NCBI GenBank assembly: GCA_902784565.1
Contig: CACZVE010000012.1
Coordinates: forward strand, 1 to 64,000
Length of the DNA stretch: 64,000 bases
From: an uncultured Prevotellaceae bacterium
GTDB taxonomy: Bacteria > Bacteroidota > Bacteroidia > Bacteroidales > Bacteroidaceae
Reading direction: 5' to 3'
Below the pieces are notes generated by a model. It made no database searches, was not told the origin of the DNA, and saw only the letters and a program-made list of their open reading frames with translations. The position numbers and the translations under genes were made by a program. Position 1 is the first letter of the stretch. Every line of letters begins with the position of its first letter. Shown in pieces: positions 1 through 64,000 of the stretch.

Positions 1-1
1 T

Positions 2-121
2 CCCAACATGAAGGCCTTCGGTCTGCAGCAACTAGTGTTGCTCTACATCAACTGGAAGGATCGTGGCAACGACAACCTCGGCATGACCACCCGCGCCTTC
101 CAAGGAACACCGTTTAATTGA
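2..121 (+). CDS. C-terminal end of an unidentified protein (partial)
   Basis: An open frame enters from the left edge and gives 39 residues ending at TGA 119-121. The tail contains an aromatic stretch (LLYINWKDRGNDNLG) and ends in TPFN. I do not recognise the family from this piece. The stop overlaps the ATG of the next gene (TGATG), so the two are probably translationally coupled and in one operon. The start and most of the gene lie outside the window. Confidence 0.6.
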   Translation, partial: PNMKAFGLQQLVLLYINWKDRGNDNLGMTTRAFQGTPFN

Positions 122-1944
122 TGGACTACCGGCTGACGGACTTTTTGCCGACGACGAAGAAGGAGTTGGAACTGCGGGGATGGGATGAACTCGACGTCAT
201 CCTGTTCTCGGGTGATGCTTACGTGGATCACCCGTCGTTCGGCGCTGCCGTCATCGGACGAACATTAGAAGCGGCAGGATATAAGGTAGCCATCGTGCCA
301 CAGCCTGACTGGCACGGTGACTTCCGTGATTTCAAGAAACTCGGACGACCCCGACTCTTCTTCGGCGTAGCCCCGGGGTGTATGGACTCTATGGTGAACA
401 AATACACTGCCAACCGACGTCTGCGCTCCGAAGATGCCTACAGTCCGGACGGACGCCACGACATGCGTCCGGAATATCCCACCATCGTCTATACCAAAAT
501 CCTCAAACAACTCTTCCCCGATGTGCCAGTGGTACTGGGAGGTATCGAGGCTTCCATGCGCCGACTCACCCACTACGACTACTGGCAGGACTGTCTCCGG
601 AAATGTATCCTCTGCGACTCCGGTGCCGACATGATCACCTACGGCATGGGGGAGAAAACCACCCTCGAACTCGCCAGAAGACTGAGTGAGGGCGAGCGCA
701 TTCGCGATATCAGCAACATTCCCCAGACGGTCTATCTTGCCCGTAAGGAGGATATCCCAGGCGGCATCCGTGAAGACGATATCGTGCTGCACAGCCACGA
801 GGAATGTCTGCGCAACAAACGTGCCCAGGCGGAGAACTTCCGGTATATCGAGGAACAGTCGAACATGATGCATGCCCAACGACTGCTGCAGGCTGTCGAC
901 GGACGTTATATCATTGTGAATCCGCCCTACCCCCCGATGACTACCGAGGAACTCGATGCCTCGTTCGACCTGCCATACACCCGTCAGCCACATCCGAAAT
1001 ACAAGGGTAAACGCATCCCCGCCTTCGACATGATCAAACACAGTGTCAACATCCATCGGGGCTGTTTCGGCGGCTGTGCCTTCTGCACCATATCCGCCCA
1101 TCAGGGGAAGTTCATTACCTGCCGCTCCAAGGAGAGCATCCTGAAAGAGGTGAAGCAGGTCATCCAGATGCCCGACTTCAAAGGCTACCTCTCCGACCTC
1201 GGCGGACCCTCTGCCAATATGTACGGCATGGGTGGCCGAAACAAGAACGCCTGTGAGAAGTGTAAGCGGCCCTCGTGTATCCATCCGCAGATCTGTCCGA
1301 ACCTCGACACCAACCACAGCAAACTCCTCGACATCTACCATGCCGTCGATGCCCTGCCTGGTATCAAGAAGAGTTTTATCGGCAGTGGCGTACGCTACGA
1401 TCTCTTACTCTATCGCAGCAAGGATGAGGCAGCCAACAAGGCGGCACAGCAATACACCCGCGAACTCATCTGTCGTCATGTGTCAGGACGTCTGAAGGTG
1501 GCGCCTGAACATACCAGCGATCGGGTGCTGAAACTCATGCGTAAGCCTTCGTTCCAACAGTTCTATGAGTTCAAACGTCTCTTCGATCGCATCTGTCGCG
1601 AGGAACATCTCAACCAACAGCTCATCCCCTACTTCATCTCGTCGCACCCAGGGTGTCAGGAGGCGGATATGGCGGAACTCGCCATACTCACCAAACAACT
1701 CGACTTCCATCTGGAACAGGTGCAGGACTTCACCCCCACCCCCATGACCGTTGCCACCGAGACATGGTATACGGGTTTCGATCCCTACACCCTCCAACCC
1801 GTGTTCTCCGCCAAGTCGCCCCGTGAAAAACTCGCCCAACGACAGTATTTCTTCTGGTACAAACCCGAGGAACGCCGTCACATCGAACAGAGTCTGCGCC
1901 GCATCGGACGCCCCGACCTCATCAAAAAACTCTACCGCAAGTAA
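121..1944 (+). CDS. YgiQ family radical SAM protein
   Basis: A 607-residue protein with the full architecture of the YgiQ/UPF0313 radical SAM family. The 4Fe-4S motif CxxxCxxC is visible near residues 315-322 (HRGCFGGCAFC), inside the family's typical context. A second cysteine-rich stretch near residue 380 (ACEKCKRPSCIHPQICP) is also usual for YgiQ proteins and may hold another cluster. The substrate of the family is not established. The ATG at 121 is preferred over the in-frame TTG at 118 because it makes the compact TGATG overlap with the upstream gene. The protein should be cytoplasmic. Length is normal for the family. Confidence 0.93.
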   Translation: MDYRLTDFLPTTKKELELRGWDELDVILFSGDAYVDHPSFGAAVIGRTLEAAGYKVAIVPQPDWHGDFRDFKKLGRPRLFFGVAPGCMDSMVNKYTANRRLRSEDAYSPDGRHDMRPEYPTIVYTKILKQLFPDVPVVLGGIEASMRRLTHYDYWQDCLRKCILCDSGADMITYGMGEKTTLELARRLSEGERIRDISNIPQTVYLARKEDIPGGIREDDIVLHSHEECLRNKRAQAENFRYIEEQSNMMHAQRLLQAVDGRYIIVNPPYPPMTTEELDASFDLPYTRQPHPKYKGKRIPAFDMIKHSVNIHRGCFGGCAFCTISAHQGKFITCRSKESILKEVKQVIQMPDFKGYLSDLGGPSANMYGMGGRNKNACEKCKRPSCIHPQICPNLDTNHSKLLDIYHAVDALPGIKKSFIGSGVRYDLLLYRSKDEAANKAAQQYTRELICRHVSGRLKVAPEHTSDRVLKLMRKPSFQQFYEFKRLFDRICREEHLNQQLIPYFISSHPGCQEADMAELAILTKQLDFHLEQVQDFTPTPMTVATETWYTGFDPYTLQPVFSAKSPREKLAQRQYFFWYKPEERRHIEQSLRRIGRPDLIKKLYRK

Positions 1945-1960
1945 GTTTTCCCATCAAATA

Positions 1961-1992
1961 TTTGTCTGTTTGCGAAAAAATGCCTACCTTTG
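1961..1992 (+). promoter_or_regulatory. Bacteroidota-type promoter for tRNA-Arg
   Basis: A TTTG at 1961-1964 is followed after 20 bp by TACCTTTG at 1985-1992, matching the -33 and -7 consensus of the Bacteroidota primary sigma factor. It lies 25 bp before the tRNA. No other promoter is visible before the yhcH-type gene downstream. Confidence 0.75.
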
Positions 1993-2017
1993 CAGCCGCA
2001 AAACAAAAAGCAAGGTC

Positions 2018-2094
<77 letters not shown>

Positions 2095-2126
2095 AATGCC
2101 GCCGATATTCCCCCACACTTTACACG

Positions 2127-2582
2127 ATGATTTACGACAGTTTAAACCATTTAGAGTTATACAAGGGACTCTCTGAGGATATCTATGAGGGTCTGAAGTT
2201 CCTGCGTGGTGTTGATGCTGACATGCCTGAGGGTGTCTATCATATCAATCCGCGTGTAAAGGCCATTGTGTCGACGTATGACACGAAGCGACAGAATGAG
2301 AACGGCTACGAGGCACACCGGGCGAATATCGATATCCAGTATCTCATCAGCGGCTCAGAAAAGATTGCCTGTTTGCCTGTCGAGAAATTGGTTGAGACCA
2401 AGCCTTACACCGACGAGACAGATGCGGCCTTCTATTCTTCCGACATTGACATCCCGTCACAAGAGATGCTCTTAGGTGATGACTATTTCGCCATCTTCTT
2501 CCCCCAGGACGGCCACATGCCCCAATTGTGCATCGACACCCCCACCCCAGTAAAGAAGGTCGTGGTGAAGGTGCTTCTCTAA
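2127..2582 (+). CDS. YhcH/YjgK/YiaL family protein
   Basis: A 151-residue protein of the YhcH/YjgK/YiaL (DUF386) family, small cupin-fold cytoplasmic proteins often linked to sugar or sialic acid metabolism, also related to the small subunit of the evolved beta-galactosidase. Family features seen are the start MIYDSLNHLELY, the segment HRANIDIQYLISG, and a C-terminal metal-site-like stretch FFPQDGHMPQL with a conserved histidine. It starts 32 bp after tRNA-Arg with no clear promoter between, so it may share that transcript. No sugar genes are adjacent, so the physiological substrate cannot be read from context. Confidence 0.88.
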   Translation: MIYDSLNHLELYKGLSEDIYEGLKFLRGVDADMPEGVYHINPRVKAIVSTYDTKRQNENGYEAHRANIDIQYLISGSEKIACLPVEKLVETKPYTDETDAAFYSSDIDIPSQEMLLGDDYFAIFFPQDGHMPQLCIDTPTPVKKVVVKVLL

Positions 2583-2640
2583 AGAGTGTATAACAGAGGT
2601 ACAAAAAGAAAAGTTAAATACCACAAAAAACCGAGGTTGA

Positions 2641-2672
2641 TTTGGCGGATTCAATTATTTTATGTAACTTTG
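2641..2672 (+). promoter_or_regulatory. Promoter for STAS protein gene
   Basis: TTTG at 2641-2644, 20 bp spacing, and TAACTTTG at 2665-2672 form a consensus Bacteroidota promoter. The ATG is at 2698. Confidence 0.75.
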
Positions 2673-2697
2673 CCCGCAGAAATTAAGCAACGACACG

Positions 2698-3000
2698 ATG
2701 AAGACAATCATTGAAGATCAAAACGACCAAATGGTGGCCATCCTGGACGGACGGCTCGACACCGCCGTATCGGAAGAAGTAGAAACAGCACTGAAACCCC
2801 TGCTACACTGCACGGACAAGGATATCGTCATCGACTGCACGAAACTGGATTATATCTCGTCGAGCGGGCTGCGCATCTTCCTCAATATCCTGAAGAGCGC
2901 CAAGAAAAACGGCAGACCCGTCTATCTGAAAGGGATGAAGAACGATCTCCGTAACGTGATGGCCATGACGGGATTCCTACCCCTTTTCAAATTCCTGTAG
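2698..3000 (+). CDS. STAS domain protein (anti-sigma factor antagonist type)
   Basis: A 100-residue single-domain STAS protein resembling SpoIIAA/RsbV anti-anti-sigma factors. The segment DCTKLDYISSSGLRIF around residues 50-65 carries the serine that is phosphorylated by the partner anti-sigma kinase in the characterised members. No anti-sigma kinase or PP2C phosphatase is next to it, so partners must be elsewhere. It is transcribed alone from its own promoter and converges with the membrane protein gene at 3015. It is cytoplasmic. Whether it controls a sigma factor or another process cannot be read from the sequence. Confidence 0.85.
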   Translation: MKTIIEDQNDQMVAILDGRLDTAVSEEVETALKPLLHCTDKDIVIDCTKLDYISSSGLRIFLNILKSAKKNGRPVYLKGMKNDLRNVMAMTGFLPLFKFL

Positions 3001-3014
3001 TCTTCCCCGGTACC

Positions 3015-3626
3015 CTAAGAGAACACGAAGCGGAGGCTCTGGTAGAGCATGATGCAGAAGACGTAGAGTACCAACAGGGGAGCATACCTACGGATGCCAT
3101 AGGAAAGTACTTCGAGAACATCGGAGAGTGACTGCATGCGCCCTGACATCATGCCGAAGGTAATGCTGACCAAAGTGAGACCGAAGGCGACGATGGGGAT
3201 GATGCTACGGCTGAAGGGCGATGGGAAAAGAGAGCCTGACGCCGACAACAGAACGGCATGCGGCACGACGGTGAGCAGGAGGATGGCAGCGACATAGGCC
3301 ACCAACAACACCAGCGACACACGGAAAGCAGTACGGTCGCGATAAGACAGAATACGGGAACGGTCTTCGTGCCACAGCGAGGTCAGACCCGAACGCAGAA
3401 AAGCACCCACAGCCATCATCGACAGCAGGAGCCACGCCAACAAGGGCGAGGCCACCATGCGGGCGAAATCGCCCACAAACCAACGTACGCCCTCGCCGGA
3501 GAGCAGGGAGCGCACTCCTTCGACGCCTGCCGCGGAGAGGATCCACGAGAGGAGGATCAGGGCCAACTCGGCGATGAGGAGGGAAAAGAGAACCACCCCC
3601 AGTCCCCGTACAGATTCAGTCTTCAT
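3015..3626 (-). CDS. Polytopic membrane protein with AbgT-like segment
   Basis: A 203-residue hydrophobic protein with about five predicted membrane segments (near residues 10-32, 55-80, 102-122, 137-157 and 180-198). The stretch around residues 40-75 (RSLLSGEGVRWFVGDF then a hydrophobic run ending GAF) resembles the N-terminal part of AbgT-type transporters as I remember them, but the protein is far too short to be a full AbgT carrier. It overlaps the response regulator gene by 11 bp and is the last gene of the kdgK-eda-kinase-regulator operon. Function is unknown; it could be a transport accessory or a vestige. Confidence 0.6.
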   Translation of the reverse strand: MKTESVRGLGVVLFSLLIAELALILLSWILSAAGVEGVRSLLSGEGVRWFVGDFARMVASPLLAWLLLSMMAVGAFLRSGLTSLWHEDRSRILSYRDRTAFRVSLVLLVAYVAAILLLTVVPHAVLLSASGSLFPSPFSRSIIPIVAFGLTLVSITFGMMSGRMQSLSDVLEVLSYGIRRYAPLLVLYVFCIMLYQSLRFVFS

Positions 3627-4335
3627 CGGCTACGAGATTGTCGATATCGATGATGTGGAGTTGCAGGGCACGGACCACCAGACGGGTGGCGTTGACATTG
3701 CCCACAGCATCGGGGAACAACTTACGGATGAGGTCGTTCTGACGCTTCTCCAGACTCTTCACACCGAAGGGCATGCCCCGCAGACCGGTAATCTGTTCCT
3801 TGGTATAGCCGAGAGCCAGGTGACGGAGGAAACGCTCGTCATACTCGTCGATCTCGTAGTTGACAAGGGCCTCCTGCTTCGCCAGTTGTCCGCTGACGGC
3901 ATACTTGAAACGCTCCACAATCTTCTCGAGGATGGGTTCGTTGAACACAAGTGTCTTGCCTTCCATCACGGCATTCACATCGCCACGCGTCAACAGTTCA
4001 CCCGTCTTGAGGATGATACCGTCGGCACCGGCATCGAGCACATCCACCCAGAGTTTCTCATTCAGGATCTCACCCGTGAAGATGAGTACCTTGATGTCGG
4101 GATGCATCTCTTTCGTGCTGCGGCAGATCTCGACACCCACCGTGGTGGAACCGCCCAGACCCAGGTCGAGCAACAGGAGGTCAGGCTTCTGCTGCTTGAG
4201 GAGTTTCCAGTAGGCCGCCTCACAATCAGCCGTGCCAATCACTTCCGCCTCGGGGATGTCGTTGCGGATGATTCCTAACGTGCCTTTGAGTTCGAGGGGC
4301 ACATCCTCGACGATAATCACTTTGAAGTTCTGCAT
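3616..4335 (-). CDS. Response regulator with receiver and LuxR-like C-terminal domain
   Basis: A 239-residue response regulator. The receiver domain covers about residues 1-125, with acidic residues in IIVED, the phosphoacceptor aspartate in LLLLDLGL and the conserved lysine in IILKTGE. The C-terminal part (about 170-235) is a LuxR/GerE-like helix-turn-helix (HLALGYTKEQI, then SLEKRQNDLIRKLF). The start [11 protein letters not shown] at 4335 is chosen over an in-frame upstream ATG because the extra residues are not receiver-like. It overlaps the 3' end of the sensor kinase gene by 19 bp, so the two almost certainly form a two-component pair. It should bind DNA; targets are unknown, but the surrounding sugar-acid genes are candidates. 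Confidence 0.88.
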   Translation of the reverse strand: MQNFKVIIVEDVPLELKGTLGIIRNDIPEAEVIGTADCEAAYWKLLKQQKPDLLLLDLGLGGSTTVGVEICRSTKEMHPDIKVLIFTGEILNEKLWVDVLDAGADGIILKTGELLTRGDVNAVMEGKTLVFNEPILEKIVERFKYAVSGQLAKQEALVNYEIDEYDERFLRHLALGYTKEQITGLRGMPFGVKSLEKRQNDLIRKLFPDAVGNVNATRLVVRALQLHIIDIDNLVADED

Positions 4336-7300
4336 ACGTTCGGTAATATTATTCTGATGTTCGTTGTTCCGTTGTTGTTCTCTGCCCAGATACCACACAT
4401 CCGACGGTTGGTGGCCTCGCCATGATCACGTACGATCTGACGGCAGAGCAGATAGGGGATGTGTGACGAAGAGGTGGGATTGAAGAGGTTCTGCGCTTCC
4501 TCGTCGGTGAGGTGAAGTTGCGGCATGGGTACGATGACCTCCACATACTTGTCATCCTTGGGCGTAATCTGCCACTCTGCCCCACCCTGCTTGCGCAGGA
4601 TATCGGCAAGGTAGGCAATCAGGTTCTTGTCGCCCAGGATACCATTGTCGAGCGGTTTGACATGCAGGTGTACGCCCTCTATCTGGTGCATAGCCTGCTG
4701 CGAGAGGATGCCATAGAGGTCGCGGTAGTAGTCGACCACCTCGGAGAGCGACGACATGTCGCCCTGATCCAACAGTTGCTGGATACGCGAGGGATAGTAC
4801 ATCGTCTCGTGCTTCAGGGTGGAGAGGCAGTTGTCGAGCACCGCATTCGCCACGTGGAGGTTGTTGTTCTCCAATTCCGCCCGCCGTAACTCATCGTCGG
4901 CCATCTCCAGACTCGACTGCTGCTCACGCTCCACAAAGAACCGTTCGTAGAGACGGTGACGATAGTAAAGCAGATAGTAGGCCGGCAGGATGGCCAGGAG
5001 TACCAGCACAAGCAGGATGATGCCGATGCGCTTGTTGCTCTGCGACTGTTGCATGGTACGACAGTAGTCGGCCAACGTATTGTCGGCAGACATCTCCTTA
5101 TAGAGTTGCGTGTAAATCTTGTTATTATAGGAATAGGTCTGCCACTGGTGCAAGGCCAGGGCGGCCACGGCACTCTCATTACGCATGTCGAGAATGACGT
5201 TGTAGTTGACATCTAACGAGTCGTGGAACCACTGTATCTCGGGAGCCACCAACGAGGGGTTACCCAACTGCAGCAACAGGAGATCGCCATTAGGATAAAG
5301 GTGTCTGTAGTAACTGTTGAGATAATAACGGCATGAGTCGGCAAACTGTAGGGTGCGCTCGTAGGTGCCGTTGATATTGGAGAAATAGGCAGAATCGGCA
5401 AAGACACTAGCGCGACTCAGGTCGTCGGCAGGCTGGGCAGAAGAAGTGAAAAGTGAAAAGTGAAAAGTGAAAAGTAAGAGCAGGGTGCGGAGGAGACCTT
5501 TGGGCAGACGGAAGAAGAAGCGCGAGCCTTTGCCCTGTTCGCTCTCTGCCGCAATGGAACAGACGGAGAATATCTGTGATATCTTACGGTATTTCTCGAT
5601 GATACCCTTGCAGTTCAACAGACCGAAGCCGTGACCTCCCGTACCCGTGTCGCGGATGGGTTTGGGATCGAAGAGATGCTGTAACTGTTCCTCGGTCATG
5701 CCTTCACCCGTATCCTTGACGGAGATCTCCACATAGTCGGCAGTCTCCTGCGCCGACAAGGATACCTGTCCTCCTTCTGGTGTGAATTTACGAGCATTAT
5801 CGGCCAGCGTGTTGAGCATGAAGAGCGTCAGCACACGGTCGGCCTTCACCAGAGCCTCCGTAGGTTCCACCTCCAGTCCGATGCCCTTCATCCCAAAACT
5901 CTTCCGACCCTTCGCCACCATGTCGAAGAGGGGCTGCAGGGGGAAGGTCTCTATCTTCAGGTTCAGTTCACCCTGACGCAGTTGGATCCAGTGGGTCAGG
6001 ATGTCGTTATAGTCGTTGATCTGACTGGTCAATTCCCGGATATAACCCTCGTCACGGCCCTTGTGTACGCAGTAGATGATACGGTCGATGAAGGGGGTGA
6101 TGCTATTGACGAGGGAGACCTTGGCCCGCTGCTCGAGGTTACGTCGTTCGTTGTTCTCCACACGGAGCCGTTCCATCGCCACATCATCCTGACGCTGCTC
6201 CAAGATCTCGTCGAGTTGGTTGTACTTCTTCTGTTTTTTGTTCAGATGGTTGAAGAGCCACAATGAGAAGAGCAAGAGCACGATGGCAATGCCGACAGCA
6301 ATGAGCATCCAGTTGAGTTGGGTGGCGGTGGCCTCCAACTGACTGGCACGAGCCTCCAACTGACGATCCTGTCGGGTGTCGGTCATCAGGTCGATGTAGA
6401 CATTACGGTTCATGTCGCTCTGCGACTTGTCGTCCATCGCGGAATAAGCCACACTCAACTGTTCACGGATACTCGCCACCAGGTCGGGAGCCTGATTGAT
6501 AATGGTATCGGAGAGCGCCTGTTCCAGATTGAAGAGCGTCGACGGGTAGTCGCCGATCTGTCGGAAACAGGAAGCCAGCGTACGATAGGCACCTGCTATC
6601 TGGTAGACATCGCCATACTCCATGAAAAGGGAAAGGGCACTCTCGGCCAACCAGCCGGAGAGCATCTCCTCCTCCACCCCCTCGGGGTTGATGAATTTCA
6701 TGGCGGGGAGGTTATCGGCGATGAGTTGTCGACGGTAGTCTTCGTCCATCAGGTGTTCTGACAGGGCCTCCAACGCCTGGGCGGCAAAGTAAGGCATGTC
6801 TGCCCGACGGGCCGTCAGGAAACAACGCATGAGGGCATCGAACTCCTGTTGGTTGATGTCTTGCTGGGTGCCCTCGGTGATGATGCCGCCCGCACCGATG
6901 TTATAGAGGTAGTTCAGATACTGGGCGGTGTCGCGCTGTATCTCATTGGGGTCTATCTGTTCCAAAGCCTGGATGGACTGTCGCTCCAGACCTACGTAAT
7001 AATAATAGGTGGAGTTGACGATGGCATATTCCGTCTCAGCATAGCGCAAGACACCCAGATCGCGTTCGGACAACAGGTCGCGTTCTTCGTTGATGCGACG
7101 CAGGGCACCATCGGCCAACTCACGGTATTCATAGAACGCACGGTTGTTGGAACGACGTTGACAGAGACGCATCTGCTGCACATACGACACAAGGCGTTGT
7201 GCTTGATTATCAGTGATTTCCGGAATATTACTCAAGCGTTTCTCCGCCTCGTCATACTGCATCCGAACGATGTTGACAAAGGCCAGATGATTCAAGGCCT

Positions 7301-7484
7301 CTGCCCTGCCCTTGTCGTAATGTACGGAACGGTCGTAGGCCTGCTGGGCATAATGCTCCGTGGAGTCGAGGTTACGATAATGATAGGCATACGACAGACT
7401 ATTCAGCCTGTCCACATCCTGTTTGTCAGGCTGTGAACAGGCTGAGAAAAGAAGTGTAATCAGTATGATGGATACGAGCCTCAT
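4317..7484 (-). CDS. Lipoprotein-anchored TPR sensor histidine kinase with a second kinase-like half (DUF5112/DUF5113 type)
   Basis: A 1055-residue protein. The start at 7484 forms an ATGA overlap with eda and gives a lipoprotein signal with the lipid cysteine at residue 16 (TLLFSAC). A TPR-like helical sensor region follows, with a membrane segment near residues 390-412. A kinase core ends near 655: N box [11 protein letters not shown]1 DTGEGM and G2 GGHGFGLLN are present, but the usual histidine of the dimerisation helix is absent (it reads [13 protein letters not shown]). A second half begins with a hydrophobic segment at 660-680. It has another membrane span and an H-box-like [11 protein letters not shown], but only a degenerate ATPase region. 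From family memory this matches Bacteroidota DUF5112/DUF5113 sensors. A heptamer repeat array sits at the seam. Confidence 0.82.
5444..5478. repeat. Heptamer array 1 (five units) inside the sensor kinase gene
   Basis: Four perfect copies of AAGTGAA followed by AAGTAAG. On the coding strand it encodes the hydrophobic stretch [11 protein letters not shown] at residues 669-680. The array lies exactly between the two kinase-like halves of the protein. It belongs to the same class as the arrays at 34336, 39785, 42083, 53102, 59321 and 60231. Confidence 0.9.
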
Positions 7485-8149
7485 GCACGTGCCTTGGCGA
7501 TATAGCCGAGAGCCTCGCGGCACTTGTCAGTGACATACTGCCAGTCGCCGGCCTTGACCTTATCCGAGGGGAAGAGTTTGGAACCCATACCCACACAGTA
7601 GACACCGGCCTTGAACCAGTTGGTCAGGTTTTCTTCATCGGGAGAGACACCGCCAGTAACCATGATCTTCGACCAGGGCATCGGTGCCTTCAGACCTTTG
7701 ACCATGTTCGGTCCCACCACGTCGCCGGGGAAGACTTTCGTCAGGTCACAACCCAACTCCTGGGCCTTACCAATCTCACTGACGGTCATACAACCCGGGC
7801 AGTAAGGCACCAAACGACGGTTACAGACAGGGGCGATATCGGGATTGAACAACGGTCCCACCACAAAATTCGCACCCAACTGGAGATACATTGCGGCTGT
7901 AGGGGCATCGACGACAGAGCCAATGCCTAATGCCAACTCTGGACATTCCTTGTCGGCCCATTTCACCAGTTCGCCGAACACCTCTTGGGCGAAATCGCCA
8001 CGATTGGTAAACTCAAAGGCACGAACACCACCCTCGTAGCAGGCCTTCACGACCTGCTTACAGGTTTCTAAATCCTTATGGTAGAAGACGGGCACCATAC
8101 CGGTGTCGCCAATCTTCTTCATCACTGCGATTTTATCAAACTTTGCCAT
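7481..8149 (-). CDS. eda: 2-keto-3-deoxy-6-phosphogluconate aldolase
   Basis: A 222-residue class I aldolase that splits KDPG into pyruvate and glyceraldehyde-3-phosphate, the last Entner-Doudoroff step, also used for hexuronate breakdown. Family signatures include the segment FEFTNRGD, the VVGPLFNPD strand and the Schiff-base lysine in LTKVFPGD near residue 145. The in-frame upstream extension to 8233 is rejected because it runs into the kdgK coding end and is not aldolase-like. It follows kdgK by 4 bp, and its TGA overlaps the ATG of the sensor kinase, so sugar-acid catabolism and a signalling protein are translationally coupled. The enzyme is cytoplasmic and normal in length. Confidence 0.95.
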
Positions 8150-8153
8150 ATCA

Positions 8154-9176
8154 TTATCTCTGTACGCGACCGCTGGCGTTACCGCCGGCAAGAGCCTCCA
8201 CTTCCTCAATACTAACCTGGTTGAAGTCACCATTGATGGTGTGCTTCAGGGCTGATGCAGCCACAGCGAACTCCAAAGCCTCGCCCTGAGTCTGCTTCGT
8301 CAGCAGACCATGAATCAGACCACCGGAGAAAGAGTCGCCACCACCCACACGGTCGATGATGGGATTGATCTCGTAACGCTTCGACTGATAGAACTCCTTA
8401 CCATCATAGATAAGAGCCTTCCAGCCATTAAACGTGGCGCTGTAACTCTCGCGGAGTGTAGAGACGACATACTTGAAACCGAACTCCTGCATCATCTGCT
8501 TGAAGATGCCCTCGTAGCCGGCAGCATCGGTCTTACCTCCCTCCACGTCGGCATCGGGCTTGAAACCGAGACAGAGTTCGGCATCCTCCTCATTACCGAT
8601 ACAGACATCGACATACTGCATCAACGGACGCATGATGGAGATGGCCTTCTCGCTGGTCCAGAGTTTCTTACGGAAGTTCAGGTCGACACTGACGGTCACG
8701 CCATGACGCTTTGCAGCCTCACAGGCCAATTTCGTCAGTTCTGCAGCCTTGTCGCTGATGGCAGGGGTGATACCGCTCCAGTGGAACCACGCAGCCCCCT
8801 CCATGATTTGATCGAAATCGAAATCGGCAGACGTAGCCTCTGCAATTGCAGAATGTGCACGGTCGTAAATCACCTTCGAAGGACGCATGGAGGCACCCGT
8901 CTCAGCATAATAGAGTCCGATACGGTCACCACCACGGGTGATATAGTCTGTCTTCACACCAAAGCGACGCAGCGCATTCACGGCAATCTGACCGATCTCA
9001 TGCTTCGGCAGTTTGGTGACATAATAAGCCTCATGACCATAGTTGGCCAATGAGACTGCCACGTTGGCCTCACCGCCACCGGGGATGATACGGAATGATT
9101 CACTCTGGATGAAACGGTCGTTTCCTTGCGGAGACAGGCGGAGCATAATCTCGCCCAATGTTACAATTTTAGCCAT
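8154..9176 (-). CDS. kdgK: 2-keto-3-deoxygluconate kinase (PfkB family)
   Basis: A 340-residue ribokinase/PfkB-family kinase. The N-terminal [12 protein letters not shown] motif and the C-terminal GGGDSFSGG motif near residue 280, which carries the catalytic aspartate, are both intact. With eda directly downstream the substrate is most probably 2-keto-3-deoxygluconate, giving KDPG. It is the first gene of the kdgK-eda-kinase-regulator-membrane protein operon and is transcribed from a consensus promoter at 9219-9250. It is divergent from a LacI-type regulator. A related sugar kinase specificity cannot be excluded from sequence alone, but the context is strong. Confidence 0.93.
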
Positions 9177-9218
9177 TGTTTCTTATTATTTTGATTAATC
9201 ATTATTTCATTTGCGCTA

Positions 9219-9250
9219 CAAAGGTACACTTTTTGTTCGAAACCACCAAA
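9219..9250 (-). promoter_or_regulatory. Promoter for the kdgK-eda operon
   Basis: Read on the minus strand: TTTG at 9250-9247, 20 bp spacing, TACCTTTG at 9226-9219. The -33 region is part of an inverted repeat shared with the divergent lacI-type gene. Confidence 0.75.
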
Positions 9251-9274
9251 TAATACATCATGAAATTTGGTGGT
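9242..9274. promoter_or_regulatory. Inverted repeat between kdgK and the LacI-type regulator (candidate operator)
   Basis: ACCACCAAA at 9242-9250 and TTTGGTGGT at 9266-9274 form 9-bp arms around 15 bp. Each arm contains the -33 TTTG of one divergent promoter. It may be a LacI-family operator, or two copies of an extended -33 element (TTTGGTGG also occurs before nth at 53627). Confidence 0.5.
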
Positions 9275-9297
9275 ATGAAAAAAAAGGCGTACCTTTG
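9266..9297 (+). promoter_or_regulatory. Promoter for the lacI-type regulator / uxaA operon
   Basis: TTTG at 9266-9269, 20 bp, TACCTTTG at 9290-9297. The ATG is 26 bp downstream at 9324. Confidence 0.75.
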
Positions 9298-9323
9298 CAC
9301 ACGGCAACATAAATTCATCAATC

Positions 9324-10391
9324 ATGGCAAAGGAGAACATCAGGATCAAGGATATTGCCGAACGTGCTGGCGTGTCGGTGGGAACGGTAGACCGTGTGCT
9401 GCACAACCGTCCAAACGTGTCGAAAGTAGCCCTCGAAAAAGTGAACAAGGCATTGGAAGAGATGGACTACAAACCCAACGTCTATGCCTCTGCCCTCGCC
9501 TACAACAAGAAATACACATTCTATATCGTGCTGCCCAAGCATGAACAGGAGGCCTATTGGGACGAGATCGAGGAAGGCGCACAGGCCTGTACGGACTTCC
9601 GTCGTGACTTCGGTATCACCTTGAAGTACATGTACTACGAACGTTTCAACAATGCAGCCTTCACCCGGATGGTACGAGAATTCCTCACAGAGAAGTTCGA
9701 TGGTGTCATCATCGTGCCTACCACACTGGAACAGACTGGACGCTTTACGGAAAAACTTATAGACAAAGGCATCCCATACGTATTGCTCGACTCCTACATG
9801 CCTGACCTGAAGCCTCTGGCCTTCTTCGGACAGGATTCCTTCGCCAGCGGCTACTTCGCCGCCCGTATGCTGATGCTCATTGCCAATAAGGAAAAGGAGA
9901 TTGCACTTGTGAAACAGACCCGCGACGGTAAGGTGGGTTCTAAGCAACAGGCCAACCGCGAGACGGGATTCCGTCATTATATGGTGGATCACTTCCCTGA
10001 TGTGAAGATTACCGAGGTGGATCTCCCGCTCGACGAGGAACGCAAGGAATATAATTCCATCTTAGAGAAGTTCTTCAACACCCATCCACAGGTACACCAT
10101 TGTATCACCTTTAATTCCAAGGCACACATCGTGGGTGAATTCCTGCAGAAGAGCAACCGGCGTAACATTCAAATCATGGGCTACGACATGGTGCCGAAGA
10201 ACGAGGAATGTATCCGACAGGGAAGCATCTCGTTCCTCATTGCCCAGCACGCCTTCCAGCAGGGCTATGCCAGCGTGGATGCCCTCTTCAATGCCATCGT
10301 ACTGAAACGGGAAGTGAACCCCGTGAACTACATGCCCATTGAGATCCTGACAAAGGAGAATGTAGACTTCTACAGACGAACCGCCATATAA
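9324..10391 (+). CDS. LacI family transcriptional regulator
   Basis: A 355-residue regulator with an N-terminal LacI helix-turn-helix (IKDIAERAGVSVGTVDRVL, residues 8-26) and a hinge helix, followed by a periplasmic-binding-protein-like sensor domain (about 65-350; VIIVPTT, FFGQDSFASGYFAARM). The ligand-binding domain suggests a sugar or sugar-acid effector. It is divergent from kdgK-eda and heads its own operon, with uxaA starting 3 bp after its stop, so it most likely controls hexuronate use. The closest named regulators (KdgR or UxuR types) cannot be assigned from sequence alone. The inverted repeat at 9242-9274 is a candidate binding site. Confidence 0.9.
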   Translation: MAKENIRIKDIAERAGVSVGTVDRVLHNRPNVSKVALEKVNKALEEMDYKPNVYASALAYNKKYTFYIVLPKHEQEAYWDEIEEGAQACTDFRRDFGITLKYMYYERFNNAAFTRMVREFLTEKFDGVIIVPTTLEQTGRFTEKLIDKGIPYVLLDSYMPDLKPLAFFGQDSFASGYFAARMLMLIANKEKEIALVKQTRDGKVGSKQQANRETGFRHYMVDHFPDVKITEVDLPLDEERKEYNSILEKFFNTHPQVHHCITFNSKAHIVGEFLQKSNRRNIQIMGYDMVPKNEECIRQGSISFLIAQHAFQQGYASVDALFNAIVLKREVNPVNYMPIEILTKENVDFYRRTAI

Positions 10392-10394
10392 ACG

Positions 10395-11891
10395 ATGGAA
10401 CTGACAACCTTTTTGAAGATCAATCCCGCCGATTCGGTGGTGGTTTGCCTGTCTGCGAAGCAGAAAGGAGACATCATCGAGGTGGACGGACAAGAAATCA
10501 CCATTCACCAAGACACCCCTGCCGGACATAAGATCCTCATCAAGGATGTGACAAAAGGTGAGAACATCATCAAATACGGCTATCCCATTGGTCACGCCCG
10601 ACAAAACCTGGAAGCAGGTGACTGGGTAAACGAAAACAACCTAAAGACCAATCTCTCAGGTACACTCGAATACACATACAATCCTATCGGTGAAGAGCTT
10701 AAGATCGCCAATGAGGGAAAGACATTTCTGGGCTATCAGCGGAAGAACGGCGACGTGGGGATCCGTAATGAGATATGGATCGTGCCTACCGTTGGCTGCG
10801 TGAACGGCATCGCCGAGAAGTTAGCAGAGAAACTGCGACAGGAAACCAACGATCAGGGGATCGATGCCATCTATGCCTGGCACCATAACTATGGCTGTTC
10901 GCAACTCTCCGGTGACCACGAGAATACCCGTAAGATACTCCGTGACATCTGTCTGCACCCCAATGCCGGTGCCGTACTCGTGTTGAGTCTGGGCTGTGAG
11001 AACAACCAGCCCGATGACTTCATGGCGATGTTGGGCGACTTTGACAAAAGGCGCATCCGTCTGTTGGTGACGCAAAAGGTGGAAGGCGACGAGATCGAAG
11101 AAGGCATGCACATCCTGCGCGAACTCTATGACATCGCCAGCAAGGACCAACGGGAAGAAGTGCCTGTATCGGAACTGCGGATTGGTCTGAAATGCGGTGG
11201 TTCCGACGGTTTCTCCGGCATCACCGCCAACCCGTTGGTAGGAGCATTCTCCGACTGGTTGGTGGCTCAGGGCGGCACATCGGTACTGACAGAAGTACCG
11301 GAGATGTTTGGTGCAGAGACGATTCTGATGAACCGCTGTCGCACGGAGGGACTCTTCAAACAGACGGTCTCGATGATCAACAACTTCAAGGACTATTTCC
11401 TCTCGCATGGGGAACCTGTCGGTGAGAATCCATCACCAGGCAACAAAGCCGGAGGAATCTCCACACTCGAAGACAAAGCATTGGGCTGTGTCCAGAAGTG
11501 TGGCAAGGCACCCGTCAATGGTGTGATGGAATACGGCGACCGCCTGCAGCATAAAGGCCTGAACCTCTTGTCGGCCCCTGGCAACGACCTCGTGGCAGCA
11601 ACGGCTCTCGCCGCTTGCGGTTGTCATCTGGTACTCTTCACCACTGGCCGTGGCACACCTTTCGGTACCTTCATCCCTACCATGAAGATTGCCACAAACC
11701 CCACATTGGCAAACAATAAACCCAAGTGGGTGGACTTCTCGGCAGGACCATTACTGGAAGGACGTACCATGCAGGAACTTTTGCCGGCATTCATCGACAA
11801 GGTAATTGCCATCGCCAACGGACAACCCACCAGAAACGAGGAAAATGACTATCGTGAAATATCCATCTTCAAAAATGGCGTAACATTATAA
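10395..11891 (+). CDS. uxaA: Altronate dehydratase (UxaA family)
   Basis: A 498-residue member of the altronate/galactarate dehydratase family, expected to convert D-altronate to 2-keto-3-deoxygluconate, the substrate of KdgK. An N-terminal SAF domain (about 1-90) is joined to the catalytic domain, beginning GYQRKNGDVGIRNEIW and continuing VGCVNGIA. Conserved cysteine and histidine residues (YGCSQLSGDHENT, GLKCGGSDGFSG, CGCHLVLFTTGRGTPFG) fit the iron/manganese-dependent catalytic core. It is cytoplasmic and full length. It starts 3 bp after the regulator gene and is followed by an NhaC-type antiporter. No tagaturonate reductase (uxaB) is in the window. Confidence 0.93.
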   Translation: MELTTFLKINPADSVVVCLSAKQKGDIIEVDGQEITIHQDTPAGHKILIKDVTKGENIIKYGYPIGHARQNLEAGDWVNENNLKTNLSGTLEYTYNPIGEELKIANEGKTFLGYQRKNGDVGIRNEIWIVPTVGCVNGIAEKLAEKLRQETNDQGIDAIYAWHHNYGCSQLSGDHENTRKILRDICLHPNAGAVLVLSLGCENNQPDDFMAMLGDFDKRRIRLLVTQKVEGDEIEEGMHILRELYDIASKDQREEVPVSELRIGLKCGGSDGFSGITANPLVGAFSDWLVAQGGTSVLTEVPEMFGAETILMNRCRTEGLFKQTVSMINNFKDYFLSHGEPVGENPSPGNKAGGISTLEDKALGCVQKCGKAPVNGVMEYGDRLQHKGLNLLSAPGNDLVAATALAACGCHLVLFTTGRGTPFGTFIPTMKIATNPTLANNKPKWVDFSAGPLLEGRTMQELLPAFIDKVIAIANGQPTRNEENDYREISIFKNGVTL

Positions 11892-11893
11892 AG

Positions 11894-13168
11894 GTGAAAA
11901 AGGGACTCATCGCATTGTCACCACTGGGGGTGTTCATCATCCTGTATCTGGTCACCAGCATCATTGCCGGCGACTTCTATAAGGTACCCATCACCGTTGC
12001 CTTTATGGTGTCGAGCATCTATGCCATCCTTATTCATCGGGGACGCCCCTTAAAGGAACGCATCGACACTTTCAGTCGTGGTGCCGCCACAAGACAGATG
12101 ATGCTGATGATCTGGATCTTTGTGCTTGCAGGCGCCTTTGCGAACTCCGCGAAGGTGATGGGCAGCATCGATGCCACCGTCAACCTGACATTGGTCTGTC
12201 TACCGCCACAGATGCTGTTGGCTGGCCTCTTCGTCGCCGCCTGTTTCATTTCCTTATCCATCGGCACATCGGTAGGAACCATCGTGGCGCTGACCCCCAT
12301 TGCGGCAGGCGTGGCTCAACAGACAGGAACAGACATCGCCATGATGACTGCCGTCGTCGTAGGAGGCTCATTCTTCGGAGACAACCTTTCTTTCATCTCA
12401 GACACGACGATTGTGGCCACTTCCACCCAAGGATGTCGACTGAGTGATAAGTTCCGGGTTAATTCCTTCATTGTGGCACCTGCCGCCCTCGTGGTCTGTA
12501 TCATCTATTTCCTGATGGGTGCAGAGGTTCAAGCACCCCAGCAGATCGGCAGTGTACAGTGGATAAAGGTCATCCCCTACCTCGCCGTCCTTATCACTGC
12601 TATCTTCGGCATGAACGTGATGGCAGTGCTGACACTGGGCATTCTGTTGACCGGTATCATTGGACTGTTGACAGGCGCCTTCGACATCTTCGGATGGATG
12701 AAGGCCATGGGCGACGGTATCATCGGCATGGGTGAACTGATCATCATCACCATGATGGCGGGAGGCATGCTGGAACTCATCAAACAACAAGGCGGCATCG
12801 ACTTCATCATTGAACGGATGACCCGTCATATTCGTGGTAAACGGGGTGCAGAACTCAGCATCGGTACACTGGTAGCACTGGTGGATGTCTGTACGGCTAA
12901 CAATACCGTTGCCATCATCACCGTGGGAGGCATTTCCAAACAGATTGGCGACAGATATGGCGTAGACAACAAAAAGGCAGCCTCCATCCTCGATACCTTC
13001 TCCTGCTTCGTACAAGGACTCATCCCGTACGGTGCCCAACTGCTCATGGCGGCAGGTCTGGCAATGCTGAACCCCGTCAGTATCATACCCTATTTATATT
13101 ATCCCTTTGCCATTGGCATCGCAGCCGTATTATCCATTCTATTCAGATATCCCAGAAGATACTCATGA
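11894..13168 (+). CDS. NhaC family Na+/H+ antiporter-like transporter
   Basis: A 424-residue inner-membrane protein with about ten to twelve predicted spans. It resembles NhaC-type antiporters in the conserved segments IGTSVGTIVALTPIAAG and VVGGSFFGDNLSFISDTT and in the late DVCTANNTVAI. It uses a GTG start 2 bp after the uxaA stop. Its place between a hexuronate dehydratase and a downstream coupled gene suggests a role in sugar-acid uptake energetics or ion balance, or that this relative carries an organic acid; that is inference. Its stop overlaps the next start (ATGA). Confidence 0.87.
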   Translation: MKKGLIALSPLGVFIILYLVTSIIAGDFYKVPITVAFMVSSIYAILIHRGRPLKERIDTFSRGAATRQMMLMIWIFVLAGAFANSAKVMGSIDATVNLTLVCLPPQMLLAGLFVAACFISLSIGTSVGTIVALTPIAAGVAQQTGTDIAMMTAVVVGGSFFGDNLSFISDTTIVATSTQGCRLSDKFRVNSFIVAPAALVVCIIYFLMGAEVQAPQQIGSVQWIKVIPYLAVLITAIFGMNVMAVLTLGILLTGIIGLLTGAFDIFGWMKAMGDGIIGMGELIIITMMAGGMLELIKQQGGIDFIIERMTRHIRGKRGAELSIGTLVALVDVCTANNTVAIITVGGISKQIGDRYGVDNKKAASILDTFSCFVQGLIPYGAQLLMAAGLAMLNPVSIIPYLYYPFAIGIAAVLSILFRYPRRYS

Positions 13169-13995
13169 ACATCATCCAACGTAATTTCTTCCGTCTGATC
13201 CGCATCGGGGCCTTCGAACAGAAAGAACAGGTCGAGCCCATGTCGGTCTATAAGTGGGGACAACTCTATCAGTTGGCTGTCATGCATGACGTGGCAGGAT
13301 TCGTCTATGAAGGTCTGCAACGCAGCAAAGACCAGTTCTTCCTCCATCTGACAGACAAACAATGGAAACAATGGGAAAAGACTATCCAAGAGATACGTAA
13401 GAAAGCGCGCAACGCTGAAGAGGAACCCGACGAGTTCCTGCGGGCAGACCATCTGACAAATCCCCTGCTGAACAAAAAACTCCAGACCATCCTTGACGAC
13501 GAACAATCGGATACCCGCACCCGTCAGGTACTGCTTACCATCATCCGTGTGTCGCGACATATCCTGAACGAGGGTGTACCTCTCCGACAACTTGTGGAAC
13601 TGGGTATTTGTCTCCGTTCAGAAGGGCACCATGCCGACTTTACTGCATTGGGGAAATGGCTCAAGACACTCCAACTCCAACAAGTAGCAAAGTTGGAGGC
13701 CTCACTGCTCATAGAATTGTTGGGATTCGAAAAAGAAGAAATTGTCTTTGCAGGTGGTAAACGCGACAAAAACGTGGAACAGGTGGCACAGGAACTCATC
13801 GAGTTTACCAATACCCGCGCCAGAGATTTCTATTTCTCACAGGATGCCGGCAACATCTTCGTGCATACAAGTAACGGAAGTGCCATGCTCGGGCATATAC
13901 ACCGTTCCGCACGATACTTCCGTTATTTCCCTTCAGAAACACTGACAAACTTCTTCGCGTCGTTTGCCCATTCCCTCTCGCATATTGAAGAGTAA
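13165..13995 (+). CDS. Conserved Bacteroidota protein, nucleotidyltransferase-like region possible
   Basis: A 276-residue soluble protein without signal peptide or membrane span. It is mostly helical and charged (KQWEKTIQEIRKKARNAEEE), with a middle segment (ILNEGVPLRQLVELGICLRSEG) that reminds me of the helper region of Bacteroidota nucleotidyltransferase-like proteins. No catalytic GS-DxD motif is visible, so enzyme activity is doubtful. The ATG overlaps the antiporter stop (ATGA), making it the last gene of the regulator-uxaA-antiporter operon. It converges with the zinc-ribbon gene, whose stop is 3 bp away. I do not assign a function. Confidence 0.65.
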   Translation: MNIIQRNFFRLIRIGAFEQKEQVEPMSVYKWGQLYQLAVMHDVAGFVYEGLQRSKDQFFLHLTDKQWKQWEKTIQEIRKKARNAEEEPDEFLRADHLTNPLLNKKLQTILDDEQSDTRTRQVLLTIIRVSRHILNEGVPLRQLVELGICLRSEGHHADFTALGKWLKTLQLQQVAKLEASLLIELLGFEKEEIVFAGGKRDKNVEQVAQELIEFTNTRARDFYFSQDAGNIFVHTSNGSAMLGHIHRSARYFRYFPSETLTNFFASFAHSLSHIEE

Positions 13996-13998
13996 GCG

Positions 13999-14958
13999 CT
14001 ATTGCTTCTTCGCAGGCTGAGTCGACTGGGCTGGCTTTGTCGCGGGCTGAGCAGACTTAGGCTGAGTGGACTTTGCCGCAGGCTGAGCAGGCTTTGACGC
14101 TGGCTGCGCAGGTTTTGTCGCGGGCTGGACAGGCTGAGCCGTCTTGGCTTCGGCAGCCTTCTGAGCCTTCATAATGGAATCCTGCTGGGCCTGACGACGC
14201 TTTTCCTCTGCCTCCGTCCTGATACGGTCGTAGGCATTGGCAGCCTCATCATAATAGGCGCCTTGCTGATGACCGTCCATATACTTCTGGTAGGCATCCA
14301 TCGTATCTTCCAACTTTGCTGCCTCGAAGTCAAGCGAATCGATGATCAGACGAGCCTCAGGCACATGAATATTTTCTGGGTTACGATCCATAAACAACTG
14401 AAGGGCTGTCTTCGACTGAGTGGCAAGGGCATTCTGCCAATCACGGTCCACCTTCTTCAGAATCTCCAGATGCGCCTTAATGGAATCGCGATGAGCCACA
14501 GAGGCGTCGATATACATATCGAGGAAGTTCTGCAAGACGGCAGGCTCAGTACTCATCATAGCATTCTCATAGGCACGCATCTCGTTCTCCTGCTGCGACT
14601 TCTGATAGAAATAAATACCCAGGAACACAATGATCAGGGCGATGACGAAACCGACAACAATGGATGACCACAGAATCTTATGTCCCTTACTTTTCTTGGA
14701 TTCCTCCGGCTGAGGAATCTCTGGAATCTCAGGTGTCAGACCGTACAGCTGCGAAGCCACTCCCTGCTCTTCAGCAGGCTCGCTGGCCGATGCATTAATG
14801 GTACAATGGCAGTTCGGACACTCACGATCGTCCTTGAAGATATACTCTCCACAGTCAGGACAACGGGTGATATGTCCTGCAATATCTATCCCACAGGAGG
14901 GACATGTTTTGGCGCGGTCGCTAACTTGATGACCACATTCCGGACACTTGATAATCAT
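13999..14958 (-). CDS. Zinc-ribbon membrane protein with Pro-Ala-Gln repeat tail
   Basis: A 319-residue protein. Two zinc ribbons at the N terminus (CPECG with CPSCG, then CPDCG with CPNCH; residues 4-52) are followed by one membrane segment near 92-113 (IVVGFVIALIIVFLGIYF). A helical extracytoplasmic region of about 150 residues follows. The tail from about 270 to 319 is a low-complexity run of AQPATKP-like repeats, about 30 bp per unit in DNA. The topology is cytoplasmic zinc ribbons with an exported C-terminal part. The GH25 gene lies 17 bp upstream in the same direction, so they form an operon. The function is unknown; the tail could be a wall- or membrane-spanning linker. Confidence 0.75.
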   Translation of the reverse strand: MIIKCPECGHQVSDRAKTCPSCGIDIAGHITRCPDCGEYIFKDDRECPNCHCTINASASEPAEEQGVASQLYGLTPEIPEIPQPEESKKSKGHKILWSSIVVGFVIALIIVFLGIYFYQKSQQENEMRAYENAMMSTEPAVLQNFLDMYIDASVAHRDSIKAHLEILKKVDRDWQNALATQSKTALQLFMDRNPENIHVPEARLIIDSLDFEAAKLEDTMDAYQKYMDGHQQGAYYDEAANAYDRIRTEAEEKRRQAQQDSIMKAQKAAEAKTAQPVQPATKPAQPASKPAQPAAKSTQPKSAQPATKPAQSTQPAKKQ

Positions 14959-14975
14959 ATACCTATTTTTATTTT

Positions 14976-15854
14976 TTAATGTCGAAATCGAATTTCACGA
15001 AGACTGTGGTCGCCCATGAAGCGTGACTTATCTACATAACCGTTCACGCCAATGATGCGACCCTTTCCTGTGTACTGCCACATCGTGATGTCACGACCAT
15101 CGGCCAGCACTGGTTCCTCATCCTGATACATGGCAATCATCAACTGGTAGTCGTCGAGTTGACCCACCAGATGCCAATTGTAGAAGTTGCGGAACGTATA
15201 GACCAACGGCTTCTGATGGTACGCCCGTTCTATCATTCGAAGGAATGTCTTCAGTGAGTCACAGAACTGTCCATCTGGCATATTACCCGTCGTCTCTACA
15301 TCGATCATCGGAATCAGATCCTGCTCTCCGGGCAGACACTGCGTGGTGAAGTTCTGCAGTTGCAGATGCAACGGAGTCTTGGGACGGAAGAAATGATAGG
15401 AGCCCACCTTCAGTCCGTAACGGTGAGCCAGTTCAATGTTTCGCTCATAGCGTGAATCGATGCGGTCGCCTCCTTCCGTGGCCTTCAGATAGACATACGC
15501 CATCTTCGTATTCCCGCCGACGGTCTCCCAAAACACCTCTCCCTGATAGTGCGAGAGGTCAATCCCGTGCACATGTTCACAGGTATCTTCACACATGATA
15601 TAGGGATCACTGTCCTCCAGATTCACAATAGGCCGTGGCCTGACGGCAACGGATTTTCTCCGCGCAGGCTTCCTCGCCGTTCGCTTTGCAGTCTTCTTCG
15701 TCGACTTTTTCGCCGTCGTCTTTTTCCTGCTTTTCACCACTTTGGTGGTCTTGGGACGCTTACGTCCGTTATTCTTTTTTGCACGCTGGGCATAGGCATC
15801 CCCCACAGCGATGGCGAGGATGCAAACCAGCAAAAATATGATGATTCTCTTCAT
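14976..15854 (-). CDS. Secreted GH25 family lysozyme-like muramidase
   Basis: A 292-residue protein with a signal peptide (residues 1-22, cleavage after AYA). A strongly basic linker of Lys, Thr and Arg residues covers about 23-72, and a GH25 catalytic domain about 92-285. The family landmarks HGIDLSHYQG (catalytic Asp) and IPMIDVE (acidic pair) are present, as are AYVYLKATEGG and YGLKVGSYHFF. It should cleave peptidoglycan between N-acetylmuramic acid and N-acetylglucosamine in the periplasm or outside. The basic linker may bind anionic envelope polymers. The promoter-like TAACTTTG (minus strand, 15882-15875) is 20 bp upstream of the start. Confidence 0.9.
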   Translation of the reverse strand: MKRIIIFLLVCILAIAVGDAYAQRAKKNNGRKRPKTTKVVKSRKKTTAKKSTKKTAKRTARKPARRKSVAVRPRPIVNLEDSDPYIMCEDTCEHVHGIDLSHYQGEVFWETVGGNTKMAYVYLKATEGGDRIDSRYERNIELAHRYGLKVGSYHFFRPKTPLHLQLQNFTTQCLPGEQDLIPMIDVETTGNMPDGQFCDSLKTFLRMIERAYHQKPLVYTFRNFYNWHLVGQLDDYQLMIAMYQDEEPVLADGRDITMWQYTGKGRIIGVNGYVDKSRFMGDHSLREIRFRH

Positions 15855-15874
15855 TATTTTCCAAATTTGATGCG

Positions 15875-15882
15875 CAAAGTTA
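15875..15882 (-). promoter_or_regulatory. -7 element for the GH25 / zinc-ribbon operon
   Basis: TAACTTTG on the minus strand matches TAnnTTTG. No clear TTTG is seen at the right distance upstream. Confidence 0.5.
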
Positions 15883-15923
15883 CTAAAAAAAGAATAAAAA
15901 ACGATGAATTGGGATTATTTTTG

Positions 15924-15931
15924 TATCTTTG
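15924..15931 (+). promoter_or_regulatory. -7 element for the clostripain-like gene
   Basis: TATCTTTG matches TAnnTTTG and ends 20 bp before the chosen ATG at 15952. This makes the more upstream in-frame ATG at 15904 unlikely, because it would precede the transcription start. Confidence 0.6.
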
Positions 15932-15951
15932 CACCCAAATTATTGAGATAT

Positions 15952-17193
15952 ATGAAGAAAATACTTTATGCAATCATTGCATTGGCAGTGCTCACCGCCT
16001 GCAAGAAGGATGAAGAAGAAACTGAAGTGAAAGCCGGTCGCACGGTGCTCGTCTATATCGCCGCGGAAAACAATCTCGGATACGAAGAATATATTGGCAA
16101 AAAATACCGTAATGCCTACGATGATATCCAAGAGATGAAAGAAGGCGTGAAGACCATGGGTAACAACCATCTGGTAGTATATGTGGACAAGCCCAACGAC
16201 CCTGATCCGGAATTCAGCCGTCCCATCCCATACATGCTCCACTTCTACAAGGGTGAACTGAAGGACTCCATTCAGATGGAGGAATCGCTGACCAGCGATC
16301 CTGCCATCTTTGAAAATGTCATCAGGACAGCCTTCACCAAATACCCTGCCGACAGTTATGGACTGGTACTCTGGGGGCACGGCTCAGGCTGGCTTATCGA
16401 AAATGACTCGGTGAAATACAATGCCAGAAAGAAAGCATACGGCGGCGACACGGGCAACAACTCATACGACACTCCAGGAAAATCATGGATGAACATACCG
16501 TCAATGGCCAAAGCATTGTCGAGGTTGCCGCATCTGGATTTCATCTTCTGCGACTGCTGTAATATGATGTGCCTGGAGGTGGCTTATGAACTGCGCCATG
16601 CAACAGACTACATAATCGGCTCACCCGCCGAGATTCCCAGTTGCGGCGCACCCTACCAGACGGTGGTACCGGCAATGTTCGAAACCAACACCTTAATCAA
16701 CGACGTTCCGAAGTATGCAACATCTATCGTCGACAAGTACTATATCCAGCGCGCCGGCGGTTATGACGTGCCGCTCTCAGTGATAAGGACCAGTGAGATG
16801 GAAAATATGGCCAGTGCGACAAAGACAGTGCTGAAAGCCATCAAGCCTAATATTGGTGACGATGCCCCCAACATGACCGACTTGATACATTATTATTTTG
16901 ACTACAAATACTACGACGCCAACGACTTCATACTGAAATATGCTTCCACAGACGACTATAACGCATGGAAGAAGGTGCTCGACAAGGCCGTTATCTACAA
17001 GAAGATGGCAACGATGTGGATGACCAACAAGTCATGGAGTGGTTACTATTACGGCTTTACCGTAACAGAGGAGAAATACGGCGGCGTTAGCATGCACGTG
17101 CCGCAGAGTTGGACGAATCAAGACAAGTATAGCCGCGAGATCCAGCAATTGCAATGGTACTACGCTGCAGGATATAATGAGATCGGCTGGTGA
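15952..17193 (+). CDS. Clostripain (C11) family peptidase lipoprotein, probably surface exposed
   Basis: A 413-residue lipoprotein of the clostripain/C11 cysteine peptidase family. The lipid cysteine is in AVLTAC. It is followed by KKDEEE, which fits the acidic lipoprotein export signal that sends Bacteroidota lipoproteins to the cell surface. The catalytic histidine lies in LWGHGSGW near residue 143. The catalytic cysteine is in the CDCCNMM segment near 200-203; by alignment with FDACLM of other members the last of the three cysteines is the nucleophile. Start 15952 gives a proper lipoprotein signal. It is monocistronic. The substrate is unknown, but the family usually cleaves after Arg or Lys. 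Confidence 0.88.
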   Translation: MKKILYAIIALAVLTACKKDEEETEVKAGRTVLVYIAAENNLGYEEYIGKKYRNAYDDIQEMKEGVKTMGNNHLVVYVDKPNDPDPEFSRPIPYMLHFYKGELKDSIQMEESLTSDPAIFENVIRTAFTKYPADSYGLVLWGHGSGWLIENDSVKYNARKKAYGGDTGNNSYDTPGKSWMNIPSMAKALSRLPHLDFIFCDCCNMMCLEVAYELRHATDYIIGSPAEIPSCGAPYQTVVPAMFETNTLINDVPKYATSIVDKYYIQRAGGYDVPLSVIRTSEMENMASATKTVLKAIKPNIGDDAPNMTDLIHYYFDYKYYDANDFILKYASTDDYNAWKKVLDKAVIYKKMATMWMTNKSWSGYYYGFTVTEEKYGGVSMHVPQSWTNQDKYSREIQQLQWYYAAGYNEIGW

Positions 17194-17200
17194 TTTCGCC

Positions 17201-17240
17201 CTAGGATATACTAGGTCTGTCTAGGTCTTCCTAGGATTGC
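17201..17240. repeat. Four 10-bp CTAGG repeats between convergent genes
   Basis: CTAGG recurs at 17201, 17211, 17221 and 17231, exactly 10 bp apart, each followed by five variable bases; a fifth unit is TTGGG. The repeat fills the whole gap between the clostripain-like gene and gldE, and the last unit overlaps the gldE stop. The outer units form an inverted repeat (CCTAGGA with TCCTAGG). Confidence 0.85.
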
Positions 17241-18550
17241 TTGGGATGAACAATGACCTTGATCTTTGAGATGCGGTGCTCGTCGAGTTCCGTCACCTCA
17301 AAGGTGAAGTTCTCGAAATCGATGCGCTCATGCAGTTCAGGGAAATCGCCCTTGATTTCCAAGAGCAGACCGGCCAACGAGTCGGCATCGCCTTCCACTT
17401 CCTCAAACGTATCATCGTCGAGATCCATAATCTTAAAGAAGTCAGAGAGCAGTGTCTTGCCCTCAAAGACGTAAGTATTGGCATTGATGCGGACATAACT
17501 CTTCTCCTCCTCATCGTACTCGTCATTGATCTCACCCACAATCTCCTCTAAGATATCCTCCAGGGTAATGATACCACTGGTGCCGCCAAATTCATCAACC
17601 ACGATAGCGATGTGTACCTTATTTTCCTGGAACTCACGCAGTAAATCGTCGATTTTCTTCGTTTCAGGCACGAAATAGGGAGGACGGATCAATGACTGCC
17701 AACGGAAATTGGCGGGCTTTGACAGGTGCGGCAGCAGATCTTTGATATACAGGATGCCACGCACGTTATCGATAGAATCCTGATAGACAGGAATACGGGA
17801 ATAATTATTCTCGACGATGCACTTGATGACATCAGGGAACTTACTCCGGAAATCAAGATCTACCACATCCTGACGACTCGTCATCACCTCCTTGGCAGTC
17901 TCATCGCCGAAGCGGACAATACCCTCCAACATATTCTTTTCTTCCTTCAACTCGTCTTCGTCAGTCAGTTCAAGGGCCTGTTCGAGATCGTCTACGCTAA
18001 GTACATGGCTCTCTTTCTGTACCACCTTTGATGCCCAGATGCCTGAGCGAATCAATACGGATGCTACAGGATAGAACAACTTCCTTAGGACGGTAATTCC
18101 TCCACAGAAATGACGGCACATGGCCAACGCATGCTGTCCGCAATATACTTTGGGAATAATCTCTCCGAAAAGCAAGAGCAGGAAGGTCAGAAGGACGGTG
18201 ATAACCAGAAACTCCAACCACCAGGCGGACTGTCCGAAATCGATGAGGTGTTCAATGAAATAGGTGCTGAGCATGATGATGGCTACATTCACCAGATTAT
18301 TGGTAATCAAGATGGTGGCCAGTGTCCGCTCGGAATCCTCGCCCAAGGCGAGAATCTGTTTGTCACGTTCGCTGTTGCTTTCTTCCAGTTCGTTCAAATC
18401 GTTGGGGGATAATGAGAAAAAGGCGATCTCCGAACCAGAGGCAAAGCCAGAAAAGACAAGGAGTAAAACTGCAAGAATACCTGCAAAGATGGCTCCCATG
18501 GAGGGAGCCATGATTGTTACTTCACTAAATATTTGTTGAAGATAGTCCAT
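17231..18550 (-). CDS. gldE: GldE-type CNNM/CBS/CorC membrane protein
   Basis: A 439-residue protein with an N-terminal DUF21/CNNM membrane domain (about 15-195), a pair of CBS domains (about 215-340; SRIPVYQDSIDNVRGILYI and VDEFGGTSGIITLEDILEEI) and a C-terminal CorC/HlyC domain (about 355-435). This is the architecture of gliding-motility-associated GldE and related hemolysin-like transporters. In Bacteroidota gldE typically follows ssb, as here (9 bp gap), which supports the name. Whether gliding occurs cannot be said; the gene is also common in non-gliding gut species. A Mg2+ or other cation transport role is possible. Confidence 0.88.
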   Translation of the reverse strand: MDYLQQIFSEVTIMAPSMGAIFAGILAVLLLVFSGFASGSEIAFFSLSPNDLNELEESNSERDKQILALGEDSERTLATILITNNLVNVAIIMLSTYFIEHLIDFGQSAWWLEFLVITVLLTFLLLLFGEIIPKVYCGQHALAMCRHFCGGITVLRKLFYPVASVLIRSGIWASKVVQKESHVLSVDDLEQALELTDEDELKEEKNMLEGIVRFGDETAKEVMTSRQDVVDLDFRSKFPDVIKCIVENNYSRIPVYQDSIDNVRGILYIKDLLPHLSKPANFRWQSLIRPPYFVPETKKIDDLLREFQENKVHIAIVVDEFGGTSGIITLEDILEEIVGEINDEYDEEEKSYVRINANTYVFEGKTLLSDFFKIMDLDDDTFEEVEGDADSLAGLLLEIKGDFPELHERIDFENFTFEVTELDEHRISKIKVIVHPKQS

Positions 18551-18559
18551 TTTCAGAAA

Positions 18560-18994
18560 TTAGAATGGAAGCGCCTCACCTGACTCCACCGGTGCTTCAG
18601 ACTGAAGGGCAGAATCACTGGGGACAGGTTCACTGGCCATCTCCGGCTGACTTGTCGGCGTATTGGCCTTGGGTGTTAGCATTTCCATGTTGTCGGCCCA
18701 GATTTCTGTTGCATAGCGGCGCTGTCCTTGTTTGTCGTCATAGGTGGTATAGCGGATACGTCCCTCAATATAGAGTTTGTCGCCTTTGTGGACATATTTC
18801 TCAACGACTTCAGCCAGTCGTCTCCACAGGATGACATTGTGCCAGTCCGTATGTTCCGGCACCTGGGTACCGTTCTGCAGCGTATAACCACGCTCCGTAG
18901 TAGCCAGACGCAAACGGGCTACTGCCACACCCTGATCCACATAGCGCACTTCGGGCTCCTGCCCTACATTGCCAATAAGCATTACTTTGTTCAT
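18560..18994 (-). CDS. ssb: Single-stranded DNA-binding protein
   Basis: A 144-residue SSB with an OB fold over residues 1-105 (MNKVMLIGNVGQEPEVRY, HNVILWRRLAEVVEKYVHKG, YIEGRIRYTTY) and a disordered tail ending in ALPF, the tip that recruits repair and replication partners. Length is normal, though the tail is less acidic than in E. coli. It lies between a hypothetical gene (30 bp upstream) and gldE (9 bp downstream), the conserved ssb-gldE order. Confidence 0.95.
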   Translation of the reverse strand: MNKVMLIGNVGQEPEVRYVDQGVAVARLRLATTERGYTLQNGTQVPEHTDWHNVILWRRLAEVVEKYVHKGDKLYIEGRIRYTTYDDKQGQRRYATEIWADNMEMLTPKANTPTSQPEMASEPVPSDSALQSEAPVESGEALPF

Positions 18995-19024
18995 AGATAT
19001 AAAATTTAAAAGGTTTATAAAATA

Positions 19025-19564
19025 CTACTTGGCCATACCAAGATAGCGGAACTTGAAGTTCTTTCCTTTTGCCGACGGGAACTGACTACGGGCATCTACC
19101 CGTTCACGCAGATAGTCCACAATACGATTGTAGCAGTCCATACCAGACTCAGCCTTCACATCGGCCACAAACTGAGTGTCGCGATACTGGAACTTACCGG
19201 TACCAGGTACCAGAAGGACACGCTTGAAATCGATGGCACCTTCATACCATCCTGGTCTTATCTCGTTCAGACGCACCAATGCCGGGGCTGCTGCCTTCGA
19301 CGCTGGCTGCGCAATGGCATGAACAGCCTTCTTTTCCTTAAAATCTTGCATCGTTTCTGCTTCTGTCTTAATCACAATGAAATACACGCGTGGACGAACC
19401 TTGTAGCGTTTGGGATAGAATACATCACTTTCAGCGTACTCGCGGATATCAGCCTCGAGTACGGGGTTCATACCTACTTCGTCTATATCTCTCAAGAATT
19501 CTATTGCTTCGTCAACACTCTTTACCAGCGTTTCACGATCGAAATACCTTAAATATAAATTCAT
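19025..19564 (-). CDS. Conserved hypothetical protein upstream of ssb
   Basis: A 179-residue soluble protein with no signal peptide or membrane span, starting MNLYLRYFDRETLVKSVDEA. The N-terminal half is mixed alpha/beta (VYFIVIKTEAETMQDF). A short Ala/Pro-rich linker near residue 90 (QPASKAAAPALV) leads to a second half with GWYEGAIDFKRVLLVPGTG and a basic C terminus (GKNFKFRYLGMAK). I do not recognise a named domain. It is in the same direction as ssb with a 30-bp gap and has no obvious promoter of its own, so it may be read from the tRNA operon upstream or start a short ssb operon. Confidence 0.7.
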   Translation of the reverse strand: MNLYLRYFDRETLVKSVDEAIEFLRDIDEVGMNPVLEADIREYAESDVFYPKRYKVRPRVYFIVIKTEAETMQDFKEKKAVHAIAQPASKAAAPALVRLNEIRPGWYEGAIDFKRVLLVPGTGKFQYRDTQFVADVKAESGMDCYNRIVDYLRERVDARSQFPSAKGKNFKFRYLGMAK

Positions 19565-19600
19565 TTGTATGAGAAAAAGTTGTTTTCCTTAATAAAAAAG

Positions 19601-19673
19601 AGCGGAAAACGGGACTCGGACCCGCGACCCCAACCTTGGCAAGGTTGTGCTCTACCAACTGAGCTATTTCCGC
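19601..19673 (-). tRNA. tRNA-Gly (anticodon GCC), copy 1
   Basis: A 73-nt tRNA on the minus strand. The acceptor begins GCGGAAA and pairs with TTTCCGC; the anticodon loop TTGCCAA gives GCC. CCA is not encoded. It is identical to the copy at 20004-20076. A minus-strand T run (CTTTTTTATT) follows and may end the tRNA operon. Confidence 0.97.
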
Positions 19674-19691
19674 CTGTCTGCGACAGTCGAG

Positions 19692-19750
19692 ATTTTCGGC
19701 GGCGCCTCGGCATAAAAACGCGTTTTTCTGCACTCGGTTTGCACGAAAAT
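19692..19750. repeat. Hairpin element A upstream of tRNA-Gly copy 1
   Basis: A 59-bp element with terminal inverted repeats (ATTTTCG, CGAAAAT) and an inner perfect inverted repeat (GCAtAAAAACG, CGTTTTTcTGC). It is related to element B at 20097-20157. The two copies differ by paired changes in both stems (see findings). It lies 18 bp before the 5' end of tRNA-Gly. Confidence 0.85.
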
Positions 19751-19758
19751 TCCGCATG

Positions 19759-19842
19759 TGAAGAGGAGGAGACTCGAACTCCCACGTCGCAATTGACACT
19801 ACCCCCTCAAAGTAGCGCGTCTACCAATTCCGCCACCCCTCC
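19759..19842 (-). tRNA. tRNA-Leu (anticodon GAG)
   Basis: An 84-nt class II tRNA on the minus strand with a long variable arm. The acceptor GGAGGGG pairs with CCTCTTC using two G-T pairs; the D arm is GCGGAATTGGTAGACGC; the anticodon loop TTGAGGG gives GAG. CCA is not encoded. Confidence 0.93.
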
Positions 19843-19869
19843 AACAAAATAAATACTGAAAAAAAAGAG

Positions 19870-19951
19870 TGCCCAGAACAGGACTCGAACCTGCACGCCT
19901 CGCGGCACACGCACCTGAAACGTGCGCGTCTACCAATTCCGCCACCTGGGC
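19870..19951 (-). tRNA. tRNA-Leu (anticodon CAG)
   Basis: An 82-nt class II tRNA on the minus strand. The acceptor GCCCAGG pairs with TCTGGGC; the anticodon loop TTCAGGT gives CAG, reading CTG. The T loop is GGTTCGAGTCC. CCA is not encoded. Confidence 0.95.
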
Positions 19952-20003
19952 ATTTTAACATCTGGTCCATTACCAGGATGTCTCTTTTTTGTTCAATAAA
20001 TGG

Positions 20004-20076
20004 AGCGGAAAACGGGACTCGGACCCGCGACCCCAACCTTGGCAAGGTTGTGCTCTACCAACTGAGCTATTTCCGC
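20004..20076 (-). tRNA. tRNA-Gly (anticodon GCC), copy 2
   Basis: A 73-nt tRNA identical to 19601-19673. It is the first tRNA of the operon Gly-Leu-Leu-Gly and, like the other copy, is directly preceded by a hairpin element. Confidence 0.97.
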
Positions 20077-20096
20077 AATCTTTCAGAAATTGTGGC

Positions 20097-20157
20097 ATTC
20101 TCGGCGGCGCCTCGGCATAAAAAGTATTCTTTTTCTGCGCTCGGTTTGCACGAGAAT
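20097..20157. repeat. Hairpin element B upstream of tRNA-Gly copy 2
   Basis: A 61-bp element with terminal inverted repeats (ATTCTCG, CGAGAAT) and an inner inverted repeat (GCAtAAAAAG, CTTTTTcTGC). It lies between the tRNA operon promoter and the first tRNA, so it should be part of the primary transcript leader. Confidence 0.85.
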
Positions 20158-20196
20158 TCCGCGCTTTCCAAAGGGCATCTCTCTCGATTGCGGATG

Positions 20197-20227
20197 CAAA
20201 GGTAATGCTTTTTTCGGAACTGACAAA
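20197..20227 (-). promoter_or_regulatory. Promoter of the four-tRNA operon
   Basis: On the minus strand TTTG at 20227-20224, 19 bp, and TACCTTTG at 20204-20197. The region 19565-20290 holds only this promoter, the four tRNAs and the two hairpin elements; I see no protein gene in it. Confidence 0.75.
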
Positions 20228-20290
20228 CTTTTTGCGCGTTTTTTTTCTAAAAAAGTGCCATTTTATCGAAAAAAGGGCTTTCCAAAAGGT

Positions 20291-21394
20291 TTAATCCATG
20301 CGATTTCGGTAATCTTCGTAGCCAAACTCGCGCAAAATCTCCAAAGATCCGTCTTCATGGAGCATGCCAATCGACGGGTGGGAAATGCCGTTGAAGGTGT
20401 TCGTCTTGACGGTGGTATAATGGATCATATCCTCAAAGATCACCTCCTCGCCCACCTGCAACTCATGGTCGAAACGCCAGTATCCCATAAAGTCGCCACT
20501 CAGACAACTGTTACCGCCCAGACGGTAGCCTCCCTTTTCAACATGTTCGGCGCCTCGGACTTCGGGAAAGTATGGCATTTCGAGACAGTCGGGCATGTGA
20601 CAGGTAAAACTCACGTCCAGAATCGCCGTCCGGATACCCTTATCCTCTACGACATCCACCACATGAGCCACCAACGGACCGGTCTGCCAGGCAAAAGCAC
20701 TACCAGGTTCCAGAATGACCTTCAACCACGGATAACGCTGACGGAAGTCTTTCATCATGCTAATCAACAAATCCACATCATAATCCTTTCGTGTCATCAG
20801 ATGTCCGCCTCCGAAGTTGATCCACTTCAGTTGTGGGAACCACCTTGAAAACTTCTCCTCAATATGTGCCAGTGTACGTTGGAACACATCTGCCCCACTC
20901 TCACAATGACAATGACAATGGAAACCCTCCATGTCGGAAGGCAATTGTTCTGGCAACTTATCGGCCGATACGCCAAACCGTGTTCCTGGAGCACAGGGAT
21001 TATACAGTAAAGTCTCCACTTCGGAATACTCCGGGTTCACTCGAAGTCCCAATGAAACGTCTTTGGCCCGTTCATGGAAACGCTCGTATTGTGAAAGGGA
21101 ATTAAACGTAAGATGCGATGAGCATCTGACCATCTCATCAAACTCTTCGTCGGTATAGGCAGGCGAATACGTGTGGGCCGGTGCACCGAATTCCTCATAG
21201 GCCAAACGGGCCTCTGACAGAGAACTGGCTGTTGTGGAATGAATATACTCACGGAAGATGGGAAAAGTCTTCCACAGGGCGAAAGCCTTAAACGCAAGTA
21301 TAATCTCTATATCGGCTTTCGCCGCAACATCAGCGATCAGCGTGAGGTTGCGGCGAAGTTTCTTTTCTTCTATAATATATATAGGTGTAGCCAT
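20291..21394 (-). CDS. nspC: Carboxynorspermidine decarboxylase
   Basis: A 367-residue PLP-dependent fold-III decarboxylase of the NspC type, which makes norspermidine or spermidine from the carboxylated precursor in the alternative polyamine pathway. The PLP lysine is in ILAFKAFALW near residue 36. The conserved HCHCESGADVF segment, the glycine-rich NFGGGHL phosphate-binding loop and the C-terminal GGNSCLSGDFMGYW with its active-site cysteine are intact. The partner carboxynorspermidine dehydrogenase is not in the window. Its start overlaps the stop of the hybrid kinase gene by one base, so the two are co-translated. The enzyme is cytoplasmic. Confidence 0.93.
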   Translation of the reverse strand: MATPIYIIEEKKLRRNLTLIADVAAKADIEIILAFKAFALWKTFPIFREYIHSTTASSLSEARLAYEEFGAPAHTYSPAYTDEEFDEMVRCSSHLTFNSLSQYERFHERAKDVSLGLRVNPEYSEVETLLYNPCAPGTRFGVSADKLPEQLPSDMEGFHCHCHCESGADVFQRTLAHIEEKFSRWFPQLKWINFGGGHLMTRKDYDVDLLISMMKDFRQRYPWLKVILEPGSAFAWQTGPLVAHVVDVVEDKGIRTAILDVSFTCHMPDCLEMPYFPEVRGAEHVEKGGYRLGGNSCLSGDFMGYWRFDHELQVGEEVIFEDMIHYTTVKTNTFNGISHPSIGMLHEDGSLEILREFGYEDYRNRMD

Positions 21395-22539
21395 CAGTCT
21401 TTCTTGAGCGGGATAAGGACACTGAACGTAGAGCCTTCACCCTCGACAGATTCCACCGTACAGTCACCGCCATTCTTTCTGGCGAAGTCCTGACAGAGTT
21501 GCAGTCCGAGTCCGGAGCCTTCCTCACCGCCTGTACCGTATGTCGTCTCACCTTTATGGAAGATGGTGGCAAGACGGTCTGCAGCAATACCGACGCCATG
21601 ATCCCTGACACCGACCTTCGCAAAATCTCCTTCTCTTGCCATTGTAATCTCAATGGTCGAGTTCTCCGGTGAGAACTTAATGGCATTCGACAAGAAATTA
21701 CGCACAACCGTCTTCAACATATCATTGTCCGCATGAACCACCAATGGCTCAGCCGAGCGCTGCAGGTCTAGTTTAATCTGTTTCGTCTGTGCGATCATCT
21801 CAAAGATCTCAACCACGCCAGGCACAATGTCGTTCAAATCCAGATCCTGTACCACGACACTTAATCTTCCCGTCTGACTCTTCGTCCATTTCAACAGGTT
21901 GTCCAACAGGTCATGCACCTCTTCCGACTCTCTGTTCGCCTGATCAAGCAAGGCGTACAATTCCGGTCCGACAGTCTCTTCAGAGGCAGACTGCACCACG
22001 AGGTTGAGTACCATACGGATGCTGGCCATCGGTGAACGGAGGTCGTGAGCAATCACAGAATACATCTTATCACGGTTACTCAACGTCGCTTTCAGTTCCC
22101 TGTTTTGTTGTTCAATAATGCGCTTGGCAGCCACCAGTGAAATCTGCTGCATCACACGCATCACCAGTTCTTCCTTGTTAAAAGGCTTTGTCAGGAAGTC
22201 ACTGGCACCCACTTGGAAACCATGCACCAAGTCGGCCGGCGTGTTAAGTGCTGTCAGGAAGATAATAGGTATATCGGCCAACTCTGGATCTTTCTTCATG
22301 ATGACAGCCGTATCAAAACCATTGATATCTGGCATCATCACGTCGAGAAGTATCAGGTCGGGATGCTCTGTCTTGGCCTGTTCAATACATGCCTTTCCAC
22401 AATTCGCCGTGCAAACCTGGAACTTCTCGTTTGTCAACAGAATCTTCAGCAACAGTACGTTGCTCATCACGTCATCGACAATCAGAATCTTATAGTCGCT
22501 GCGGTTGATTTTCGACTCTAATGTTGCTCCTGCGTCCAT
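21394..22539 (-). CDS. Hybrid protein: receiver domain fused to histidine kinase
   Basis: A 381-residue cytoplasmic protein. An N-terminal receiver domain (about 15-135) has the phosphoacceptor aspartate in LILLDVMMPDINGF and the lysine in FLTKPFNKEEL. A short coiled-coil (RIIEQQNRELKATL) leads to a HisKA helix with the histidine in YSVIAHDLRSPM near residue 165. A HATPase domain (about 265-378) has its N box in VVRNFLSNAIKF, DHGVGI and GSGLGLQLC. It has no membrane span. Receiver-first kinases of this type usually relay or integrate other signals. It is directly coupled to nspC. Its promoter lies inside a near-perfect inverted repeat. Confidence 0.93.
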   Translation of the reverse strand: MDAGATLESKINRSDYKILIVDDVMSNVLLLKILLTNEKFQVCTANCGKACIEQAKTEHPDLILLDVMMPDINGFDTAVIMKKDPELADIPIIFLTALNTPADLVHGFQVGASDFLTKPFNKEELVMRVMQQISLVAAKRIIEQQNRELKATLSNRDKMYSVIAHDLRSPMASIRMVLNLVVQSASEETVGPELYALLDQANRESEEVHDLLDNLLKWTKSQTGRLSVVVQDLDLNDIVPGVVEIFEMIAQTKQIKLDLQRSAEPLVVHADNDMLKTVVRNFLSNAIKFSPENSTIEITMAREGDFAKVGVRDHGVGIAADRLATIFHKGETTYGTGGEEGSGLGLQLCQDFARKNGGDCTVESVEGEGSTFSVLIPLKKD

Positions 22540-22570
22540 TATTGATCTTTAGTACTAATATTCTAGACTG

Positions 22571-22602
22571 CAAAAATAGTGGATTAATTTGAAATCTCCA
22601 AA
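22571..22602 (-). promoter_or_regulatory. Promoter of the hybrid kinase-nspC operon
   Basis: On the minus strand TTTG at 22602-22599, 20 bp, and TATTTTTG at 22578-22571. Both elements sit in the arms of the inverted repeat at 22573-22617. Confidence 0.7.
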
Positions 22603-22617
22603 TAAATCCACTATTTT
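22573..22617. repeat. 45-bp near-perfect inverted repeat overlapping the promoter
   Basis: Arms of 19 bp (AAAATAGTGGATTAATTTG at 22573-22591; 22599-22617 its complement with one mismatch) are separated by 7 bp. T runs follow on both strands, so it could act as a terminator for glmS, as a regulator-binding site, or both. Confidence 0.85.
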
Positions 22618-22685
22618 TTTTATTTTTGAGCCTATTCTGCCTATAATCTGCTCACTTTTAGAGGCTATAAACCCCGATTTCCCTA

Positions 22686-24530
22686 TTATTCTACGGTTAC
22701 AGATTTCGCCAGATTTCTCGGTTGGTCTACATTCTTACCCTTGCAGACGGCTACATGATAGGCCAACAACTGCAAGGGGATGGTAGCCACCAACGGCTCC
22801 AGGCATTCCTGCACATCGGGCAGTTCTATCACCTCGTCAGCAATCCTCGAGATGGTGTCATCACCTTTCGAGACAAGCGCAATTACCCTACCCTGACGAG
22901 CCTTAATCTCCTGAATATTCGACAGCACTTTCTCATACATCGCATTATGAGTGGCAATGACTACCACCGGCATATCCGAGTCGATCAGGGCGATAGGTCC
23001 ATGCTTCATCTCGGCGGCAGGATAGCCCTCGGCATGGATATACGAGATTTCCTTCAGTTTGAGAGCGCCCTCCAAGGCTACAGGATAACTGTAGCCGCGA
23101 CCTAAGTAGAGGAAATTATGCGCATAGGTAAAGGTACGTGCGAGGTCGGCCACCTTCTCATTGGCCTGAAGTACCTCACGGATCTTCACGGGAATCTCAC
23201 TCAGTCCCCTGACCACTTTCAGGTATTCCTGACGGTCAATCGTTCCCTTTGCCTCACCCATCGCGAGGGCAATCATCGTCAGCACTGTCACCTGACCCGT
23301 AAAGGCCTTCGTCGAGGCCACACCGATCTCCGGACCGACATGGATATAGGTTCCCGTATCCGTCGCACGGGGAATACTGCTGCCAATGGCATTACAGACA
23401 CCGTAGATGAAGGCCCCATGTTCCTTGGCCAGTTGTACGGCAGCCAGAGTATCTGCGGTCTCACCACTCTGGGAGATAGCGATAACGACATCACCCTTAC
23501 CCACGACAGGATTCCTGTACCTGAACTCCGAAGCGTACTCCACTTCCACCGGTATCCGACAGAAAGTCTCTATCAGTTGCTTGCCGATGAGTCCTGCATG
23601 CCAGGAAGTACCGCAAGCCACGATGATGACCCGTTTGACTTCTAACATCTGTCGTCTGTAATCGATTAAGGCTGAGAGGGTAACATGATCCGCCTCAATA
23701 TTTACACGACCACGCATACAGTTCGTCAAGCACTCGGGCTGCTCGAAGATCTCCTTCAACATGAAGTGCGGATAGCCACCCTTCTCTATCTGTCCCAGGT
23801 CGATATCCACCGTCTTCACCTTCAGTTCCTGTTCCTCGCCGAGGATACTCAGCACATGCATTTCCTCACCGCGGCGAATCACGGCGATATTACCGTCTTC
23901 GAGGTACACCACCTTGTCGGTATACTCCACGATCGGACTGGCATCCGAGCCTAAGAAGAACTCATCCTTACCGATACCGACCACCAACGGACTCTGCTTA
24001 CGGGCAGCGATGATCTGGTTGGGGTCACGCTTGTCGAGCACGGCAATGGCGTAGGCACCAATCACCTGATAAAGAGCCACCTGAACAGCCTCCAACAACG
24101 ACAGGTTTTTCTTTACCATGATGTACTCTATCAACTGTACCAGCACCTCCGTATCGGTATCACTCACAAACTGCACGCCTTTTGCTCTCAGTTTCTCCTT
24201 GATGTCGGCATAGTTCTCGATGATACCGTTATGGATGATAGCCAGATTATGACTCTGCGAATAATGGGGATGGGCATTGCGTGATGAGGGCTCACCATGG
24301 GTCGCCCAACGGGTATGGGCAATGCCGATCGTACCACTCACATTCTTGTCGTTACAATACTCACAAAGATTATCAACCTTACCTTTCGACTTGTAGACGT
24401 TCAAGTCGCCATTCTCGTTGATCATGGCCACACCTGCCGAATCATATCCTCTGTATTCCAGTCTGCGAAGGCCCTTGATCAGTATCGGATAAGCCTCTTT
24501 CGTACCAATATAACCTACTATTCCACACAT
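22686..24530 (-). CDS. glmS: Glutamine--fructose-6-phosphate aminotransferase
   Basis: A 614-residue GlmS, which makes glucosamine-6-phosphate from fructose-6-phosphate and glutamine, the first step toward UDP-GlcNAc for peptidoglycan and LPS. The N-terminal glutaminase begins MCGIVGYIG with the nucleophilic cysteine at residue 2. Two SIS domains follow (about 290-430 and 460-600; ISQSGETADTLAAV, HGPIALID). The C terminus ends in AKSVTVE, the usual family ending. It is monocistronic. No glmS ribozyme signature is evident upstream, as expected outside Firmicutes-like groups. Confidence 0.97.
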   Translation of the reverse strand: MCGIVGYIGTKEAYPILIKGLRRLEYRGYDSAGVAMINENGDLNVYKSKGKVDNLCEYCNDKNVSGTIGIAHTRWATHGEPSSRNAHPHYSQSHNLAIIHNGIIENYADIKEKLRAKGVQFVSDTDTEVLVQLIEYIMVKKNLSLLEAVQVALYQVIGAYAIAVLDKRDPNQIIAARKQSPLVVGIGKDEFFLGSDASPIVEYTDKVVYLEDGNIAVIRRGEEMHVLSILGEEQELKVKTVDIDLGQIEKGGYPHFMLKEIFEQPECLTNCMRGRVNIEADHVTLSALIDYRRQMLEVKRVIIVACGTSWHAGLIGKQLIETFCRIPVEVEYASEFRYRNPVVGKGDVVIAISQSGETADTLAAVQLAKEHGAFIYGVCNAIGSSIPRATDTGTYIHVGPEIGVASTKAFTGQVTVLTMIALAMGEAKGTIDRQEYLKVVRGLSEIPVKIREVLQANEKVADLARTFTYAHNFLYLGRGYSYPVALEGALKLKEISYIHAEGYPAAEMKHGPIALIDSDMPVVVIATHNAMYEKVLSNIQEIKARQGRVIALVSKGDDTISRIADEVIELPDVQECLEPLVATIPLQLLAYHVAVCKGKNVDQPRNLAKSVTVE

Positions 24531-24574
24531 ATCGTTATGTATTTGTTTGTGTTAAGTTGTTCAATTTTCGGGTG

Positions 24575-24606
24575 CAAAAATAATAAAAAGTAAGCAAACA
24601 AACAAG
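24575..24606 (-). promoter_or_regulatory. Promoter of glmS
   Basis: On the minus strand TATTTTTG at 24582-24575, with a near-match CTTG at 24606-24603, 20 bp upstream. Confidence 0.55.
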
Positions 24607-24612
24607 AAAATC

Positions 24613-25320
24613 CTACAGAATCTTCATAATTTCCTGCAGAGATGCAACGACATACGTCGGAGACTGCGGCGCCTCATCGACATCCACCTCCCAGCGGTTG
24701 AAGAGCAAGGCGTCTATACCGGAGTTGAGCGCCCCGAGGATATCCGTCTGTAGGTTGTCGCCTATCATCAGCGTCGTTTCCTTATTGGCTCCCGATTGAC
24801 GGAAGGCATAGTCGAAGTACTGTGGCGAGGGTTTGTTGAAACCGGCATCCTCACTCAGGATGATGGTATCGAAATAGTCCTTCAGTCCACAGGCCGCAAG
24901 TTTCTTGTACTGCACCTCATGGAATCCGTTGCTGCACATATGCATCCGGTAGCCCTGCTGTCGGAGATAGTCCATCAGTTCATGCGCACCTGCCACCACC
25001 CCGGGTTTCGACGAACAGAAATCGAGGAAACGGTCACTCATCTCCAAACAAAGTTCTTCCGTAACATCTAGTCCGCTACCGACACTCAGCGGACGCCGGA
25101 ACCGTTCTACGATCAGATAGTCACGCGTAATTTCTCCCTTCGAATACTGTGTCCACAGGTCGATGTTAGCCATCCAGTAGGCATCGTAGAAAACCTGAGG
25201 ATCAGGGAAATACCGTCTCAAGTCAAATGTCTCAAACGTCTCACGCAAGGCAATGACGGCATTGCCATGCGTGTCGTACAACGTATCGTCGAAGTCTATA
25301 AACAGGTCCTTATATTTCAT
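24613..25320 (-). CDS. YjjG-type HAD noncanonical pyrimidine nucleotidase
   Basis: A 235-residue HAD-superfamily phosphatase. Motif I is FIDFDDTLYDT near residue 8, motif II is in HMCSNGFHEVQ, and motif III/IV is KPSPQYFDYAF with MIGDNLQTDILGA. A helical cap lies between motifs I and II. The overall pattern matches the YjjG family, house-cleaning enzymes that dephosphorylate damaged or unusual pyrimidine nucleotides; other small-phosphate substrates are possible. A TACCTTTG on the minus strand (25351-25344) lies just upstream. It is cytoplasmic and divergent from the cobalamin riboswitch. Confidence 0.88.
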   Translation of the reverse strand: MKYKDLFIDFDDTLYDTHGNAVIALRETFETFDLRRYFPDPQVFYDAYWMANIDLWTQYSKGEITRDYLIVERFRRPLSVGSGLDVTEELCLEMSDRFLDFCSSKPGVVAGAHELMDYLRQQGYRMHMCSNGFHEVQYKKLAACGLKDYFDTIILSEDAGFNKPSPQYFDYAFRQSGANKETTLMIGDNLQTDILGALNSGIDALLFNRWEVDVDEAPQSPTYVVASLQEIMKIL

Positions 25321-25343
25321 TCGTTCTATTGTCTTATCGTCTG

Positions 25344-25351
25344 CAAAGGTA
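25344..25351 (-). promoter_or_regulatory. -7 element for the YjjG-type gene
   Basis: TACCTTTG on the minus strand matches TAnnTTTG; no matching TTTG was found at the expected distance. Confidence 0.5.
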
Positions 25352-25369
25352 CATATTTTTTTGTTTTTA

Positions 25370-25401
25370 TTTGGTAATTTGGTTTCTTATTTGTATTTTT
25401 G
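25370..25401 (+). promoter_or_regulatory. Promoter of the corrinoid uptake operon
   Basis: TTTG at 25370-25373, 20 bp, TATTTTTG at 25394-25401, placing the transcription start just before the cobalamin riboswitch. Confidence 0.75.
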
Positions 25402-25412
25402 CACCCAGAATA

Positions 25413-25574
25413 TGGCAATCTGGTGGCAGAATGCCGCCATGATGTAAGGGAATCCGGTGAGAGTCCGGAACTGTACCTGCAGCTGTAATCCCTAATGAAA
25501 GGTCTGCTTGTATAACGCCACTGACAAGTTGTCGGGAAGGTAAAGCAGACTGGGGAAAGTCAGAAGACCTGCCA
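25413..25574 (+). ncRNA. Cobalamin riboswitch
   Basis: The leader carries the hallmarks of an adenosylcobalamin/cobalamin riboswitch. These are the closing stem TGGCA (25413) with TGCCA (25574), the GGGAATCCGGTGAGAGTCCGG arm (split here as GGGAA and the CCGG hairpin), the conserved CTGTACCTGCAGCTGTAATCC stretch and the B12 box GCCACTG at 25518-25524. The 3' end is GTCAGAAGACCTGCC. It lies 46 bp before the TonB receptor gene and should reduce expression of the uptake operon when cobalamin is present. Confidence 0.95.
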
Positions 25575-25619
25575 ATTAATTAGAAGTACGCACGTACAGG
25601 GATATGCGGAGCGGAAGAC

Positions 25620-27755
25620 ATGGATCATAGAATGAAGAAGATTCTGACAGTGGTACTGCTGGCTATGTATGCGGCAGTGGCTGTCGAGGCGCAGACAGAC
25701 AACAATCTTTGGCGTTCTGACAGCATTCAGGAAATTGTTGTGACAGGTACTGGTACCCAGCACCTGCTTAAAGATGCTCCCGTACAGACGGAGGTCATCA
25801 GCCATCGACAACTGCAACAATATGCTGGTAAAAATATCGAAGACATCCTCTCAGGACTGACAGCCAGTTTTGATTTCAGCGAGAACGACATGAGTTCCCG
25901 TCTGCAAATGAACGGCCTGGGAAATTCGTATGTGCTGATACTGATTGATGGACGCAGACTGCATGGTGACAATGGCGGAGAAAATGACCTCTCACTTATC
26001 GACCCGCACAACATCGAGAAGATTGAGATTGTGAAGGGTGCCTCAAGTGCGCTCTACGGCTCTGATGCCATCGCAGGTGTAATCAATATCATCACCAAGA
26101 AGCATCGTGAACAGGGAGTGATGTTGGAAAACACCTCGCGTTTCGGTTCGTATGGTGACATCCGACAGCACAATGGCATCGCCCTAAACTTCGGCAGACT
26201 GTCGAGTTATACCAATTTCCAGTTACAGCATTCCGACGGTTGGCAGAACACCGCCGAGGAAGCACCTTCTCAGACAGAGTATCATATCACGGACTCCCGT
26301 AATCAAACCGTGAACCGTCATACCAACTGGCAACTGGCAGAGCATCTTACTTATCAACTAACGCCACAAATAGAACTCTATGCCGACGGCAGCATCTACT
26401 GGAAACGTATCTACCGTCCCTGTGGACATCATCCTGGTGTCGATGTGAAGACTTGGGACTTGCAGTACGACAATGCCTCGGCATCGGTTGGAGGGAAATG
26501 GAAACTCAACAACACAGACGTCATCACCCTTGATGCCGAATGGAAAAAGCATGCCTACAACTATGTCTATACCGACACCACCCTGACTGATGGCTACGTG
26601 AACGGGCGTTTCACCAATTACTACCCCTATTTCCCTGACGACAAGGAGTTGCAGAGTGACCAGCGTCTGACGAACATCTCTTTGAAGGGTGTCTTCTCGT
26701 TGCCATACGAACAACGTCTCAGTGCAGGACTCGAATACCGTTACGACTGGTTGAAGGCTCCCATGCGCGTAGCAGGCGGGAAGGCGACAGATAATACAGA
26801 AGCCATCTATCTGCAAGACGAACTGGAACTGCTGAATCCGTTGTATATCACCGCAGGTCTCCGTCTGACAAGAAACGAGGGTTTCGGATTTCGTCTGACA
26901 CCGAAAGTGTCTGCCATGCTGAAACTCGGCGACCTGCGATTGAGAGCCACCTGGAGTCAGGGATACAAGACCCCTACCCCCAAGGAACTGCACTATCAGT
27001 ATATCAAGAACATGAACGGCGTGTACCTCTATCTCGGCAATACCGACCTCAAGGCACAGCACTCTAACTACTATGGTGTGAGTGCAGAATATAGCATCGG
27101 ACATCTGACCCTGACCCTCGCCCCATATTATAATAAGGTGTACGACATGATTACCCTTGTCACCATACCCACCAAGCAGGCACCAGGCGATCTGATTACG
27201 AAATACGACCCGATGCGAGTGCGCCAGTATCAGAACATGGAGGATGCCAAGACATACGGGCTCGACTTCACCGTGCGCTATCAGGGACGCCACTTCACGG
27301 CAGGCGGTTCGTATAGTTACCTGGATACAGAAGCCAACCAATATGACAGTGAAAAGGATGTGATGCAACGTGTCACTATCGACGGCATGGCTCATCACAA
27401 GGCGAATGTCTATGCCACTTGGAGTCATGACTTTTCCAAGCATTACCAGTTAGGCATCGGCATCTATGGTCGCCTTTCAAGTAAACGGTATTATCAGATT
27501 GACGGCGACGGAAAAGGCTGTCAACTTTGGAGACTCTCCACCTCACATCAGTTTGGTAAGAACTATCGCATTGAGGCTGGCATCGACAATATCTTCAACT
27601 ATTGTGACCGTACTCCTCACGGTCTGCACCTCGGCACCACCACTCCGGGTCGCACCGTCTATGCCTCACTGACTGTGCGCTTCAACGAAGGCAAAAAACT
27701 TACAAACAAATATAACATGTCTAATTTTAATTCAAAAGAAAATGAAACAGATTAA
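25620..27755 (+). CDS. btuB: TonB-dependent receptor, BtuB type
   Basis: An outer-membrane receptor of 711 residues (707 if ATG 25632 is used, which gives the cleaner signal peptide MKKILTVVLLAMYAAVAVEA). The plug domain covers about 35-150, with the TonB-box-like EIVVTGTG and the motif SALYGSDAIAGVINII. A 22-strand barrel follows, and the C terminus is hydrophobic (TVYASLTVRF plus a short tail). The cobalamin riboswitch directly upstream supports corrinoid uptake. The next gene starts 14 bp before this stop, so translation is coupled. A second receptor of the same type is three genes along. Confidence 0.92.
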   Translation: MDHRMKKILTVVLLAMYAAVAVEAQTDNNLWRSDSIQEIVVTGTGTQHLLKDAPVQTEVISHRQLQQYAGKNIEDILSGLTASFDFSENDMSSRLQMNGLGNSYVLILIDGRRLHGDNGGENDLSLIDPHNIEKIEIVKGASSALYGSDAIAGVINIITKKHREQGVMLENTSRFGSYGDIRQHNGIALNFGRLSSYTNFQLQHSDGWQNTAEEAPSQTEYHITDSRNQTVNRHTNWQLAEHLTYQLTPQIELYADGSIYWKRIYRPCGHHPGVDVKTWDLQYDNASASVGGKWKLNNTDVITLDAEWKKHAYNYVYTDTTLTDGYVNGRFTNYYPYFPDDKELQSDQRLTNISLKGVFSLPYEQRLSAGLEYRYDWLKAPMRVAGGKATDNTEAIYLQDELELLNPLYITAGLRLTRNEGFGFRLTPKVSAMLKLGDLRLRATWSQGYKTPTPKELHYQYIKNMNGVYLYLGNTDLKAQHSNYYGVSAEYSIGHLTLTLAPYYNKVYDMITLVTIPTKQAPGDLITKYDPMRVRQYQNMEDAKTYGLDFTVRYQGRHFTAGGSYSYLDTEANQYDSEKDVMQRVTIDGMAHHKANVYATWSHDFSKHYQLGIGIYGRLSSKRYYQIDGDGKGCQLWRLSTSHQFGKNYRIEAGIDNIFNYCDRTPHGLHLGTTTPGRTVYASLTVRFNEGKKLTNKYNMSNFNSKENETD

Positions 27756-28929
27756 GTTTTTGATGCTGGCCATGATGGCTTTCGTAGCCAGCGCAATGTT
27801 CATTGCATGTAGTAACGACGATGATGATGACAATGGCGACAAGGGTAGCGCGCCTACGACGCAATCCAACTATGACCGCTATCAGCAGGCTGTTAATGAG
27901 ACCGTGAATAAACAGAAGAAGAGCAACAAGGTGATCCTGCTTGTGGCCTTCGGTTCTACTTGGGAGCAGGCCTATGATACCTTCGACAAGGTTGTCGACG
28001 ACTACAAGGCTCAGTTCTCTGGCTGGGATGTATATCTCTCTTTCTCTTCAGCCATTTGTATCAACAACGCCCGTGCTGGTGAGAATGTTGATCCAAAGGA
28101 CTACTACGATCCTGAGCACTGGCTCACTGCCATTGGTCAGGCTGGCTATCAGCAGGTAGTGGTACAGTCGCTGCAGGTGATCCCTGGTGAGGAGTATCGT
28201 CGTGTACGCGACAGCTATGTGAAGGACTTCATGAACAACCGTAATGGCGACTTCAGCGATGAATATATGAAGAGCCTCGACCGCCAGGTTGTAGTGGGTA
28301 CCCCGCTGATGGCTGAGGAGAGCGACGCTAAGACACTTGCTACCACGCTGAACAACGAAGCTGATATCAAGGCAGCTGTCTCTCAGGGTATCGTTGCTTT
28401 CATGGGTCATGGTAATCCTGAGGGCTACGACTACTACGGTGGTAACATACGCTATCTGCAGCTCGAGAGTTATCTCCGCAATATCAGCCAGAATTACTAC
28501 GTAGGTACTGTTGACATGGATGAGACCTACGCTGAGGATGTGCTGAGTCATATTAAAGGCGGACGCTATGACTATACGGTTGGTGCCATGGGTTATACTG
28601 TCAATTATGAGAGAAACAACGTTAAGCAGGCCCAGCTCTTCGTGCTGATGAGTATCGCTGGTGACCACGCTCACAACGATATGGCCGATGATGAGGACGA
28701 GGAGAGCTGGTACTCTCTGTTCAATGCCGATGGTATTGCTACTGAGGCCTACGAGACCAACTTCACAGAGGCTTGCTGGAAGAAATACAAAAGCGGTGAG
28801 GAGTATATCCCTGGACTCGCAGAGCGCAGTGCCGTACGTAAACTGTGGATGAACCACACCAGTGAGGCCATTGCCAGACTCGGCACTGACGAGGCTCTCT
28901 CTACTCCGACCACGGCTCCGGAAGAGTAA
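27742..28929 (+). CDS. Lipid-anchored CbiK-like chelatase, probably surface exposed
   Basis: A 395-residue lipoprotein whose body (about 55-370) aligns with sirohydrochlorin cobaltochelatase CbiK. Segments seen are ILLVAFGSTWEQAYDTFDK, VVVQSLQVIPGEEY, AFMGHGNPEGY, YVGTVDMDETY and SIAGDHAHNDMADD. Compared with Salmonella CbiK as I recall it, the two histidines in MGHG and GDHA are kept. The glutamate in VGAVES is an Asp here, and SLH reads SLQ. The lipid cysteine (FIACS) is followed by NDDDDDN, which fits the acidic lipoprotein export signal for surface display. An insertion of acidic residues (DDEDEESW) lies near 305. It sits between two TonB receptors under a cobalamin riboswitch. An extracellular metal-chelatase or corrinoid-binding role is inference. 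Confidence 0.85.
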   Translation: MKQIKFLMLAMMAFVASAMFIACSNDDDDDNGDKGSAPTTQSNYDRYQQAVNETVNKQKKSNKVILLVAFGSTWEQAYDTFDKVVDDYKAQFSGWDVYLSFSSAICINNARAGENVDPKDYYDPEHWLTAIGQAGYQQVVVQSLQVIPGEEYRRVRDSYVKDFMNNRNGDFSDEYMKSLDRQVVVGTPLMAEESDAKTLATTLNNEADIKAAVSQGIVAFMGHGNPEGYDYYGGNIRYLQLESYLRNISQNYYVGTVDMDETYAEDVLSHIKGGRYDYTVGAMGYTVNYERNNVKQAQLFVLMSIAGDHAHNDMADDEDEESWYSLFNADGIATEAYETNFTEACWKKYKSGEEYIPGLAERSAVRKLWMNHTSEAIARLGTDEALSTPTTAPEE

Positions 28930-31053
28930 ATGATTATAAATTCTTTTTACGTGTATTATTATATAAGTTTGTGTAAGGAGGTGCTGTCGAGAGACAGCAT
29001 CTTCCTCCTTTTGTTTATCCTAGGCAACATCCCTGCACAGGCACAGATCCATAAAATGGAAAGGCGCGACTCGTCGATGAAGAGCCGTTCGTATAACCTG
29101 AATCCCGTAGTAGTTACCGGTTCTGGTCACCACCAGCGACTGAAAAGCACAGCCACGCCTGTCCGCGTACTCAGCAGTCAGGAGATACAAGAACAAGGTA
29201 TCTCAACCTTCGACGGGGCATTGACGCGTATGATGCCACAAGCCTCCATGGCTCCCAACTCCATGGGAACATTCCTGCGTCTGAACGGACTTGGCAACAA
29301 ATATATCCTCATTCTCATCAACGGTCAGAAACTCTCTGGTGACATCTCTAACAATGTCGATCTGAACCGTATTAACATGGCACGTGTAAAACGTATCGAG
29401 GTGCTCGACGGAGCAGCCTCATCACTCTACGGTTCCGATGCCATCGCAGGTGTGATCAATATCATCACAGACCAACCGACACAAAACCTTATCAGTGTCA
29501 CTTCCGACACAAGGATCTCCGGACACGGACAGTTCACGGAGAATGTCAGTCTTGACATCTATACGAACGGCTTCGGCTCATACACCTCATTCAGCAGAGA
29601 CCAGGCCGACAGTTATCAGAACAATGACTTAGAATACGTCAAAGGTTCAGAAACAGAGACACAACAAACGATAGCCCCGTTCTTTACCGGTTATCGCGCC
29701 AATATCCTCGGACAGAAATTCACCTACGCCCCCAATCAGCGCCTGGCACTGAATGCGGGCATAGACTATTCATATAAGATCACGGATCGTCCCGAAACCC
29801 GTCAAGACATCACTGGCGGTACCGACTACGAGATGCGCTACAAGGGACTGCGCTGGAATGTGGGCGGCATCTATAAATTCACAAGCAGGAACTCCTTACA
29901 GGCAGACTTCACCGTAGACCGTTTCCGCTACGGTAAGGAATATGATGTAGAAACCAAGGACTACGCCGTCGGCGACTATGTACAATCCAAGAAACAGCGT
30001 ACCATGGAAGGAGAACTGAAAGCCATCTTAGGTTTCAATAACCAGTCCACTACCATCTTTGGTGCCGACTGGCGCAAGGACTATCTGACAGCCACCTCTG
30101 GCAATATCGACCAGAGTGTCCATACCCTGGCAGCATACGCCCAACACGAACAGAAACTCTTCAAGGATTTCACTGCCACTATCGGACTGCGACTCACCCA
30201 TCATAAGACCTTCAACAACCACCTGACACCCAAGACCACGCTGATGTACGCCCCGGGGAATTTCCGTTTCCGGGCCACCTACTCTACCGGTTTCCGTGCG
30301 CCAGGTCTCGACGAACTCTATTACCACTACTTCTCCGTCAACCGTGGCAAGGCACAGATTAGTTTCGGCAACCAAGACCTGAAGCCGGAGAAGAGTCATT
30401 ACGTCGCCTTGAATGCCGAATACCGTACCCAGGTCATTGCCGTCAGTCTGACAGGTTATCTGAACCGTGTCAACGACATGGTGGTGAAACAGAACGTCAG
30501 CATCGATGAAGCCAGTCGGGAGATGTTGATGGCAGAATTCCCCGAGATGACGCAGGACCAGGCCGAAAAGATGGTGAGTTATGCGCTTTACCAGAACAGC
30601 GACAAAGGCGATGTGAAAGGCATCCAACTGAATGTCTCTGCAAATCTGTTCCGAGGCTTCAACCTCTCCACGAACTATGCCTACACCTATGCCCGTACCA
30701 AGAGCGACGAAACGTGGACGGTCTTGGAACGCAGCATCCGTCATGCCGCCACCATCACCGCCAACTATCACCATTCCTGGAACAGGTACGGACTGAACGT
30801 CAACCTCAACGGACGCTTGCTGTCAAAGACCTATTATACCGGTACCTACGAGGATGCACCCGGTTTTGGTCTCTGGAACCTGAACACCACGCACACCTTC
30901 GACCTGGTGAAGTGGGCACTCCTCGAACCGAGCATCGGCATCGACAACCTGTTTAATAAAGTAGACCGTCGCATCGACTCCCCTACCCGTAAGTATGCTC
31001 TCTTCACCCCTGGTCGCATGCTGGTCATCGGATTGAAAGTAAAATTCAAATAG
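28930..31053 (+). CDS. TonB-dependent receptor (second, corrinoid or tetrapyrrole operon)
   Basis: A 707-residue outer-membrane receptor with a TonB-box-like VVVTGSG, plug motif SSLYGSDAIAGVINII and a barrel ending in MLVIGLKVKFK. It is similar in design to the btuB product upstream but clearly diverged. The start is uncertain. ATG 28930 follows the chelatase stop directly, while GTG 28981 would give a shorter signal peptide. The hydrophobic core IFLLLFILGNIPAQAQ is the likely signal sequence in either case. A terminator-like hairpin (28975-29010) lies inside this 5' coding part. It could import a different corrinoid or tetrapyrrole from the first receptor. Confidence 0.88.
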   Translation: MIINSFYVYYYISLCKEVLSRDSIFLLLFILGNIPAQAQIHKMERRDSSMKSRSYNLNPVVVTGSGHHQRLKSTATPVRVLSSQEIQEQGISTFDGALTRMMPQASMAPNSMGTFLRLNGLGNKYILILINGQKLSGDISNNVDLNRINMARVKRIEVLDGAASSLYGSDAIAGVINIITDQPTQNLISVTSDTRISGHGQFTENVSLDIYTNGFGSYTSFSRDQADSYQNNDLEYVKGSETETQQTIAPFFTGYRANILGQKFTYAPNQRLALNAGIDYSYKITDRPETRQDITGGTDYEMRYKGLRWNVGGIYKFTSRNSLQADFTVDRFRYGKEYDVETKDYAVGDYVQSKKQRTMEGELKAILGFNNQSTTIFGADWRKDYLTATSGNIDQSVHTLAAYAQHEQKLFKDFTATIGLRLTHHKTFNNHLTPKTTLMYAPGNFRFRATYSTGFRAPGLDELYYHYFSVNRGKAQISFGNQDLKPEKSHYVALNAEYRTQVIAVSLTGYLNRVNDMVVKQNVSIDEASREMLMAEFPEMTQDQAEKMVSYALYQNSDKGDVKGIQLNVSANLFRGFNLSTNYAYTYARTKSDETWTVLERSIRHAATITANYHHSWNRYGLNVNLNGRLLSKTYYTGTYEDAPGFGLWNLNTTHTFDLVKWALLEPSIGIDNLFNKVDRRIDSPTRKYALFTPGRMLVIGLKVKFK
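28975..29013 (+). terminator. Terminator-like hairpin at the start of the second TonB receptor gene
   Basis: AAGGAGG (28975-28981) pairs with CCTCCTT (29004-29010), and TGCTGTC (28982-28988) pairs with GACAGCA (28993-28999), with loop GAGA and a 4-base bulge; TTTTG follows. It may attenuate transcription between the chelatase and the second receptor. Confidence 0.6.
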
Positions 31054-31055
31054 AT

Positions 31056-32162
31056 ATGAGAAGAATTATATATGTAATAACAGCCCTTGTGCTCTGTGCC
31101 TGTGCCGGCAAGAACGGCACCACCTCTGGACAGAGTGACACAACAACAGACTCTCTTGTGGAGGTGTCTGTGAAATATGCCACAGGCTTTACCGTCCGCG
31201 ACTCGGCAGATGTCCGTTTCGTGGAAGTCGGAAAAAAAGATCGTTTTGCCTTGGTGCATTCCGACGACACGCCAGTACCCGCCGATTATATAAAGGTCCG
31301 TGTACCTATTTATAATACCATCTGCATGACGGCCCTGCAACTATCTAATTTTACCGTGCTCAATGCCCATGATGTGGTGAAGGGCATTACCAGCACCAAG
31401 AATCTGTTTAATCAGGACATCCTGCAACGGGTCAAGTACGAACAGATCGTGAAGATCGGTATGGAGGGTAATTTCGATACGGAACTTGTTCTTGCCGCCA
31501 ATCCGAATGTCATCTTCATCTCACCCTCGAAGCGCGGCGGTTACGATGCCATCAAAGAGACAGGTATCACCCTCGTTCCCCATTTAGGCTACAAGGAACT
31601 CGACCCATTGGGTCAGGCCGAATGGATCAAGTTCGTAGGGATGTTCATTGGCAAGGAGAAAGAAGCCAATGAGGTCTTCGCCGGTATCGAAAAGAGATAC
31701 TTTGATCTGAAAGAGGCGGCATCCGCAGTATCTTTCAGACCCACCGTCTTTTCTGGCGAGATGCACTATGGCAACTGGCACGCCGTGGGCGGAAAGAACT
31801 ATCTGGCGCAGATTTTCCGTGATGCCGGAGCCGACTATGTCATCAACGACGACGAGACATCTGGCGAGGATCTGGAGTTTGAGAAGATGTACGCCCTCGC
31901 TGCCAATGCCGACTACTGGCGCATCCTGAACAGTTTCCCCGACGATTTCAGTTACGAGGCACTGAAAGCCTCCGAACCCCGCAACGCCCTCTTCAAGGCA
32001 TTCAAAGAGAAGAAGGTCATCTACTGTAACATGAAACAGCAGCCTTACTACGAGATTACTCCCGTCCAACCCGACGTACTCCTGAAGGATTTCGTGGCCA
32101 TCTTCCATCCCGAACTCGTCGAACCTGATTACCAACCCACATACTACAGATTACTAGAATAA
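31056..32162 (+). CDS. btuF: Corrinoid ABC transporter substrate-binding lipoprotein, BtuF type
   Basis: A 368-residue periplasmic binding protein of the BtuF/FhuD class. A lipoprotein signal ends at ALVLCAC. It is followed by a neutral, Gly/Ser/Thr-rich linker without an acidic export signal, so it should stay at the inner face or in the periplasm. The class III binding-protein fold is suggested by VPIYNTICMTALQLSNF, IVKIGMEGNFDTELVLAANP, LGYKELDPLGQAEWIKFVG and the late HPELVEP. It starts 2 bp after the second TonB receptor and 2 bp before the permease. Corrinoid specificity comes from the riboswitch and neighbours; a siderophore ligand is the alternative. Confidence 0.87.
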   Translation: MRRIIYVITALVLCACAGKNGTTSGQSDTTTDSLVEVSVKYATGFTVRDSADVRFVEVGKKDRFALVHSDDTPVPADYIKVRVPIYNTICMTALQLSNFTVLNAHDVVKGITSTKNLFNQDILQRVKYEQIVKIGMEGNFDTELVLAANPNVIFISPSKRGGYDAIKETGITLVPHLGYKELDPLGQAEWIKFVGMFIGKEKEANEVFAGIEKRYFDLKEAASAVSFRPTVFSGEMHYGNWHAVGGKNYLAQIFRDAGADYVINDDETSGEDLEFEKMYALAANADYWRILNSFPDDFSYEALKASEPRNALFKAFKEKKVIYCNMKQQPYYEITPVQPDVLLKDFVAIFHPELVEPDYQPTYYRLLE

Positions 32163-32164
32163 AA

Positions 32165-33190
32165 ATGAGACTCTCCAGGTTTATCACCCTCGTCGTTTCC
32201 ATCATCGTCCTGATGATTGTCAATATGCTCATCGGCTCCGTCAGGATTCCTGTGGCCGATGTCTGTCGCATCCTTCTGGGTGATGACACCAACGAGATAT
32301 GGACGAACATCATCCTCCAGTCCCGTCTGCCGCAGGCACTCACCGCCATCGTTGCTGGTGCAGGACTCGCCGTCAGTGGTCTCCAGATGCAGACTGTCTT
32401 CCGTAATCCGTTAGCAGGTCCCTCCGTGTTGGGTATCTCCAACGGCTCTGCCCTCGGTGTAGCCTTTGTGGTACTACTCTCCGGCAGAATCGGTGGTGTG
32501 GCTCTTTCGCGTCTGGGTTATCTCGGTGATGCCGCCATGAGTGTGGCAGCCATCGTCGGAGCCCTCGCTGTGATGCTGCTCATCCTCTGGGTATCGCAGA
32601 AGGTAAAGGGCAACGTCACCCTGTTGATCATTGGTGTGATGATCGGTTATCTGGCCAATGCCATTATCGGTGTACTGAAGTTCCTGTCACCCGAAGAGGA
32701 TGTCAAGGCATTCGTGGTCTGGGGCCTCGGTTCGTTCTCCCGCGTCAGTGGCGACGAGATGATTCTCTTCGTAGTACTGATGTGTATCCTTCTGCCATTG
32801 GCCTGCTTGTTGATTAAGTCCATGAACCTCCTGTTACTTGGAGACCGCTATGCCGCTAACCTCGGTTTGAACATCCGTCGTGCCCGCATGTTGGTCATCA
32901 TATCTTCGGGAGTCCTGGTGGCTATTGTCACCGCCTACTGCGGCCCGATTATGTTTATCGGTCTCGCCGTACCTCATTTGGCCCGTGCCATCTTCCGCAC
33001 CTCCGATCACGCCATCCTGATGCCAGCCACCGCTCTCTGCGGCGCTGTCCTTGCACTGGTCTGTAACCTCATCGCCCGTATGCCTGGCTTCGAGGGTGCT
33101 CTCCCCGTCAACAGCGTCACTGCCCTCGTCGGTGCCCCCGTGATAGCAATGGTGCTCTTCCGCCGTAGAAAGGAAGATGCAGGAGAATAA
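32165..33190 (+). CDS. btuC: Corrinoid ABC transporter permease, BtuC/FecCD type
   Basis: A 341-residue inner-membrane permease of the FecCD/BtuC family with about ten spans. Signatures are SRLPQALTAIVAGAGLAVSG, NPLAGPSVLGISNGSALG, the cytoplasmic coupling region LGDRYAANLGLNIRRAR and GPIMFIGLAVPHLAR. It is the last gene of the uptake operon. The ATPase subunit (BtuD) that such permeases need is not downstream; the next gene converges with only 3 bp between stops. The pump must therefore use an ATPase from elsewhere in the genome. Confidence 0.92.
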   Translation: MRLSRFITLVVSIIVLMIVNMLIGSVRIPVADVCRILLGDDTNEIWTNIILQSRLPQALTAIVAGAGLAVSGLQMQTVFRNPLAGPSVLGISNGSALGVAFVVLLSGRIGGVALSRLGYLGDAAMSVAAIVGALAVMLLILWVSQKVKGNVTLLIIGVMIGYLANAIIGVLKFLSPEEDVKAFVVWGLGSFSRVSGDEMILFVVLMCILLPLACLLIKSMNLLLLGDRYAANLGLNIRRARMLVIISSGVLVAIVTAYCGPIMFIGLAVPHLARAIFRTSDHAILMPATALCGAVLALVCNLIARMPGFEGALPVNSVTALVGAPVIAMVLFRRRKEDAGE

Positions 33191-33193
33191 TCT

Positions 33194-35068
33194 TTATTTC
33201 GGATAGATGTGACCCTCATCGTCGATGAGGAGAATGGTGAGTTGACCGTTGGGAAGGAGCGGACAACAGTGTTCGGCGCAATGGTTGATGACGATGCGGG
33301 CAAAAGCGCTCTTTTTGTCAGCAGGCAATCTGTCCCATAATTCCCTAGCCAACGTGATGTCGCTGATGTCGATGTCGCAGTCGGCTTCTTTGAGCATCCC
33401 ACTGATGAAAGTCTTGTCCATGGTGGCCTTGCGGCTATGGGTATCCAGATGTCCGGCAGCGAGTTTGACAGCCTTGCCGAGCATCACACCGAGGGTGACA
33501 TAAGGAATGCTGAGTTCGTGGGCAATCTTCAGCGTCTCACCGATGTAATTGCCATATTCCACAAAGGCCTGTTGGGGTAATTCCGGATAAAGGGCCTTGA
33601 CGAACCGCTCACTCTTACCCCCGCTATTAATCACCACACGCTGTTGATGCGAGTTTGTGTATGCTGCCTTGGCCACTTCCATGCACTTGCGGATAGAGTC
33701 GATAAAAGCCTCCTCGGAGAAGGGTTTGACAATACCCGAGACACCAATAATACTGATGCCGCCCTCAATACCCAGACGGGGATTAAAGGTGCGACGGGCT
33801 ATCTCTGCACCATTCGGCACGCTGATGGTGACGCGGAGTGAATCATGGGGACTGACCCCTGTGATAGTAGCGTAGCGGAGATCATGGGGTCTGTCCCCGT
33901 GATTCAAGCGCTTCACAATCTCCAGAACATTCTTCCGAATCATCTCGCGGGGAGCCTTGTTGATGGCGGGAGATCCCGGTGGATAGTCGAAACCGGGAAG
34001 AGTGATGGTTCCAACGCCTTCGCCACCGAGGATTTCAAATTCTCCTTCTTCCACACTGGCGCGGACTTCGATGCCGTTTGTGACGTCGGGATCATCGCCA
34101 GCCTCTTTGATGCAGGCGGCATAGTCTGGGCCATAGATAACGGTCACAAGGATGGTCTCACCATCAGGCAGGACAATAGGTACTTCTGCAGGGGTCTCGC
34201 CTTCCAACAGTCTTATCGTCGCTGCAACGGCAGCAGCAGTGGCGCAGGTGCCGGTGGTCAGTCCGCTATGCAGGGGAAAGAACTCCGGCAATAGTTTCTC
34301 CACGGCACGACGCAATCCATACGGGCCATTGATAGAAGTGAAAAGTGAAGAGTGATAAGTGAAAAGTTCTGGGTGCTTGAGAGCGATGATACGCATGCCC
34401 TTTTCCCTGGCAGCCTCAACCTTCTCAATAAACCCTCCCGAAAGCCCGCTTTCTTTCAGCAGGATGGCCTCAACAGAATCATGGGGACTGACCCCTGTGA
34501 TAGTAGCGCAGCGAAGATCATGGGGTCTGTCCCCGTGATTCTGCTCGATATTCAGTTCATAGAAACAAAGTTGCTCATTCGTAGCCCCCTGTTGATGTGC
34601 CAGCGCAATCGATGACTTCCGGGGCAATATCCGATAAAATACCTTGACGCCCTGCGCCTCCAACCATTTCAGTTTACTGATGCTCTGCACACCTGTCGTG
34701 GCAAGCAGCGAATGGATATCCGTCGGCACTTGCGAGTAGTCGTCAATCCATGTGATATCCGGGTCTCGCGGAGGATAGATCCTTTCGTAGCGGACAACGG
34801 GAATCGCCAACGCATCGGCTACTTCGGCTATCGTCTCATGGAGTTGCGTGGCAAACGGATGGGCGGCATCGACGATGAGTCGTATCTGGTGCTCCTGACA
34901 GAACAGGCGCATCGCCTCACCGTTCATCGCACCGTCAATGCGCTGTCCGTTGTGTAACGACAGTTCCTGTTCACCTGTCTTTGTGCTATAGAAATAGTTG
35001 GAGCCCGCCTCTTCCAGCACCTCCACAGCCTTGCGGCCCTCCGTCGTTCCTCCAAACACCAGAATCAT
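33194..35068 (-). CDS. Fused CbiJ-CbiD: cobalt-precorrin-6A reductase and cobalt-precorrin-5B methyltransferase
   Basis: A 624-residue bifunctional protein of anaerobic corrin synthesis. Residues 1-245 are a CbiJ/CobK reductase (MILVFGGTTEGRKAVEVL, VDAAHPFATQLHETI); residues 265-620 are a CbiD methyltransferase (LHSGLTTGTCATAAAVAA). Three foreign-looking repeats lie in frame. A REPIN-like 66-bp palindrome is found at residues 176-198 and again at 388-410, each adding a peptide similar to NHGDRPHDLRYATITGVSP, and a heptamer array lies at the junction of the two domains (233-244, LFTYHSSLFTS). The frame stays open throughout, so the gene is probably still functional. It overlaps the CbiG-CbiF gene by ATGA. 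Confidence 0.92.
   Translation of the reverse strand: MILVFGGTTEGRKAVEVLEEAGSNYFYSTKTGEQELSLHNGQRIDGAMNGEAMRLFCQEHQIRLIVDAAHPFATQLHETIAEVADALAIPVVRYERIYPPRDPDITWIDDYSQVPTDIHSLLATTGVQSISKLKWLEAQGVKVFYRILPRKSSIALAHQQGATNEQLCFYELNIEQNHGDRPHDLRCATITGVSPHDSVEAILLKESGLSGGFIEKVEAAREKGMRIIALKHPELFTYHSSLFTSINGPYGLRRAVEKLLPEFFPLHSGLTTGTCATAAAVAATIRLLEGETPAEVPIVLPDGETILVTVIYGPDYAACIKEAGDDPDVTNGIEVRASVEEGEFEILGGEGVGTITLPGFDYPPGSPAINKAPREMIRKNVLEIVKRLNHGDRPHDLRYATITGVSPHDSLRVTISVPNGAEIARRTFNPRLGIEGGISIIGVSGIVKPFSEEAFIDSIRKCMEVAKAAYTNSHQQRVVINSGGKSERFVKALYPELPQQAFVEYGNYIGETLKIAHELSIPYVTLGVMLGKAVKLAAGHLDTHSRKATMDKTFISGMLKEADCDIDISDITLARELWDRLPADKKSAFARIVINHCAEHCCPLLPNGQLTILLIDDEGHIYPK
33840..33905. repeat. 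REPIN-like palindrome, copy 1 (in the CbiD part)
   Basis: A 66-bp element with GAATCAtGGGGAC at one end and GTCcCCGTGATTC-like sequence at the other. Two GGGG-CCCC hairpins surround a centre AGTAGCGTAGCGGAG. It differs from the copy at 34476-34541 at two positions. It adds 22 codons without breaking the frame. Confidence 0.9.
34336..34370. repeat. Heptamer array 2 at the CbiJ-CbiD junction
   Basis: Five consecutive heptamers: AAGTGAA, AAGTGAA, GAGTGAT, AAGTGAA, AAGTTCT. On the coding strand they give LFTYHSSLFTS between the two enzyme domains. Confidence 0.9.
34476..34541. repeat. REPIN-like palindrome, copy 2 (in the CbiJ part)
   Basis: A 66-bp element almost identical to 33840-33905 (centre AGTAGCGCAGCGAAG), in the same orientation and the same reading frame. 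Its two halves are imperfect inverted repeats of about 25 bp. Confidence 0.9.
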
Positions 35069-36846
35069 GCCTCGCCTTGTCGGAAGAGATGGGTGAAGTG
35101 TTTATTGTAAAGTTCTGACAACCCCTGACGGTTGTCGATGGCCTCGCCGACAACAAGCATCGTAGTCAGTGTGAGGTGGTTGTCGTGAACAATCTTCGCG
35201 AGGTCTTTCAGTACACCGCGATAGATCTTTTGGTCAGGCCACGTCAGATGGTAGCAGGCAGCCACGGGGGTGTCCTCGGGATATTCCATCAACAACTCGC
35301 GTTGCACATCATCGACGATGGAAGCCGACAGGAAGATACACATCGTACTCTGACTCTTGGCCAACAGATGCAACTGTTCCTTTTCAGGCATCGGTGTCCT
35401 CCCCTCCCCTCGTGTGAGGATGATGGTCTGACAACGTTCCGGAATCGTGAACTGGCTCTGCAATTCTGCTGCCGCAGCGAGGAAAGAAGAGATGCCAGGC
35501 GTGATATGGTAGTCCATGCCATGCTGGTCAAAAAACGCCATCTGTTCCTGAATGGCACCGAAAATACAGGGGTCACCTGTATGCAGACGGACAATGAAAT
35601 GTCCCTTATCGTAATGTTCCTTCATCAAGGCACATTGTTCTTCGAGGTTCATATCAGCCGAAGATCGAACTACAGCCCCGGGCTTGTGGCACTCCGTCAG
35701 TGCCTTGGGCACCAATGAACCTGCATATAAAATCAAATCCGCCTTCTCCAACATCTTCCTACCACGAACACTCACCAAATCAGGATCGCCAGGACCTGCA
35801 CCGACGATTTCAATATGCCCCTGTTTCTGTCGCAGGTGCTTGTAATCTATAGCCAATGCCGCCGTCCAGTTCTTCCCTTTCACCTTCGGGATAATCAGTT
35901 TGCCGTGATTGGAACCTAAGATAGCAGCCGCCTCACAGACACTGGGTGTGCCGATATACTTCGCAACGGTATCGCTGGGATTGGGAACATCCACTGCAGC
36001 CAGTTCCTCGGCAGTATAGAAAACGACCTCTTCATTATACTCATTTCTGAGCATTTCCACAAAGGGCTCATCGGCCTTTATATCTATGGTACAATAACGG
36101 TGAGAGCACGGCAGATAACCATACTTTGTGAAGGCCTCATCTATCTCGTCATAGATCTCTTCGTAATCCTCAGGATGATGAGCCAGACCAAAACCGACCG
36201 TTCCCACCATCGGTACAAAGTGCAGTTCTAATAATCCATCTGGTATTTGGTGGGCATAGGGCGATACGATCATCAACAACTTGTACTTCCTTGGATCAGC
36301 CTCTTGGATACTATTGATGATGGTGACATGCTCAGGCTTCGTGGCTTCCAGATAGTCTGTGCCGTCATCACGTACATCCATCAACAAGGCTGTCGGCTCA
36401 CGATTCACGAAAGCAAAGATGCAGTCTTGCATTTCCTCGATATCACTGGCCAAAGGCCAGTCAAAACGCTTCTCAAATGTATCCAGTGCCCAAAGTCCGG
36501 CATTGTCGCTTTGTGTGGTAATAACCTCGCGGGCACCTATCAATGCTGCAATATCTCGCGTCAAGTCATTCGCCCCACCGATATGTCCAGACAGGACGGA
36601 AACCACATTCAGTCCCATGCTATCGACACACACCACTGCCGGGTCTTCATGTTTGTCCTTGATATAAGGCACAATCGTCCTCACGCAGATACCCATCGCC
36701 CCAATAAAGACGAAGGCATCGAAGTGCTTCCACTCCTTGCCGACGTCTGTGCGCTGAATAACCCTCGCACCCAGTTGTTTCGTTAATGTCGAGGCGATTT
36801 TGCTTCCAGCCTCACTGATCTGTATGACCGCTACCTTCTGCATCAT
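35065..36846 (-). CDS. Fused CbiG-CbiF: cobalt-precorrin-5A hydrolase and cobalt-precorrin-4 C11-methyltransferase
   Basis: A 593-residue bifunctional cobalamin enzyme. Residues 1-335 are CbiG-like (VFIGAMGICVRTIVPYI, VVSVLSGHIGGANDLTRDIA, LGSNHGK), which opens the delta-lactone of cobalt-precorrin-5A. Residues 345-590 are a CbiF/CobM SAM-dependent methyltransferase (IEIVGAGPGDPDLVSVRG, LILYAGSLVPKAL, RLHTGDPCIFGAI, HITPGISSF). The ATG overlaps the stop of the FISUMP-like gene (ATGA), and its own stop overlaps the CbiJ-CbiD start. Expression therefore appears to begin at the FISUMP promoter at 37524-37555. No cobalamin riboswitch lies upstream of this unit. Confidence 0.93.
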   Translation of the reverse strand: MMQKVAVIQISEAGSKIASTLTKQLGARVIQRTDVGKEWKHFDAFVFIGAMGICVRTIVPYIKDKHEDPAVVCVDSMGLNVVSVLSGHIGGANDLTRDIAALIGAREVITTQSDNAGLWALDTFEKRFDWPLASDIEEMQDCIFAFVNREPTALLMDVRDDGTDYLEATKPEHVTIINSIQEADPRKYKLLMIVSPYAHQIPDGLLELHFVPMVGTVGFGLAHHPEDYEEIYDEIDEAFTKYGYLPCSHRYCTIDIKADEPFVEMLRNEYNEEVVFYTAEELAAVDVPNPSDTVAKYIGTPSVCEAAAILGSNHGKLIIPKVKGKNWTAALAIDYKHLRQKQGHIEIVGAGPGDPDLVSVRGRKMLEKADLILYAGSLVPKALTECHKPGAVVRSSADMNLEEQCALMKEHYDKGHFIVRLHTGDPCIFGAIQEQMAFFDQHGMDYHITPGISSFLAAAAELQSQFTIPERCQTIILTRGEGRTPMPEKEQLHLLAKSQSTMCIFLSASIVDDVQRELLMEYPEDTPVAACYHLTWPDQKIYRGVLKDLAKIVHDNHLTLTTMLVVGEAIDNRQGLSELYNKHFTHLFRQGEA

Positions 36847-37505
36847 TTACTGACGGCACGGATGCAGCGACCACTGAAACGATTGCTGGACAGTTTTCCG
36901 TAGTTCACCTTTATGTCTGAGAAGTCGAACTCCAGACACCACGCCTTATTGGGATTGGCTGTGTAGAGGGAAGATGTCCAGTAAACACCTTTGATGGCGC
37001 GAAACTGAATACTCTCATAATAGCGGAAACCAGTAATCGGCAGGAAGATGGAGTTGCCCGTCTTCTTACCAGTCACCTTATAGCCGTTGACACCGTCTTT
37101 CGTGATCCATTCCCATGTGCAGTTATTTGGGTCTATCAGTTCCTCGTACTCATCCACGGTGGGCATGCGCCATTCCTCACCCCAATTGGCGCGAGCAGCA
37201 TCGTCCGATGGCACCAACTGTTGTAACCTGTCACCAACAGAATACTTCAACAGGAACTGCGAGTCTTTTTTGCACCACAAATAGGTGTTCCACGAGTAGT
37301 ATTGCTTTGGTTTGGTCTCGCCCCATGCGAAGTACGTGCCAAAGCCAGAATCCTTCTCTGCACCCACATTCATGTTAGCCCACTTCACACTAAGTCCCAG
37401 ATCCACTGCCTCTACGCCGCCTGGCGTCTTGGCATCATTAACCTGAGCATAGCCTACTGTCCCAAACAACATGACAGAAAGCGTCAATAAAAAAAACTTC
37501 TTCAT
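36843..37505 (-). CDS. Secreted FISUMP-like domain protein at the head of a cobalamin transcription unit
   Basis: A 220-residue exported protein with a signal peptide (MKKFFLLTLSVMLFGTVGYAQ). It has one domain of the Fibrobacter succinogenes major paralogous (FISUMP) type, typical segments being EAVDLGLSVKWANMNVGAE, GTYFAWGETKPK, WRMPTVDEYEEL, LPITGFRY and YWTSSLY. The start at 37505 is used, as the upstream ATG at 37526 would overlap the -7 box. It is translationally coupled (ATGA) to CbiG-CbiF although nothing known links this domain to cobalamin, so it looks like a gene that became the first cistron after a rearrangement. Its function is unknown. Confidence 0.82.
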   Translation of the reverse strand: MKKFFLLTLSVMLFGTVGYAQVNDAKTPGGVEAVDLGLSVKWANMNVGAEKDSGFGTYFAWGETKPKQYYSWNTYLWCKKDSQFLLKYSVGDRLQQLVPSDDAARANWGEEWRMPTVDEYEELIDPNNCTWEWITKDGVNGYKVTGKKTGNSIFLPITGFRYYESIQFRAIKGVYWTSSLYTANPNKAWCLEFDFSDIKVNYGKLSSNRFSGRCIRAVSK

Positions 37506-37523
37506 ATTAACCTGATTTTGTTG

Positions 37524-37555
37524 CAAAGATACAAACTCTTTTTGAAACTACCAAA
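37524..37555 (-). promoter_or_regulatory. Promoter of the FISUMP-cbiGF-cbiJD unit
   Basis: On the minus strand TTTG at 37555-37552, 20 bp, TATCTTTG at 37531-37524. Confidence 0.75.
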
Positions 37556-37649
37556 TAGAATGCTGTTTTTGTTTTACGACGTAACTTATATGTTGTAACA
37601 CCATGCCTCCAGATTTTCGGAATTATCCATTTTTACTTTGATTTTTCTG

Positions 37650-38312
37650 CCCCAAAACTGGGAGACGTTTATGCATGGGGGGCAAAAATGTGCCTCAAAA
37701 TTGGGGGAAGATTTTGCATGGGGTGCAAAAACGTGCCTCAGATTTGGGGGAAGATTTTGCATGGGGTGCAAAAACATGCCTCAGTTTTGGGAGAAGATTT
37801 TGCATGGGGTGCAAAAACGTGCCTCAGATTTGGGGGAGACTTTTGCACGGTGTGCATAAACGTCTCCCAGTTTTGAGGCAGGTTTATGAAGTTTCGGGAC
37901 GGTTTTCCCGGATTTAGGACTAGGTTTTCAAGTTATGGGATGGCCTGTCCCGAATCTGGAGCATATCATTTTGATCTTTTAAAAATCAGCCCCAAAACCA
38001 GGAGAAGATATTCCGGCCTCGGGAAATCGTGTCCCAATTCTGGGTGAAAAAATCCCAACCCCGGAGAAATATCCCCCGAATCTAGGGCAAGAAATTCCGA
38101 CCTCGGGAAATTATCCCTCAGATCCAGGGCAAAATATTCCGACCCAAGAGAAAGGCGCCCCAGATTTGGGTGAAGAAATTCCGACCCAGGGAAAACATGC
38201 CTCAATTCTGGGGCAAAACATTCCGACCACGGAATATTATCCCTCAGATCTGGGGCAAGAAATTCCGACCTCAGAATATCTTCTCCTAGATTTTAGGCAA
38301 GTTTTTCAAACT
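37650..38312. repeat. Tandem array of about 16 degenerate 41-43 bp palindromic units
   Basis: Units start near 37650, 37693, 37736, 37779, 37822, 37864, 37907, 37949, 37990, 38033, 38075, 38115, 38158, 38200, 38241 and 38283. Each begins with a CCCAGATTTGGG-like palindrome and contains a second one. In units 1-5 the second is TTTTGCATGGGGTGCAAAA; in most later units it is ATTCCGA with CGGAAT. Units 2-5 are nearly identical; later ones are diverged. The period is not a multiple of three, so it is not coding. It fills the 790-bp gap between FISUMP and DUF2147 genes. Confidence 0.88.
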
Positions 38313-38316
38313 AGAG

Positions 38317-38718
38317 TTACTTTTTTGTCCAGGTCTGGGTTTCGTAGAACATGGCGACGTAGCCACGAACCTTCAGGTTGTTGCCGTCGAGCCAGATGGA
38401 ACACTTGTAGGTCTTGCCGTTCTTGGGGTTGTAGATCTTGCCGCCTTCCCACTTGTCGCCTTTCTTGGTAAGACCCGTCAGGATGTTGACACCAACAAGT
38501 TTGCGGCTCTGTAGTTTCTTGTCTGGATTGTGGACATCGAGTTGTCCGTCGCCTTTCTTCAGCCAGACAATCTTACCGTTCAGTTTGTCACCACTCTGGT
38601 AAATCTCCACCTGAGAATCACCACCTTCTGTTACCCACTTGCCGACGACGCTCTGAGCGTATCCGGCTACTGACATCATCGCCAGCACTAAACAAATTAT
38701 GACTTTCTTCATCTTCAT
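38317..38718 (-). CDS. Secreted DUF2147 domain protein
   Basis: A 133-residue exported protein with a signal peptide (cleavage after GYA near residue 21; the start may be ATG 38712, two codons later). The DUF2147 domain follows: SVVGKWVTEGGDSQVEIYQ, LNGKIVWLKKG, GGKIYNPKNGKTYKCSIWL and GYVAMFYETQTW. The family is a small periplasmic beta-barrel-like domain of unknown function, common in Bacteroidota and Proteobacteria. It has its own -7 element at 38751-38744 and lies between the array and the CbiE-CbiT gene, interrupting the cobalamin block. Confidence 0.88.
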   Translation of the reverse strand: MKMKKVIICLVLAMMSVAGYAQSVVGKWVTEGGDSQVEIYQSGDKLNGKIVWLKKGDGQLDVHNPDKKLQSRKLVGVNILTGLTKKGDKWEGGKIYNPKNGKTYKCSIWLDGNNLKVRGYVAMFYETQTWTKK

Positions 38719-38743
38719 TTAAATTCGATTTCTATTTTTGCTG

Positions 38744-38751
38744 CAAATATA
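38744..38751 (-). promoter_or_regulatory. -7 element for the DUF2147 gene
   Basis: TATATTTG on the minus strand, 25 bp before the start. A clear -33 TTTG is not seen. Confidence 0.5.
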
Positions 38752-38772
38752 CAACTATTTTTTGAGATTATG

Positions 38773-40011
38773 TCAGAATGAGGCAGAAAAGATTTCAATA
38801 GGATTATAGTCGTTCAGTTGGATACGAAGCGGATCGGCTTGACACAGGTGCAGTTCGATGCAAGCCTCGTCCCAGAGTTGTCGGCTACTCTTCCGGTCTG
38901 TCATCTGGGTGACAACGGGAGAAGTGACGCTGTTGAAGACGATAACACCATCGGGGGTGAGGACGGTGAGAACCTTCGCCATGATTTCCTTCAGACGGCC
39001 TCCGTGTCCACCGATAAACACGGCATCAGGACGAGGGAGTGAAGAGATATCTGTTTCGAGGAAATCACCAATATGGATGTCTATGCCTGGGACACCAAAG
39101 CGACGGGTATTCTCTTGGATGATAACCTCGCATTCGGGACGGATTTCGAAGGCAACGACTTGCAAGTGGGGGAACTGCAAACGAGCCTCGATGCTGACAC
39201 TACCTGTGCAGAAACCGATATCCCAGAAGACACGACGTTTCGGCAGGTCAAGAGCCTGAAGCGTCAGCAAGCGGATCGGCATCTTGGTAATCATCTTCTC
39301 GCGACCATCCAGCAAAGCAAACTCACTGTCAGGGATACCGAATAATCGATTAGAATAAATACCATCCTTAGATACTATCACGCAGTTGGGATAATCAAAG
39401 GTGCGGTGGGTGGCTTCTTCGAGGGAGAGGGTTGTGACCTTTTCGAGTTCAGGATGACCGAGGTGTTCACCGACGGACATCGTATATGAGGTGTAACCAT
39501 AGTCCAACATCCGTTGGGCGATGGCAGCAGGAGTATGTTCGTGGTCGGTGAGAATGCCTATCTTCCCTACCCTTTCGATGAGTGCCTTGTCGAACTCAGG
39601 CCAAGGACGACCCGTCAGTGAGACGATACGCATATCGTGATAAGGCATCACAAGTCGATGAGCCAACATCTGGAGGGAATTAAAGGAAGGATAGAGGATG
39701 ATTTCGGCATCTGGCATCTTCCGTTTGATGGTGTTGGCAAAGCCGAAGAAAAGAGGATCGCCAGAAGCGAAAACTATTATTTCAGAGGTGAGAGGTGAGA
39801 GGTAAGAGGTAAGAGAAATGTATTGCTCAAAGACGGTGTCGAGGGGAGTCGTGATATCTATCCACTGGGCATCGGCAGGGAGCAATGGGGCTACTATCTC
39901 ATGGTGACGTCTGCCACCAGAGAATATATTTCCTTTCTGGATGATTTCCAATACCTCTGGCGGAAACCAGGGTTGTGGATTGTCCGTTATTCCTATAACA
40001 ATAAATTTCAT
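38773..40011 (-). CDS. Fused CbiE-CbiT (CobL): precorrin-6Y/7 C5,15-methyltransferase and decarboxylase
   Basis: A 412-residue protein. CbiE (about 1-215) begins MKFIVIGITDNPQPWFPPEV and has FASGDPLFFG and VSLTGRPW. CbiT (about 225-410) has DIGFCTGSVSIEARLQFP and AVFIGGHGGRLKEIM, the SAM site of the C15-methyltransferase/decarboxylase. The start at 40011 makes an ATGA overlap with the CbiH-CbiC stop. A heptamer array (39785-39812) adds ISLTSYLSPLTS near residues 67-76 within CbiE, in a loop before the GDPLFFG motif. The reactions methylate C5 and C15 and remove the acetate carboxyl of ring C. Confidence 0.92.
   Translation of the reverse strand: MKFIVIGITDNPQPWFPPEVLEIIQKGNIFSGGRRHHEIVAPLLPADAQWIDITTPLDTVFEQYISLTSYLSPLTSEIIVFASGDPLFFGFANTIKRKMPDAEIILYPSFNSLQMLAHRLVMPYHDMRIVSLTGRPWPEFDKALIERVGKIGILTDHEHTPAAIAQRMLDYGYTSYTMSVGEHLGHPELEKVTTLSLEEATHRTFDYPNCVIVSKDGIYSNRLFGIPDSEFALLDGREKMITKMPIRLLTLQALDLPKRRVFWDIGFCTGSVSIEARLQFPHLQVVAFEIRPECEVIIQENTRRFGVPGIDIHIGDFLETDISSLPRPDAVFIGGHGGRLKEIMAKVLTVLTPDGVIVFNSVTSPVVTQMTDRKSSRQLWDEACIELHLCQADPLRIQLNDYNPIEIFSASF
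39785..39819. repeat. Heptamer array 3 inside the CbiE domain
   Basis: Units GAGGTGA, GAGGTGA, GAGGTAA, GAGGTAA, GAGAAAT. In frame in CbiE. Confidence 0.88.
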
Positions 40012-41405
40012 AAATCTCGTCCTGGTTTGAGTTGTGCAGCATCGTCGAAGGTCAGGATGGCATTGCAAAGGGTGGCTGCAAGATTCGAACCGCCCTTGCG
40101 TCCCTCAACGATGATTTTGGGAATATCCTTAAAAGGCTTCACCATGTGTTTCGACTCTCGAACATGTACGAAACCAACTGGAGCAGCAATGATTCCTGCA
40201 GGATGCGCCTTGCCCTTGCGGATCAAGTCGCAGAGTTCCATGAGGGCTGTGGGAGCATTGCCAAAGGCAAACAAGGCGTCAGGATGTTCCTCGACAGCGA
40301 GACGGATACCGGCCTGCGTGCGGGTGATTCCTTCCGTGTTTGCCATCTCCGCCACACGTGGGTCTGAAAGATAGCATTTAGCCTCAACGCCAAGACGTTG
40401 GAGAGCACCCTTGCGGATACCGCTCGTTACCATCGTGACATCGGTGACAATAGTTTTGAGCAAACCGTCCTTCACCTTATTATATAATGTCTCTACAGCG
40501 CCATCATCGGTATAGAGAATGTTCTCCATATCGAAGTCGGCAGTGGTATGGATGGCATGCAACAGTGCCCACTTGTGGTCAAGGGGATAATCGTTTTTCA
40601 GTTCGCCAGCAATCGTTCGGAACGACTCAATCATAATATCCTGACCGATCTTATTGCCTTCGTTCACTTGCTCACGATAGTACCCACGGGGTGTGATGAA
40701 CTTCCCATCTGCGATATATGACTGGGAATTGCCGATGATAATCACCGTAAACATATCCACATCCTCGGGGTCGAAGTCACCGAGGGTTGTCACCTTGATA
40801 TCCTGTTCTTCCCGTCCTGCCTGACGCACATAACCAACTGGCGTCTCACCAGAACGATATTTCAAGAAGAGTTCCTGCAGACGATAGAGTTGCCAGTATC
40901 TGCCATGTGACTTCGGATTATACACCGCTGTCACAAAGTCGCCTACTGCTGCCGCCTTGATGCGTCGTTCTATCACCTCCCAAGGTGTCATCAGGTCAGA
41001 CAATGAGATCAAACATAGATCATGTCCAATAGGAGCCCCCAACAACGAGGCAGCCTTCTGGAAAGCAGAGATTCCTGGAAGCGTCTCTATCTCAACATCC
41101 GAAAGAGTCGCTTTCTTCATCTCATAGATCAGCGGCGCCATACCATATATTCCGGCATCACCAGAAGAAATCACCACAACGGTCTTTCCCTGTTCTGCCA
41201 GAAGAAATGCCTGTTCAGCCCTTTCCCGTTCTTTCTTCATCCCAGTGTCGATACACTCACAGCCATCTTTGACATAAGGCTCAATAAACTGGAAGTAATA
41301 CTTATACCCCACAATGACATCTGCCCCTCGCACTGCGTCTAACACAGCAGGGGTGATGTCTTCTTTGCTACCAGGTCCAATGCCTGCAATGATGATTTTT
41401 CCCAT
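40008..41405 (-). CDS. Fused CbiH-CbiC: cobalt-precorrin-3 C17-methyltransferase and cobalt-precorrin-8 methylmutase
   Basis: A 465-residue bifunctional enzyme. CbiH/CobJ (about 1-245) starts GKIIIAGIGPGSKEDITP and has VVVISSGDAGIYGMAPLIYE, LPGISAFQKAASLLG and TVIIIGNSQSYI. CbiC/CobH (about 255-465) has HTTADFDMENILY, TDVTMVTSGIRKGAL with the catalytic-region histidine nearby, and APVGFVHVRESKH. The first half contracts the ring at C17; the second moves the C11 methyl to C12. It lies 2 bp after CbiB's start region in the operon order CbiA-CbiP-CbiB-CbiHC-CbiET and overlaps CbiE-CbiT by ATGA. Fusion is common in Bacteroidota. Confidence 0.93.
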   Translation of the reverse strand: MGKIIIAGIGPGSKEDITPAVLDAVRGADVIVGYKYYFQFIEPYVKDGCECIDTGMKKERERAEQAFLLAEQGKTVVVISSGDAGIYGMAPLIYEMKKATLSDVEIETLPGISAFQKAASLLGAPIGHDLCLISLSDLMTPWEVIERRIKAAAVGDFVTAVYNPKSHGRYWQLYRLQELFLKYRSGETPVGYVRQAGREEQDIKVTTLGDFDPEDVDMFTVIIIGNSQSYIADGKFITPRGYYREQVNEGNKIGQDIMIESFRTIAGELKNDYPLDHKWALLHAIHTTADFDMENILYTDDGAVETLYNKVKDGLLKTIVTDVTMVTSGIRKGALQRLGVEAKCYLSDPRVAEMANTEGITRTQAGIRLAVEEHPDALFAFGNAPTALMELCDLIRKGKAHPAGIIAAPVGFVHVRESKHMVKPFKDIPKIIVEGRKGGSNLAATLCNAILTFDDAAQLKPGRDL

Positions 41406-41407
41406 AT

Positions 41408-42328
41408 CTATATAATCAGTAATACGGTGACAACCATCACGACCATCAACACCTCCGCACCACGATTCACGCGAACGGCAGTTCTCATGTCAGAAGTGGT
41501 GAGCAGACGGTTATTGTCACCGATATATGGTTTGTCGAAAACTTGTCCGAAATAAGTGTGTGATCCTCCAAAGCGACAGTTGAGGATAGCGGCGAGGGCT
41601 GCTTCCGGATAGCCGCTATTGGGTGAAGCGTGGCATCGTCCGTTTCGCCAGACGAAGCCAAATAACTTCGGCTTTCCAGAGACGATAATCATCAAGAATG
41701 CCGTCAGACGGGCGGGGATGTAATTGGCGATGTCGTCGATGTGGGCAGCCCAACAGCCAAAGTCCTTGTAGCGTTCTGTCTTGTAGCCTATCATCGAGTC
41801 AAGGGTGTTCACCATCTTATAGGCCAGCATACCTGGTGTTCCCAGTAATGCTAACCAGAACAACGGAGCAATCACCCCATCACTCAGATTCTCTGCCAAC
41901 GTCTCAAGGGCTGCCGTCCGTACTTCCTGAGCAGAGAGTTCCGAAGTATCACGTCCTACGATACGGGCCACCTGTTTCCTCCCCTCTTCCAACGAACGAT
42001 CCAAAGCCAGGAATACCGCCCGAACCTCACGAATCAGGGTGGTATCGGCTAAGCAATAGAAGATGATGATAGCATCAAAAACAAGTGATAGGTGATAAGT
42101 GCTGAGTGATAAGTAGTGGCGGAGCAGGCAGGTGAGAACAAAAACCAACAGAATGAGAATAACTGTCATCAAGGCACCTTTCAGTTTGCGATGGAAGCCT
42201 TTATTCAGTCTATGCTCTCCGAAGGCAATCATCTTCCCGAACCAGACGATTGGATGCGGCAGTCTGGCGGGATCGCCAATCAACAGATCGAGTAGCCAAC
42301 CTATGAGCAATGATATCGGATTAGTCAT
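41408..42328 (-). CDS. cbiB: Adenosylcobinamide-phosphate synthase CbiB/CobD
   Basis: A 306-residue inner-membrane enzyme that attaches the aminopropanol arm to adenosylcobyric acid. CbiB landmarks are GDPARLPHPIVWFGKMI, TAALETLAENLSDGVIAPLFW, YKMVNTLDSMIGYKTERY and NSGYPEAALAAIL. A heptamer array (42083-42117) encodes the hydrophilic-to-hydrophobic stretch HYLSLSTYHLSLVF between two membrane segments near residues 70-82. It overlaps the CbiP stop by 8 bp. Length is near the family norm despite the repeat. Confidence 0.93.
   Translation of the reverse strand: MTNPISLLIGWLLDLLIGDPARLPHPIVWFGKMIAFGEHRLNKGFHRKLKGALMTVILILLVFVLTCLLRHYLSLSTYHLSLVFDAIIIFYCLADTTLIREVRAVFLALDRSLEEGRKQVARIVGRDTSELSAQEVRTAALETLAENLSDGVIAPLFWLALLGTPGMLAYKMVNTLDSMIGYKTERYKDFGCWAAHIDDIANYIPARLTAFLMIIVSGKPKLFGFVWRNGRCHASPNSGYPEAALAAILNCRFGGSHTYFGQVFDKPYIGDNNRLLTTSDMRTAVRVNRGAEVLMVVMVVTVLLII
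42083..42117. repeat. Heptamer array 4 inside cbiB
   Basis: Units AAGTGAT, AGGTGAT, AAGTGCT, GAGTGAT, AAGTAGT, in frame within a loop or membrane segment near the N terminus of CbiB. Confidence 0.88.
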
Positions 42329-43808
42329 CGGTTAATATCTGATAGAATCGTTCCATATCCACATGCCGACGGACATGATCGGCGAGTTTGTTGTATTGTT
42401 CTTCCTTGAAAGCCTGATAGTCGAATGTCTTCGCAGCACTCAACTTGTTGGCGAAAGGCTCCAACAGGAAATCCACAAAAGCCTGATTGTCGAGGATGCC
42501 GTGAACGTATGTACCCATACATTTGTTGTCAACGATGTATCCGTCCTCTCGTCCGTCGCTGAGATGCAATAACGGAGCGGCCTTTGCCTCGCCGAAAGGA
42601 CGAGTCTCCCCCATGTGGATCTCGTAGCCTTTCCCATATTCACACTCGACCTGTCGCGTCATCTTCTCGCCACTCATTGTGGTAGTGACGGGAAGGAGTC
42701 CAAGCCCAGGCAGGCGATCGATGTCGCCCTCTATATGATCCGGGTCGCACACCTCGACACCCATCAGTTGGTAACCGCCACAGATGCCCAACACAGATGC
42801 CCCGTTGCGATGTGCCTGAATGATGGCCTGCGCACATCCGTTACGTCGCAGTTCATAGAGGTCATGAACAGTCGACTTGGTTCCTGGCAGGATGATGATA
42901 TCTGCCTGACGGATGTCCTCCACATTATTCGTATAGAAAAGATGGATGCGAGAATCCTGCTCCAACGAGTCGAAGTCGGTATAGTTGGAGATATGCTGCA
43001 ACATGACCACAGCAATGTTCACCTTTCCCTGTTGCACCTCGAACGATTTCCGTGCCAACGCCACAGAATCCTCTTCCTCGATATGGATGTCCTTATAATA
43101 AGGTATGATGCCAAGTACAGGTACACCACAAATCTCTTCCAACATCCTTCGACCTTCATCAAACAGTCGCATGTCACCACGGAACTTATTGATAATTATG
43201 CCCTTTATCAGTTTTCTATCCTCTGACGACTGTAAGGCGATGCTGCCATAGACAGAAGCGAAGACACCTCCACGATCTATGTCACCAACCAATATCACAT
43301 CCGCCTTGGCATGACGCGCCATCGGGAGGTTCACCAAGTCCGTATCACGCAGGTTGATTTCCGAGATGCTGCCTGCCCCTTCCATCACAATGGGATTATA
43401 CCGTTCAGCCAAACGGTCAAAGGCGGCACAGACCTCACTGCGGAAATCGATGTCAGACTCACCGCGCCGCCAATAATCGTAGGCATTTTTATTGCCGATG
43501 GGTTTGCCGTTCAGCACGACCTGCGACGTATGGTCACTCTGAGGTTTGAGCAACAGAGGGTTCATATCCGTATGACAAGGGATGCCTGCCGCCTCAGCCT
43601 GTACAGCCTGGGCTCTTCCGATCTCCAGTCCTTCTGGAGTAGCGTATGAATTGAGTGCCATATTCTGTGCCTTGAAGGGAGCAGGGTGATAGCCGTCTTG
43701 TCGGAAGATCCGACAGAAAGCCGCCGCCACGATGCTCTTACCCACATCACTGCCCGTCCCGGCAAACATCACGGGATGGAGTTTAGACACAGAATTGGCT
43801 GATATCAT
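42321..43808 (-). CDS. cbiP: Cobyric acid synthase (CbiP/CobQ)
   Basis: A 495-residue glutamine-dependent amidotransferase that amidates four carboxyls of adenosylcobyrinic diamide. The N-terminal ATP-binding part starts LHPVMFAGTGSDVGKSIVAAAF, with MEGAGSISEINLRDTDLVN and VGDIDRGGVFASVYG. The C-terminal glutaminase has the nucleophile in VLGICGGYQLMG and the late YVHGILDN. It begins 26 bp inside the end of cbiA, and its stop overlaps cbiB. The start could be slightly shorter, since only residues after about 10 are conserved. Confidence 0.94.
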   Translation of the reverse strand: MISANSVSKLHPVMFAGTGSDVGKSIVAAAFCRIFRQDGYHPAPFKAQNMALNSYATPEGLEIGRAQAVQAEAAGIPCHTDMNPLLLKPQSDHTSQVVLNGKPIGNKNAYDYWRRGESDIDFRSEVCAAFDRLAERYNPIVMEGAGSISEINLRDTDLVNLPMARHAKADVILVGDIDRGGVFASVYGSIALQSSEDRKLIKGIIINKFRGDMRLFDEGRRMLEEICGVPVLGIIPYYKDIHIEEEDSVALARKSFEVQQGKVNIAVVMLQHISNYTDFDSLEQDSRIHLFYTNNVEDIRQADIIILPGTKSTVHDLYELRRNGCAQAIIQAHRNGASVLGICGGYQLMGVEVCDPDHIEGDIDRLPGLGLLPVTTTMSGEKMTRQVECEYGKGYEIHMGETRPFGEAKAAPLLHLSDGREDGYIVDNKCMGTYVHGILDNQAFVDFLLEPFANKLSAAKTFDYQAFKEEQYNKLADHVRRHVDMERFYQILTDD

Positions 43809-45054
43809 AAAGATGCGTGTAACTTGCTAAGACATTCTTATATCTGAGCACTGGGGTATCGACGGGTTCCCCTTTGGCATTAAATACCTGAACAGTTGAC
43901 TCTTGCGGCTGAGTCATAAACTGCGTATAGTGAAACTCATGTCCCCGATATTCCTTCCCGTCCAGTTCAAAACGACGATACCCTAATGAGAGTTTTCGAT
44001 CTGCCTGACGGGCTGTGATGGTATAGGGCAATACACCACACATCGGATAGTCACCCTCGTCAGTCACGATATTGTTGCAAAGATACATCATACCGCCACA
44101 CTCGGCAACCACTCTCCCACCCTGTTCCACGAAGTCCTTGATGGCCTTGCGACAGGCTTCGTTGCCAGTCAGTGCCTCCATATGTTTCTCAGGATAACCG
44201 CCAGGCAGGTAAAGCAAATCGATACCGATAAAGTCCGGCACGTCCACCTCCGGGTTAAAATACTGTACGGATGAGAATCTTTTGAGGTTTTCCTTATAGA
44301 AAAACGAGAAACTCTCTTCGCTACGGGCCATAAGAACAGAGAGGTTCAATGTAGGCAACTGGGCAGGTTGGGAAACAGGTGTGTCAAGACCAAGAGGTGT
44401 CTGGCGGAGTAGTTCTTCCCAATCCAGATTATCCCATAGCAGTTGCGATAGATAAAATGACTGAGGGATTACCGAGAAGTCAAGACCCAAGTAGCGGGAG
44501 TCTTGTTCAAGTTCTTCATCTTTCAGCAGACAGCCTAAGTACGGCACACCCAGATCCTCGCACACCTGACGGAGTATACTGACATGTTTGGGCGACCCCA
44601 CCTTATTAAAGATGACACCCGCAAAGCGCACATCCTTGCAGAAGTTGAGGAATCCTTGTAACAATGCCGCTGTAGAATAGGCTGCCGACTTCGCATCCAC
44701 TACCAACACCACGGGGATGTCCAGTATGCGGGCAATCTCTGCCGACGAACCACAATCTCTGTCGTAGCCGTCAAAGAGTCCCATCATCCCCTCCACGATA
44801 CAAAAATCTGCATCGGCACCATAGTGCGCAAACAATTCCCGTACATGGTCTGGCGTAGTCATAAACGTATCGAGGTTGATGCTCGGATGCCCGCACACAG
44901 CCTCATGAAATTTCGTATCAATATAATCCGGGCCGCATTTGAACGGCTGTACATGATACCCCTTCAACGCCAACAATGCCATCATGCCCCGGGCTATCGT
45001 TGTCTTACCAGAGCCACTGGCAGGTGCTGCGATGAGAAAAGCCTTTTTGTTCAT
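43783..45054 (-). CDS. cbiA: Cobyrinate a,c-diamide synthase (CbiA/CobB)
   Basis: A 423-residue amidotransferase acting on the a and c carboxyls of cob(II)yrinate. The P-loop is AFLIAAPASGSGKTTIARG; MMGLFDG and DIPVVLVVDAKSAAYSTAAL follow; the glutaminase domain has VVAECGGMMYLCN. The start at 45054 (MNKKAFLIAAP) is chosen rather than 45072 because the family begins there. It is the first gene of the minus-strand unit CbiA-CbiP-CbiB-CbiHC-CbiET, transcribed divergently from cobU with only 111 bp between starts and no room for a riboswitch. Confidence 0.94.
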   Translation of the reverse strand: MNKKAFLIAAPASGSGKTTIARGMMALLALKGYHVQPFKCGPDYIDTKFHEAVCGHPSINLDTFMTTPDHVRELFAHYGADADFCIVEGMMGLFDGYDRDCGSSAEIARILDIPVVLVVDAKSAAYSTAALLQGFLNFCKDVRFAGVIFNKVGSPKHVSILRQVCEDLGVPYLGCLLKDEELEQDSRYLGLDFSVIPQSFYLSQLLWDNLDWEELLRQTPLGLDTPVSQPAQLPTLNLSVLMARSEESFSFFYKENLKRFSSVQYFNPEVDVPDFIGIDLLYLPGGYPEKHMEALTGNEACRKAIKDFVEQGGRVVAECGGMMYLCNNIVTDEGDYPMCGVLPYTITARQADRKLSLGYRRFELDGKEYRGHEFHYTQFMTQPQESTVQVFNAKGEPVDTPVLRYKNVLASYTHLYDISQFCV

Positions 45055-45106
45055 TACATTTCGTGAGTCCATCGTTTATATTTCATTTTTTTCTGTATAT
45101 CTGCTG

Positions 45107-45114
45107 CAAAATTA
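45107..45114 (-). promoter_or_regulatory. -7 element for the cbiA operon
   Basis: TAATTTTG on the minus strand. It lies 13 bp from the divergent cobU -7 element, so the two promoters overlap and could compete. Confidence 0.5.
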
Positions 45115-45126
45115 CAAAATAAATTG

Positions 45127-45134
45127 TATCTTTG
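45127..45134 (+). promoter_or_regulatory. -7 element for cobU-cobT-cobS
   Basis: TATCTTTG, 31 bp before the ATG at 45166; it rules out the in-frame ATG at 45124 as the start. Confidence 0.6.
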
Positions 45135-45165
45135 CAACAAAATCGGTCGAAAAAAGGAATACGCT

Positions 45166-45675
45166 ATGAAACGTATCATACTTATAACAGGCGGTCAGCG
45201 CTCAGGCAAGAGCACGAAGGCCGAGGAACTGGCACTGAGCCTGAGTGCCTATCCCGTCTATGTGGCGACGGCACATATCTGGGACGAGGAGTTTCGTGAA
45301 CGTGTCCGCAGACATCAGGAGCGTCGTGGACCACAGTGGACTAACATCGAAGAGGAGATGTATCTGAGCCGCCACGATATGACGGGCAAAGTGGTTGTCA
45401 TCGACTGTGTGACGCTTTGGCTTACCAATTTCTTCTTTTCCAATGATTCCGATGTAGATAAGTCGATGGAATTGTCCAAGGCAGAGTTTGATGCCTTCAC
45501 GGCTAAAGAGGCTACCTATATCTTCGTCACCAACGAGATCGGCCTCGGTGGTGTCAGTGAGAATGCCATCCAACGCAAGTTTACGGATCTTGAAGGCTGG
45601 ATGAACCAGTATATTGCCTCAAAAGCCGACGAAGTCATACTCATGGTCTCAGGCATACACATTAAAATAAAATAA
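45166..45675 (+). CDS. cobU: Adenosylcobinamide kinase/guanylyltransferase
   Basis: A 169-residue bifunctional enzyme that phosphorylates adenosylcobinamide and adds GMP. The P-loop is ILITGGQRSGKST at the N terminus. The GTP/guanylation histidine region RRHQERRGPQWTNIEE and VVVIDCVTLWLTNFF are present, along with TNEIGLGGV. The start at 45166 follows an AAAAAGGA stretch that could act as ribosome-binding site. It is first in the plus-strand nucleotide-loop unit cobU-cobT-cobS. Confidence 0.94.
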   Translation: MKRIILITGGQRSGKSTKAEELALSLSAYPVYVATAHIWDEEFRERVRRHQERRGPQWTNIEEEMYLSRHDMTGKVVVIDCVTLWLTNFFFSNDSDVDKSMELSKAEFDAFTAKEATYIFVTNEIGLGGVSENAIQRKFTDLEGWMNQYIASKADEVILMVSGIHIKIK

Positions 45676-45710
45676 ACAACGGTTTTTACGGATGGAACGG
45701 AGAATCAAGC

Positions 45711-46760
45711 ATGAAAGTTTTTAATATCCCCCCCATAGACAGATCCATGAAAGCGGTGATCCAAGAGAAGATCGACAACCTAAACAAACCCAAAGGCTCT
45801 TTGGGCAGGCTTGAAGAGTTGGCGATGCAGATATGTCTGATTCAACAGACACTCACGCCCTCGCTAGACCACCCTTGTCACCTGTTGCTTGGCGGCGATC
45901 ACGGCATAGAGCGGGAAGGCGTCAGCGTGTCGCCTCGCGAGGTGACTTGGCAACAGATGATTAACTTCACCCGTGACGGCGGCGGAGTCAATATGTTTTG
46001 TCGCCAGCACGGTTTCAAACTGCGTATCGTCGATGCTGGTGTAGACTATGATCTATCTGCCGTCGAGGGCATTATCAACCGTAAGATAGCCCGGGGTACC
46101 AAGAACTTTCTCTACGAGCCAGCCATGAGTGAGGAAGAGTTCAACCAGGCAATACAAATCGGCTCTAATCTTGTGGATGACTGCTATGCGGAGGGCTGTC
46201 ATATCCTGAGCATCGGCGAGATGGGCATTGCCAACACCTCCCCCTCCAGCATCTGGATGCATCTCTTTGGAAACATCCCCCTCAAGGATTGTATCGGAGC
46301 CGGGGCAGGTCTCGACACCCCAGGCATCCGCCATAAATTCGAAGTACTGTCGAAGGCTGTTGAGCAGTTTAACAGATCTAATGAGCAACCCATTAAACCC
46401 ATTATTACTCTCCGCTATTTCGGCGGTTTCGAAATGATTGCCGCCATTGGTGCTATGCTCCGTGCGGCTGAGTTACACCTTATTATATTAATAGATGGCT
46501 TTATCATGACGGCTTGTGCTTTGGCAACCATACGACTTTATCCTGCCTCGCAGGACTATATGATCTTTACCCACTGTGGCGATGAGAGCGGACACCAGAA
46601 GATGCTGGATATCATCGGTGCCAAACCCCTACTCCATCTCGGTCTCCGCCTGGGCGAAGGAACAGGTGCACTCTGTGCCTTCCCCATCATCGACTCTGCC
46701 GTCCGCATGATGAACGAGATGAACAATTTCCAGAATGCGAACATCACCAAATACTTCTAG
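45711..46760 (+). CDS. cobT: Nicotinate-nucleotide--dimethylbenzimidazole phosphoribosyltransferase
   Basis: A 349-residue CobT, which activates the lower-ligand base as alpha-riboside phosphate. Seen are KPKGSLGRLEELAMQI, LLGGDHGIEREGVS, GEMGIANTSPSS with the catalytic-region glutamate nearby, GAGAGLDTPGI and LGLRLGEGTGALCAFPII near the C terminus. It is preceded by a GGAG stretch and lies 35 bp after cobU. Length is normal. Lower-ligand specificity (dimethylbenzimidazole, adenine, phenolics) cannot be told from sequence. Confidence 0.95.
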   Translation: MKVFNIPPIDRSMKAVIQEKIDNLNKPKGSLGRLEELAMQICLIQQTLTPSLDHPCHLLLGGDHGIEREGVSVSPREVTWQQMINFTRDGGGVNMFCRQHGFKLRIVDAGVDYDLSAVEGIINRKIARGTKNFLYEPAMSEEEFNQAIQIGSNLVDDCYAEGCHILSIGEMGIANTSPSSIWMHLFGNIPLKDCIGAGAGLDTPGIRHKFEVLSKAVEQFNRSNEQPIKPIITLRYFGGFEMIAAIGAMLRAAELHLIILIDGFIMTACALATIRLYPASQDYMIFTHCGDESGHQKMLDIIGAKPLLHLGLRLGEGTGALCAFPIIDSAVRMMNEMNNFQNANITKYF

Positions 46761-46806
46761 TTGTGGAACAACAAATAAAGTCTCATTGTAACAAAATAGG
46801 GAGAAT

Positions 46807-47604
46807 ATGCAAGTAGACAAAGACCAAACACGATGGTATGACCGTATCTGGGCGGCATTTATCTTCTTTACCCGTATGCCGTTCTGGCGACTGCACGAGC
46901 CACCGAAGGAATGTTATCAGACAGTGGTGGAGCACTGGCCACTGACCGGCTGGTTGACTGGTGGCGTGATGGGACTCGTCATCTATTTCGGTAGTCTGGT
47001 GCTGCCATATACAGTGACGATACTCCTCGCCATCGCTATCCGTCTGCTGATAACAGGTGCGCTGCATGAAGACGGACTGGCCGATTTCTTCGATGGTTTT
47101 GGAGGTGGCGGCAACAACCGTCAGCGCATTCTCGACATCATGAAAGACTCACGCATCGGCACGTATGGGGTGCTTGGACTTATCTTCTACGAACTGCTCC
47201 TTGCGGCTACGCTCATTTCGATTCCAGCCTACTGTGCCGCATTTATGGTACTTGCAGCCGATCCTTTCTCGAAGATGGTGACCTCACAACTGATATTGAT
47301 GATGCCGTATGCCAGAAATGCAGAAGAGGCTAAGGCCAAGACAGTCTATCGGAAATTCAACGCCTGGGCAGGTGTCAGTCTGGCCATTCAGGGATTGCCT
47401 GCGATGATCTTTTTCATCTGGATGATGGGGCTCGACTGGCAGGTGATGATCTTCATTCCTGCTATTATATTCTATATGCTCTACCTGCTGATTTGGCGAA
47501 AGATTCACGGCTATACGGGCGACTGCTGTGGAGCAGTGTGCCTGCTGGTAGAACTGACGGTGTATCTGGTCGTCAGTGCAATTAACTATATGAATCCGCT
47601 ATGA
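46807..47604 (+). CDS. cobS: Adenosylcobinamide-GDP ribazoletransferase (cobalamin synthase)
   Basis: A 265-residue inner-membrane enzyme joining adenosylcobinamide-GDP to the alpha-riboside. The CobS signature [18 protein letters not shown] with its metal-binding acidic residues is intact, followed by [18 protein letters not shown], and FFTRMPFW near the N terminus. About six spans are predicted. A GGGAGAA stretch precedes the ATG. It is the last gene of the unit; the phosphatase CobC often found here is absent, and the next gene (uxaC) converges 20 bp away. Confidence 0.95.
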
Positions 47605-47624
47605 AGTTCCCCAAATAGGTGTCC

Positions 47625-49031
47625 TTAGTAGAACTTAAAGTACCTGCGGGCATTGTTGTAACTGATGTCCTCGACCATGCGGCCCAATATCTCCATGTCG
47701 CAAGGCAGCAGACCTTTCTCCACATCGTTGCCTAAAAGGTTGCAGAGAATACGACGGAAATACTCGTGGCGCGGATACGAGAGGAATGAACGCGAGTCAG
47801 TCAACATACCCACGAACCTCGACAGCAGTCCGAGCACTGAGAGTGCGTTCATCTGCTTAATCATACCGTCCATCTGGTCGTTGAACCACCAACCGCTACC
47901 CAGTTGAATCTTTCCAGGTTCGCCGCCCTGGAAGTTGCCGAGCATCGTGGCAATCATCTCATTGGCACAGGGATTCAACGTATAGATAATGGTACGCGTC
48001 AGTTTGTCGCGCTGGCAGAGGTTGTCAAAGAACCGCGACATGGCCTTGGCGGTATTAAACTCACCAATGCTGTCGAAACCCGTATCGGGACCGATCTGCT
48101 TGAACATCTTCGTATTATTGTCGCGGATAGCACCGTAGTGGAACTGCTGCGTCCAGTCGCTATCGGCATCCATCTCTGCCATCACCGTCAGGAAACAATT
48201 CTTGAACTGGCGCACCTCGACAGCCGATAACTGCTGTCCTCGCATGGCCCTCTCGAAGATGGTTTCAATCTGCGAGTCGGTGTAAGGTTCATCGTAGAAC
48301 TCTTCCAGTCCGTGGTCAGAGAGTTTACAACCCTGTGACTCAAAGAAGTCGTGACGTTTCTTCAGGGCATCAACCAGGTCGGCAAACCTGCGAATCTCCA
48401 TGCCGCTGACATGCGACAGTTGGTCAATATACACGCCATACCCAGGTTTCTCGATGTTCATCGCCTTGTCGGGACGCCAGGCAGGTAACATCATCGGGTC
48501 ATCGTCTGCCTTATGCTTGGCATACTCAATATGGTTGTGCAGGTCATCTATCGGGTCGTCAGTGGTGCAGACGCACTCCACGTTATAATGCTTCATGAGT
48601 CCACGGGCTGAGAATTCAGGCTGCTTCAGTTTCTCGTTACACTCGTCGAAAATCTCACGGGCCGTCTTGGGACTCAACAGTTTCTCGATACCGAAGGCAG
48701 TCTTCAGTTCCAGATGGGTCCAATGGTACAGTGGATTACGGAAGCAGTAAGTAATCGTCTCAGCCCACTTCTCAAACTTCTCCCAATCGGAAGTGTCCTT
48801 GCCTGTGCAGTACTTCTCCTCCACCCCATTGGTTCGCATGGCACGCCACTTGTAGTGGTCGCCACCCAGCCACAGTTCGGTGATGCTCTTGAAACGATGG
48901 TCATTAGCCACCATCTCCGGATCGAGATGACAGTGATAGTCGATGATCGGCAATTTAGCCGCATAATTGTGATACAGGTCCTGTGCCACCTTGGTCTCCA
49001 GAACGAAATTGTCGTCGTTGAATTGCTTCAT
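47625..49031 (-). CDS. uxaC: Glucuronate isomerase
   Basis: A 468-residue uronate isomerase of the amidohydrolase fold that converts D-glucuronate and D-galacturonate to fructuronate and tagaturonate. Metal-site residues are in LPIIDYHCHLDPEMVAND. CTTDDPIDDLHNHIEY, FRPD-like PAWRPDKAMNI and LSYPRHEYFRRILCNLLG also fit the family. The start 49031 (MKQFNDDNF) is preferred over the upstream extension, which would cover the -7 box at 49070-49077. It functions with uxaA, kdgK and eda near 7.5-12 kb, although it is 36 kb away. Confidence 0.96.
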   Translation of the reverse strand: MKQFNDDNFVLETKVAQDLYHNYAAKLPIIDYHCHLDPEMVANDHRFKSITELWLGGDHYKWRAMRTNGVEEKYCTGKDTSDWEKFEKWAETITYCFRNPLYHWTHLELKTAFGIEKLLSPKTAREIFDECNEKLKQPEFSARGLMKHYNVECVCTTDDPIDDLHNHIEYAKHKADDDPMMLPAWRPDKAMNIEKPGYGVYIDQLSHVSGMEIRRFADLVDALKKRHDFFESQGCKLSDHGLEEFYDEPYTDSQIETIFERAMRGQQLSAVEVRQFKNCFLTVMAEMDADSDWTQQFHYGAIRDNNTKMFKQIGPDTGFDSIGEFNTAKAMSRFFDNLCQRDKLTRTIIYTLNPCANEMIATMLGNFQGGEPGKIQLGSGWWFNDQMDGMIKQMNALSVLGLLSRFVGMLTDSRSFLSYPRHEYFRRILCNLLGNDVEKGLLPCDMEILGRMVEDISYNNARRYFKFY

Positions 49032-49069
49032 ATCGGTTTCTGTTTTTAGTTTGTCATTAAAAATTTTTG

Positions 49070-49077
49070 CAAAGATA
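49070..49077 (-). promoter_or_regulatory. -7 element for uxaC
   Basis: TATCTTTG on the minus strand, 39 bp before the ATG. Confidence 0.6.
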
Positions 49078-49100
49078 CGAATTATTTCCCATAAAAACAC

Positions 49101-49108
49101 TATCTTTG
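49101..49108 (+). promoter_or_regulatory. -7 element for the asparaginase gene
   Basis: TATCTTTG, 31 bp before the ATG at 49140, divergent from the uxaC element. Confidence 0.6.
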
Positions 49109-49139
49109 CAACAAATTATTGATGTAAACGGTTTTCTTT

Positions 49140-50171
49140 ATGCAACGGAGAGTACTACTTATCTATACCGGCGGGACCATCGGCATGAACCGCAACCCGC
49201 AGACGGGGGTGCTGGAGCCCTTCGACTTCGAACACCTACTGAACAATGTACCTGAACTCAGACAGTTTGATACCCAAATCGAGACGTTCCAGTTTGATCC
49301 GCCCATCGACTCCAGCGACATGACGCCTGCCCTGTGGACGGACCTGAGCCACTGCATCGCAGACCGTTACTGGCAGTACGATGGATTTGTGGTGCTGCAC
49401 GGCACCGATACGATGGCCTATACCGCCTCTGCCCTGTCCTACATGTTGGAGAACCTGACGAAGCCCGTTGTCTTCACCGGTTCACAATTGCCCATCGGAC
49501 AGTTACGCACCGACGGTAAGGAGAACCTCATCTCGTCGATAGAGATTGCTGCCGCCTGTGATGAGGATGGTCACGCCCTGGTACCCGAAGTAGGAATCTA
49601 TTTCAACTCACACCTGCTGCGCGGCAACCGCACCACGAAGCAGAGCGCCGAGGAGTTCAACGCCTTCGAGTCGTTCAACTACCCGCACCTTGTGGATGCC
49701 GGCGTGAATATCGCCTATCACCGTGAGCGCATCCTCAAACCCGACTTCTCGAAGCCGATGACACCCCACTTCCGTCTCGACAACAACGTGATCATCTTCT
49801 CGCTCTTCCCCGGCATCCGCGAAGACCTGATCCGACACATCATCCACACGCCCAACCTGAAAGCCATCGTAATGCGTACCTTCGGCTCGGGCAATGCGCC
49901 CCAGAGTCCCTGGCTATTGAACGCCCTCAAAGAGGGAACGAAGAACGGCAAGGTCATCGTGAATGTCAGCCAGTGTCTGCAGGGCGCCGTCGAGATGTCA
50001 CGCTACGACTGCGGCTATCATCTGCAAGAGGCGGGTGTCATCAGCGGACGCGACATGACGGTGGAGAGTGCTGTCACCAAACTGATGTATCTCCAAAGCC
50101 ACCATCCCGACGATCCTGAGACCGTCCGCAGCCTGATGCAACAGAGCATCCGAGGCGAAATGACGATATAA
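49140..50171 (+). CDS. ansA: Type I (cytoplasmic) L-asparaginase
   Basis: A 343-residue asparaginase hydrolysing L-asparagine to aspartate and ammonia. The first catalytic threonine is in LLIYTGGTIGMNRNP and the second in VVLHGTDTMAYTASALSYML. No signal peptide is present, which fits the cytoplasmic type I enzyme rather than the periplasmic type II. PVVFTGSQLPIGQLRTDGKEN and SYDCGYHL-like elements near the C terminus also fit. It is monocistronic with a strong hairpin terminator 28 bp after the stop. Confidence 0.93.
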   Translation: MQRRVLLIYTGGTIGMNRNPQTGVLEPFDFEHLLNNVPELRQFDTQIETFQFDPPIDSSDMTPALWTDLSHCIADRYWQYDGFVVLHGTDTMAYTASALSYMLENLTKPVVFTGSQLPIGQLRTDGKENLISSIEIAAACDEDGHALVPEVGIYFNSHLLRGNRTTKQSAEEFNAFESFNYPHLVDAGVNIAYHRERILKPDFSKPMTPHFRLDNNVIIFSLFPGIREDLIRHIIHTPNLKAIVMRTFGSGNAPQSPWLLNALKEGTKNGKVIVNVSQCLQGAVEMSRYDCGYHLQEAGVISGRDMTVESAVTKLMYLQSHHPDDPETVRSLMQQSIRGEMTI

Positions 50172-50198
50172 GTCCGCCGGGCGCAGCCCGCATACGAA

Positions 50199-50228
50199 AA
50201 ATCCCCGCCAACCGGCGGGGATTTCTTA
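50199..50228 (+). terminator. Hairpin terminator between ansA and the EF-G paralogue
   Basis: AAATCCCCGCC (50199-50209) pairs perfectly with GGCGGGGATTT (50214-50224) around a 4-base loop. It lies between convergent genes and could serve both strands. Confidence 0.85.
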
Positions 50229-50234
50229 TCGAGA

Positions 50235-52394
50235 TTAATCTTCTTCCTTCATCTCTTCCTCGTGCTGCTTGATCAGCGCCTGCTGGATGTCGTTCGGTAC
50301 CAGTTCATAAGAAGAGAACTTGGTGTTGAACGAAGCACGGCCACCGGTCAGCGAACTGAGTGCGATGGAGTAACTGGCCAACTCCTTGAGAGGAATCTTT
50401 GCAGAGAGTTTCTGATAACCAGCCTCGCTGTCCATACCCATGATGATGGCACGACGACCCTGCAGGTCACTCATCACATCACCCATGTAGTCAGCGGGTA
50501 CGAGTACTTCGAGGTCGTAGATAGGCTCCAACACCTTAGGACCTGCCTCCTTGAAGGCTGCCGAGAAGGCGTTACGGGCTGCCAACATGAATGACAATTC
50601 GTTGGAGTCAACCGGGTGCATCTTACCGTCGTAGACGATAACACGGACGTCACGGGCATAAGAACCTGTCAACGGGCCCTGCTCCATACGTTCCATCACA
50701 CCCTTCAAGATAGCAGGCATGAAGCGCATATCAATGGCACCACCGACCACGCTGTTGATGAAGACGAGTTTACCGCCCCACTCCAGATCCTTCTCTTCCT
50801 TCGACTTGATGTTCATCTTGAACTCCTGACCGTTGATGGTGAACGATGTCGGATCGGGCATACCGTCCTGATACGGTTCTACAATCAGGTGAACCTCACC
50901 GAACTGACCGGCACCACCCGACTGCTTCTTATGACGATAGTCGGCACGAGCCATCTTCGTGATGGTCTCACGATACGGGATCTTCGGCTCCAAGTATTCA
51001 ATCTGGATCTTCTCATTGTTCTCCATACGCCACTTCAAGGTGCGGAGGTGGAACTCGCCCTGTCCGTGAACGATGATCTGGCGCAACTCCTTCGACTGCT
51101 CGACCACCCATGTGGGATCCTCCTGACGCATCTTGTTCAGGGCAGACATCATCTTCTCGGTCTCAGACTCGTTGACGGCCTTGATGGCACGAGAGTACTT
51201 CGAGTTCGGATAGACGATGAAGTCAAACTTATTGTCGGCATCCTTGCCGTTCAGGGTGTTACCCGTCTTCACATCCTTCAACTTCACGGTACAACCGATA
51301 TCACCGGCATTGAGTTGATCCACCTGTACGCGGTTGGCACCAGCGCAAGCATAGAGTGTACCGATGCGCTCCTTCGAGCCACGGTCAGCATTTGTCAGGT
51401 CGTCACCACTCTTCACGGAACCGCTCATCACCTTGAAGTAAGATACCTCACCGATGTGGGGCTCCACACCAGTCTTGAAGAAATAGAGGGAAGCGGGACC
51501 GGCGGTGTCGGGAGTAATCTCCTTGCCAGCAGTGTTCTTCACCTTCGGCATCTCGTTGACGAAAGGCACCACGTTGCCGAGGAACTCCATCAGACGGCGC
51601 ACACCCATATCACGACCTGCGCAGACGCAGAACACGGGGAAGATGCTACGTGTAACGAGACCCTTACGGATACCCTCACGCATCTCGTCCTCACTGAGGT
51701 CTTCGGTCTCGAAGAATTTCTCCATCAGGGAGTCGTCACCGGCGGCAGCGGCCTCCACGAGGGCAGCCTTCATCTCCTTGGCCTTATCCAACTGGTCGGC
51801 GGGGATTTCCTCGATGATGGGTGCACCACCCTCGGGCTTCCATGAGTACTTCTTCATCAGCAGCACGTCGATCACGCTGTTGAAGCCGGCACCTGTGGCG
51901 ATAGGATACTGTACGGGCACGCAGTTAGGACCGTAGGTCTCTTTCAGACGGGCCAGGATCTGATCGAAGTCGCAGTTGTCGCGATCCAACTGGTTTACCA
52001 GGAAGATCACAGGCTTCTGGAACTTCTCTGTGTTGCGGAAAGCATTCATCGTACCCACCTCCGGGCCATACTGGCCGTTGACGAGGATCACAGCCTGATC
52101 CGTCACGTTCAGGGCGGTGATGGCACCTCCCACGAAGTCGTCAGAACCCGGGCAGTCGATGATGTTCAGTTTCTTGTTATTCCACTCCACATGAAAGACA
52201 GTAGAGAATACGCTGTAGCCGTATTCCTGCTCCACGGGGAAGTAATCGCTCACGGTGTTCTTCTGTTCAACAGTACCGCGACGCTTGATAATACCTGCTT
52301 CGAAAAGCATTGCCTCGGCAAGAGTGGTCTTGCCGCTACCCGCACTGCCAATGAGTGCGATGTTTTTGATCTCGTTTGTTTGATAAATCTTCAT
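50235..52394 (-). CDS. Elongation factor G-like GTPase (second EF-G type)
   Basis: A 719-residue translational GTPase with all EF-G domains. The P-loop is ALIGSAGSGKTTLAEAM, G3 is DCPGSDDF instead of the usual DTPGH, and G4 is NQLDRD. The later EF-G domains run to the end (YRETITK, GGAGQFGEVHL, KVLEPIYDLEVLVPADYMG). The G1 alanine-serine variation and altered G3 show that this is the divergent EF-G2-like paralogue typical of Bacteroidota, not the main factor beside rpsG/rpsL. Paralogues of this kind act in ribosome recycling or under starvation; which applies here is unknown. The C terminus is acidic (EEEMKEED). Confidence 0.88.
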   Translation of the reverse strand: MKIYQTNEIKNIALIGSAGSGKTTLAEAMLFEAGIIKRRGTVEQKNTVSDYFPVEQEYGYSVFSTVFHVEWNNKKLNIIDCPGSDDFVGGAITALNVTDQAVILVNGQYGPEVGTMNAFRNTEKFQKPVIFLVNQLDRDNCDFDQILARLKETYGPNCVPVQYPIATGAGFNSVIDVLLMKKYSWKPEGGAPIIEEIPADQLDKAKEMKAALVEAAAAGDDSLMEKFFETEDLSEDEMREGIRKGLVTRSIFPVFCVCAGRDMGVRRLMEFLGNVVPFVNEMPKVKNTAGKEITPDTAGPASLYFFKTGVEPHIGEVSYFKVMSGSVKSGDDLTNADRGSKERIGTLYACAGANRVQVDQLNAGDIGCTVKLKDVKTGNTLNGKDADNKFDFIVYPNSKYSRAIKAVNESETEKMMSALNKMRQEDPTWVVEQSKELRQIIVHGQGEFHLRTLKWRMENNEKIQIEYLEPKIPYRETITKMARADYRHKKQSGGAGQFGEVHLIVEPYQDGMPDPTSFTINGQEFKMNIKSKEEKDLEWGGKLVFINSVVGGAIDMRFMPAILKGVMERMEQGPLTGSYARDVRVIVYDGKMHPVDSNELSFMLAARNAFSAAFKEAGPKVLEPIYDLEVLVPADYMGDVMSDLQGRRAIIMGMDSEAGYQKLSAKIPLKELASYSIALSSLTGGRASFNTKFSSYELVPNDIQQALIKQHEEEMKEED

Positions 52395-52434
52395 ATCTGT
52401 CGGTTTTTTAGGTAAATTATTCGTTTTGAGTGCG

Positions 52435-52466
52435 CTAAATTAGACATTTTTTCAGAAATCACCAAA
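52435..52466 (-). promoter_or_regulatory. Promoter for the EF-G paralogue
   Basis: On the minus strand TTTG at 52466-52463, 20 bp, TAATTTAG at 52442-52435 (one mismatch to TAnnTTTG). Confidence 0.5.
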
Positions 52467-52495
52467 GAATTCTTCCATTAATTAAAATTAATTAG

Positions 52496-52503
52496 TATTT
52501 TTG
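52496..52503 (+). promoter_or_regulatory. -7 element for hemW
   Basis: TATTTTTG ends only 8 bp before the hemW ATG, so the mRNA leader would be very short or absent. Confidence 0.55.
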
Positions 52504-52511
52504 CAAGGAAA

Positions 52512-53624
52512 ATGGCAGGAATCTACATACATATTCCGTTTTGCAAGAGCCGTTGCATCTATTGCGGTTTCTATTCGACGACTCATCTGGACCTCCGTCA
52601 GCAGTATGTTGAAGCACTCTGCAAGGAGATGGCGATGCGCTGCTCGGATGCGCAGGACATCGCTTCCATCTACTTCGGTGGTGGCACACCCTCACAACTG
52701 AGCATTCCCCAACTACATCAGATCTTCGACGCCATATATAAATATAATAAGGTGTCGTCAGATGCCGAGGTAACCATCGAGATGAACCCCGATGATGTGA
52801 CAGAGGTGTTTGCAGACGGACTGTGTTGGCTGCCCGTCAATCGCGTATCAATGGGAGCCCAGACCTTCGACGACGAACGCCTGAAATGGTTGCACCGCCG
52901 CCATACCTCGCGCCAGGTGGCAGAAGCAATGGAACGCCTGCGCGACAATGACATCCAAAACATCAGCATCGACCTGATGTACGGATTCCCCGGTGAAACT
53001 CTATCCGACTGGAAGGCAGATATTGACGCCGCATTGAGTCTGGATGTAGAACATCTCTCCGCCTACTGTCTCATGATAGAAGAAGGCACGGAATTGTGGA
53101 GGAAAGTGGGAAGTGGAAAGTGGAAGGAGAATAGTGAGGAGACGGAACGAGCAATGTACGAATTCCTTATCGACAGACTCGAAGCCGCAGGTTATGAGCA
53201 CTATGAAATCTCCAATTTCGCCAGACCAGGCTTCCGCTCCTGCCACAACTCCGCGTACTGGAACGACACCCCCTATATCGGTCTCGGTGCAGCCGCCCAC
53301 TCCTACGACGGTCTCACCCGCAGTTGGAACATTGCCGACATCCGTCAGTACATCGAGGGCGTTGAGAACGGCAAGCGCCTTTTCGATGCTGAGACCATTG
53401 AAGGCGACACCCGTTACAACGACCGTCTCACGGTTGCCCTTCGTACCCGTGAGGGCCTCAACCTCTCGGAACTGTCGGCAAAGTACAAGGACTACTGTCT
53501 GAAAAATGCCCGTCGCTTCCTTAACGATGGTTTACTCCGTCTCATCCCCGACAAACACCTCACCCTCACCCGTCGTGGTCTATTCGTTAGCGATATGATC
53601 ATCAGCGAACTGATGCTAGTATGA
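52512..53624 (+). CDS. hemW: Radical SAM heme chaperone HemW
   Basis: A 370-residue HemW/HemN-like protein. The radical SAM motif CxxxCxxC is at residues 10-17 (IHIPFCKSRCIYCGFYS), with IYFGGGTPSQL, NPDDVTEVFADG and SMGAQTFDDERL. The HemW-type C-terminal domain is present. It lacks HemN-type features needed for coproporphyrinogen oxidation, so a heme-binding chaperone role fits better. A heptamer array (53102-53136) inserts KVGSGKWKENSEE near residues 197-209. Its 3' end overlaps the promoter region of nth. Confidence 0.9.
   Translation: MAGIYIHIPFCKSRCIYCGFYSTTHLDLRQQYVEALCKEMAMRCSDAQDIASIYFGGGTPSQLSIPQLHQIFDAIYKYNKVSSDAEVTIEMNPDDVTEVFADGLCWLPVNRVSMGAQTFDDERLKWLHRRHTSRQVAEAMERLRDNDIQNISIDLMYGFPGETLSDWKADIDAALSLDVEHLSAYCLMIEEGTELWRKVGSGKWKENSEETERAMYEFLIDRLEAAGYEHYEISNFARPGFRSCHNSAYWNDTPYIGLGAAAHSYDGLTRSWNIADIRQYIEGVENGKRLFDAETIEGDTRYNDRLTVALRTREGLNLSELSAKYKDYCLKNARRFLNDGLLRLIPDKHLTLTRRGLFVSDMIISELMLV
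53102..53136. repeat. Heptamer array 5 inside hemW
   Basis: Units GAAAGTG, GGAAGTG, GAAAGTG, GAAGGAG, AATAGTG on the coding strand, in frame. This is the only coding array whose AGTG-rich strand is the sense strand. Confidence 0.85.
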
Positions 53625-53626
53625 TG

Positions 53627-53658
53627 TTTGGTGGTTTGGAAAAAATAATGTATCTTTG
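53627..53658 (+). promoter_or_regulatory. Promoter for nth, leaving almost no leader
   Basis: TTTG at 53627-53630, 20 bp, TATCTTTG at 53651-53658. The nth ATG is at 53663, four bases after the box, so a leaderless mRNA is predicted. Confidence 0.75.
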
Positions 53659-53662
53659 CAGC

Positions 53663-54313
53663 ATGAAGAAAACAGAACGATTTGAGAAAATCTTGGCACA
53701 TTTCAGAAAACAAATGCCGAATGTGAATACCGAACTGGAGTTCGGGAGCGTGTTTCAGTTATTGGTGGCAGTCATCTTGAGTGCACAGTGTACGGACAAA
53801 CGGATCAATCAGGTGACACCGGAACTGTTCCGACACTATCCCGATGCGAAGACGATGGCAAAGGCAGAGTCGGAGGATATACTGGAATATATCCGTAGTG
53901 TGTCGTATCCGAATGCAAAAGCAGAGCACTTAGTGAAGATGGCTCGGGCACTGGTAGAGAAACACGACGGTGAGGTGCCTTCGGACATGAACCAGTTACT
54001 CGACCTGCCCGGTGTGGGACGGAAGACAGCAAATGTGATCCAGAGCGTCGCTTTCGGGAAGTCGGCACTCGCGGTGGATACGCATGTCTATCGAGTAGCC
54101 CACAGACTTGGCCTCGTCAGTAAACGTGACAATACGCCCTATAAGGTGGAACTGGCCCTGACCAAACACATACCGGAAGAAGACATCCCTGATGCCCACC
54201 ATTGGTTGTTGTTGCATGGACGCTATGTCTGTACTTCACGAAAGCCGCATTGTGAGAAGTGTGAACTGGCTCCTCTCTGTCCGAAAATTCTCGAAGACTC
54301 GAAACTGACATAA
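53663..54313 (+). CDS. nth: Endonuclease III
   Basis: A 216-residue base-excision-repair glycosylase/AP lyase. The helix-hairpin-helix is in DLPGVGRKTANVIQSVAFG with the catalytic lysine. The catalytic aspartate is in VDTHVYRVAHRLG. The C-terminal 4Fe-4S site is Cx6Cx2Cx5C (CTSRKPHCEKCELAPLC). The start at 53663 is chosen because the upstream in-frame ATG codons lie within the promoter. The stop is inside the shared terminator region. Confidence 0.95.
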   Translation: MKKTERFEKILAHFRKQMPNVNTELEFGSVFQLLVAVILSAQCTDKRINQVTPELFRHYPDAKTMAKAESEDILEYIRSVSYPNAKAEHLVKMARALVEKHDGEVPSDMNQLLDLPGVGRKTANVIQSVAFGKSALAVDTHVYRVAHRLGLVSKRDNTPYKVELALTKHIPEEDIPDAHHWLLLHGRYVCTSRKPHCEKCELAPLCPKILEDSKLT

Positions 54314-54348
54314 AAAAGATGCCGCCATTCCTCACAGAATGACGGCAC
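54312..54348 (-). terminator. Terminator of the sigma-factor operon
   Basis: TGCCGcCATTC (54320-54330) pairs with GAATGaCGGCA (54337-54347). On the minus strand a T run (TCTTTTTTA) follows, so it ends the operon coming from the right; it also lies just past the nth stop. Confidence 0.85.
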
Positions 54349-54365
54349 CCACTAGTAGTTTTAAT

Positions 54366-54875
54366 CTATTTTCTATTACCCTGTTGCATTCTGGGAGGGC
54401 GGGCCATAGGGTTACCCATCGGATTCCCCATAGGGTTACCCATTGTGTTACCCATCGGATTTCTGCCCCAGTTACGGAACAGTCCGCGGTGATACTGATC
54501 CTCAGCCTTGATGACATCGAAAACCTTAGAGGCAGGAAGTACACTGAGGAACTTGTTGTGATAGGTCTGCTGAATGCTCTTCAGTTCCAGTTCTACCTGA
54601 TCACGTTTCTGAATCACTTTCTTGCAGGCCTTCTCGTCTGCAGGCTTGATTTTCGACTCTGCCATCATCTGGTTGTAGATTGCACGCTGCTTCTTCTGCA
54701 TCTCCCTGAACATGGGGAAGAAGGCTGAGGCTTCCTGAGGGGTCAGACCGGCTTCCTTAGCAATATACTGCTCCATGTCAGCCTGATACTTCTCTGGCGA
54801 AAACCTCTGCTGTCCCTGAGCCCAAGCACCCAGTGCAAAAACAACAGCCAGACAATTAACGATCAGTCTCTTCAT
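54366..54875 (-). CDS. Spy/CpxP-like periplasmic helical protein with MGNP repeats
   Basis: A 169-residue exported protein with a signal peptide (cleavage after AWA near residue 19). The body is helical and charged: KYQADMEQYIAKEAGLTPQEASAFF, then MFREMQKKQRAIYNQMMAE, then KKVIQKRDQVELELKSIQQTYHNK. This is like Spy/CpxP-type or heavy-metal-sensor-type envelope stress proteins in Bacteroidota sigma operons. The tail holds four copies of MGNP/T in tandem (12-bp DNA repeats), ending MARPPRMQQGNRK. It follows the anti-sigma-like gene by 16 bp and ends at the operon terminator. A chaperone or sensor role is inference. Confidence 0.7.
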   Translation of the reverse strand: MKRLIVNCLAVVFALGAWAQGQQRFSPEKYQADMEQYIAKEAGLTPQEASAFFPMFREMQKKQRAIYNQMMAESKIKPADEKACKKVIQKRDQVELELKSIQQTYHNKFLSVLPASKVFDVIKAEDQYHRGLFRNWGRNPMGNTMGNPMGNPMGNPMARPPRMQQGNRK

Positions 54876-54891
54876 CTCTTTGTTTGATTAA

Positions 54892-55290
54892 TTAATAGTC
54901 AGACGACAGACAGGCATAGATTTCCTGATTGTCAATCATCGCATAGTCAGCAGCCTCGTCAAAGGAATAATAATCCATTGTCTGAACGGCCACCGCACTC
55001 TCAGTAGTAGGTGCAGCCATCGACTGGTCTTCATGCGACAAGTACGATGCCACACTGACGAACAGAACACACCCACAGGCAGCAGCATAGAGAAGAGGAC
55101 GCAGCCATACTGTCTTGGCTTTCTTTGCTTTCCTTATCTCCACGACCTGAGCACCTTTCTCTGCGTCGACCTTCGCCATGACCTGGCTTGCCAACGTATC
55201 GAAGTAACCCTCAGGAACCTTGAAAGGATTCTGCTTACCGACTCTTTCTATGAGAAATTTTTCTTCTTCCATACTCGTTTGACGTATCAT
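54892..55290 (-). CDS. Probable anti-sigma-like single-span membrane protein
   Basis: A 132-residue protein with a cytoplasmic N-terminal part (FLIERVGKQNPFKVPEGYFDTLASQVMAKV), one membrane span near residues 66-85 (LLYAAACGCVLFVSVASYL) and a short acidic exported tail. The layout matches small regulatory proteins that follow ECF sigma factors in Bacteroidota. The PFKVPEGYF motif recurs in that class as I recall. No zinc-binding HxxxCxxC anti-sigma motif is seen. The start may be ATG 55272. It is 12 bp after the sigma gene. Its role as sigma regulator is inferred from context. Confidence 0.7.
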   Translation of the reverse strand: MIRQTSMEEEKFLIERVGKQNPFKVPEGYFDTLASQVMAKVDAEKGAQVVEIRKAKKAKTVWLRPLLYAAACGCVLFVSVASYLSHEDQSMAAPTTESAVAVQTMDYYSFDEAADYAMIDNQEIYACLSSDY

Positions 55291-55302
55291 AATGTAAAAG
55301 GT

Positions 55303-55854
55303 TTAATCATGTGACTTAAAAAATTCAGAAATCTTTTTCACGGCGATGTGATAGGAGGCTTTCAGACTACCTTCCGAAGTGTTCAGCAACTGACTCATCT
55401 CACTATATTTCATCTCGTCGTAATAGCGCAGAGTGAAGACAGTGCGCTGAACCTCAGGCAGTTGGGCTATGGCTTCCTGCAACTGTGCCTCGGTCTCATC
55501 ACCATCGAAATAGTCATCGGCCATCAAGGTATTGGCCACACATGACTCATCGTCGTCGGTACTGACAAGACTCATATTTTTCTGACGACGCACGAAATCG
55601 AGACTCTCGTTGATGGCAATGCGCGACATCCAGGTCATCACCTTGGAATCGCCGTGAAAAGAACCGAGACCGTTCCATGCCTTGATAAAGGCGTTTTGCA
55701 ACACATCATTGGAATCTTCATGGGTGAGGACAATACGTCGCACCTGCCAGTACAACTGTTCGCTGTACAGGCGCACCATCATCTCAAATCCCTTACGCTG
55801 GGTATCGGGGTTCGATAGAAGGTCCTTGATCTGTTGGTCGCTATTCTTGTCCAT
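55303..55854 (-). CDS. ECF-type RNA polymerase sigma factor
   Basis: A 183-residue sigma-70 family extracytoplasmic-function sigma factor. Region 2 (about 25-95) has DSNDVLQNAFIKAWNGLGSF and WMSRIAINESLDFVRRQ; region 4 (about 120-175) has LPEVQRTVFTLRYYDEMKYSEM and SEGSLKASYHIAVKKI. Region 3 is absent, as expected. It is followed by an anti-sigma-like and a Spy-like gene and preceded 12 bp upstream by an L,D-transpeptidase gene, suggesting a cell-envelope stress regulon. The promoters it recognises are not evident here. Confidence 0.93.
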   Translation of the reverse strand: MDKNSDQQIKDLLSNPDTQRKGFEMMVRLYSEQLYWQVRRIVLTHEDSNDVLQNAFIKAWNGLGSFHGDSKVMTWMSRIAINESLDFVRRQKNMSLVSTDDDESCVANTLMADDYFDGDETEAQLQEAIAQLPEVQRTVFTLRYYDEMKYSEMSQLLNTSEGSLKASYHIAVKKISEFFKSHD

Positions 55855-55866
55855 TTGCGTTCTTTA

Positions 55867-57339
55867 CTACAATAAGATAGAGCCCATCTCACGACTGATT
55901 GTCTGGTCATAGCCGTAAAGGTCAGGCCACAACTCCACCACACCCGTCTTGGGGTTTGGGTAGGCTGTATAATAAATAATGTATAAGGGCACCTTAGGGG
56001 TCACGTCCTGATAGGAAATCAGACGGAAGGGTTTCTGAGCACCGGCATGTTCACGGACATAAGCCTGTCCTTGAGTCGTTTCCGGATGGATATCCATCGA
56101 GATACGCAGACGGTCTTTGGTCCACTCATCCGCATCGGGCAACAGGAAGCATGCCAGTTCGAAGGGCTTCTGCACACGGACACAACCATGTGAGAGGGTA
56201 CGCTTGTCTCGGTTGAAAGCACTCCGGTTGTTCGTATCGTGGAGATAGACGGCGAAATTATTTGGGAAACGGAAGACGATACGTCCCAGGGAATTGCCTG
56301 CCCCACCCTTCTGTCCGATACGCAGACGACCAGACACCATCTCTCCTGAAGTGACCTCCGCAGGATTCAGGGTATCGCCGGAACTGCGTTCTATGATATA
56401 ATACCTGTGACGGGCGAAATAAGCAGAGTCGCCACCATGACGGGCCACATCAGTCTTGACGATATTGTGGGGAATGATCCACTCCGGATTCACCTGCATG
56501 TAACTGATAGCACTATGTAACAACGGAGTCTTGTTTGTCGTGGCTCCACAACAGATGCGCATATCAAGTACAGAATCGGGAGCAACCGCCCAGAGTTGCT
56601 GGGAAGGGATATTCACCAACACCTTCCGTTCTGTTTCTCCGGGGTGTTTCATCTGCCAACGGCAACGTTCCATATTGACGGCAATCTTATGACGCTGATC
56701 CTTATCGGTGGTCTTTGTCAGTTGTCTCTGTAAGGCCTGATAGACATACCCTTCGGGATGCGAAGCCATGAGATAACTCATCCTGTCAGACGATGTCAGT
56801 TTCTGTTCTGCCTCCTTCGGATCGGGTATTTTCACTTCTTCATCGAAAAGACGGGCATACTCCGAACTGCCGGCCTTGATGTTCAGGTGATTGAATAGTT
56901 TCTCGGGCTGAAGAAAGCCATAGCGCTGACCAGTGACATAACTGACATACGCCTTCGACAACAAAGAGTCGAGACGGGGAAGCACCTCATTGATACTCAC
57001 ACCAACGGAATCGAAGGCAAGGAGATGCACGATCTGCAGGTCTTCGGCTATCTGGGGAACAAAAAAAGCGGTGGTATCAAGTCCGTGGACAGGCAGTTCA
57101 CTGCGCAGAAACGACAAGAAAGAGTCGGCATCCGATGACACGCCCATACGATCGAACCACTTCCCTTGGAGAGATGTGTCCAATGAATCAACAAAAGTAC
57201 CGAATGCTGAAAGGTCTGCCTCCGTAGGCTCACGGTTTCCTTCAACACAGGAAGCCAGGAGCACGCAAGTAACAGCAAGCAGACATGCTATCGAACGGAG
57301 ACCTTGCGCACAACATTGCCAACCTTCACAATGTAGCAC
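55867..57339 (-). CDS. L,D-transpeptidase (YkuD family) lipoprotein
   Basis: A 490-residue protein with a lipoprotein-like signal (LLAVTCVLLASC, lipid cysteine near residue 31). A long helical N-terminal region follows, then a peptidoglycan-binding-like stretch and a C-terminal YkuD catalytic domain (about 260-430) with the active-site motif SHGCVRVQKPFELACFLL and HDTNNRSAFN. This is the YcbB-type layout. It should form 3-3 cross-links or attach proteins to peptidoglycan in the periplasm. The start is unusual. ATG 57339 lies 52 bp inside the preceding gene, and no other Met is nearby. The sigma-factor gene starts 12 bp after its stop. Confidence 0.87.
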   Translation of the reverse strand: MLHCEGWQCCAQGLRSIACLLAVTCVLLASCVEGNREPTEADLSAFGTFVDSLDTSLQGKWFDRMGVSSDADSFLSFLRSELPVHGLDTTAFFVPQIAEDLQIVHLLAFDSVGVSINEVLPRLDSLLSKAYVSYVTGQRYGFLQPEKLFNHLNIKAGSSEYARLFDEEVKIPDPKEAEQKLTSSDRMSYLMASHPEGYVYQALQRQLTKTTDKDQRHKIAVNMERCRWQMKHPGETERKVLVNIPSQQLWAVAPDSVLDMRICCGATTNKTPLLHSAISYMQVNPEWIIPHNIVKTDVARHGGDSAYFARHRYYIIERSSGDTLNPAEVTSGEMVSGRLRIGQKGGAGNSLGRIVFRFPNNFAVYLHDTNNRSAFNRDKRTLSHGCVRVQKPFELACFLLPDADEWTKDRLRISMDIHPETTQGQAYVREHAGAQKPFRLISYQDVTPKVPLYIIYYTAYPNPKTGVVELWPDLYGYDQTISREMGSILL

Positions 57340-57605
57340 CCTTTTGGAATATTAAGTTCTATCTTCTGTGCTGGGCTCTCCACCTTCACATCCATGATTT
57401 TCTTTCCTGTCAAGGAGACAATCTCCAAGGTCTGACCTTCCGCACCAATCACGGAAAGGAATCCGTCACTATAAGTAATGGTGACATCCTGTTCCACAGC
57501 CATCTCCATGACACCTGCCAGATAGGCGGGAGCCGCATTGGCTGAAACGGGAACGAGGCAGGATAAAGCCATCGTGAACGATATGATGAATATACGCTTT
57601 GTCAT
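57288..57605 (-). CDS. Small exported protein with a T9SS C-terminal-domain-like fold
   Basis: A 105-residue protein: signal peptide (TKRIFIISFTMALSCLVPVSANA) followed almost directly by a beta-rich segment. From about residue 45 this segment resembles the type 9 secretion C-terminal sorting domain (ADLEIVSLTGKKI-like LEIVSLTGKKIMDVKVES, and IPKGCYIVKVGNVVRKVSV). There is no cargo domain. It is the first gene of the operon with L,D-transpeptidase and sigma factor and has a consensus promoter. It overlaps the next gene by 52 bp. It may be a remnant of a larger secreted protein or a stand-alone tail; no function is assigned. Confidence 0.65.
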   Translation of the reverse strand: MTKRIFIISFTMALSCLVPVSANAAPAYLAGVMEMAVEQDVTITYSDGFLSVIGAEGQTLEIVSLTGKKIMDVKVESPAQKIELNIPKGCYIVKVGNVVRKVSVR

Positions 57606-57627
57606 ATGCAATAGTCTATAATTTGTG

Positions 57628-57659
57628 CAAAGATAGTGTTTTTCAATGAAACAACCAAA
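57628..57659 (-). promoter_or_regulatory. Promoter of the transpeptidase-sigma factor operon
   Basis: On the minus strand TTTG at 57659-57656, 20 bp, TATCTTTG at 57635-57628. From here five overlapping or closely spaced genes run to the terminator at 54312-54348. Confidence 0.75.
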
Positions 57660-57681
57660 TTTTTAAGGCAAAAAATGCAGT

Positions 57682-58596
57682 TCAGACGTCAAAAACAGCC
57701 ATTTCGTTAGTCAAATAGGTATTCTCGAAGACTTTTTTCGCCTCTTCGAGCAACACATTCTCATCTTCGTAGCGTGAACTATAATGCCCCAGCAACAATT
57801 TCCCTACCCCAGCCTCTTTAGCCACCAGTGCTGCCTGACGGGCGGTGGAATGACAGTACTTTTCCGCAGACTGAAGACGGTCTTCACCATAGGTACTCTC
57901 ATGATAAAGCGTATTCACCCCCTTCAACAGTTCGTGCAGGGTCGGGATATATCGGGTATCAGTGCAATAGGCATAACTACGGGGAGGATCGGAGGGTTTC
58001 ACCAAACGACTATTGGGAATCACCTCGCCATCAGCAGTCGTCCAGTCGGCACCGTTTTTGATATTATTTACCTGACTGGTAGGAATCTGGTAAAAGTCCA
58101 TCATTTCCCGACGGATATGCGGCAAACCTTTTTTCTCCCGAATCAGATAGCCACAGGTGGGCATACGGTGCTGAAGAGGAATCGTCTCCACCGTCACACT
58201 GCGGTCTTCATAGACAATGGCGTTCTTCGTCGTATCCACAGGATGGAACTCTATCTCATACCCTAAGTCATGGGTAAAGAAGTCGATTTGGTTCTTTAGC
58301 ATCGGTCCCAGTTCCTCAGGCCCATGGATGTGGAGGGTAGCCGTGCGGCCCAAAAGACCGAAGGTAGATATCATACCGATGAGTCCGAAACAGTGGTCGC
58401 CGTGCAAATGGGTAATGAAGACATGACTCAACTTCGTGAAGCGTACCCGACAACGACGGAGTTGCATTTGGGTACCCTCGGCACAGTCGAGCATCAGTAC
58501 CTTGTCACGTACCTCAACCACCTGCGACGAAGCAGAATGACGAAGGGTGGGAAGCGCACTTCCACACCCTAAGATATGTACCTTAAACGGTTCCAA
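57682..58596 (-). CDS. rnz: Ribonuclease Z
   Basis: A 304-residue metallo-beta-lactamase-fold tRNA 3'-processing endonuclease. The metal motif HxHxDH is in VFITHLHGDHCFGLIGM, preceded by LILGCGSALP-like HILGCGSALPTLRHSASS. Further metal ligands are expected in YCTDTRY, LYHESTY and LLLGHYSSRY. All tRNA genes in the cluster at 19.6-20.1 kb lack an encoded CCA, which suits a role for this enzyme there, while tRNA-Arg encodes CCA. It is 13 bp after the lipocalin-like gene. Confidence 0.95.
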   Translation of the reverse strand: MEPFKVHILGCGSALPTLRHSASSQVVEVRDKVLMLDCAEGTQMQLRRCRVRFTKLSHVFITHLHGDHCFGLIGMISTFGLLGRTATLHIHGPEELGPMLKNQIDFFTHDLGYEIEFHPVDTTKNAIVYEDRSVTVETIPLQHRMPTCGYLIREKKGLPHIRREMMDFYQIPTSQVNNIKNGADWTTADGEVIPNSRLVKPSDPPRSYAYCTDTRYIPTLHELLKGVNTLYHESTYGEDRLQSAEKYCHSTARQAALVAKEAGVGKLLLGHYSSRYEDENVLLEEAKKVFENTYLTNEMAVFDV

Positions 58597-58609
58597 GCCT
58601 TAACCGTGA

Positions 58610-59308
58610 TTAATGGTCGATACGGAACTCGTCGCCACTATCTTCCAGTTTCAGACCGTGCAGATCCATTGCCGGCTTCTCTTTCCAACGGCTGTATTCG
58701 AAGGTCTCCTCGTCCTGTTTCTCCACACCGCTGGTTTTATAAACCAGAGAATCGGCTCCCAACAGGAGGATCTCATAGAGATTCACCTCTTCCATATCAC
58801 CACCACCTTCGCGCTGGGAAAGGATTTCCAACTTACCATTGTAAATCTTCCAAGTCTTGTAGATGATGCTGCTCTGGTCGATGCTCTCAGCCACACCGCC
58901 TTCCTTGATACGGATGCCCACTTCGGAACTGCCGTCAATGGGATTCGGCATCACCCAATCGCCCAAGAGCGTGTTCTGGTTAATGACAATCACGGCTTCA
59001 GTCTTGGCCTTGTTAGGTAATACAGCCATACGGTCACCAGCCTGCAGACCGCCAAACACCTGTCCGTTATCCTGGGCATTGGTCAGATCCAGGTTCAGGG
59101 TGTCGCCATTGTCTGTCAACAACTGGAGGGTGTTCATAGCCGTACCATTGCCGCACAGACCGTATATGGTCTGATCGAAGGGCATGTAATTCTCCACAGA
59201 ATCAGACTCTTCTTCTACTGTCTGCTGTGGCTGCTGATTGCCGCCACCACAACTGCCCATCGTCATGACGAAGGCAGCCATCATTCCGAAAAATGCTAAT
59301 TTCTTCAT
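58610..59308 (-). CDS. Lipocalin-like lipoprotein
   Basis: A 232-residue lipoprotein (lipid cysteine in MTMGSCGGG, residue 20) with a glutamine-rich linker and then a beta-rich domain. The segment LLGDWVMPNPIDGSSEVGIRI, followed by KTWKIYNGKLEI and LVYKT, is the usual pattern of Bacteroidota lipocalin-like domains. The first part (residues 45-110) has another small beta region. No acidic export signal directly follows the cysteine, so periplasmic orientation is likely. It lies between mazG (22 bp) and rnz (13 bp) in the same direction. The ligand is unknown. Confidence 0.75.
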   Translation of the reverse strand: MKKLAFFGMMAAFVMTMGSCGGGNQQPQQTVEEESDSVENYMPFDQTIYGLCGNGTAMNTLQLLTDNGDTLNLDLTNAQDNGQVFGGLQAGDRMAVLPNKAKTEAVIVINQNTLLGDWVMPNPIDGSSEVGIRIKEGGVAESIDQSSIIYKTWKIYNGKLEILSQREGGGDMEEVNLYEILLLGADSLVYKTSGVEKQDEETFEYSRWKEKPAMDLHGLKLEDSGDEFRIDH

Positions 59309-59320
59309 CTCTTTATTTTT

Positions 59321-59348
59321 AATTCACTATTCACTTCTCACTTTTCTT
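59321..59348. repeat. Heptamer array 6 across the mazG stop codon
   Basis: Units AATTCAC, TATTCAC, TTCTCAC, TTTTCTT. On the mazG strand they read as AGTGA-type heptamers and provide the last codons and the TGA. Confidence 0.75.
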
Positions 59349-60197
59349 TGCCTCATTCCATAGTTCATCCATTTCCGATAAAGTCATATCCTTCAATGGT
59401 TTACCTATTTTGATACTATGAGCTTCAATATAGTTAAAACGGTTTATGAACTTACGGTTGGTCATCTCCAGCGCATTGTCAGGATTCAGTTTGTAGAGAC
59501 GCGCAGCATTGATAACGGAGAAGAGGAAATCACCCAGTTCCTTCGTAGAATTCTCCTTATCCTCCTTGCTCAGTTCGGTCTCCAATTCACCGAGTTCCTC
59601 ACGCACCTTCTTCCACACATCCTCCTTCTGTTCCCAGTCAAAACCCACATTACGGGCCTTGTCCTGAATGCGGTAGGCCTTTATCAGACTCGGCAGGGCC
59701 TCAGGCACACCAGAGAGTACACTCTCATTACCATCTTTCTCTTTCAGTTTGATTTGCTCCCAGTTTTCCAAGACCTGTGAAACCGTTGTCACTTTTCCGG
59801 AATCTCCGGTTTCCCCGGTACTTCCAGTCTCCTCTGGCACATACGGCAAGGGCTTAGGATCTTCAGCATCAATCTGCGAGGGATGATAGACATGCGGATG
59901 GCGGGTGATCATCTTACGGGTCAGCGCATTGCAGACATCCGCCATATCAAACTGCTCTTTTTCCTCGGCTATCTTCGCATAGAAACAAATATGCAAAAGC
60001 ACGTCGCCCAGTTCTTTGCAGATGTCGTGGATATCATTTTTGATGAGGGCATCGCAGAGTTCATAGGTCTCCTCGATGGTATTGGGTCTCAGGCTCTCGT
60101 TGGTCTGTTTCTTGTCCCACGGACAATTGGCTCTCAACGCGTCCAACACGTCGAGAAAGCGACCGAAAGCCTGCATTTTTTCTTCTTTTGTGTGCAT
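59331..60197 (-). CDS. mazG: Nucleoside triphosphate pyrophosphohydrolase MazG
   Basis: A 288-residue MazG with tandem all-alpha NTP pyrophosphatase domains. The first has LRANCPWDKKQTNESLRPNTIEE and CKELGDVLLHICFYAKIAEE; the second has NVGFDWEQKEDVWKKVREE and KELGDFLFSVINAARL. It removes aberrant or excess NTPs. Between the domains, 9-bp tandem repeats (59793-59837) encode PEETGSTGETGDSGKV, a low-complexity insertion near residues 120-136. The C terminus lies in heptamer array 6. The start may be ATG 60176. It is divergent from valS. Confidence 0.94.
   Translation of the reverse strand: MHTKEEKMQAFGRFLDVLDALRANCPWDKKQTNESLRPNTIEETYELCDALIKNDIHDICKELGDVLLHICFYAKIAEEKEQFDMADVCNALTRKMITRHPHVYHPSQIDAEDPKPLPYVPEETGSTGETGDSGKVTTVSQVLENWEQIKLKEKDGNESVLSGVPEALPSLIKAYRIQDKARNVGFDWEQKEDVWKKVREELGELETELSKEDKENSTKELGDFLFSVINAARLYKLNPDNALEMTNRKFINRFNYIEAHSIKIGKPLKDMTLSEMDELWNEAKKSEK
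59793..59837. repeat. Five 9-bp tandem repeats inside mazG
   Basis: Units TTTTCCGGA, ATCTCCGGT, TTCCCCGGT, ACTTCCAGT, CTCCTCTGG, encoding the three-residue pattern ETG/STG/ETG/DSG in the inter-domain linker. Confidence 0.85.
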
Positions 60198-60216
60198 AAA
60201 CCATAAAATATTGGGG

Positions 60217-60224
60217 CAAAGATA
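60217..60224 (-). promoter_or_regulatory. -7 element for mazG
   Basis: TATCTTTG on the minus strand, 20 bp before the mazG ATG. Its -33 position falls in heptamer array 7. Confidence 0.6.
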
Positions 60225-60230
60225 CGAAAT

Positions 60231-60265
60231 AATTCATAATTGATAATGCATAATTCATAATTATT
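60231..60265. repeat. Heptamer array 7 between mazG and valS
   Basis: Five units AATTCAT, AATTGAT, AATGCAT, AATTCAT, AATTATT fill the space between the divergent -7 elements and replace both expected -33 positions. Confidence 0.88.
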
Positions 60266-60268
60266 TTA

Positions 60269-60276
60269 TAATTTTG
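60269..60276 (+). promoter_or_regulatory. -7 element for valS
   Basis: TAATTTTG, 55 bp before the chosen valS ATG at 60331; the in-frame ATG at 60274 overlaps this box and is rejected. Confidence 0.6.
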
Positions 60277-60330
60277 CAGCGATTTTTTAAGAATTTACCA
60301 TTTTTCAGCATAGAAATAACAAACAAATAT

Positions 60331-63036
<2,706 letters not shown>

Positions 63037-63059
63037 GAAACAGGCTTCTACTATATAAT

Positions 63060-63090
63060 TAAGGTGTGACTCTGACCGAGCCACACCTTA
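63060..63090. terminator. Hairpin terminator between valS and the TlpA-type gene
   Basis: AAGGTGTG (63061-63068) pairs with CACACCTT (63082-63089), extended inside by CTC with GAG. It separates convergent genes and may serve both strands. Confidence 0.75.
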
Positions 63091-63095
63091 TTCGT

Positions 63096-64000
63096 TTATT
63101 TCATCTGATCCAACAACCTTGCCAGGTTTTCAAGGTCGCGGGGATCGACGTTGAGATCCAGCAGATCGCCATTGCGATTAAAGAGCTTGTACGTAGGCCA
63201 ACTGTGGACGTTCAGGTGGCGCTCGATGGCCTCCTGTTGCTCTCCGGGCAGATTGTAGTGGGCCACATTCGGACCGCTGACATTATACTCCTTGATGACA
63301 TTCTCCCACGAATCCTGTGGACTGCGATTGGCCAGGTAGAGATACTGAATGTCGTAGTCCTTCAGGCGTGCGTACTCTTCCGTAGAGTGACTCAGTGCTT
63401 CCTTACAAGGACCGCACCAGGTGCCCCAGATATCCAGGAGCACAAACTTGCCCTTATACGGTTCGATAATCTTCTTCAACAGGGCCTCGCCCTCAGAGAG
63501 GTCAGCAAGATTATCCGACGATTTCAACACGAGTTTGTCGAACTCACGGTTCTCGATGGCGAGATAGTAGTCGTTCTGCTTCTCAATCATCGCCATGCAG
63601 ACGGGATTGTGGATCATTGCCTTAATGGTGTCCATGACGCTGGGCAGCAGCGACGTACGCCCATGGTCAAGATGGCTGAGTGTCTGCCGACCAAGGTAGA
63701 GACCTTTGATAAACGGATCTGCACCGAGTGAATCGAGCGTCAGGGCGTGTTGTTTCAGGGTGTTGATGAGCATCCCGCCATTGACAATCTTCGAGGCTCT
63801 CGGAGCGTTGACAATCTTATCCACCTCCTTTATCATGTCGGCATTCAGCGAGTCGAGTTCACGGGATTTACGTATCTTCGCATCAAGGTCGGGTTCTGCC
63901 TCAATGAGCGGAGAGACCTCATCTATCCATTTAGCCCAACGCGTGAGCAGTGCCAGTTCCTCGTCGTTGGAGGCAAATTCCTTGTAGTTATCACGGAGGC
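63096..64000 (-). CDS. TlpA-type thioredoxin-fold protein (partial, N terminus outside window)
   Basis: The reading frame is open from the right edge to the stop at 63096, about 301 residues. The C-terminal 140 residues are a TlpA/ResA thioredoxin-like domain with active-site motif WGTWCGPCKEALSH and the cis-proline region in HLNVHSWPTYKLFN. The upstream part is helical and acidic (WAKWIDEVSPLIEAEPDLDAKI), as in Bacteroidota periplasmic TlpA proteins that carry a DUF4369-type N-terminal domain. Probably exported, but the signal region is not visible. It should reduce or form disulfides in the periplasm. Confidence 0.85.
   Translation of the reverse strand, partial: LRDNYKEFASNDEELALLTRWAKWIDEVSPLIEAEPDLDAKIRKSRELDSLNADMIKEVDKIVNAPRASKIVNGGMLINTLKQHALTLDSLGADPFIKGLYLGRQTLSHLDHGRTSLLPSVMDTIKAMIHNPVCMAMIEKQNDYYLAIENREFDKLVLKSSDNLADLSEGEALLKKIIEPYKGKFVLLDIWGTWCGPCKEALSHSTEEYARLKDYDIQYLYLANRSPQDSWENVIKEYNVSGPNVAHYNLPGEQQEAIERHLNVHSWPTYKLFNRNGDLLDLNVDPRDLENLARLLDQMK

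Follow-up and report, generated by a model that had tools for sequence, protein, structure and literature searches.

The window, i.e., the whole stretch of 64,000 nt that was analysed, belongs to a genome assembled in 117 contigs and 79% complete. Seven arrays of tandem 7-bp units are scattered over it, and all of them lie where a first-pass annotation had placed them and are built from the units that it gave. Its gene assignments hold as well (kinase, CbiJ-CbiD, tetrapyrrole methylase, CbiB and radical SAM protein), its cbiE-cbiT gene being a tetrapyrrole methylase of the CbiE type and its hemW a radical SAM gene with a HemN_C domain. The features are as follows:

5444..5478, plus strand: (AAGTGAA)4AAGT array in the kinase gene, which is encoded on the minus strand; hydrophobic segment before DUF5113
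34336..34370, plus strand: AAGTGAA-type array at the CbiJ-CbiD junction
39784..39819, plus strand: GAGGTGA/GAGGTAA array and its tail GAGAAATG; loop of the CbiE-type methylase
42083..42117, plus strand: degenerate AAGTGAT array; hydrophobic part of CbiB
53102..53136, plus strand: GAAAGTG-type array in HemW; the purine strand is the one read, giving RKVGSGKWKENSEE
59321..59348, minus strand: ATTCACT-type array spanning the mazG stop (3' end)
59331-60197, minus strand: mazG ORF, its 3' end crossed by the preceding array
60217..60224, minus strand: promoter-like box of the -7 type, TATCTTTG, facing mazG
60229..60265, plus strand: ATAATTC array in the gap separating mazG from the valyl-tRNA synthetase ORF
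60269..60276, plus strand: promoter-like box of the -7 type, TAATTTTG, facing the valyl-tRNA synthetase gene

Strength and sites of the seven arrays

An array was called at lag 7 when at least 18 of 25 comparisons matched (threshold 18). By this rule the window holds seven arrays at lag 7. No other lag from 3 to 30, multiples of seven excluded, gives more than two (a count reached at lags 6 and 30), and none is seen at lag 7 in 30 fourth-order Markov sequences. The arrays differ in quality: those at 5444 and 39784 score 25/25 and 24/25, those at 34336 and 60229 score 21/25 each, and the weakest, at 42085, 53104 and 59322, reach 19, 19 and 18 of 25 over lag-7 extents of 24, 22 and 22 nt, respectively.

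The kinase has the domain order DUF5112-HATPase-DUF5113, and the coding (minus) strand of its array encodes a 17-residue hydrophobic segment. The array had been thought to occupy an arbitrary loop or domain junction; it lies rather in a hydrophobic segment, signal-peptide-like by eye, before DUF5113. Such a segment is present in 15/15 aligned kinase loci (14 genomes) and is made of heptamers only in the window and in loci L345 (where it is interrupted), L346 and L347, as judged from the peptides and, for L345-L347 alone, from the DNA; in L347, the same unit position differs in 5/5 units. At the CbiJ-CbiD junction, inspection by eye of 21 aligned relative loci (14 genomes) found no array-type peptide, and the window is longer than genome G060 by a net 12 nt. 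The CbiE loop counts 12 residues in the window and two (HD) in the G060 locus L051, a net difference of +30 nt for the window. The CbiB slot is occupied by other small repeats in other species and the place of the HemW array by differing sequence in G060 and G061. A phage carrier of the CbiB region (window 42000-42200) was considered and dropped, as it had no match among phage sequences. In none of these five genes (kinase, CbiJ-CbiD, CbiE, CbiB and HemW) were orthologues seen by eye to keep the same residues without the heptamer pattern. Neither of the two relatives examined has the mazG-stop array, the window being longer there by a net 7 and 8 nt, and the array at 60229..60265 is missing in G060, the sole relative compared there (net +22 nt). 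The latter is flanked by two TAnnTTTG boxes facing opposite directions, which we take to be -7-type promoter boxes.

Number, length and placement across the genome

A second sample of 400 kb from the genome of the window (sample U), chosen like the window independently of hits, contains 40 lag-7 arrays against a Markov-5 mean of 0.1; another sample (A, 20 stretches) was partly chosen near AGTGA hits. The comparison with shuffled-type sequence set beforehand thus turns out clearly in favour of the first-pass annotation, array counts lying above Markov expectation in both the window and the 400-kb sample. Its idea of a single genome-wide process by which short heptamer blocks are produced or dispersed is supported. 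Unit families are common to unrelated loci (AAAAGTG in 26, AATAGTG in 23 and AAAGAGG in 22 of 126 arrays). In the stretches of relatives the unit family differs between species, and density varies: G060 has 24 lag-7 arrays in 200 kb, and stretches of the same genus range from none (G016, G024, G009 and G035) to 2 per 20 kb (G034), so arrays are patchy among Bacteroidota. A phylum-wide trait was rejected: other Bacteroidota, sampled in 20 stretches of 20 kb each, gave 8 lag-7 arrays, and ten other lags averaged 3.8. One comparison group, Muribaculaceae-like, was selected by eye, on the basis of titles and of the CbiB loop.

In four data sets that differ in unit family and include a finished isolate genome, array lengths have their peak at 31-33 nt, or about 4.6 units. 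This bin holds 13/47 segments in the first set, 28/109 and 12/49 in relatives and 13/41 in the finished genome; pooled, it holds 66 of 246 segments, and the neighbouring bins 29 and 17. A block of 31-32 nt, once decayed, reproduces the peak. A strictly fixed length is ruled out by the 31/246 segments of 40 nt or more and, with a smaller bump at 25-27 nt, this makes a length of about 32 nt a mode and not a rule.

Half of the arrays (63/126) fall inside crude ORFs, 33/126 across gene ends and 30/126 between genes; ORFs were defined mechanically, a rule by which the CbiE array of the window fell outside the first class. Inside ORFs, those units whose purine strand alone carries a stop are found 21 times in the pyrimidine and 5 times in the purine sense; for stop-free units the counts are 15 and 18. 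Blocks of the TTCACTT type encode LFTIHCSLFT and are seen as signal-peptide-like or membrane-like segments, and array-made, signal-peptide-like N-termini number 7/142 in the unbiased sample and window, by a crude rule and by eye. Replication-linked strand bias was also considered; the purine strand coincides with the G-rich strand of the surrounding stretch in 63/119 arrays, i.e., there is no bias.

Turnover of blocks and its possible mechanisms

Orthologous sites in related Prevotella-like species, mainly from G060 and G061 (the genomes of loci L051 and L052) with L058 and L345-L359 added, were fetched for 48 of the 126 arrays: 23 arrays have no counterpart in any compared relative, 21 have one, and 4 are intermediate. 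Flanking bases had been expected to adjust the frame, and the net length change is indeed a multiple of three in 35/38 comparisons lying wholly inside one open frame (17 arrays; both arms of pairs are listed, so these are not 38 independent sites). The three exceptions belong to L271:12066, which has promoter boxes on either side, and to L271:15327, which is close to the start of a gene. With these proportions, the species-level data do not display the frame-switching changes of unit number that characterise phase-variable repeats. In retained arrays, differences recur at the same phase of the unit in 44 pairs over all 17 gapless rows (20.3 on average and at most 35 in 5000 random runs), in 23 when one relative is kept per array (13 arrays; mean 9.7, maximum 20 in 5000 runs) and in 34 in a smaller set of 14 of the 17 gapless rows (mean 13.9, maximum 26). 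One site, for instance, reads AGTGAAT x4 in one genome and AGTGAAA x4 in the other. These same-phase differences would also follow from local homogenisation inside each array.

On balance, and with confidence slightly better than even, we regard the arrays as one class of very small dispersed element, whose blocks are placed whole, later replaced as wholes and filtered by selection. The existence of the arrays, their period, the length peak, presence or absence among close species, the same-phase differences and the conservation of frame in 35/38 comparisons are what is observed. A block would mostly be a 7-bp unit repeated 4.6 times over about 32 bp, with the same box at both ends, as in (AGTGAAA)4AGT. 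New blocks would be put down whole at fresh sites, perhaps with the loss of a few host bases at some of them, and resident blocks would be overwritten entire by others from the current pool of the genome. The donor would presumably be another array of the same genome; the step itself, taken while DNA is replicated or repaired, would be template switching at short homologies or single-strand annealing. The direction of change at most sites is likewise inferred. Selection may then retain blocks that lie in promoters, at gene ends or in linkers, membrane segments and signal peptides; within genes, stop-containing units would mostly survive in whichever direction is free of stops, the stop of a gene could be provided by a block at its end, and intergenic blocks would frequently sit directly upstream of a promoter-like box. 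Exact copying from array to array, sought as shared unit order, finds no support, since ordered mixed words common to different arrays are not clearly in excess of the shuffled level (1 vs 1.03 in one set; 10 vs 6.1 in another, where 86/1000 shuffles were as high).

A broader version, to which we give little credence, is that a process indifferent to the unit writes and rewrites blocks of about 32 bp (7-bp pitch, about 4.6 units) in Bacteroidales, the products being used by genes as signal peptides. A polymerase or reverse transcriptase might, for instance, reiterate a 7-nt template about four times, and the resulting short single-stranded DNA might be delivered to replication forks. For the heptamer excess in bacteria, the block model provides a testable statement: blocks that agree closely in geometry, whatever their sequence, are acquired and exchanged whole. 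A possible path from repeat DNA to signal peptides, membrane segments and linkers is shown as well, and block turnover may account for part of the fast divergence of loops in CbiB, CbiE and HemW.

Stepwise slipped-strand expansion, the mechanism first suggested, would grow from seeds of two units present by chance, provided that slips of 7 nt are mutationally favoured. Slippage does happen to some extent, as whole-unit differences at L045:2827 (28 nt) and L121:12379 (21 nt) indicate, and an excess of heptamers is described in many bacteria in the available text of PMC4692102, which quotes a polymerase-footprint idea for heptamers from its reference 33. Units are also more alike within arrays than across them (identity 0.355 vs 0.276, maximum of 2000 shuffles 0.362; in a second set, 0.528 vs 0.354, shuffle maximum 0.509), and therefore some local homogenisation takes place. 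As the general explanation, however, slippage is rather unlikely: a geometric length model lacks the 31-33-nt peak, adjacent units are no more alike than distant ones, identical units recur at unrelated loci, and arrays occur at orthologous sites where relatives show no seed. The earlier interpretation thus stands as regards a genome-wide process and adjustment of the frame; of the two mechanisms that it named, slippage fits poorly.

A very small mobile sequence, its other suggestion, fits better than slippage in general terms, although no target duplication was noticed by eye at the compared sites. In its specific form, a small element moved by a transposase or recombinase in the manner of a REPIN or MITE, with the arrays as ends of a hairpin, it is improbable. 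All 13 close pairs (within 250 bp) among 86 arrays are inverted with the purine array first; four pairs, two from this set and two from the 400-kb sample, have in common, as judged by eye, a palindromic core like AATACTCTGC-GCAGACATTT; and entire pairs are missing in both relatives (net 51, 54 and 75 nt); most arrays are nevertheless single, and unit order differs between the arms of one pair. The 10-mer TTGCT[AG]CCGC recurs as a tail after AGTGA-type arrays, by eye at 9/13 of its occurrences in the G000 sample, 1/2 in G060 and 3/6 in a distant Prevotella, and by a mechanical rule (AGTGA within the preceding 16 nt) in 6/13, 0/2 and 2/6. The tails after GAGGAAA-class arrays, in contrast, lack specificity for arrays (GAGAATAC at 14/56 places, GAGAAATG at 7/39 and GAGATATG at 4/32; control words 0/12 and 1/32), and they show no fixed reading frame of the kind that an in-frame element would have, their frames being mixed.

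Selection of five boxes at a 7-bp pitch as sites for a DNA- or RNA-binding protein seems very improbable. Core bases are retained between relatives while a single spacer base varies, and 17/30 intergenic arrays have a TAnnTTTG box no more than 20 nt away, usually at 5-9 nt, compared with 1.3% of random places in general; yet this falls to 3/8 once the hit-chosen sample is removed, half of the arrays fall within crude ORFs, in both orientations and subject to a stop-codon filter, spacers differ in all units at sites of 82-84% flank identity, and species differ in unit family. An assembly artefact, conceivable in view of the fragmented and incomplete window genome, is refuted for the class of arrays, since arrays of this kind with the same length peak occur both in a finished isolate chromosome and in many independently assembled loci.

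Relation to known repeats

Small repeats are familiar from other bacteria: the short tandemly repeated sequences of cyanobacteria are dispersed heptamer tandem repeats, their small dispersed repeats are small and mobile-looking, and Rickettsia palindromic elements are small palindromes tolerated in frame inside genes. By description, the paired arrays resemble the latter, four of them inside genes differing from relatives by a net 51, 51, 54 and 75 nt, presumably through gain; we know of no heptamer arms in the Rickettsia elements. As tandem 7-bp units in many dispersed copies, the arrays are themselves heptameric tandem repeats. Among the literature matches listed, in a search mostly outside subscription papers, neither heptamer blocks in Prevotella nor heptamer-made signal peptides were evident.

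TAACTGA direct repeats are reported from Beggiatoaceae, Cyanobacteria and five Bacteroidetes, with further heptamer repeats in Bacteroidetes mentioned (PMC4679880, available part). They consist of a single unit, in Maribeggiatoa mostly directly upstream of start codons, and Prevotella is outside the genomes named in the part of that source examined. The closest likeness is with the GGGAATC heptamers of Xanthomonas and GGGGA(C/T)T heptamers of Nostoc, in which, as here, tandem 7-bp units have fixed and free positions (PMC4692102, available part). In Xanthomonas, four units are commonest, two genomes have 186 and 183 dispersed sites and 70 and 75 close inverted pairs, and the repeats vary among close relatives, according to the same text. 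That type is 89-93% intergenic, G-rich and up to 26 units long (PMC4692102), whereas only 30/126 of the present arrays are intergenic, most are without G-runs, half lie in crude ORFs and some blocks form signal-peptide-like segments. Heptamer repeats are thus already known in Xanthomonas, Nostoc and Beggiatoaceae, and the arrays described here are a variant of that kind.

Abundance and common geometry of the arrays

All seven arrays of degenerate 7-bp units that the first-pass annotation had placed in the window are present at the positions it gave (in a DUF5113 kinase, the CbiJ-CbiD junction, a CbiE-type methylase, CbiB and HemW, at the mazG stop, and in an intergenic promoter-like region). 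Strong self-matching segments are numerous in the window at a shift of 7 nt alone, with none in 30 fourth-order Markov sequences. The implied excess over random sequence extends to the genome: a 400-kb sample chosen irrespective of arrays holds 40 (about 1 per 10 kb), against a mean of 0.1 in ten fifth-order Markov replicates, and at most six arrays at shifts other than multiples of 7 or 3. Another 86 come from the window and a first sample partly chosen by AGTGA hits. The host assembly comprises 2.64 Mb in 117 contigs, and its nearest named contigs belong to the Prevotella MAGs L052 (sheep omasum) and L051, with 94.9% and 91.7% nucleotide identity, respectively, over the aligned parts only.

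Segment lengths peak at 31–33 nt in four data sets: the unbiased sample together with the window (13/47), 57 Prevotella-like loci (28/109), 23 Muribaculaceae-like loci (12/49) and 400 kb sampled from the finished isolate chromosome behind locus L117 (13/41). Of the 246 segments taken together, 66 are in this bin and 29 and 17 in the adjoining ones, with a lesser bump at 25–27 nt (38) and 31 segments of at least 40 nt. The leading unit families are AGTGAAA/AGTGAAT and AGAGGAA in the window genome and AACTATT, AACAGTT and AAACTAG in the Muribaculaceae-like loci, while AATTGAC and ATTAAAC types are frequent, by eye, in the finished isolate genome. Since unit families differ between data sets sharing the same peak, it is the array geometry that is conserved and not the sequence. 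A geometric copy-number model produced no 31–33 nt peak; a modelled 31–32-nt block with 10–15% decay reproduces the peak and the shorter tail, and does not reproduce the long arrays.

Other repeats also lie in the window: 42/43-bp tandem repeats at 37640–38309, with related copies scattered at many places in the L051 genome, and a 12-bp unit in 4.3 copies (CCATAGGGTTAC) at 54404–54455.

Turnover between relatives

Orthologous sites, mostly from the genomes of L051 and L052, could be compared for 48 of the total of 126 arrays. For 21 of these, at least one relative also has an array; for 23, none of the relatives compared has one; and four are intermediate. The CbiE array is absent from all 20 aligned loci, including L051, which has HD at that place; a heptamer-type peptide occupies the site in L083, and other repeat-like peptides occur in L053 and L125. 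By eye, none of 21 aligned loci from 14 genomes contains an equivalent of the CbiJ-CbiD array. This minus-strand gene also carries two copies of a dispersed element of about 66 bp (33837–33905 and 34475–34541), encoding an in-frame NHGDRPHDLRYATITGVSPHDS-like peptide, with up to 97–98% identity to sites elsewhere in the L052 genome and matches in other proteins of the window genome. The CbiB loop (query residues ~70–85) holds different small repeat peptides by species in loci L051–L130, such as LPSPFGEGMGVR-like and FALFIFDGTNQTIYQIPIFLY-like inserts, and HemW in two loci of the L052 genome (L235/L210) has a palindromic-looking insert, LARIMGTGCLIPRQSPDQEPVPMIL, where the window has its array.

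In retained arrays, differences concentrate on a single unit position, as in AGTGAAT x4 versus AGTGAAA x4, in AGAATTG versus AGAAATG (3/3 units), and in the kinase array, all five units of which differ from L347 at one position; other retained arrays show few or no differences (0–4 in most compared rows). Same-phase difference pairs number 44 in all 17 gapless rows (mean 20.3, maximum 35 in 5000 random placements) and 23 with one relative per array (mean 9.7, maximum 20), an excess that points to whole-block replacement or homogenisation rather than independent point mutation. Slipped-strand expansion, one origin initially suggested, loses ground in its simple form, because neighbouring units are no more alike than others (0.329 versus 0.355 and 0.531 versus 0.545, the second figures after order shuffling). 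Sharing of ordered mixed words between arrays is not significant, which counts against exact array-to-array copying; thus, a donor step that would supply a new block is an inference.

Thirteen neighbouring array pairs are inverted. Four pairs (L038, L045, L277 and L279), drawn from both samples, have a common palindromic core by eye, and pairs are missing whole from both relatives with net differences of 51, 54 and 75 nt. AGTGA-type arrays often lead into TTGCT[AG]CCGC, by eye at 9/13 occurrences of this 10-mer in the sample, 1/2 in the L051 genome and 3/6 in the distant finished genome (6, 0 and 2, respectively, by a mechanical rule); GAGGAAA-class tails are less specific (best 14/56). Given these tail words and paired cores, some arrays may form the border of a somewhat longer dispersed sequence.

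Gene context, frame and signal-peptide-like segments

By crude ORFs, 63 of the 126 arrays lie inside an ORF, 30 are intergenic, and 18 and 15 sit at 3' and 5' gene ends, respectively. Inside ORFs, units that have a stop only on the purine strand are translated 21 times in the pyrimidine and five times in the purine sense, units stop-free on both strands 15 and 18 times; of the 18 arrays at gene 3' ends, 17 run in the purine sense and have a unit that includes a stop. A TAnnTTTG box lies within 20 nt of 17/30 intergenic arrays (spacing 2–11 nt), against 1.3% of random places not restricted to intergenic sequence, and near 3/8 once the hit-chosen sample is excluded.

The expectation that flanks adjust to keep the frame is borne out: 38 comparisons, covering 17 arrays and with the two arms of a pair entered separately, have the whole stretch in one open frame, and in 35 of them the lengths differ overall by a multiple of three, which is nonzero in 31. 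The exceptions are L271:12066 (1 nt), where the array sits between two promoter boxes in an open frame that probably does not represent a gene, and two at L271:15327 (-77 and -79), close to the start of a gene.

Many array translations, judged by eye, form an N-terminal LFT[IFL]H[CFY]SLFT with AQ or a lipobox-like C after it. Of the 142 signal-peptide-like N-termini that a crude rule picks out in the window and the unbiased sample, 7 are array-made. The kinase array has the same character: a hydrophobic segment resembling a signal peptide occupies that place in all 15 aligned loci, and it is heptamer-made, judged by peptides, only in the window and L345–L347. In L345, from the genome of L057, the array is broken by an insert with a short palindrome, making the stretch 39 nt longer.

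Relation to known heptamer repeats

In the literature searched, we found no prominent report of a common 32-nt geometry across unit families, of block-wise turnover of heptamer arrays or of their use as signal peptides. Dispersed heptamer repeats as such are an already known class, since one report describes dispersed GGGAATC heptamers in Xanthomonas, mostly of four units, 89–93% intergenic and including close inverted pairs (PMC4692102), and another describes TAACTGA repeats, with other heptamers in some Bacteroidetes (PMC4679880).
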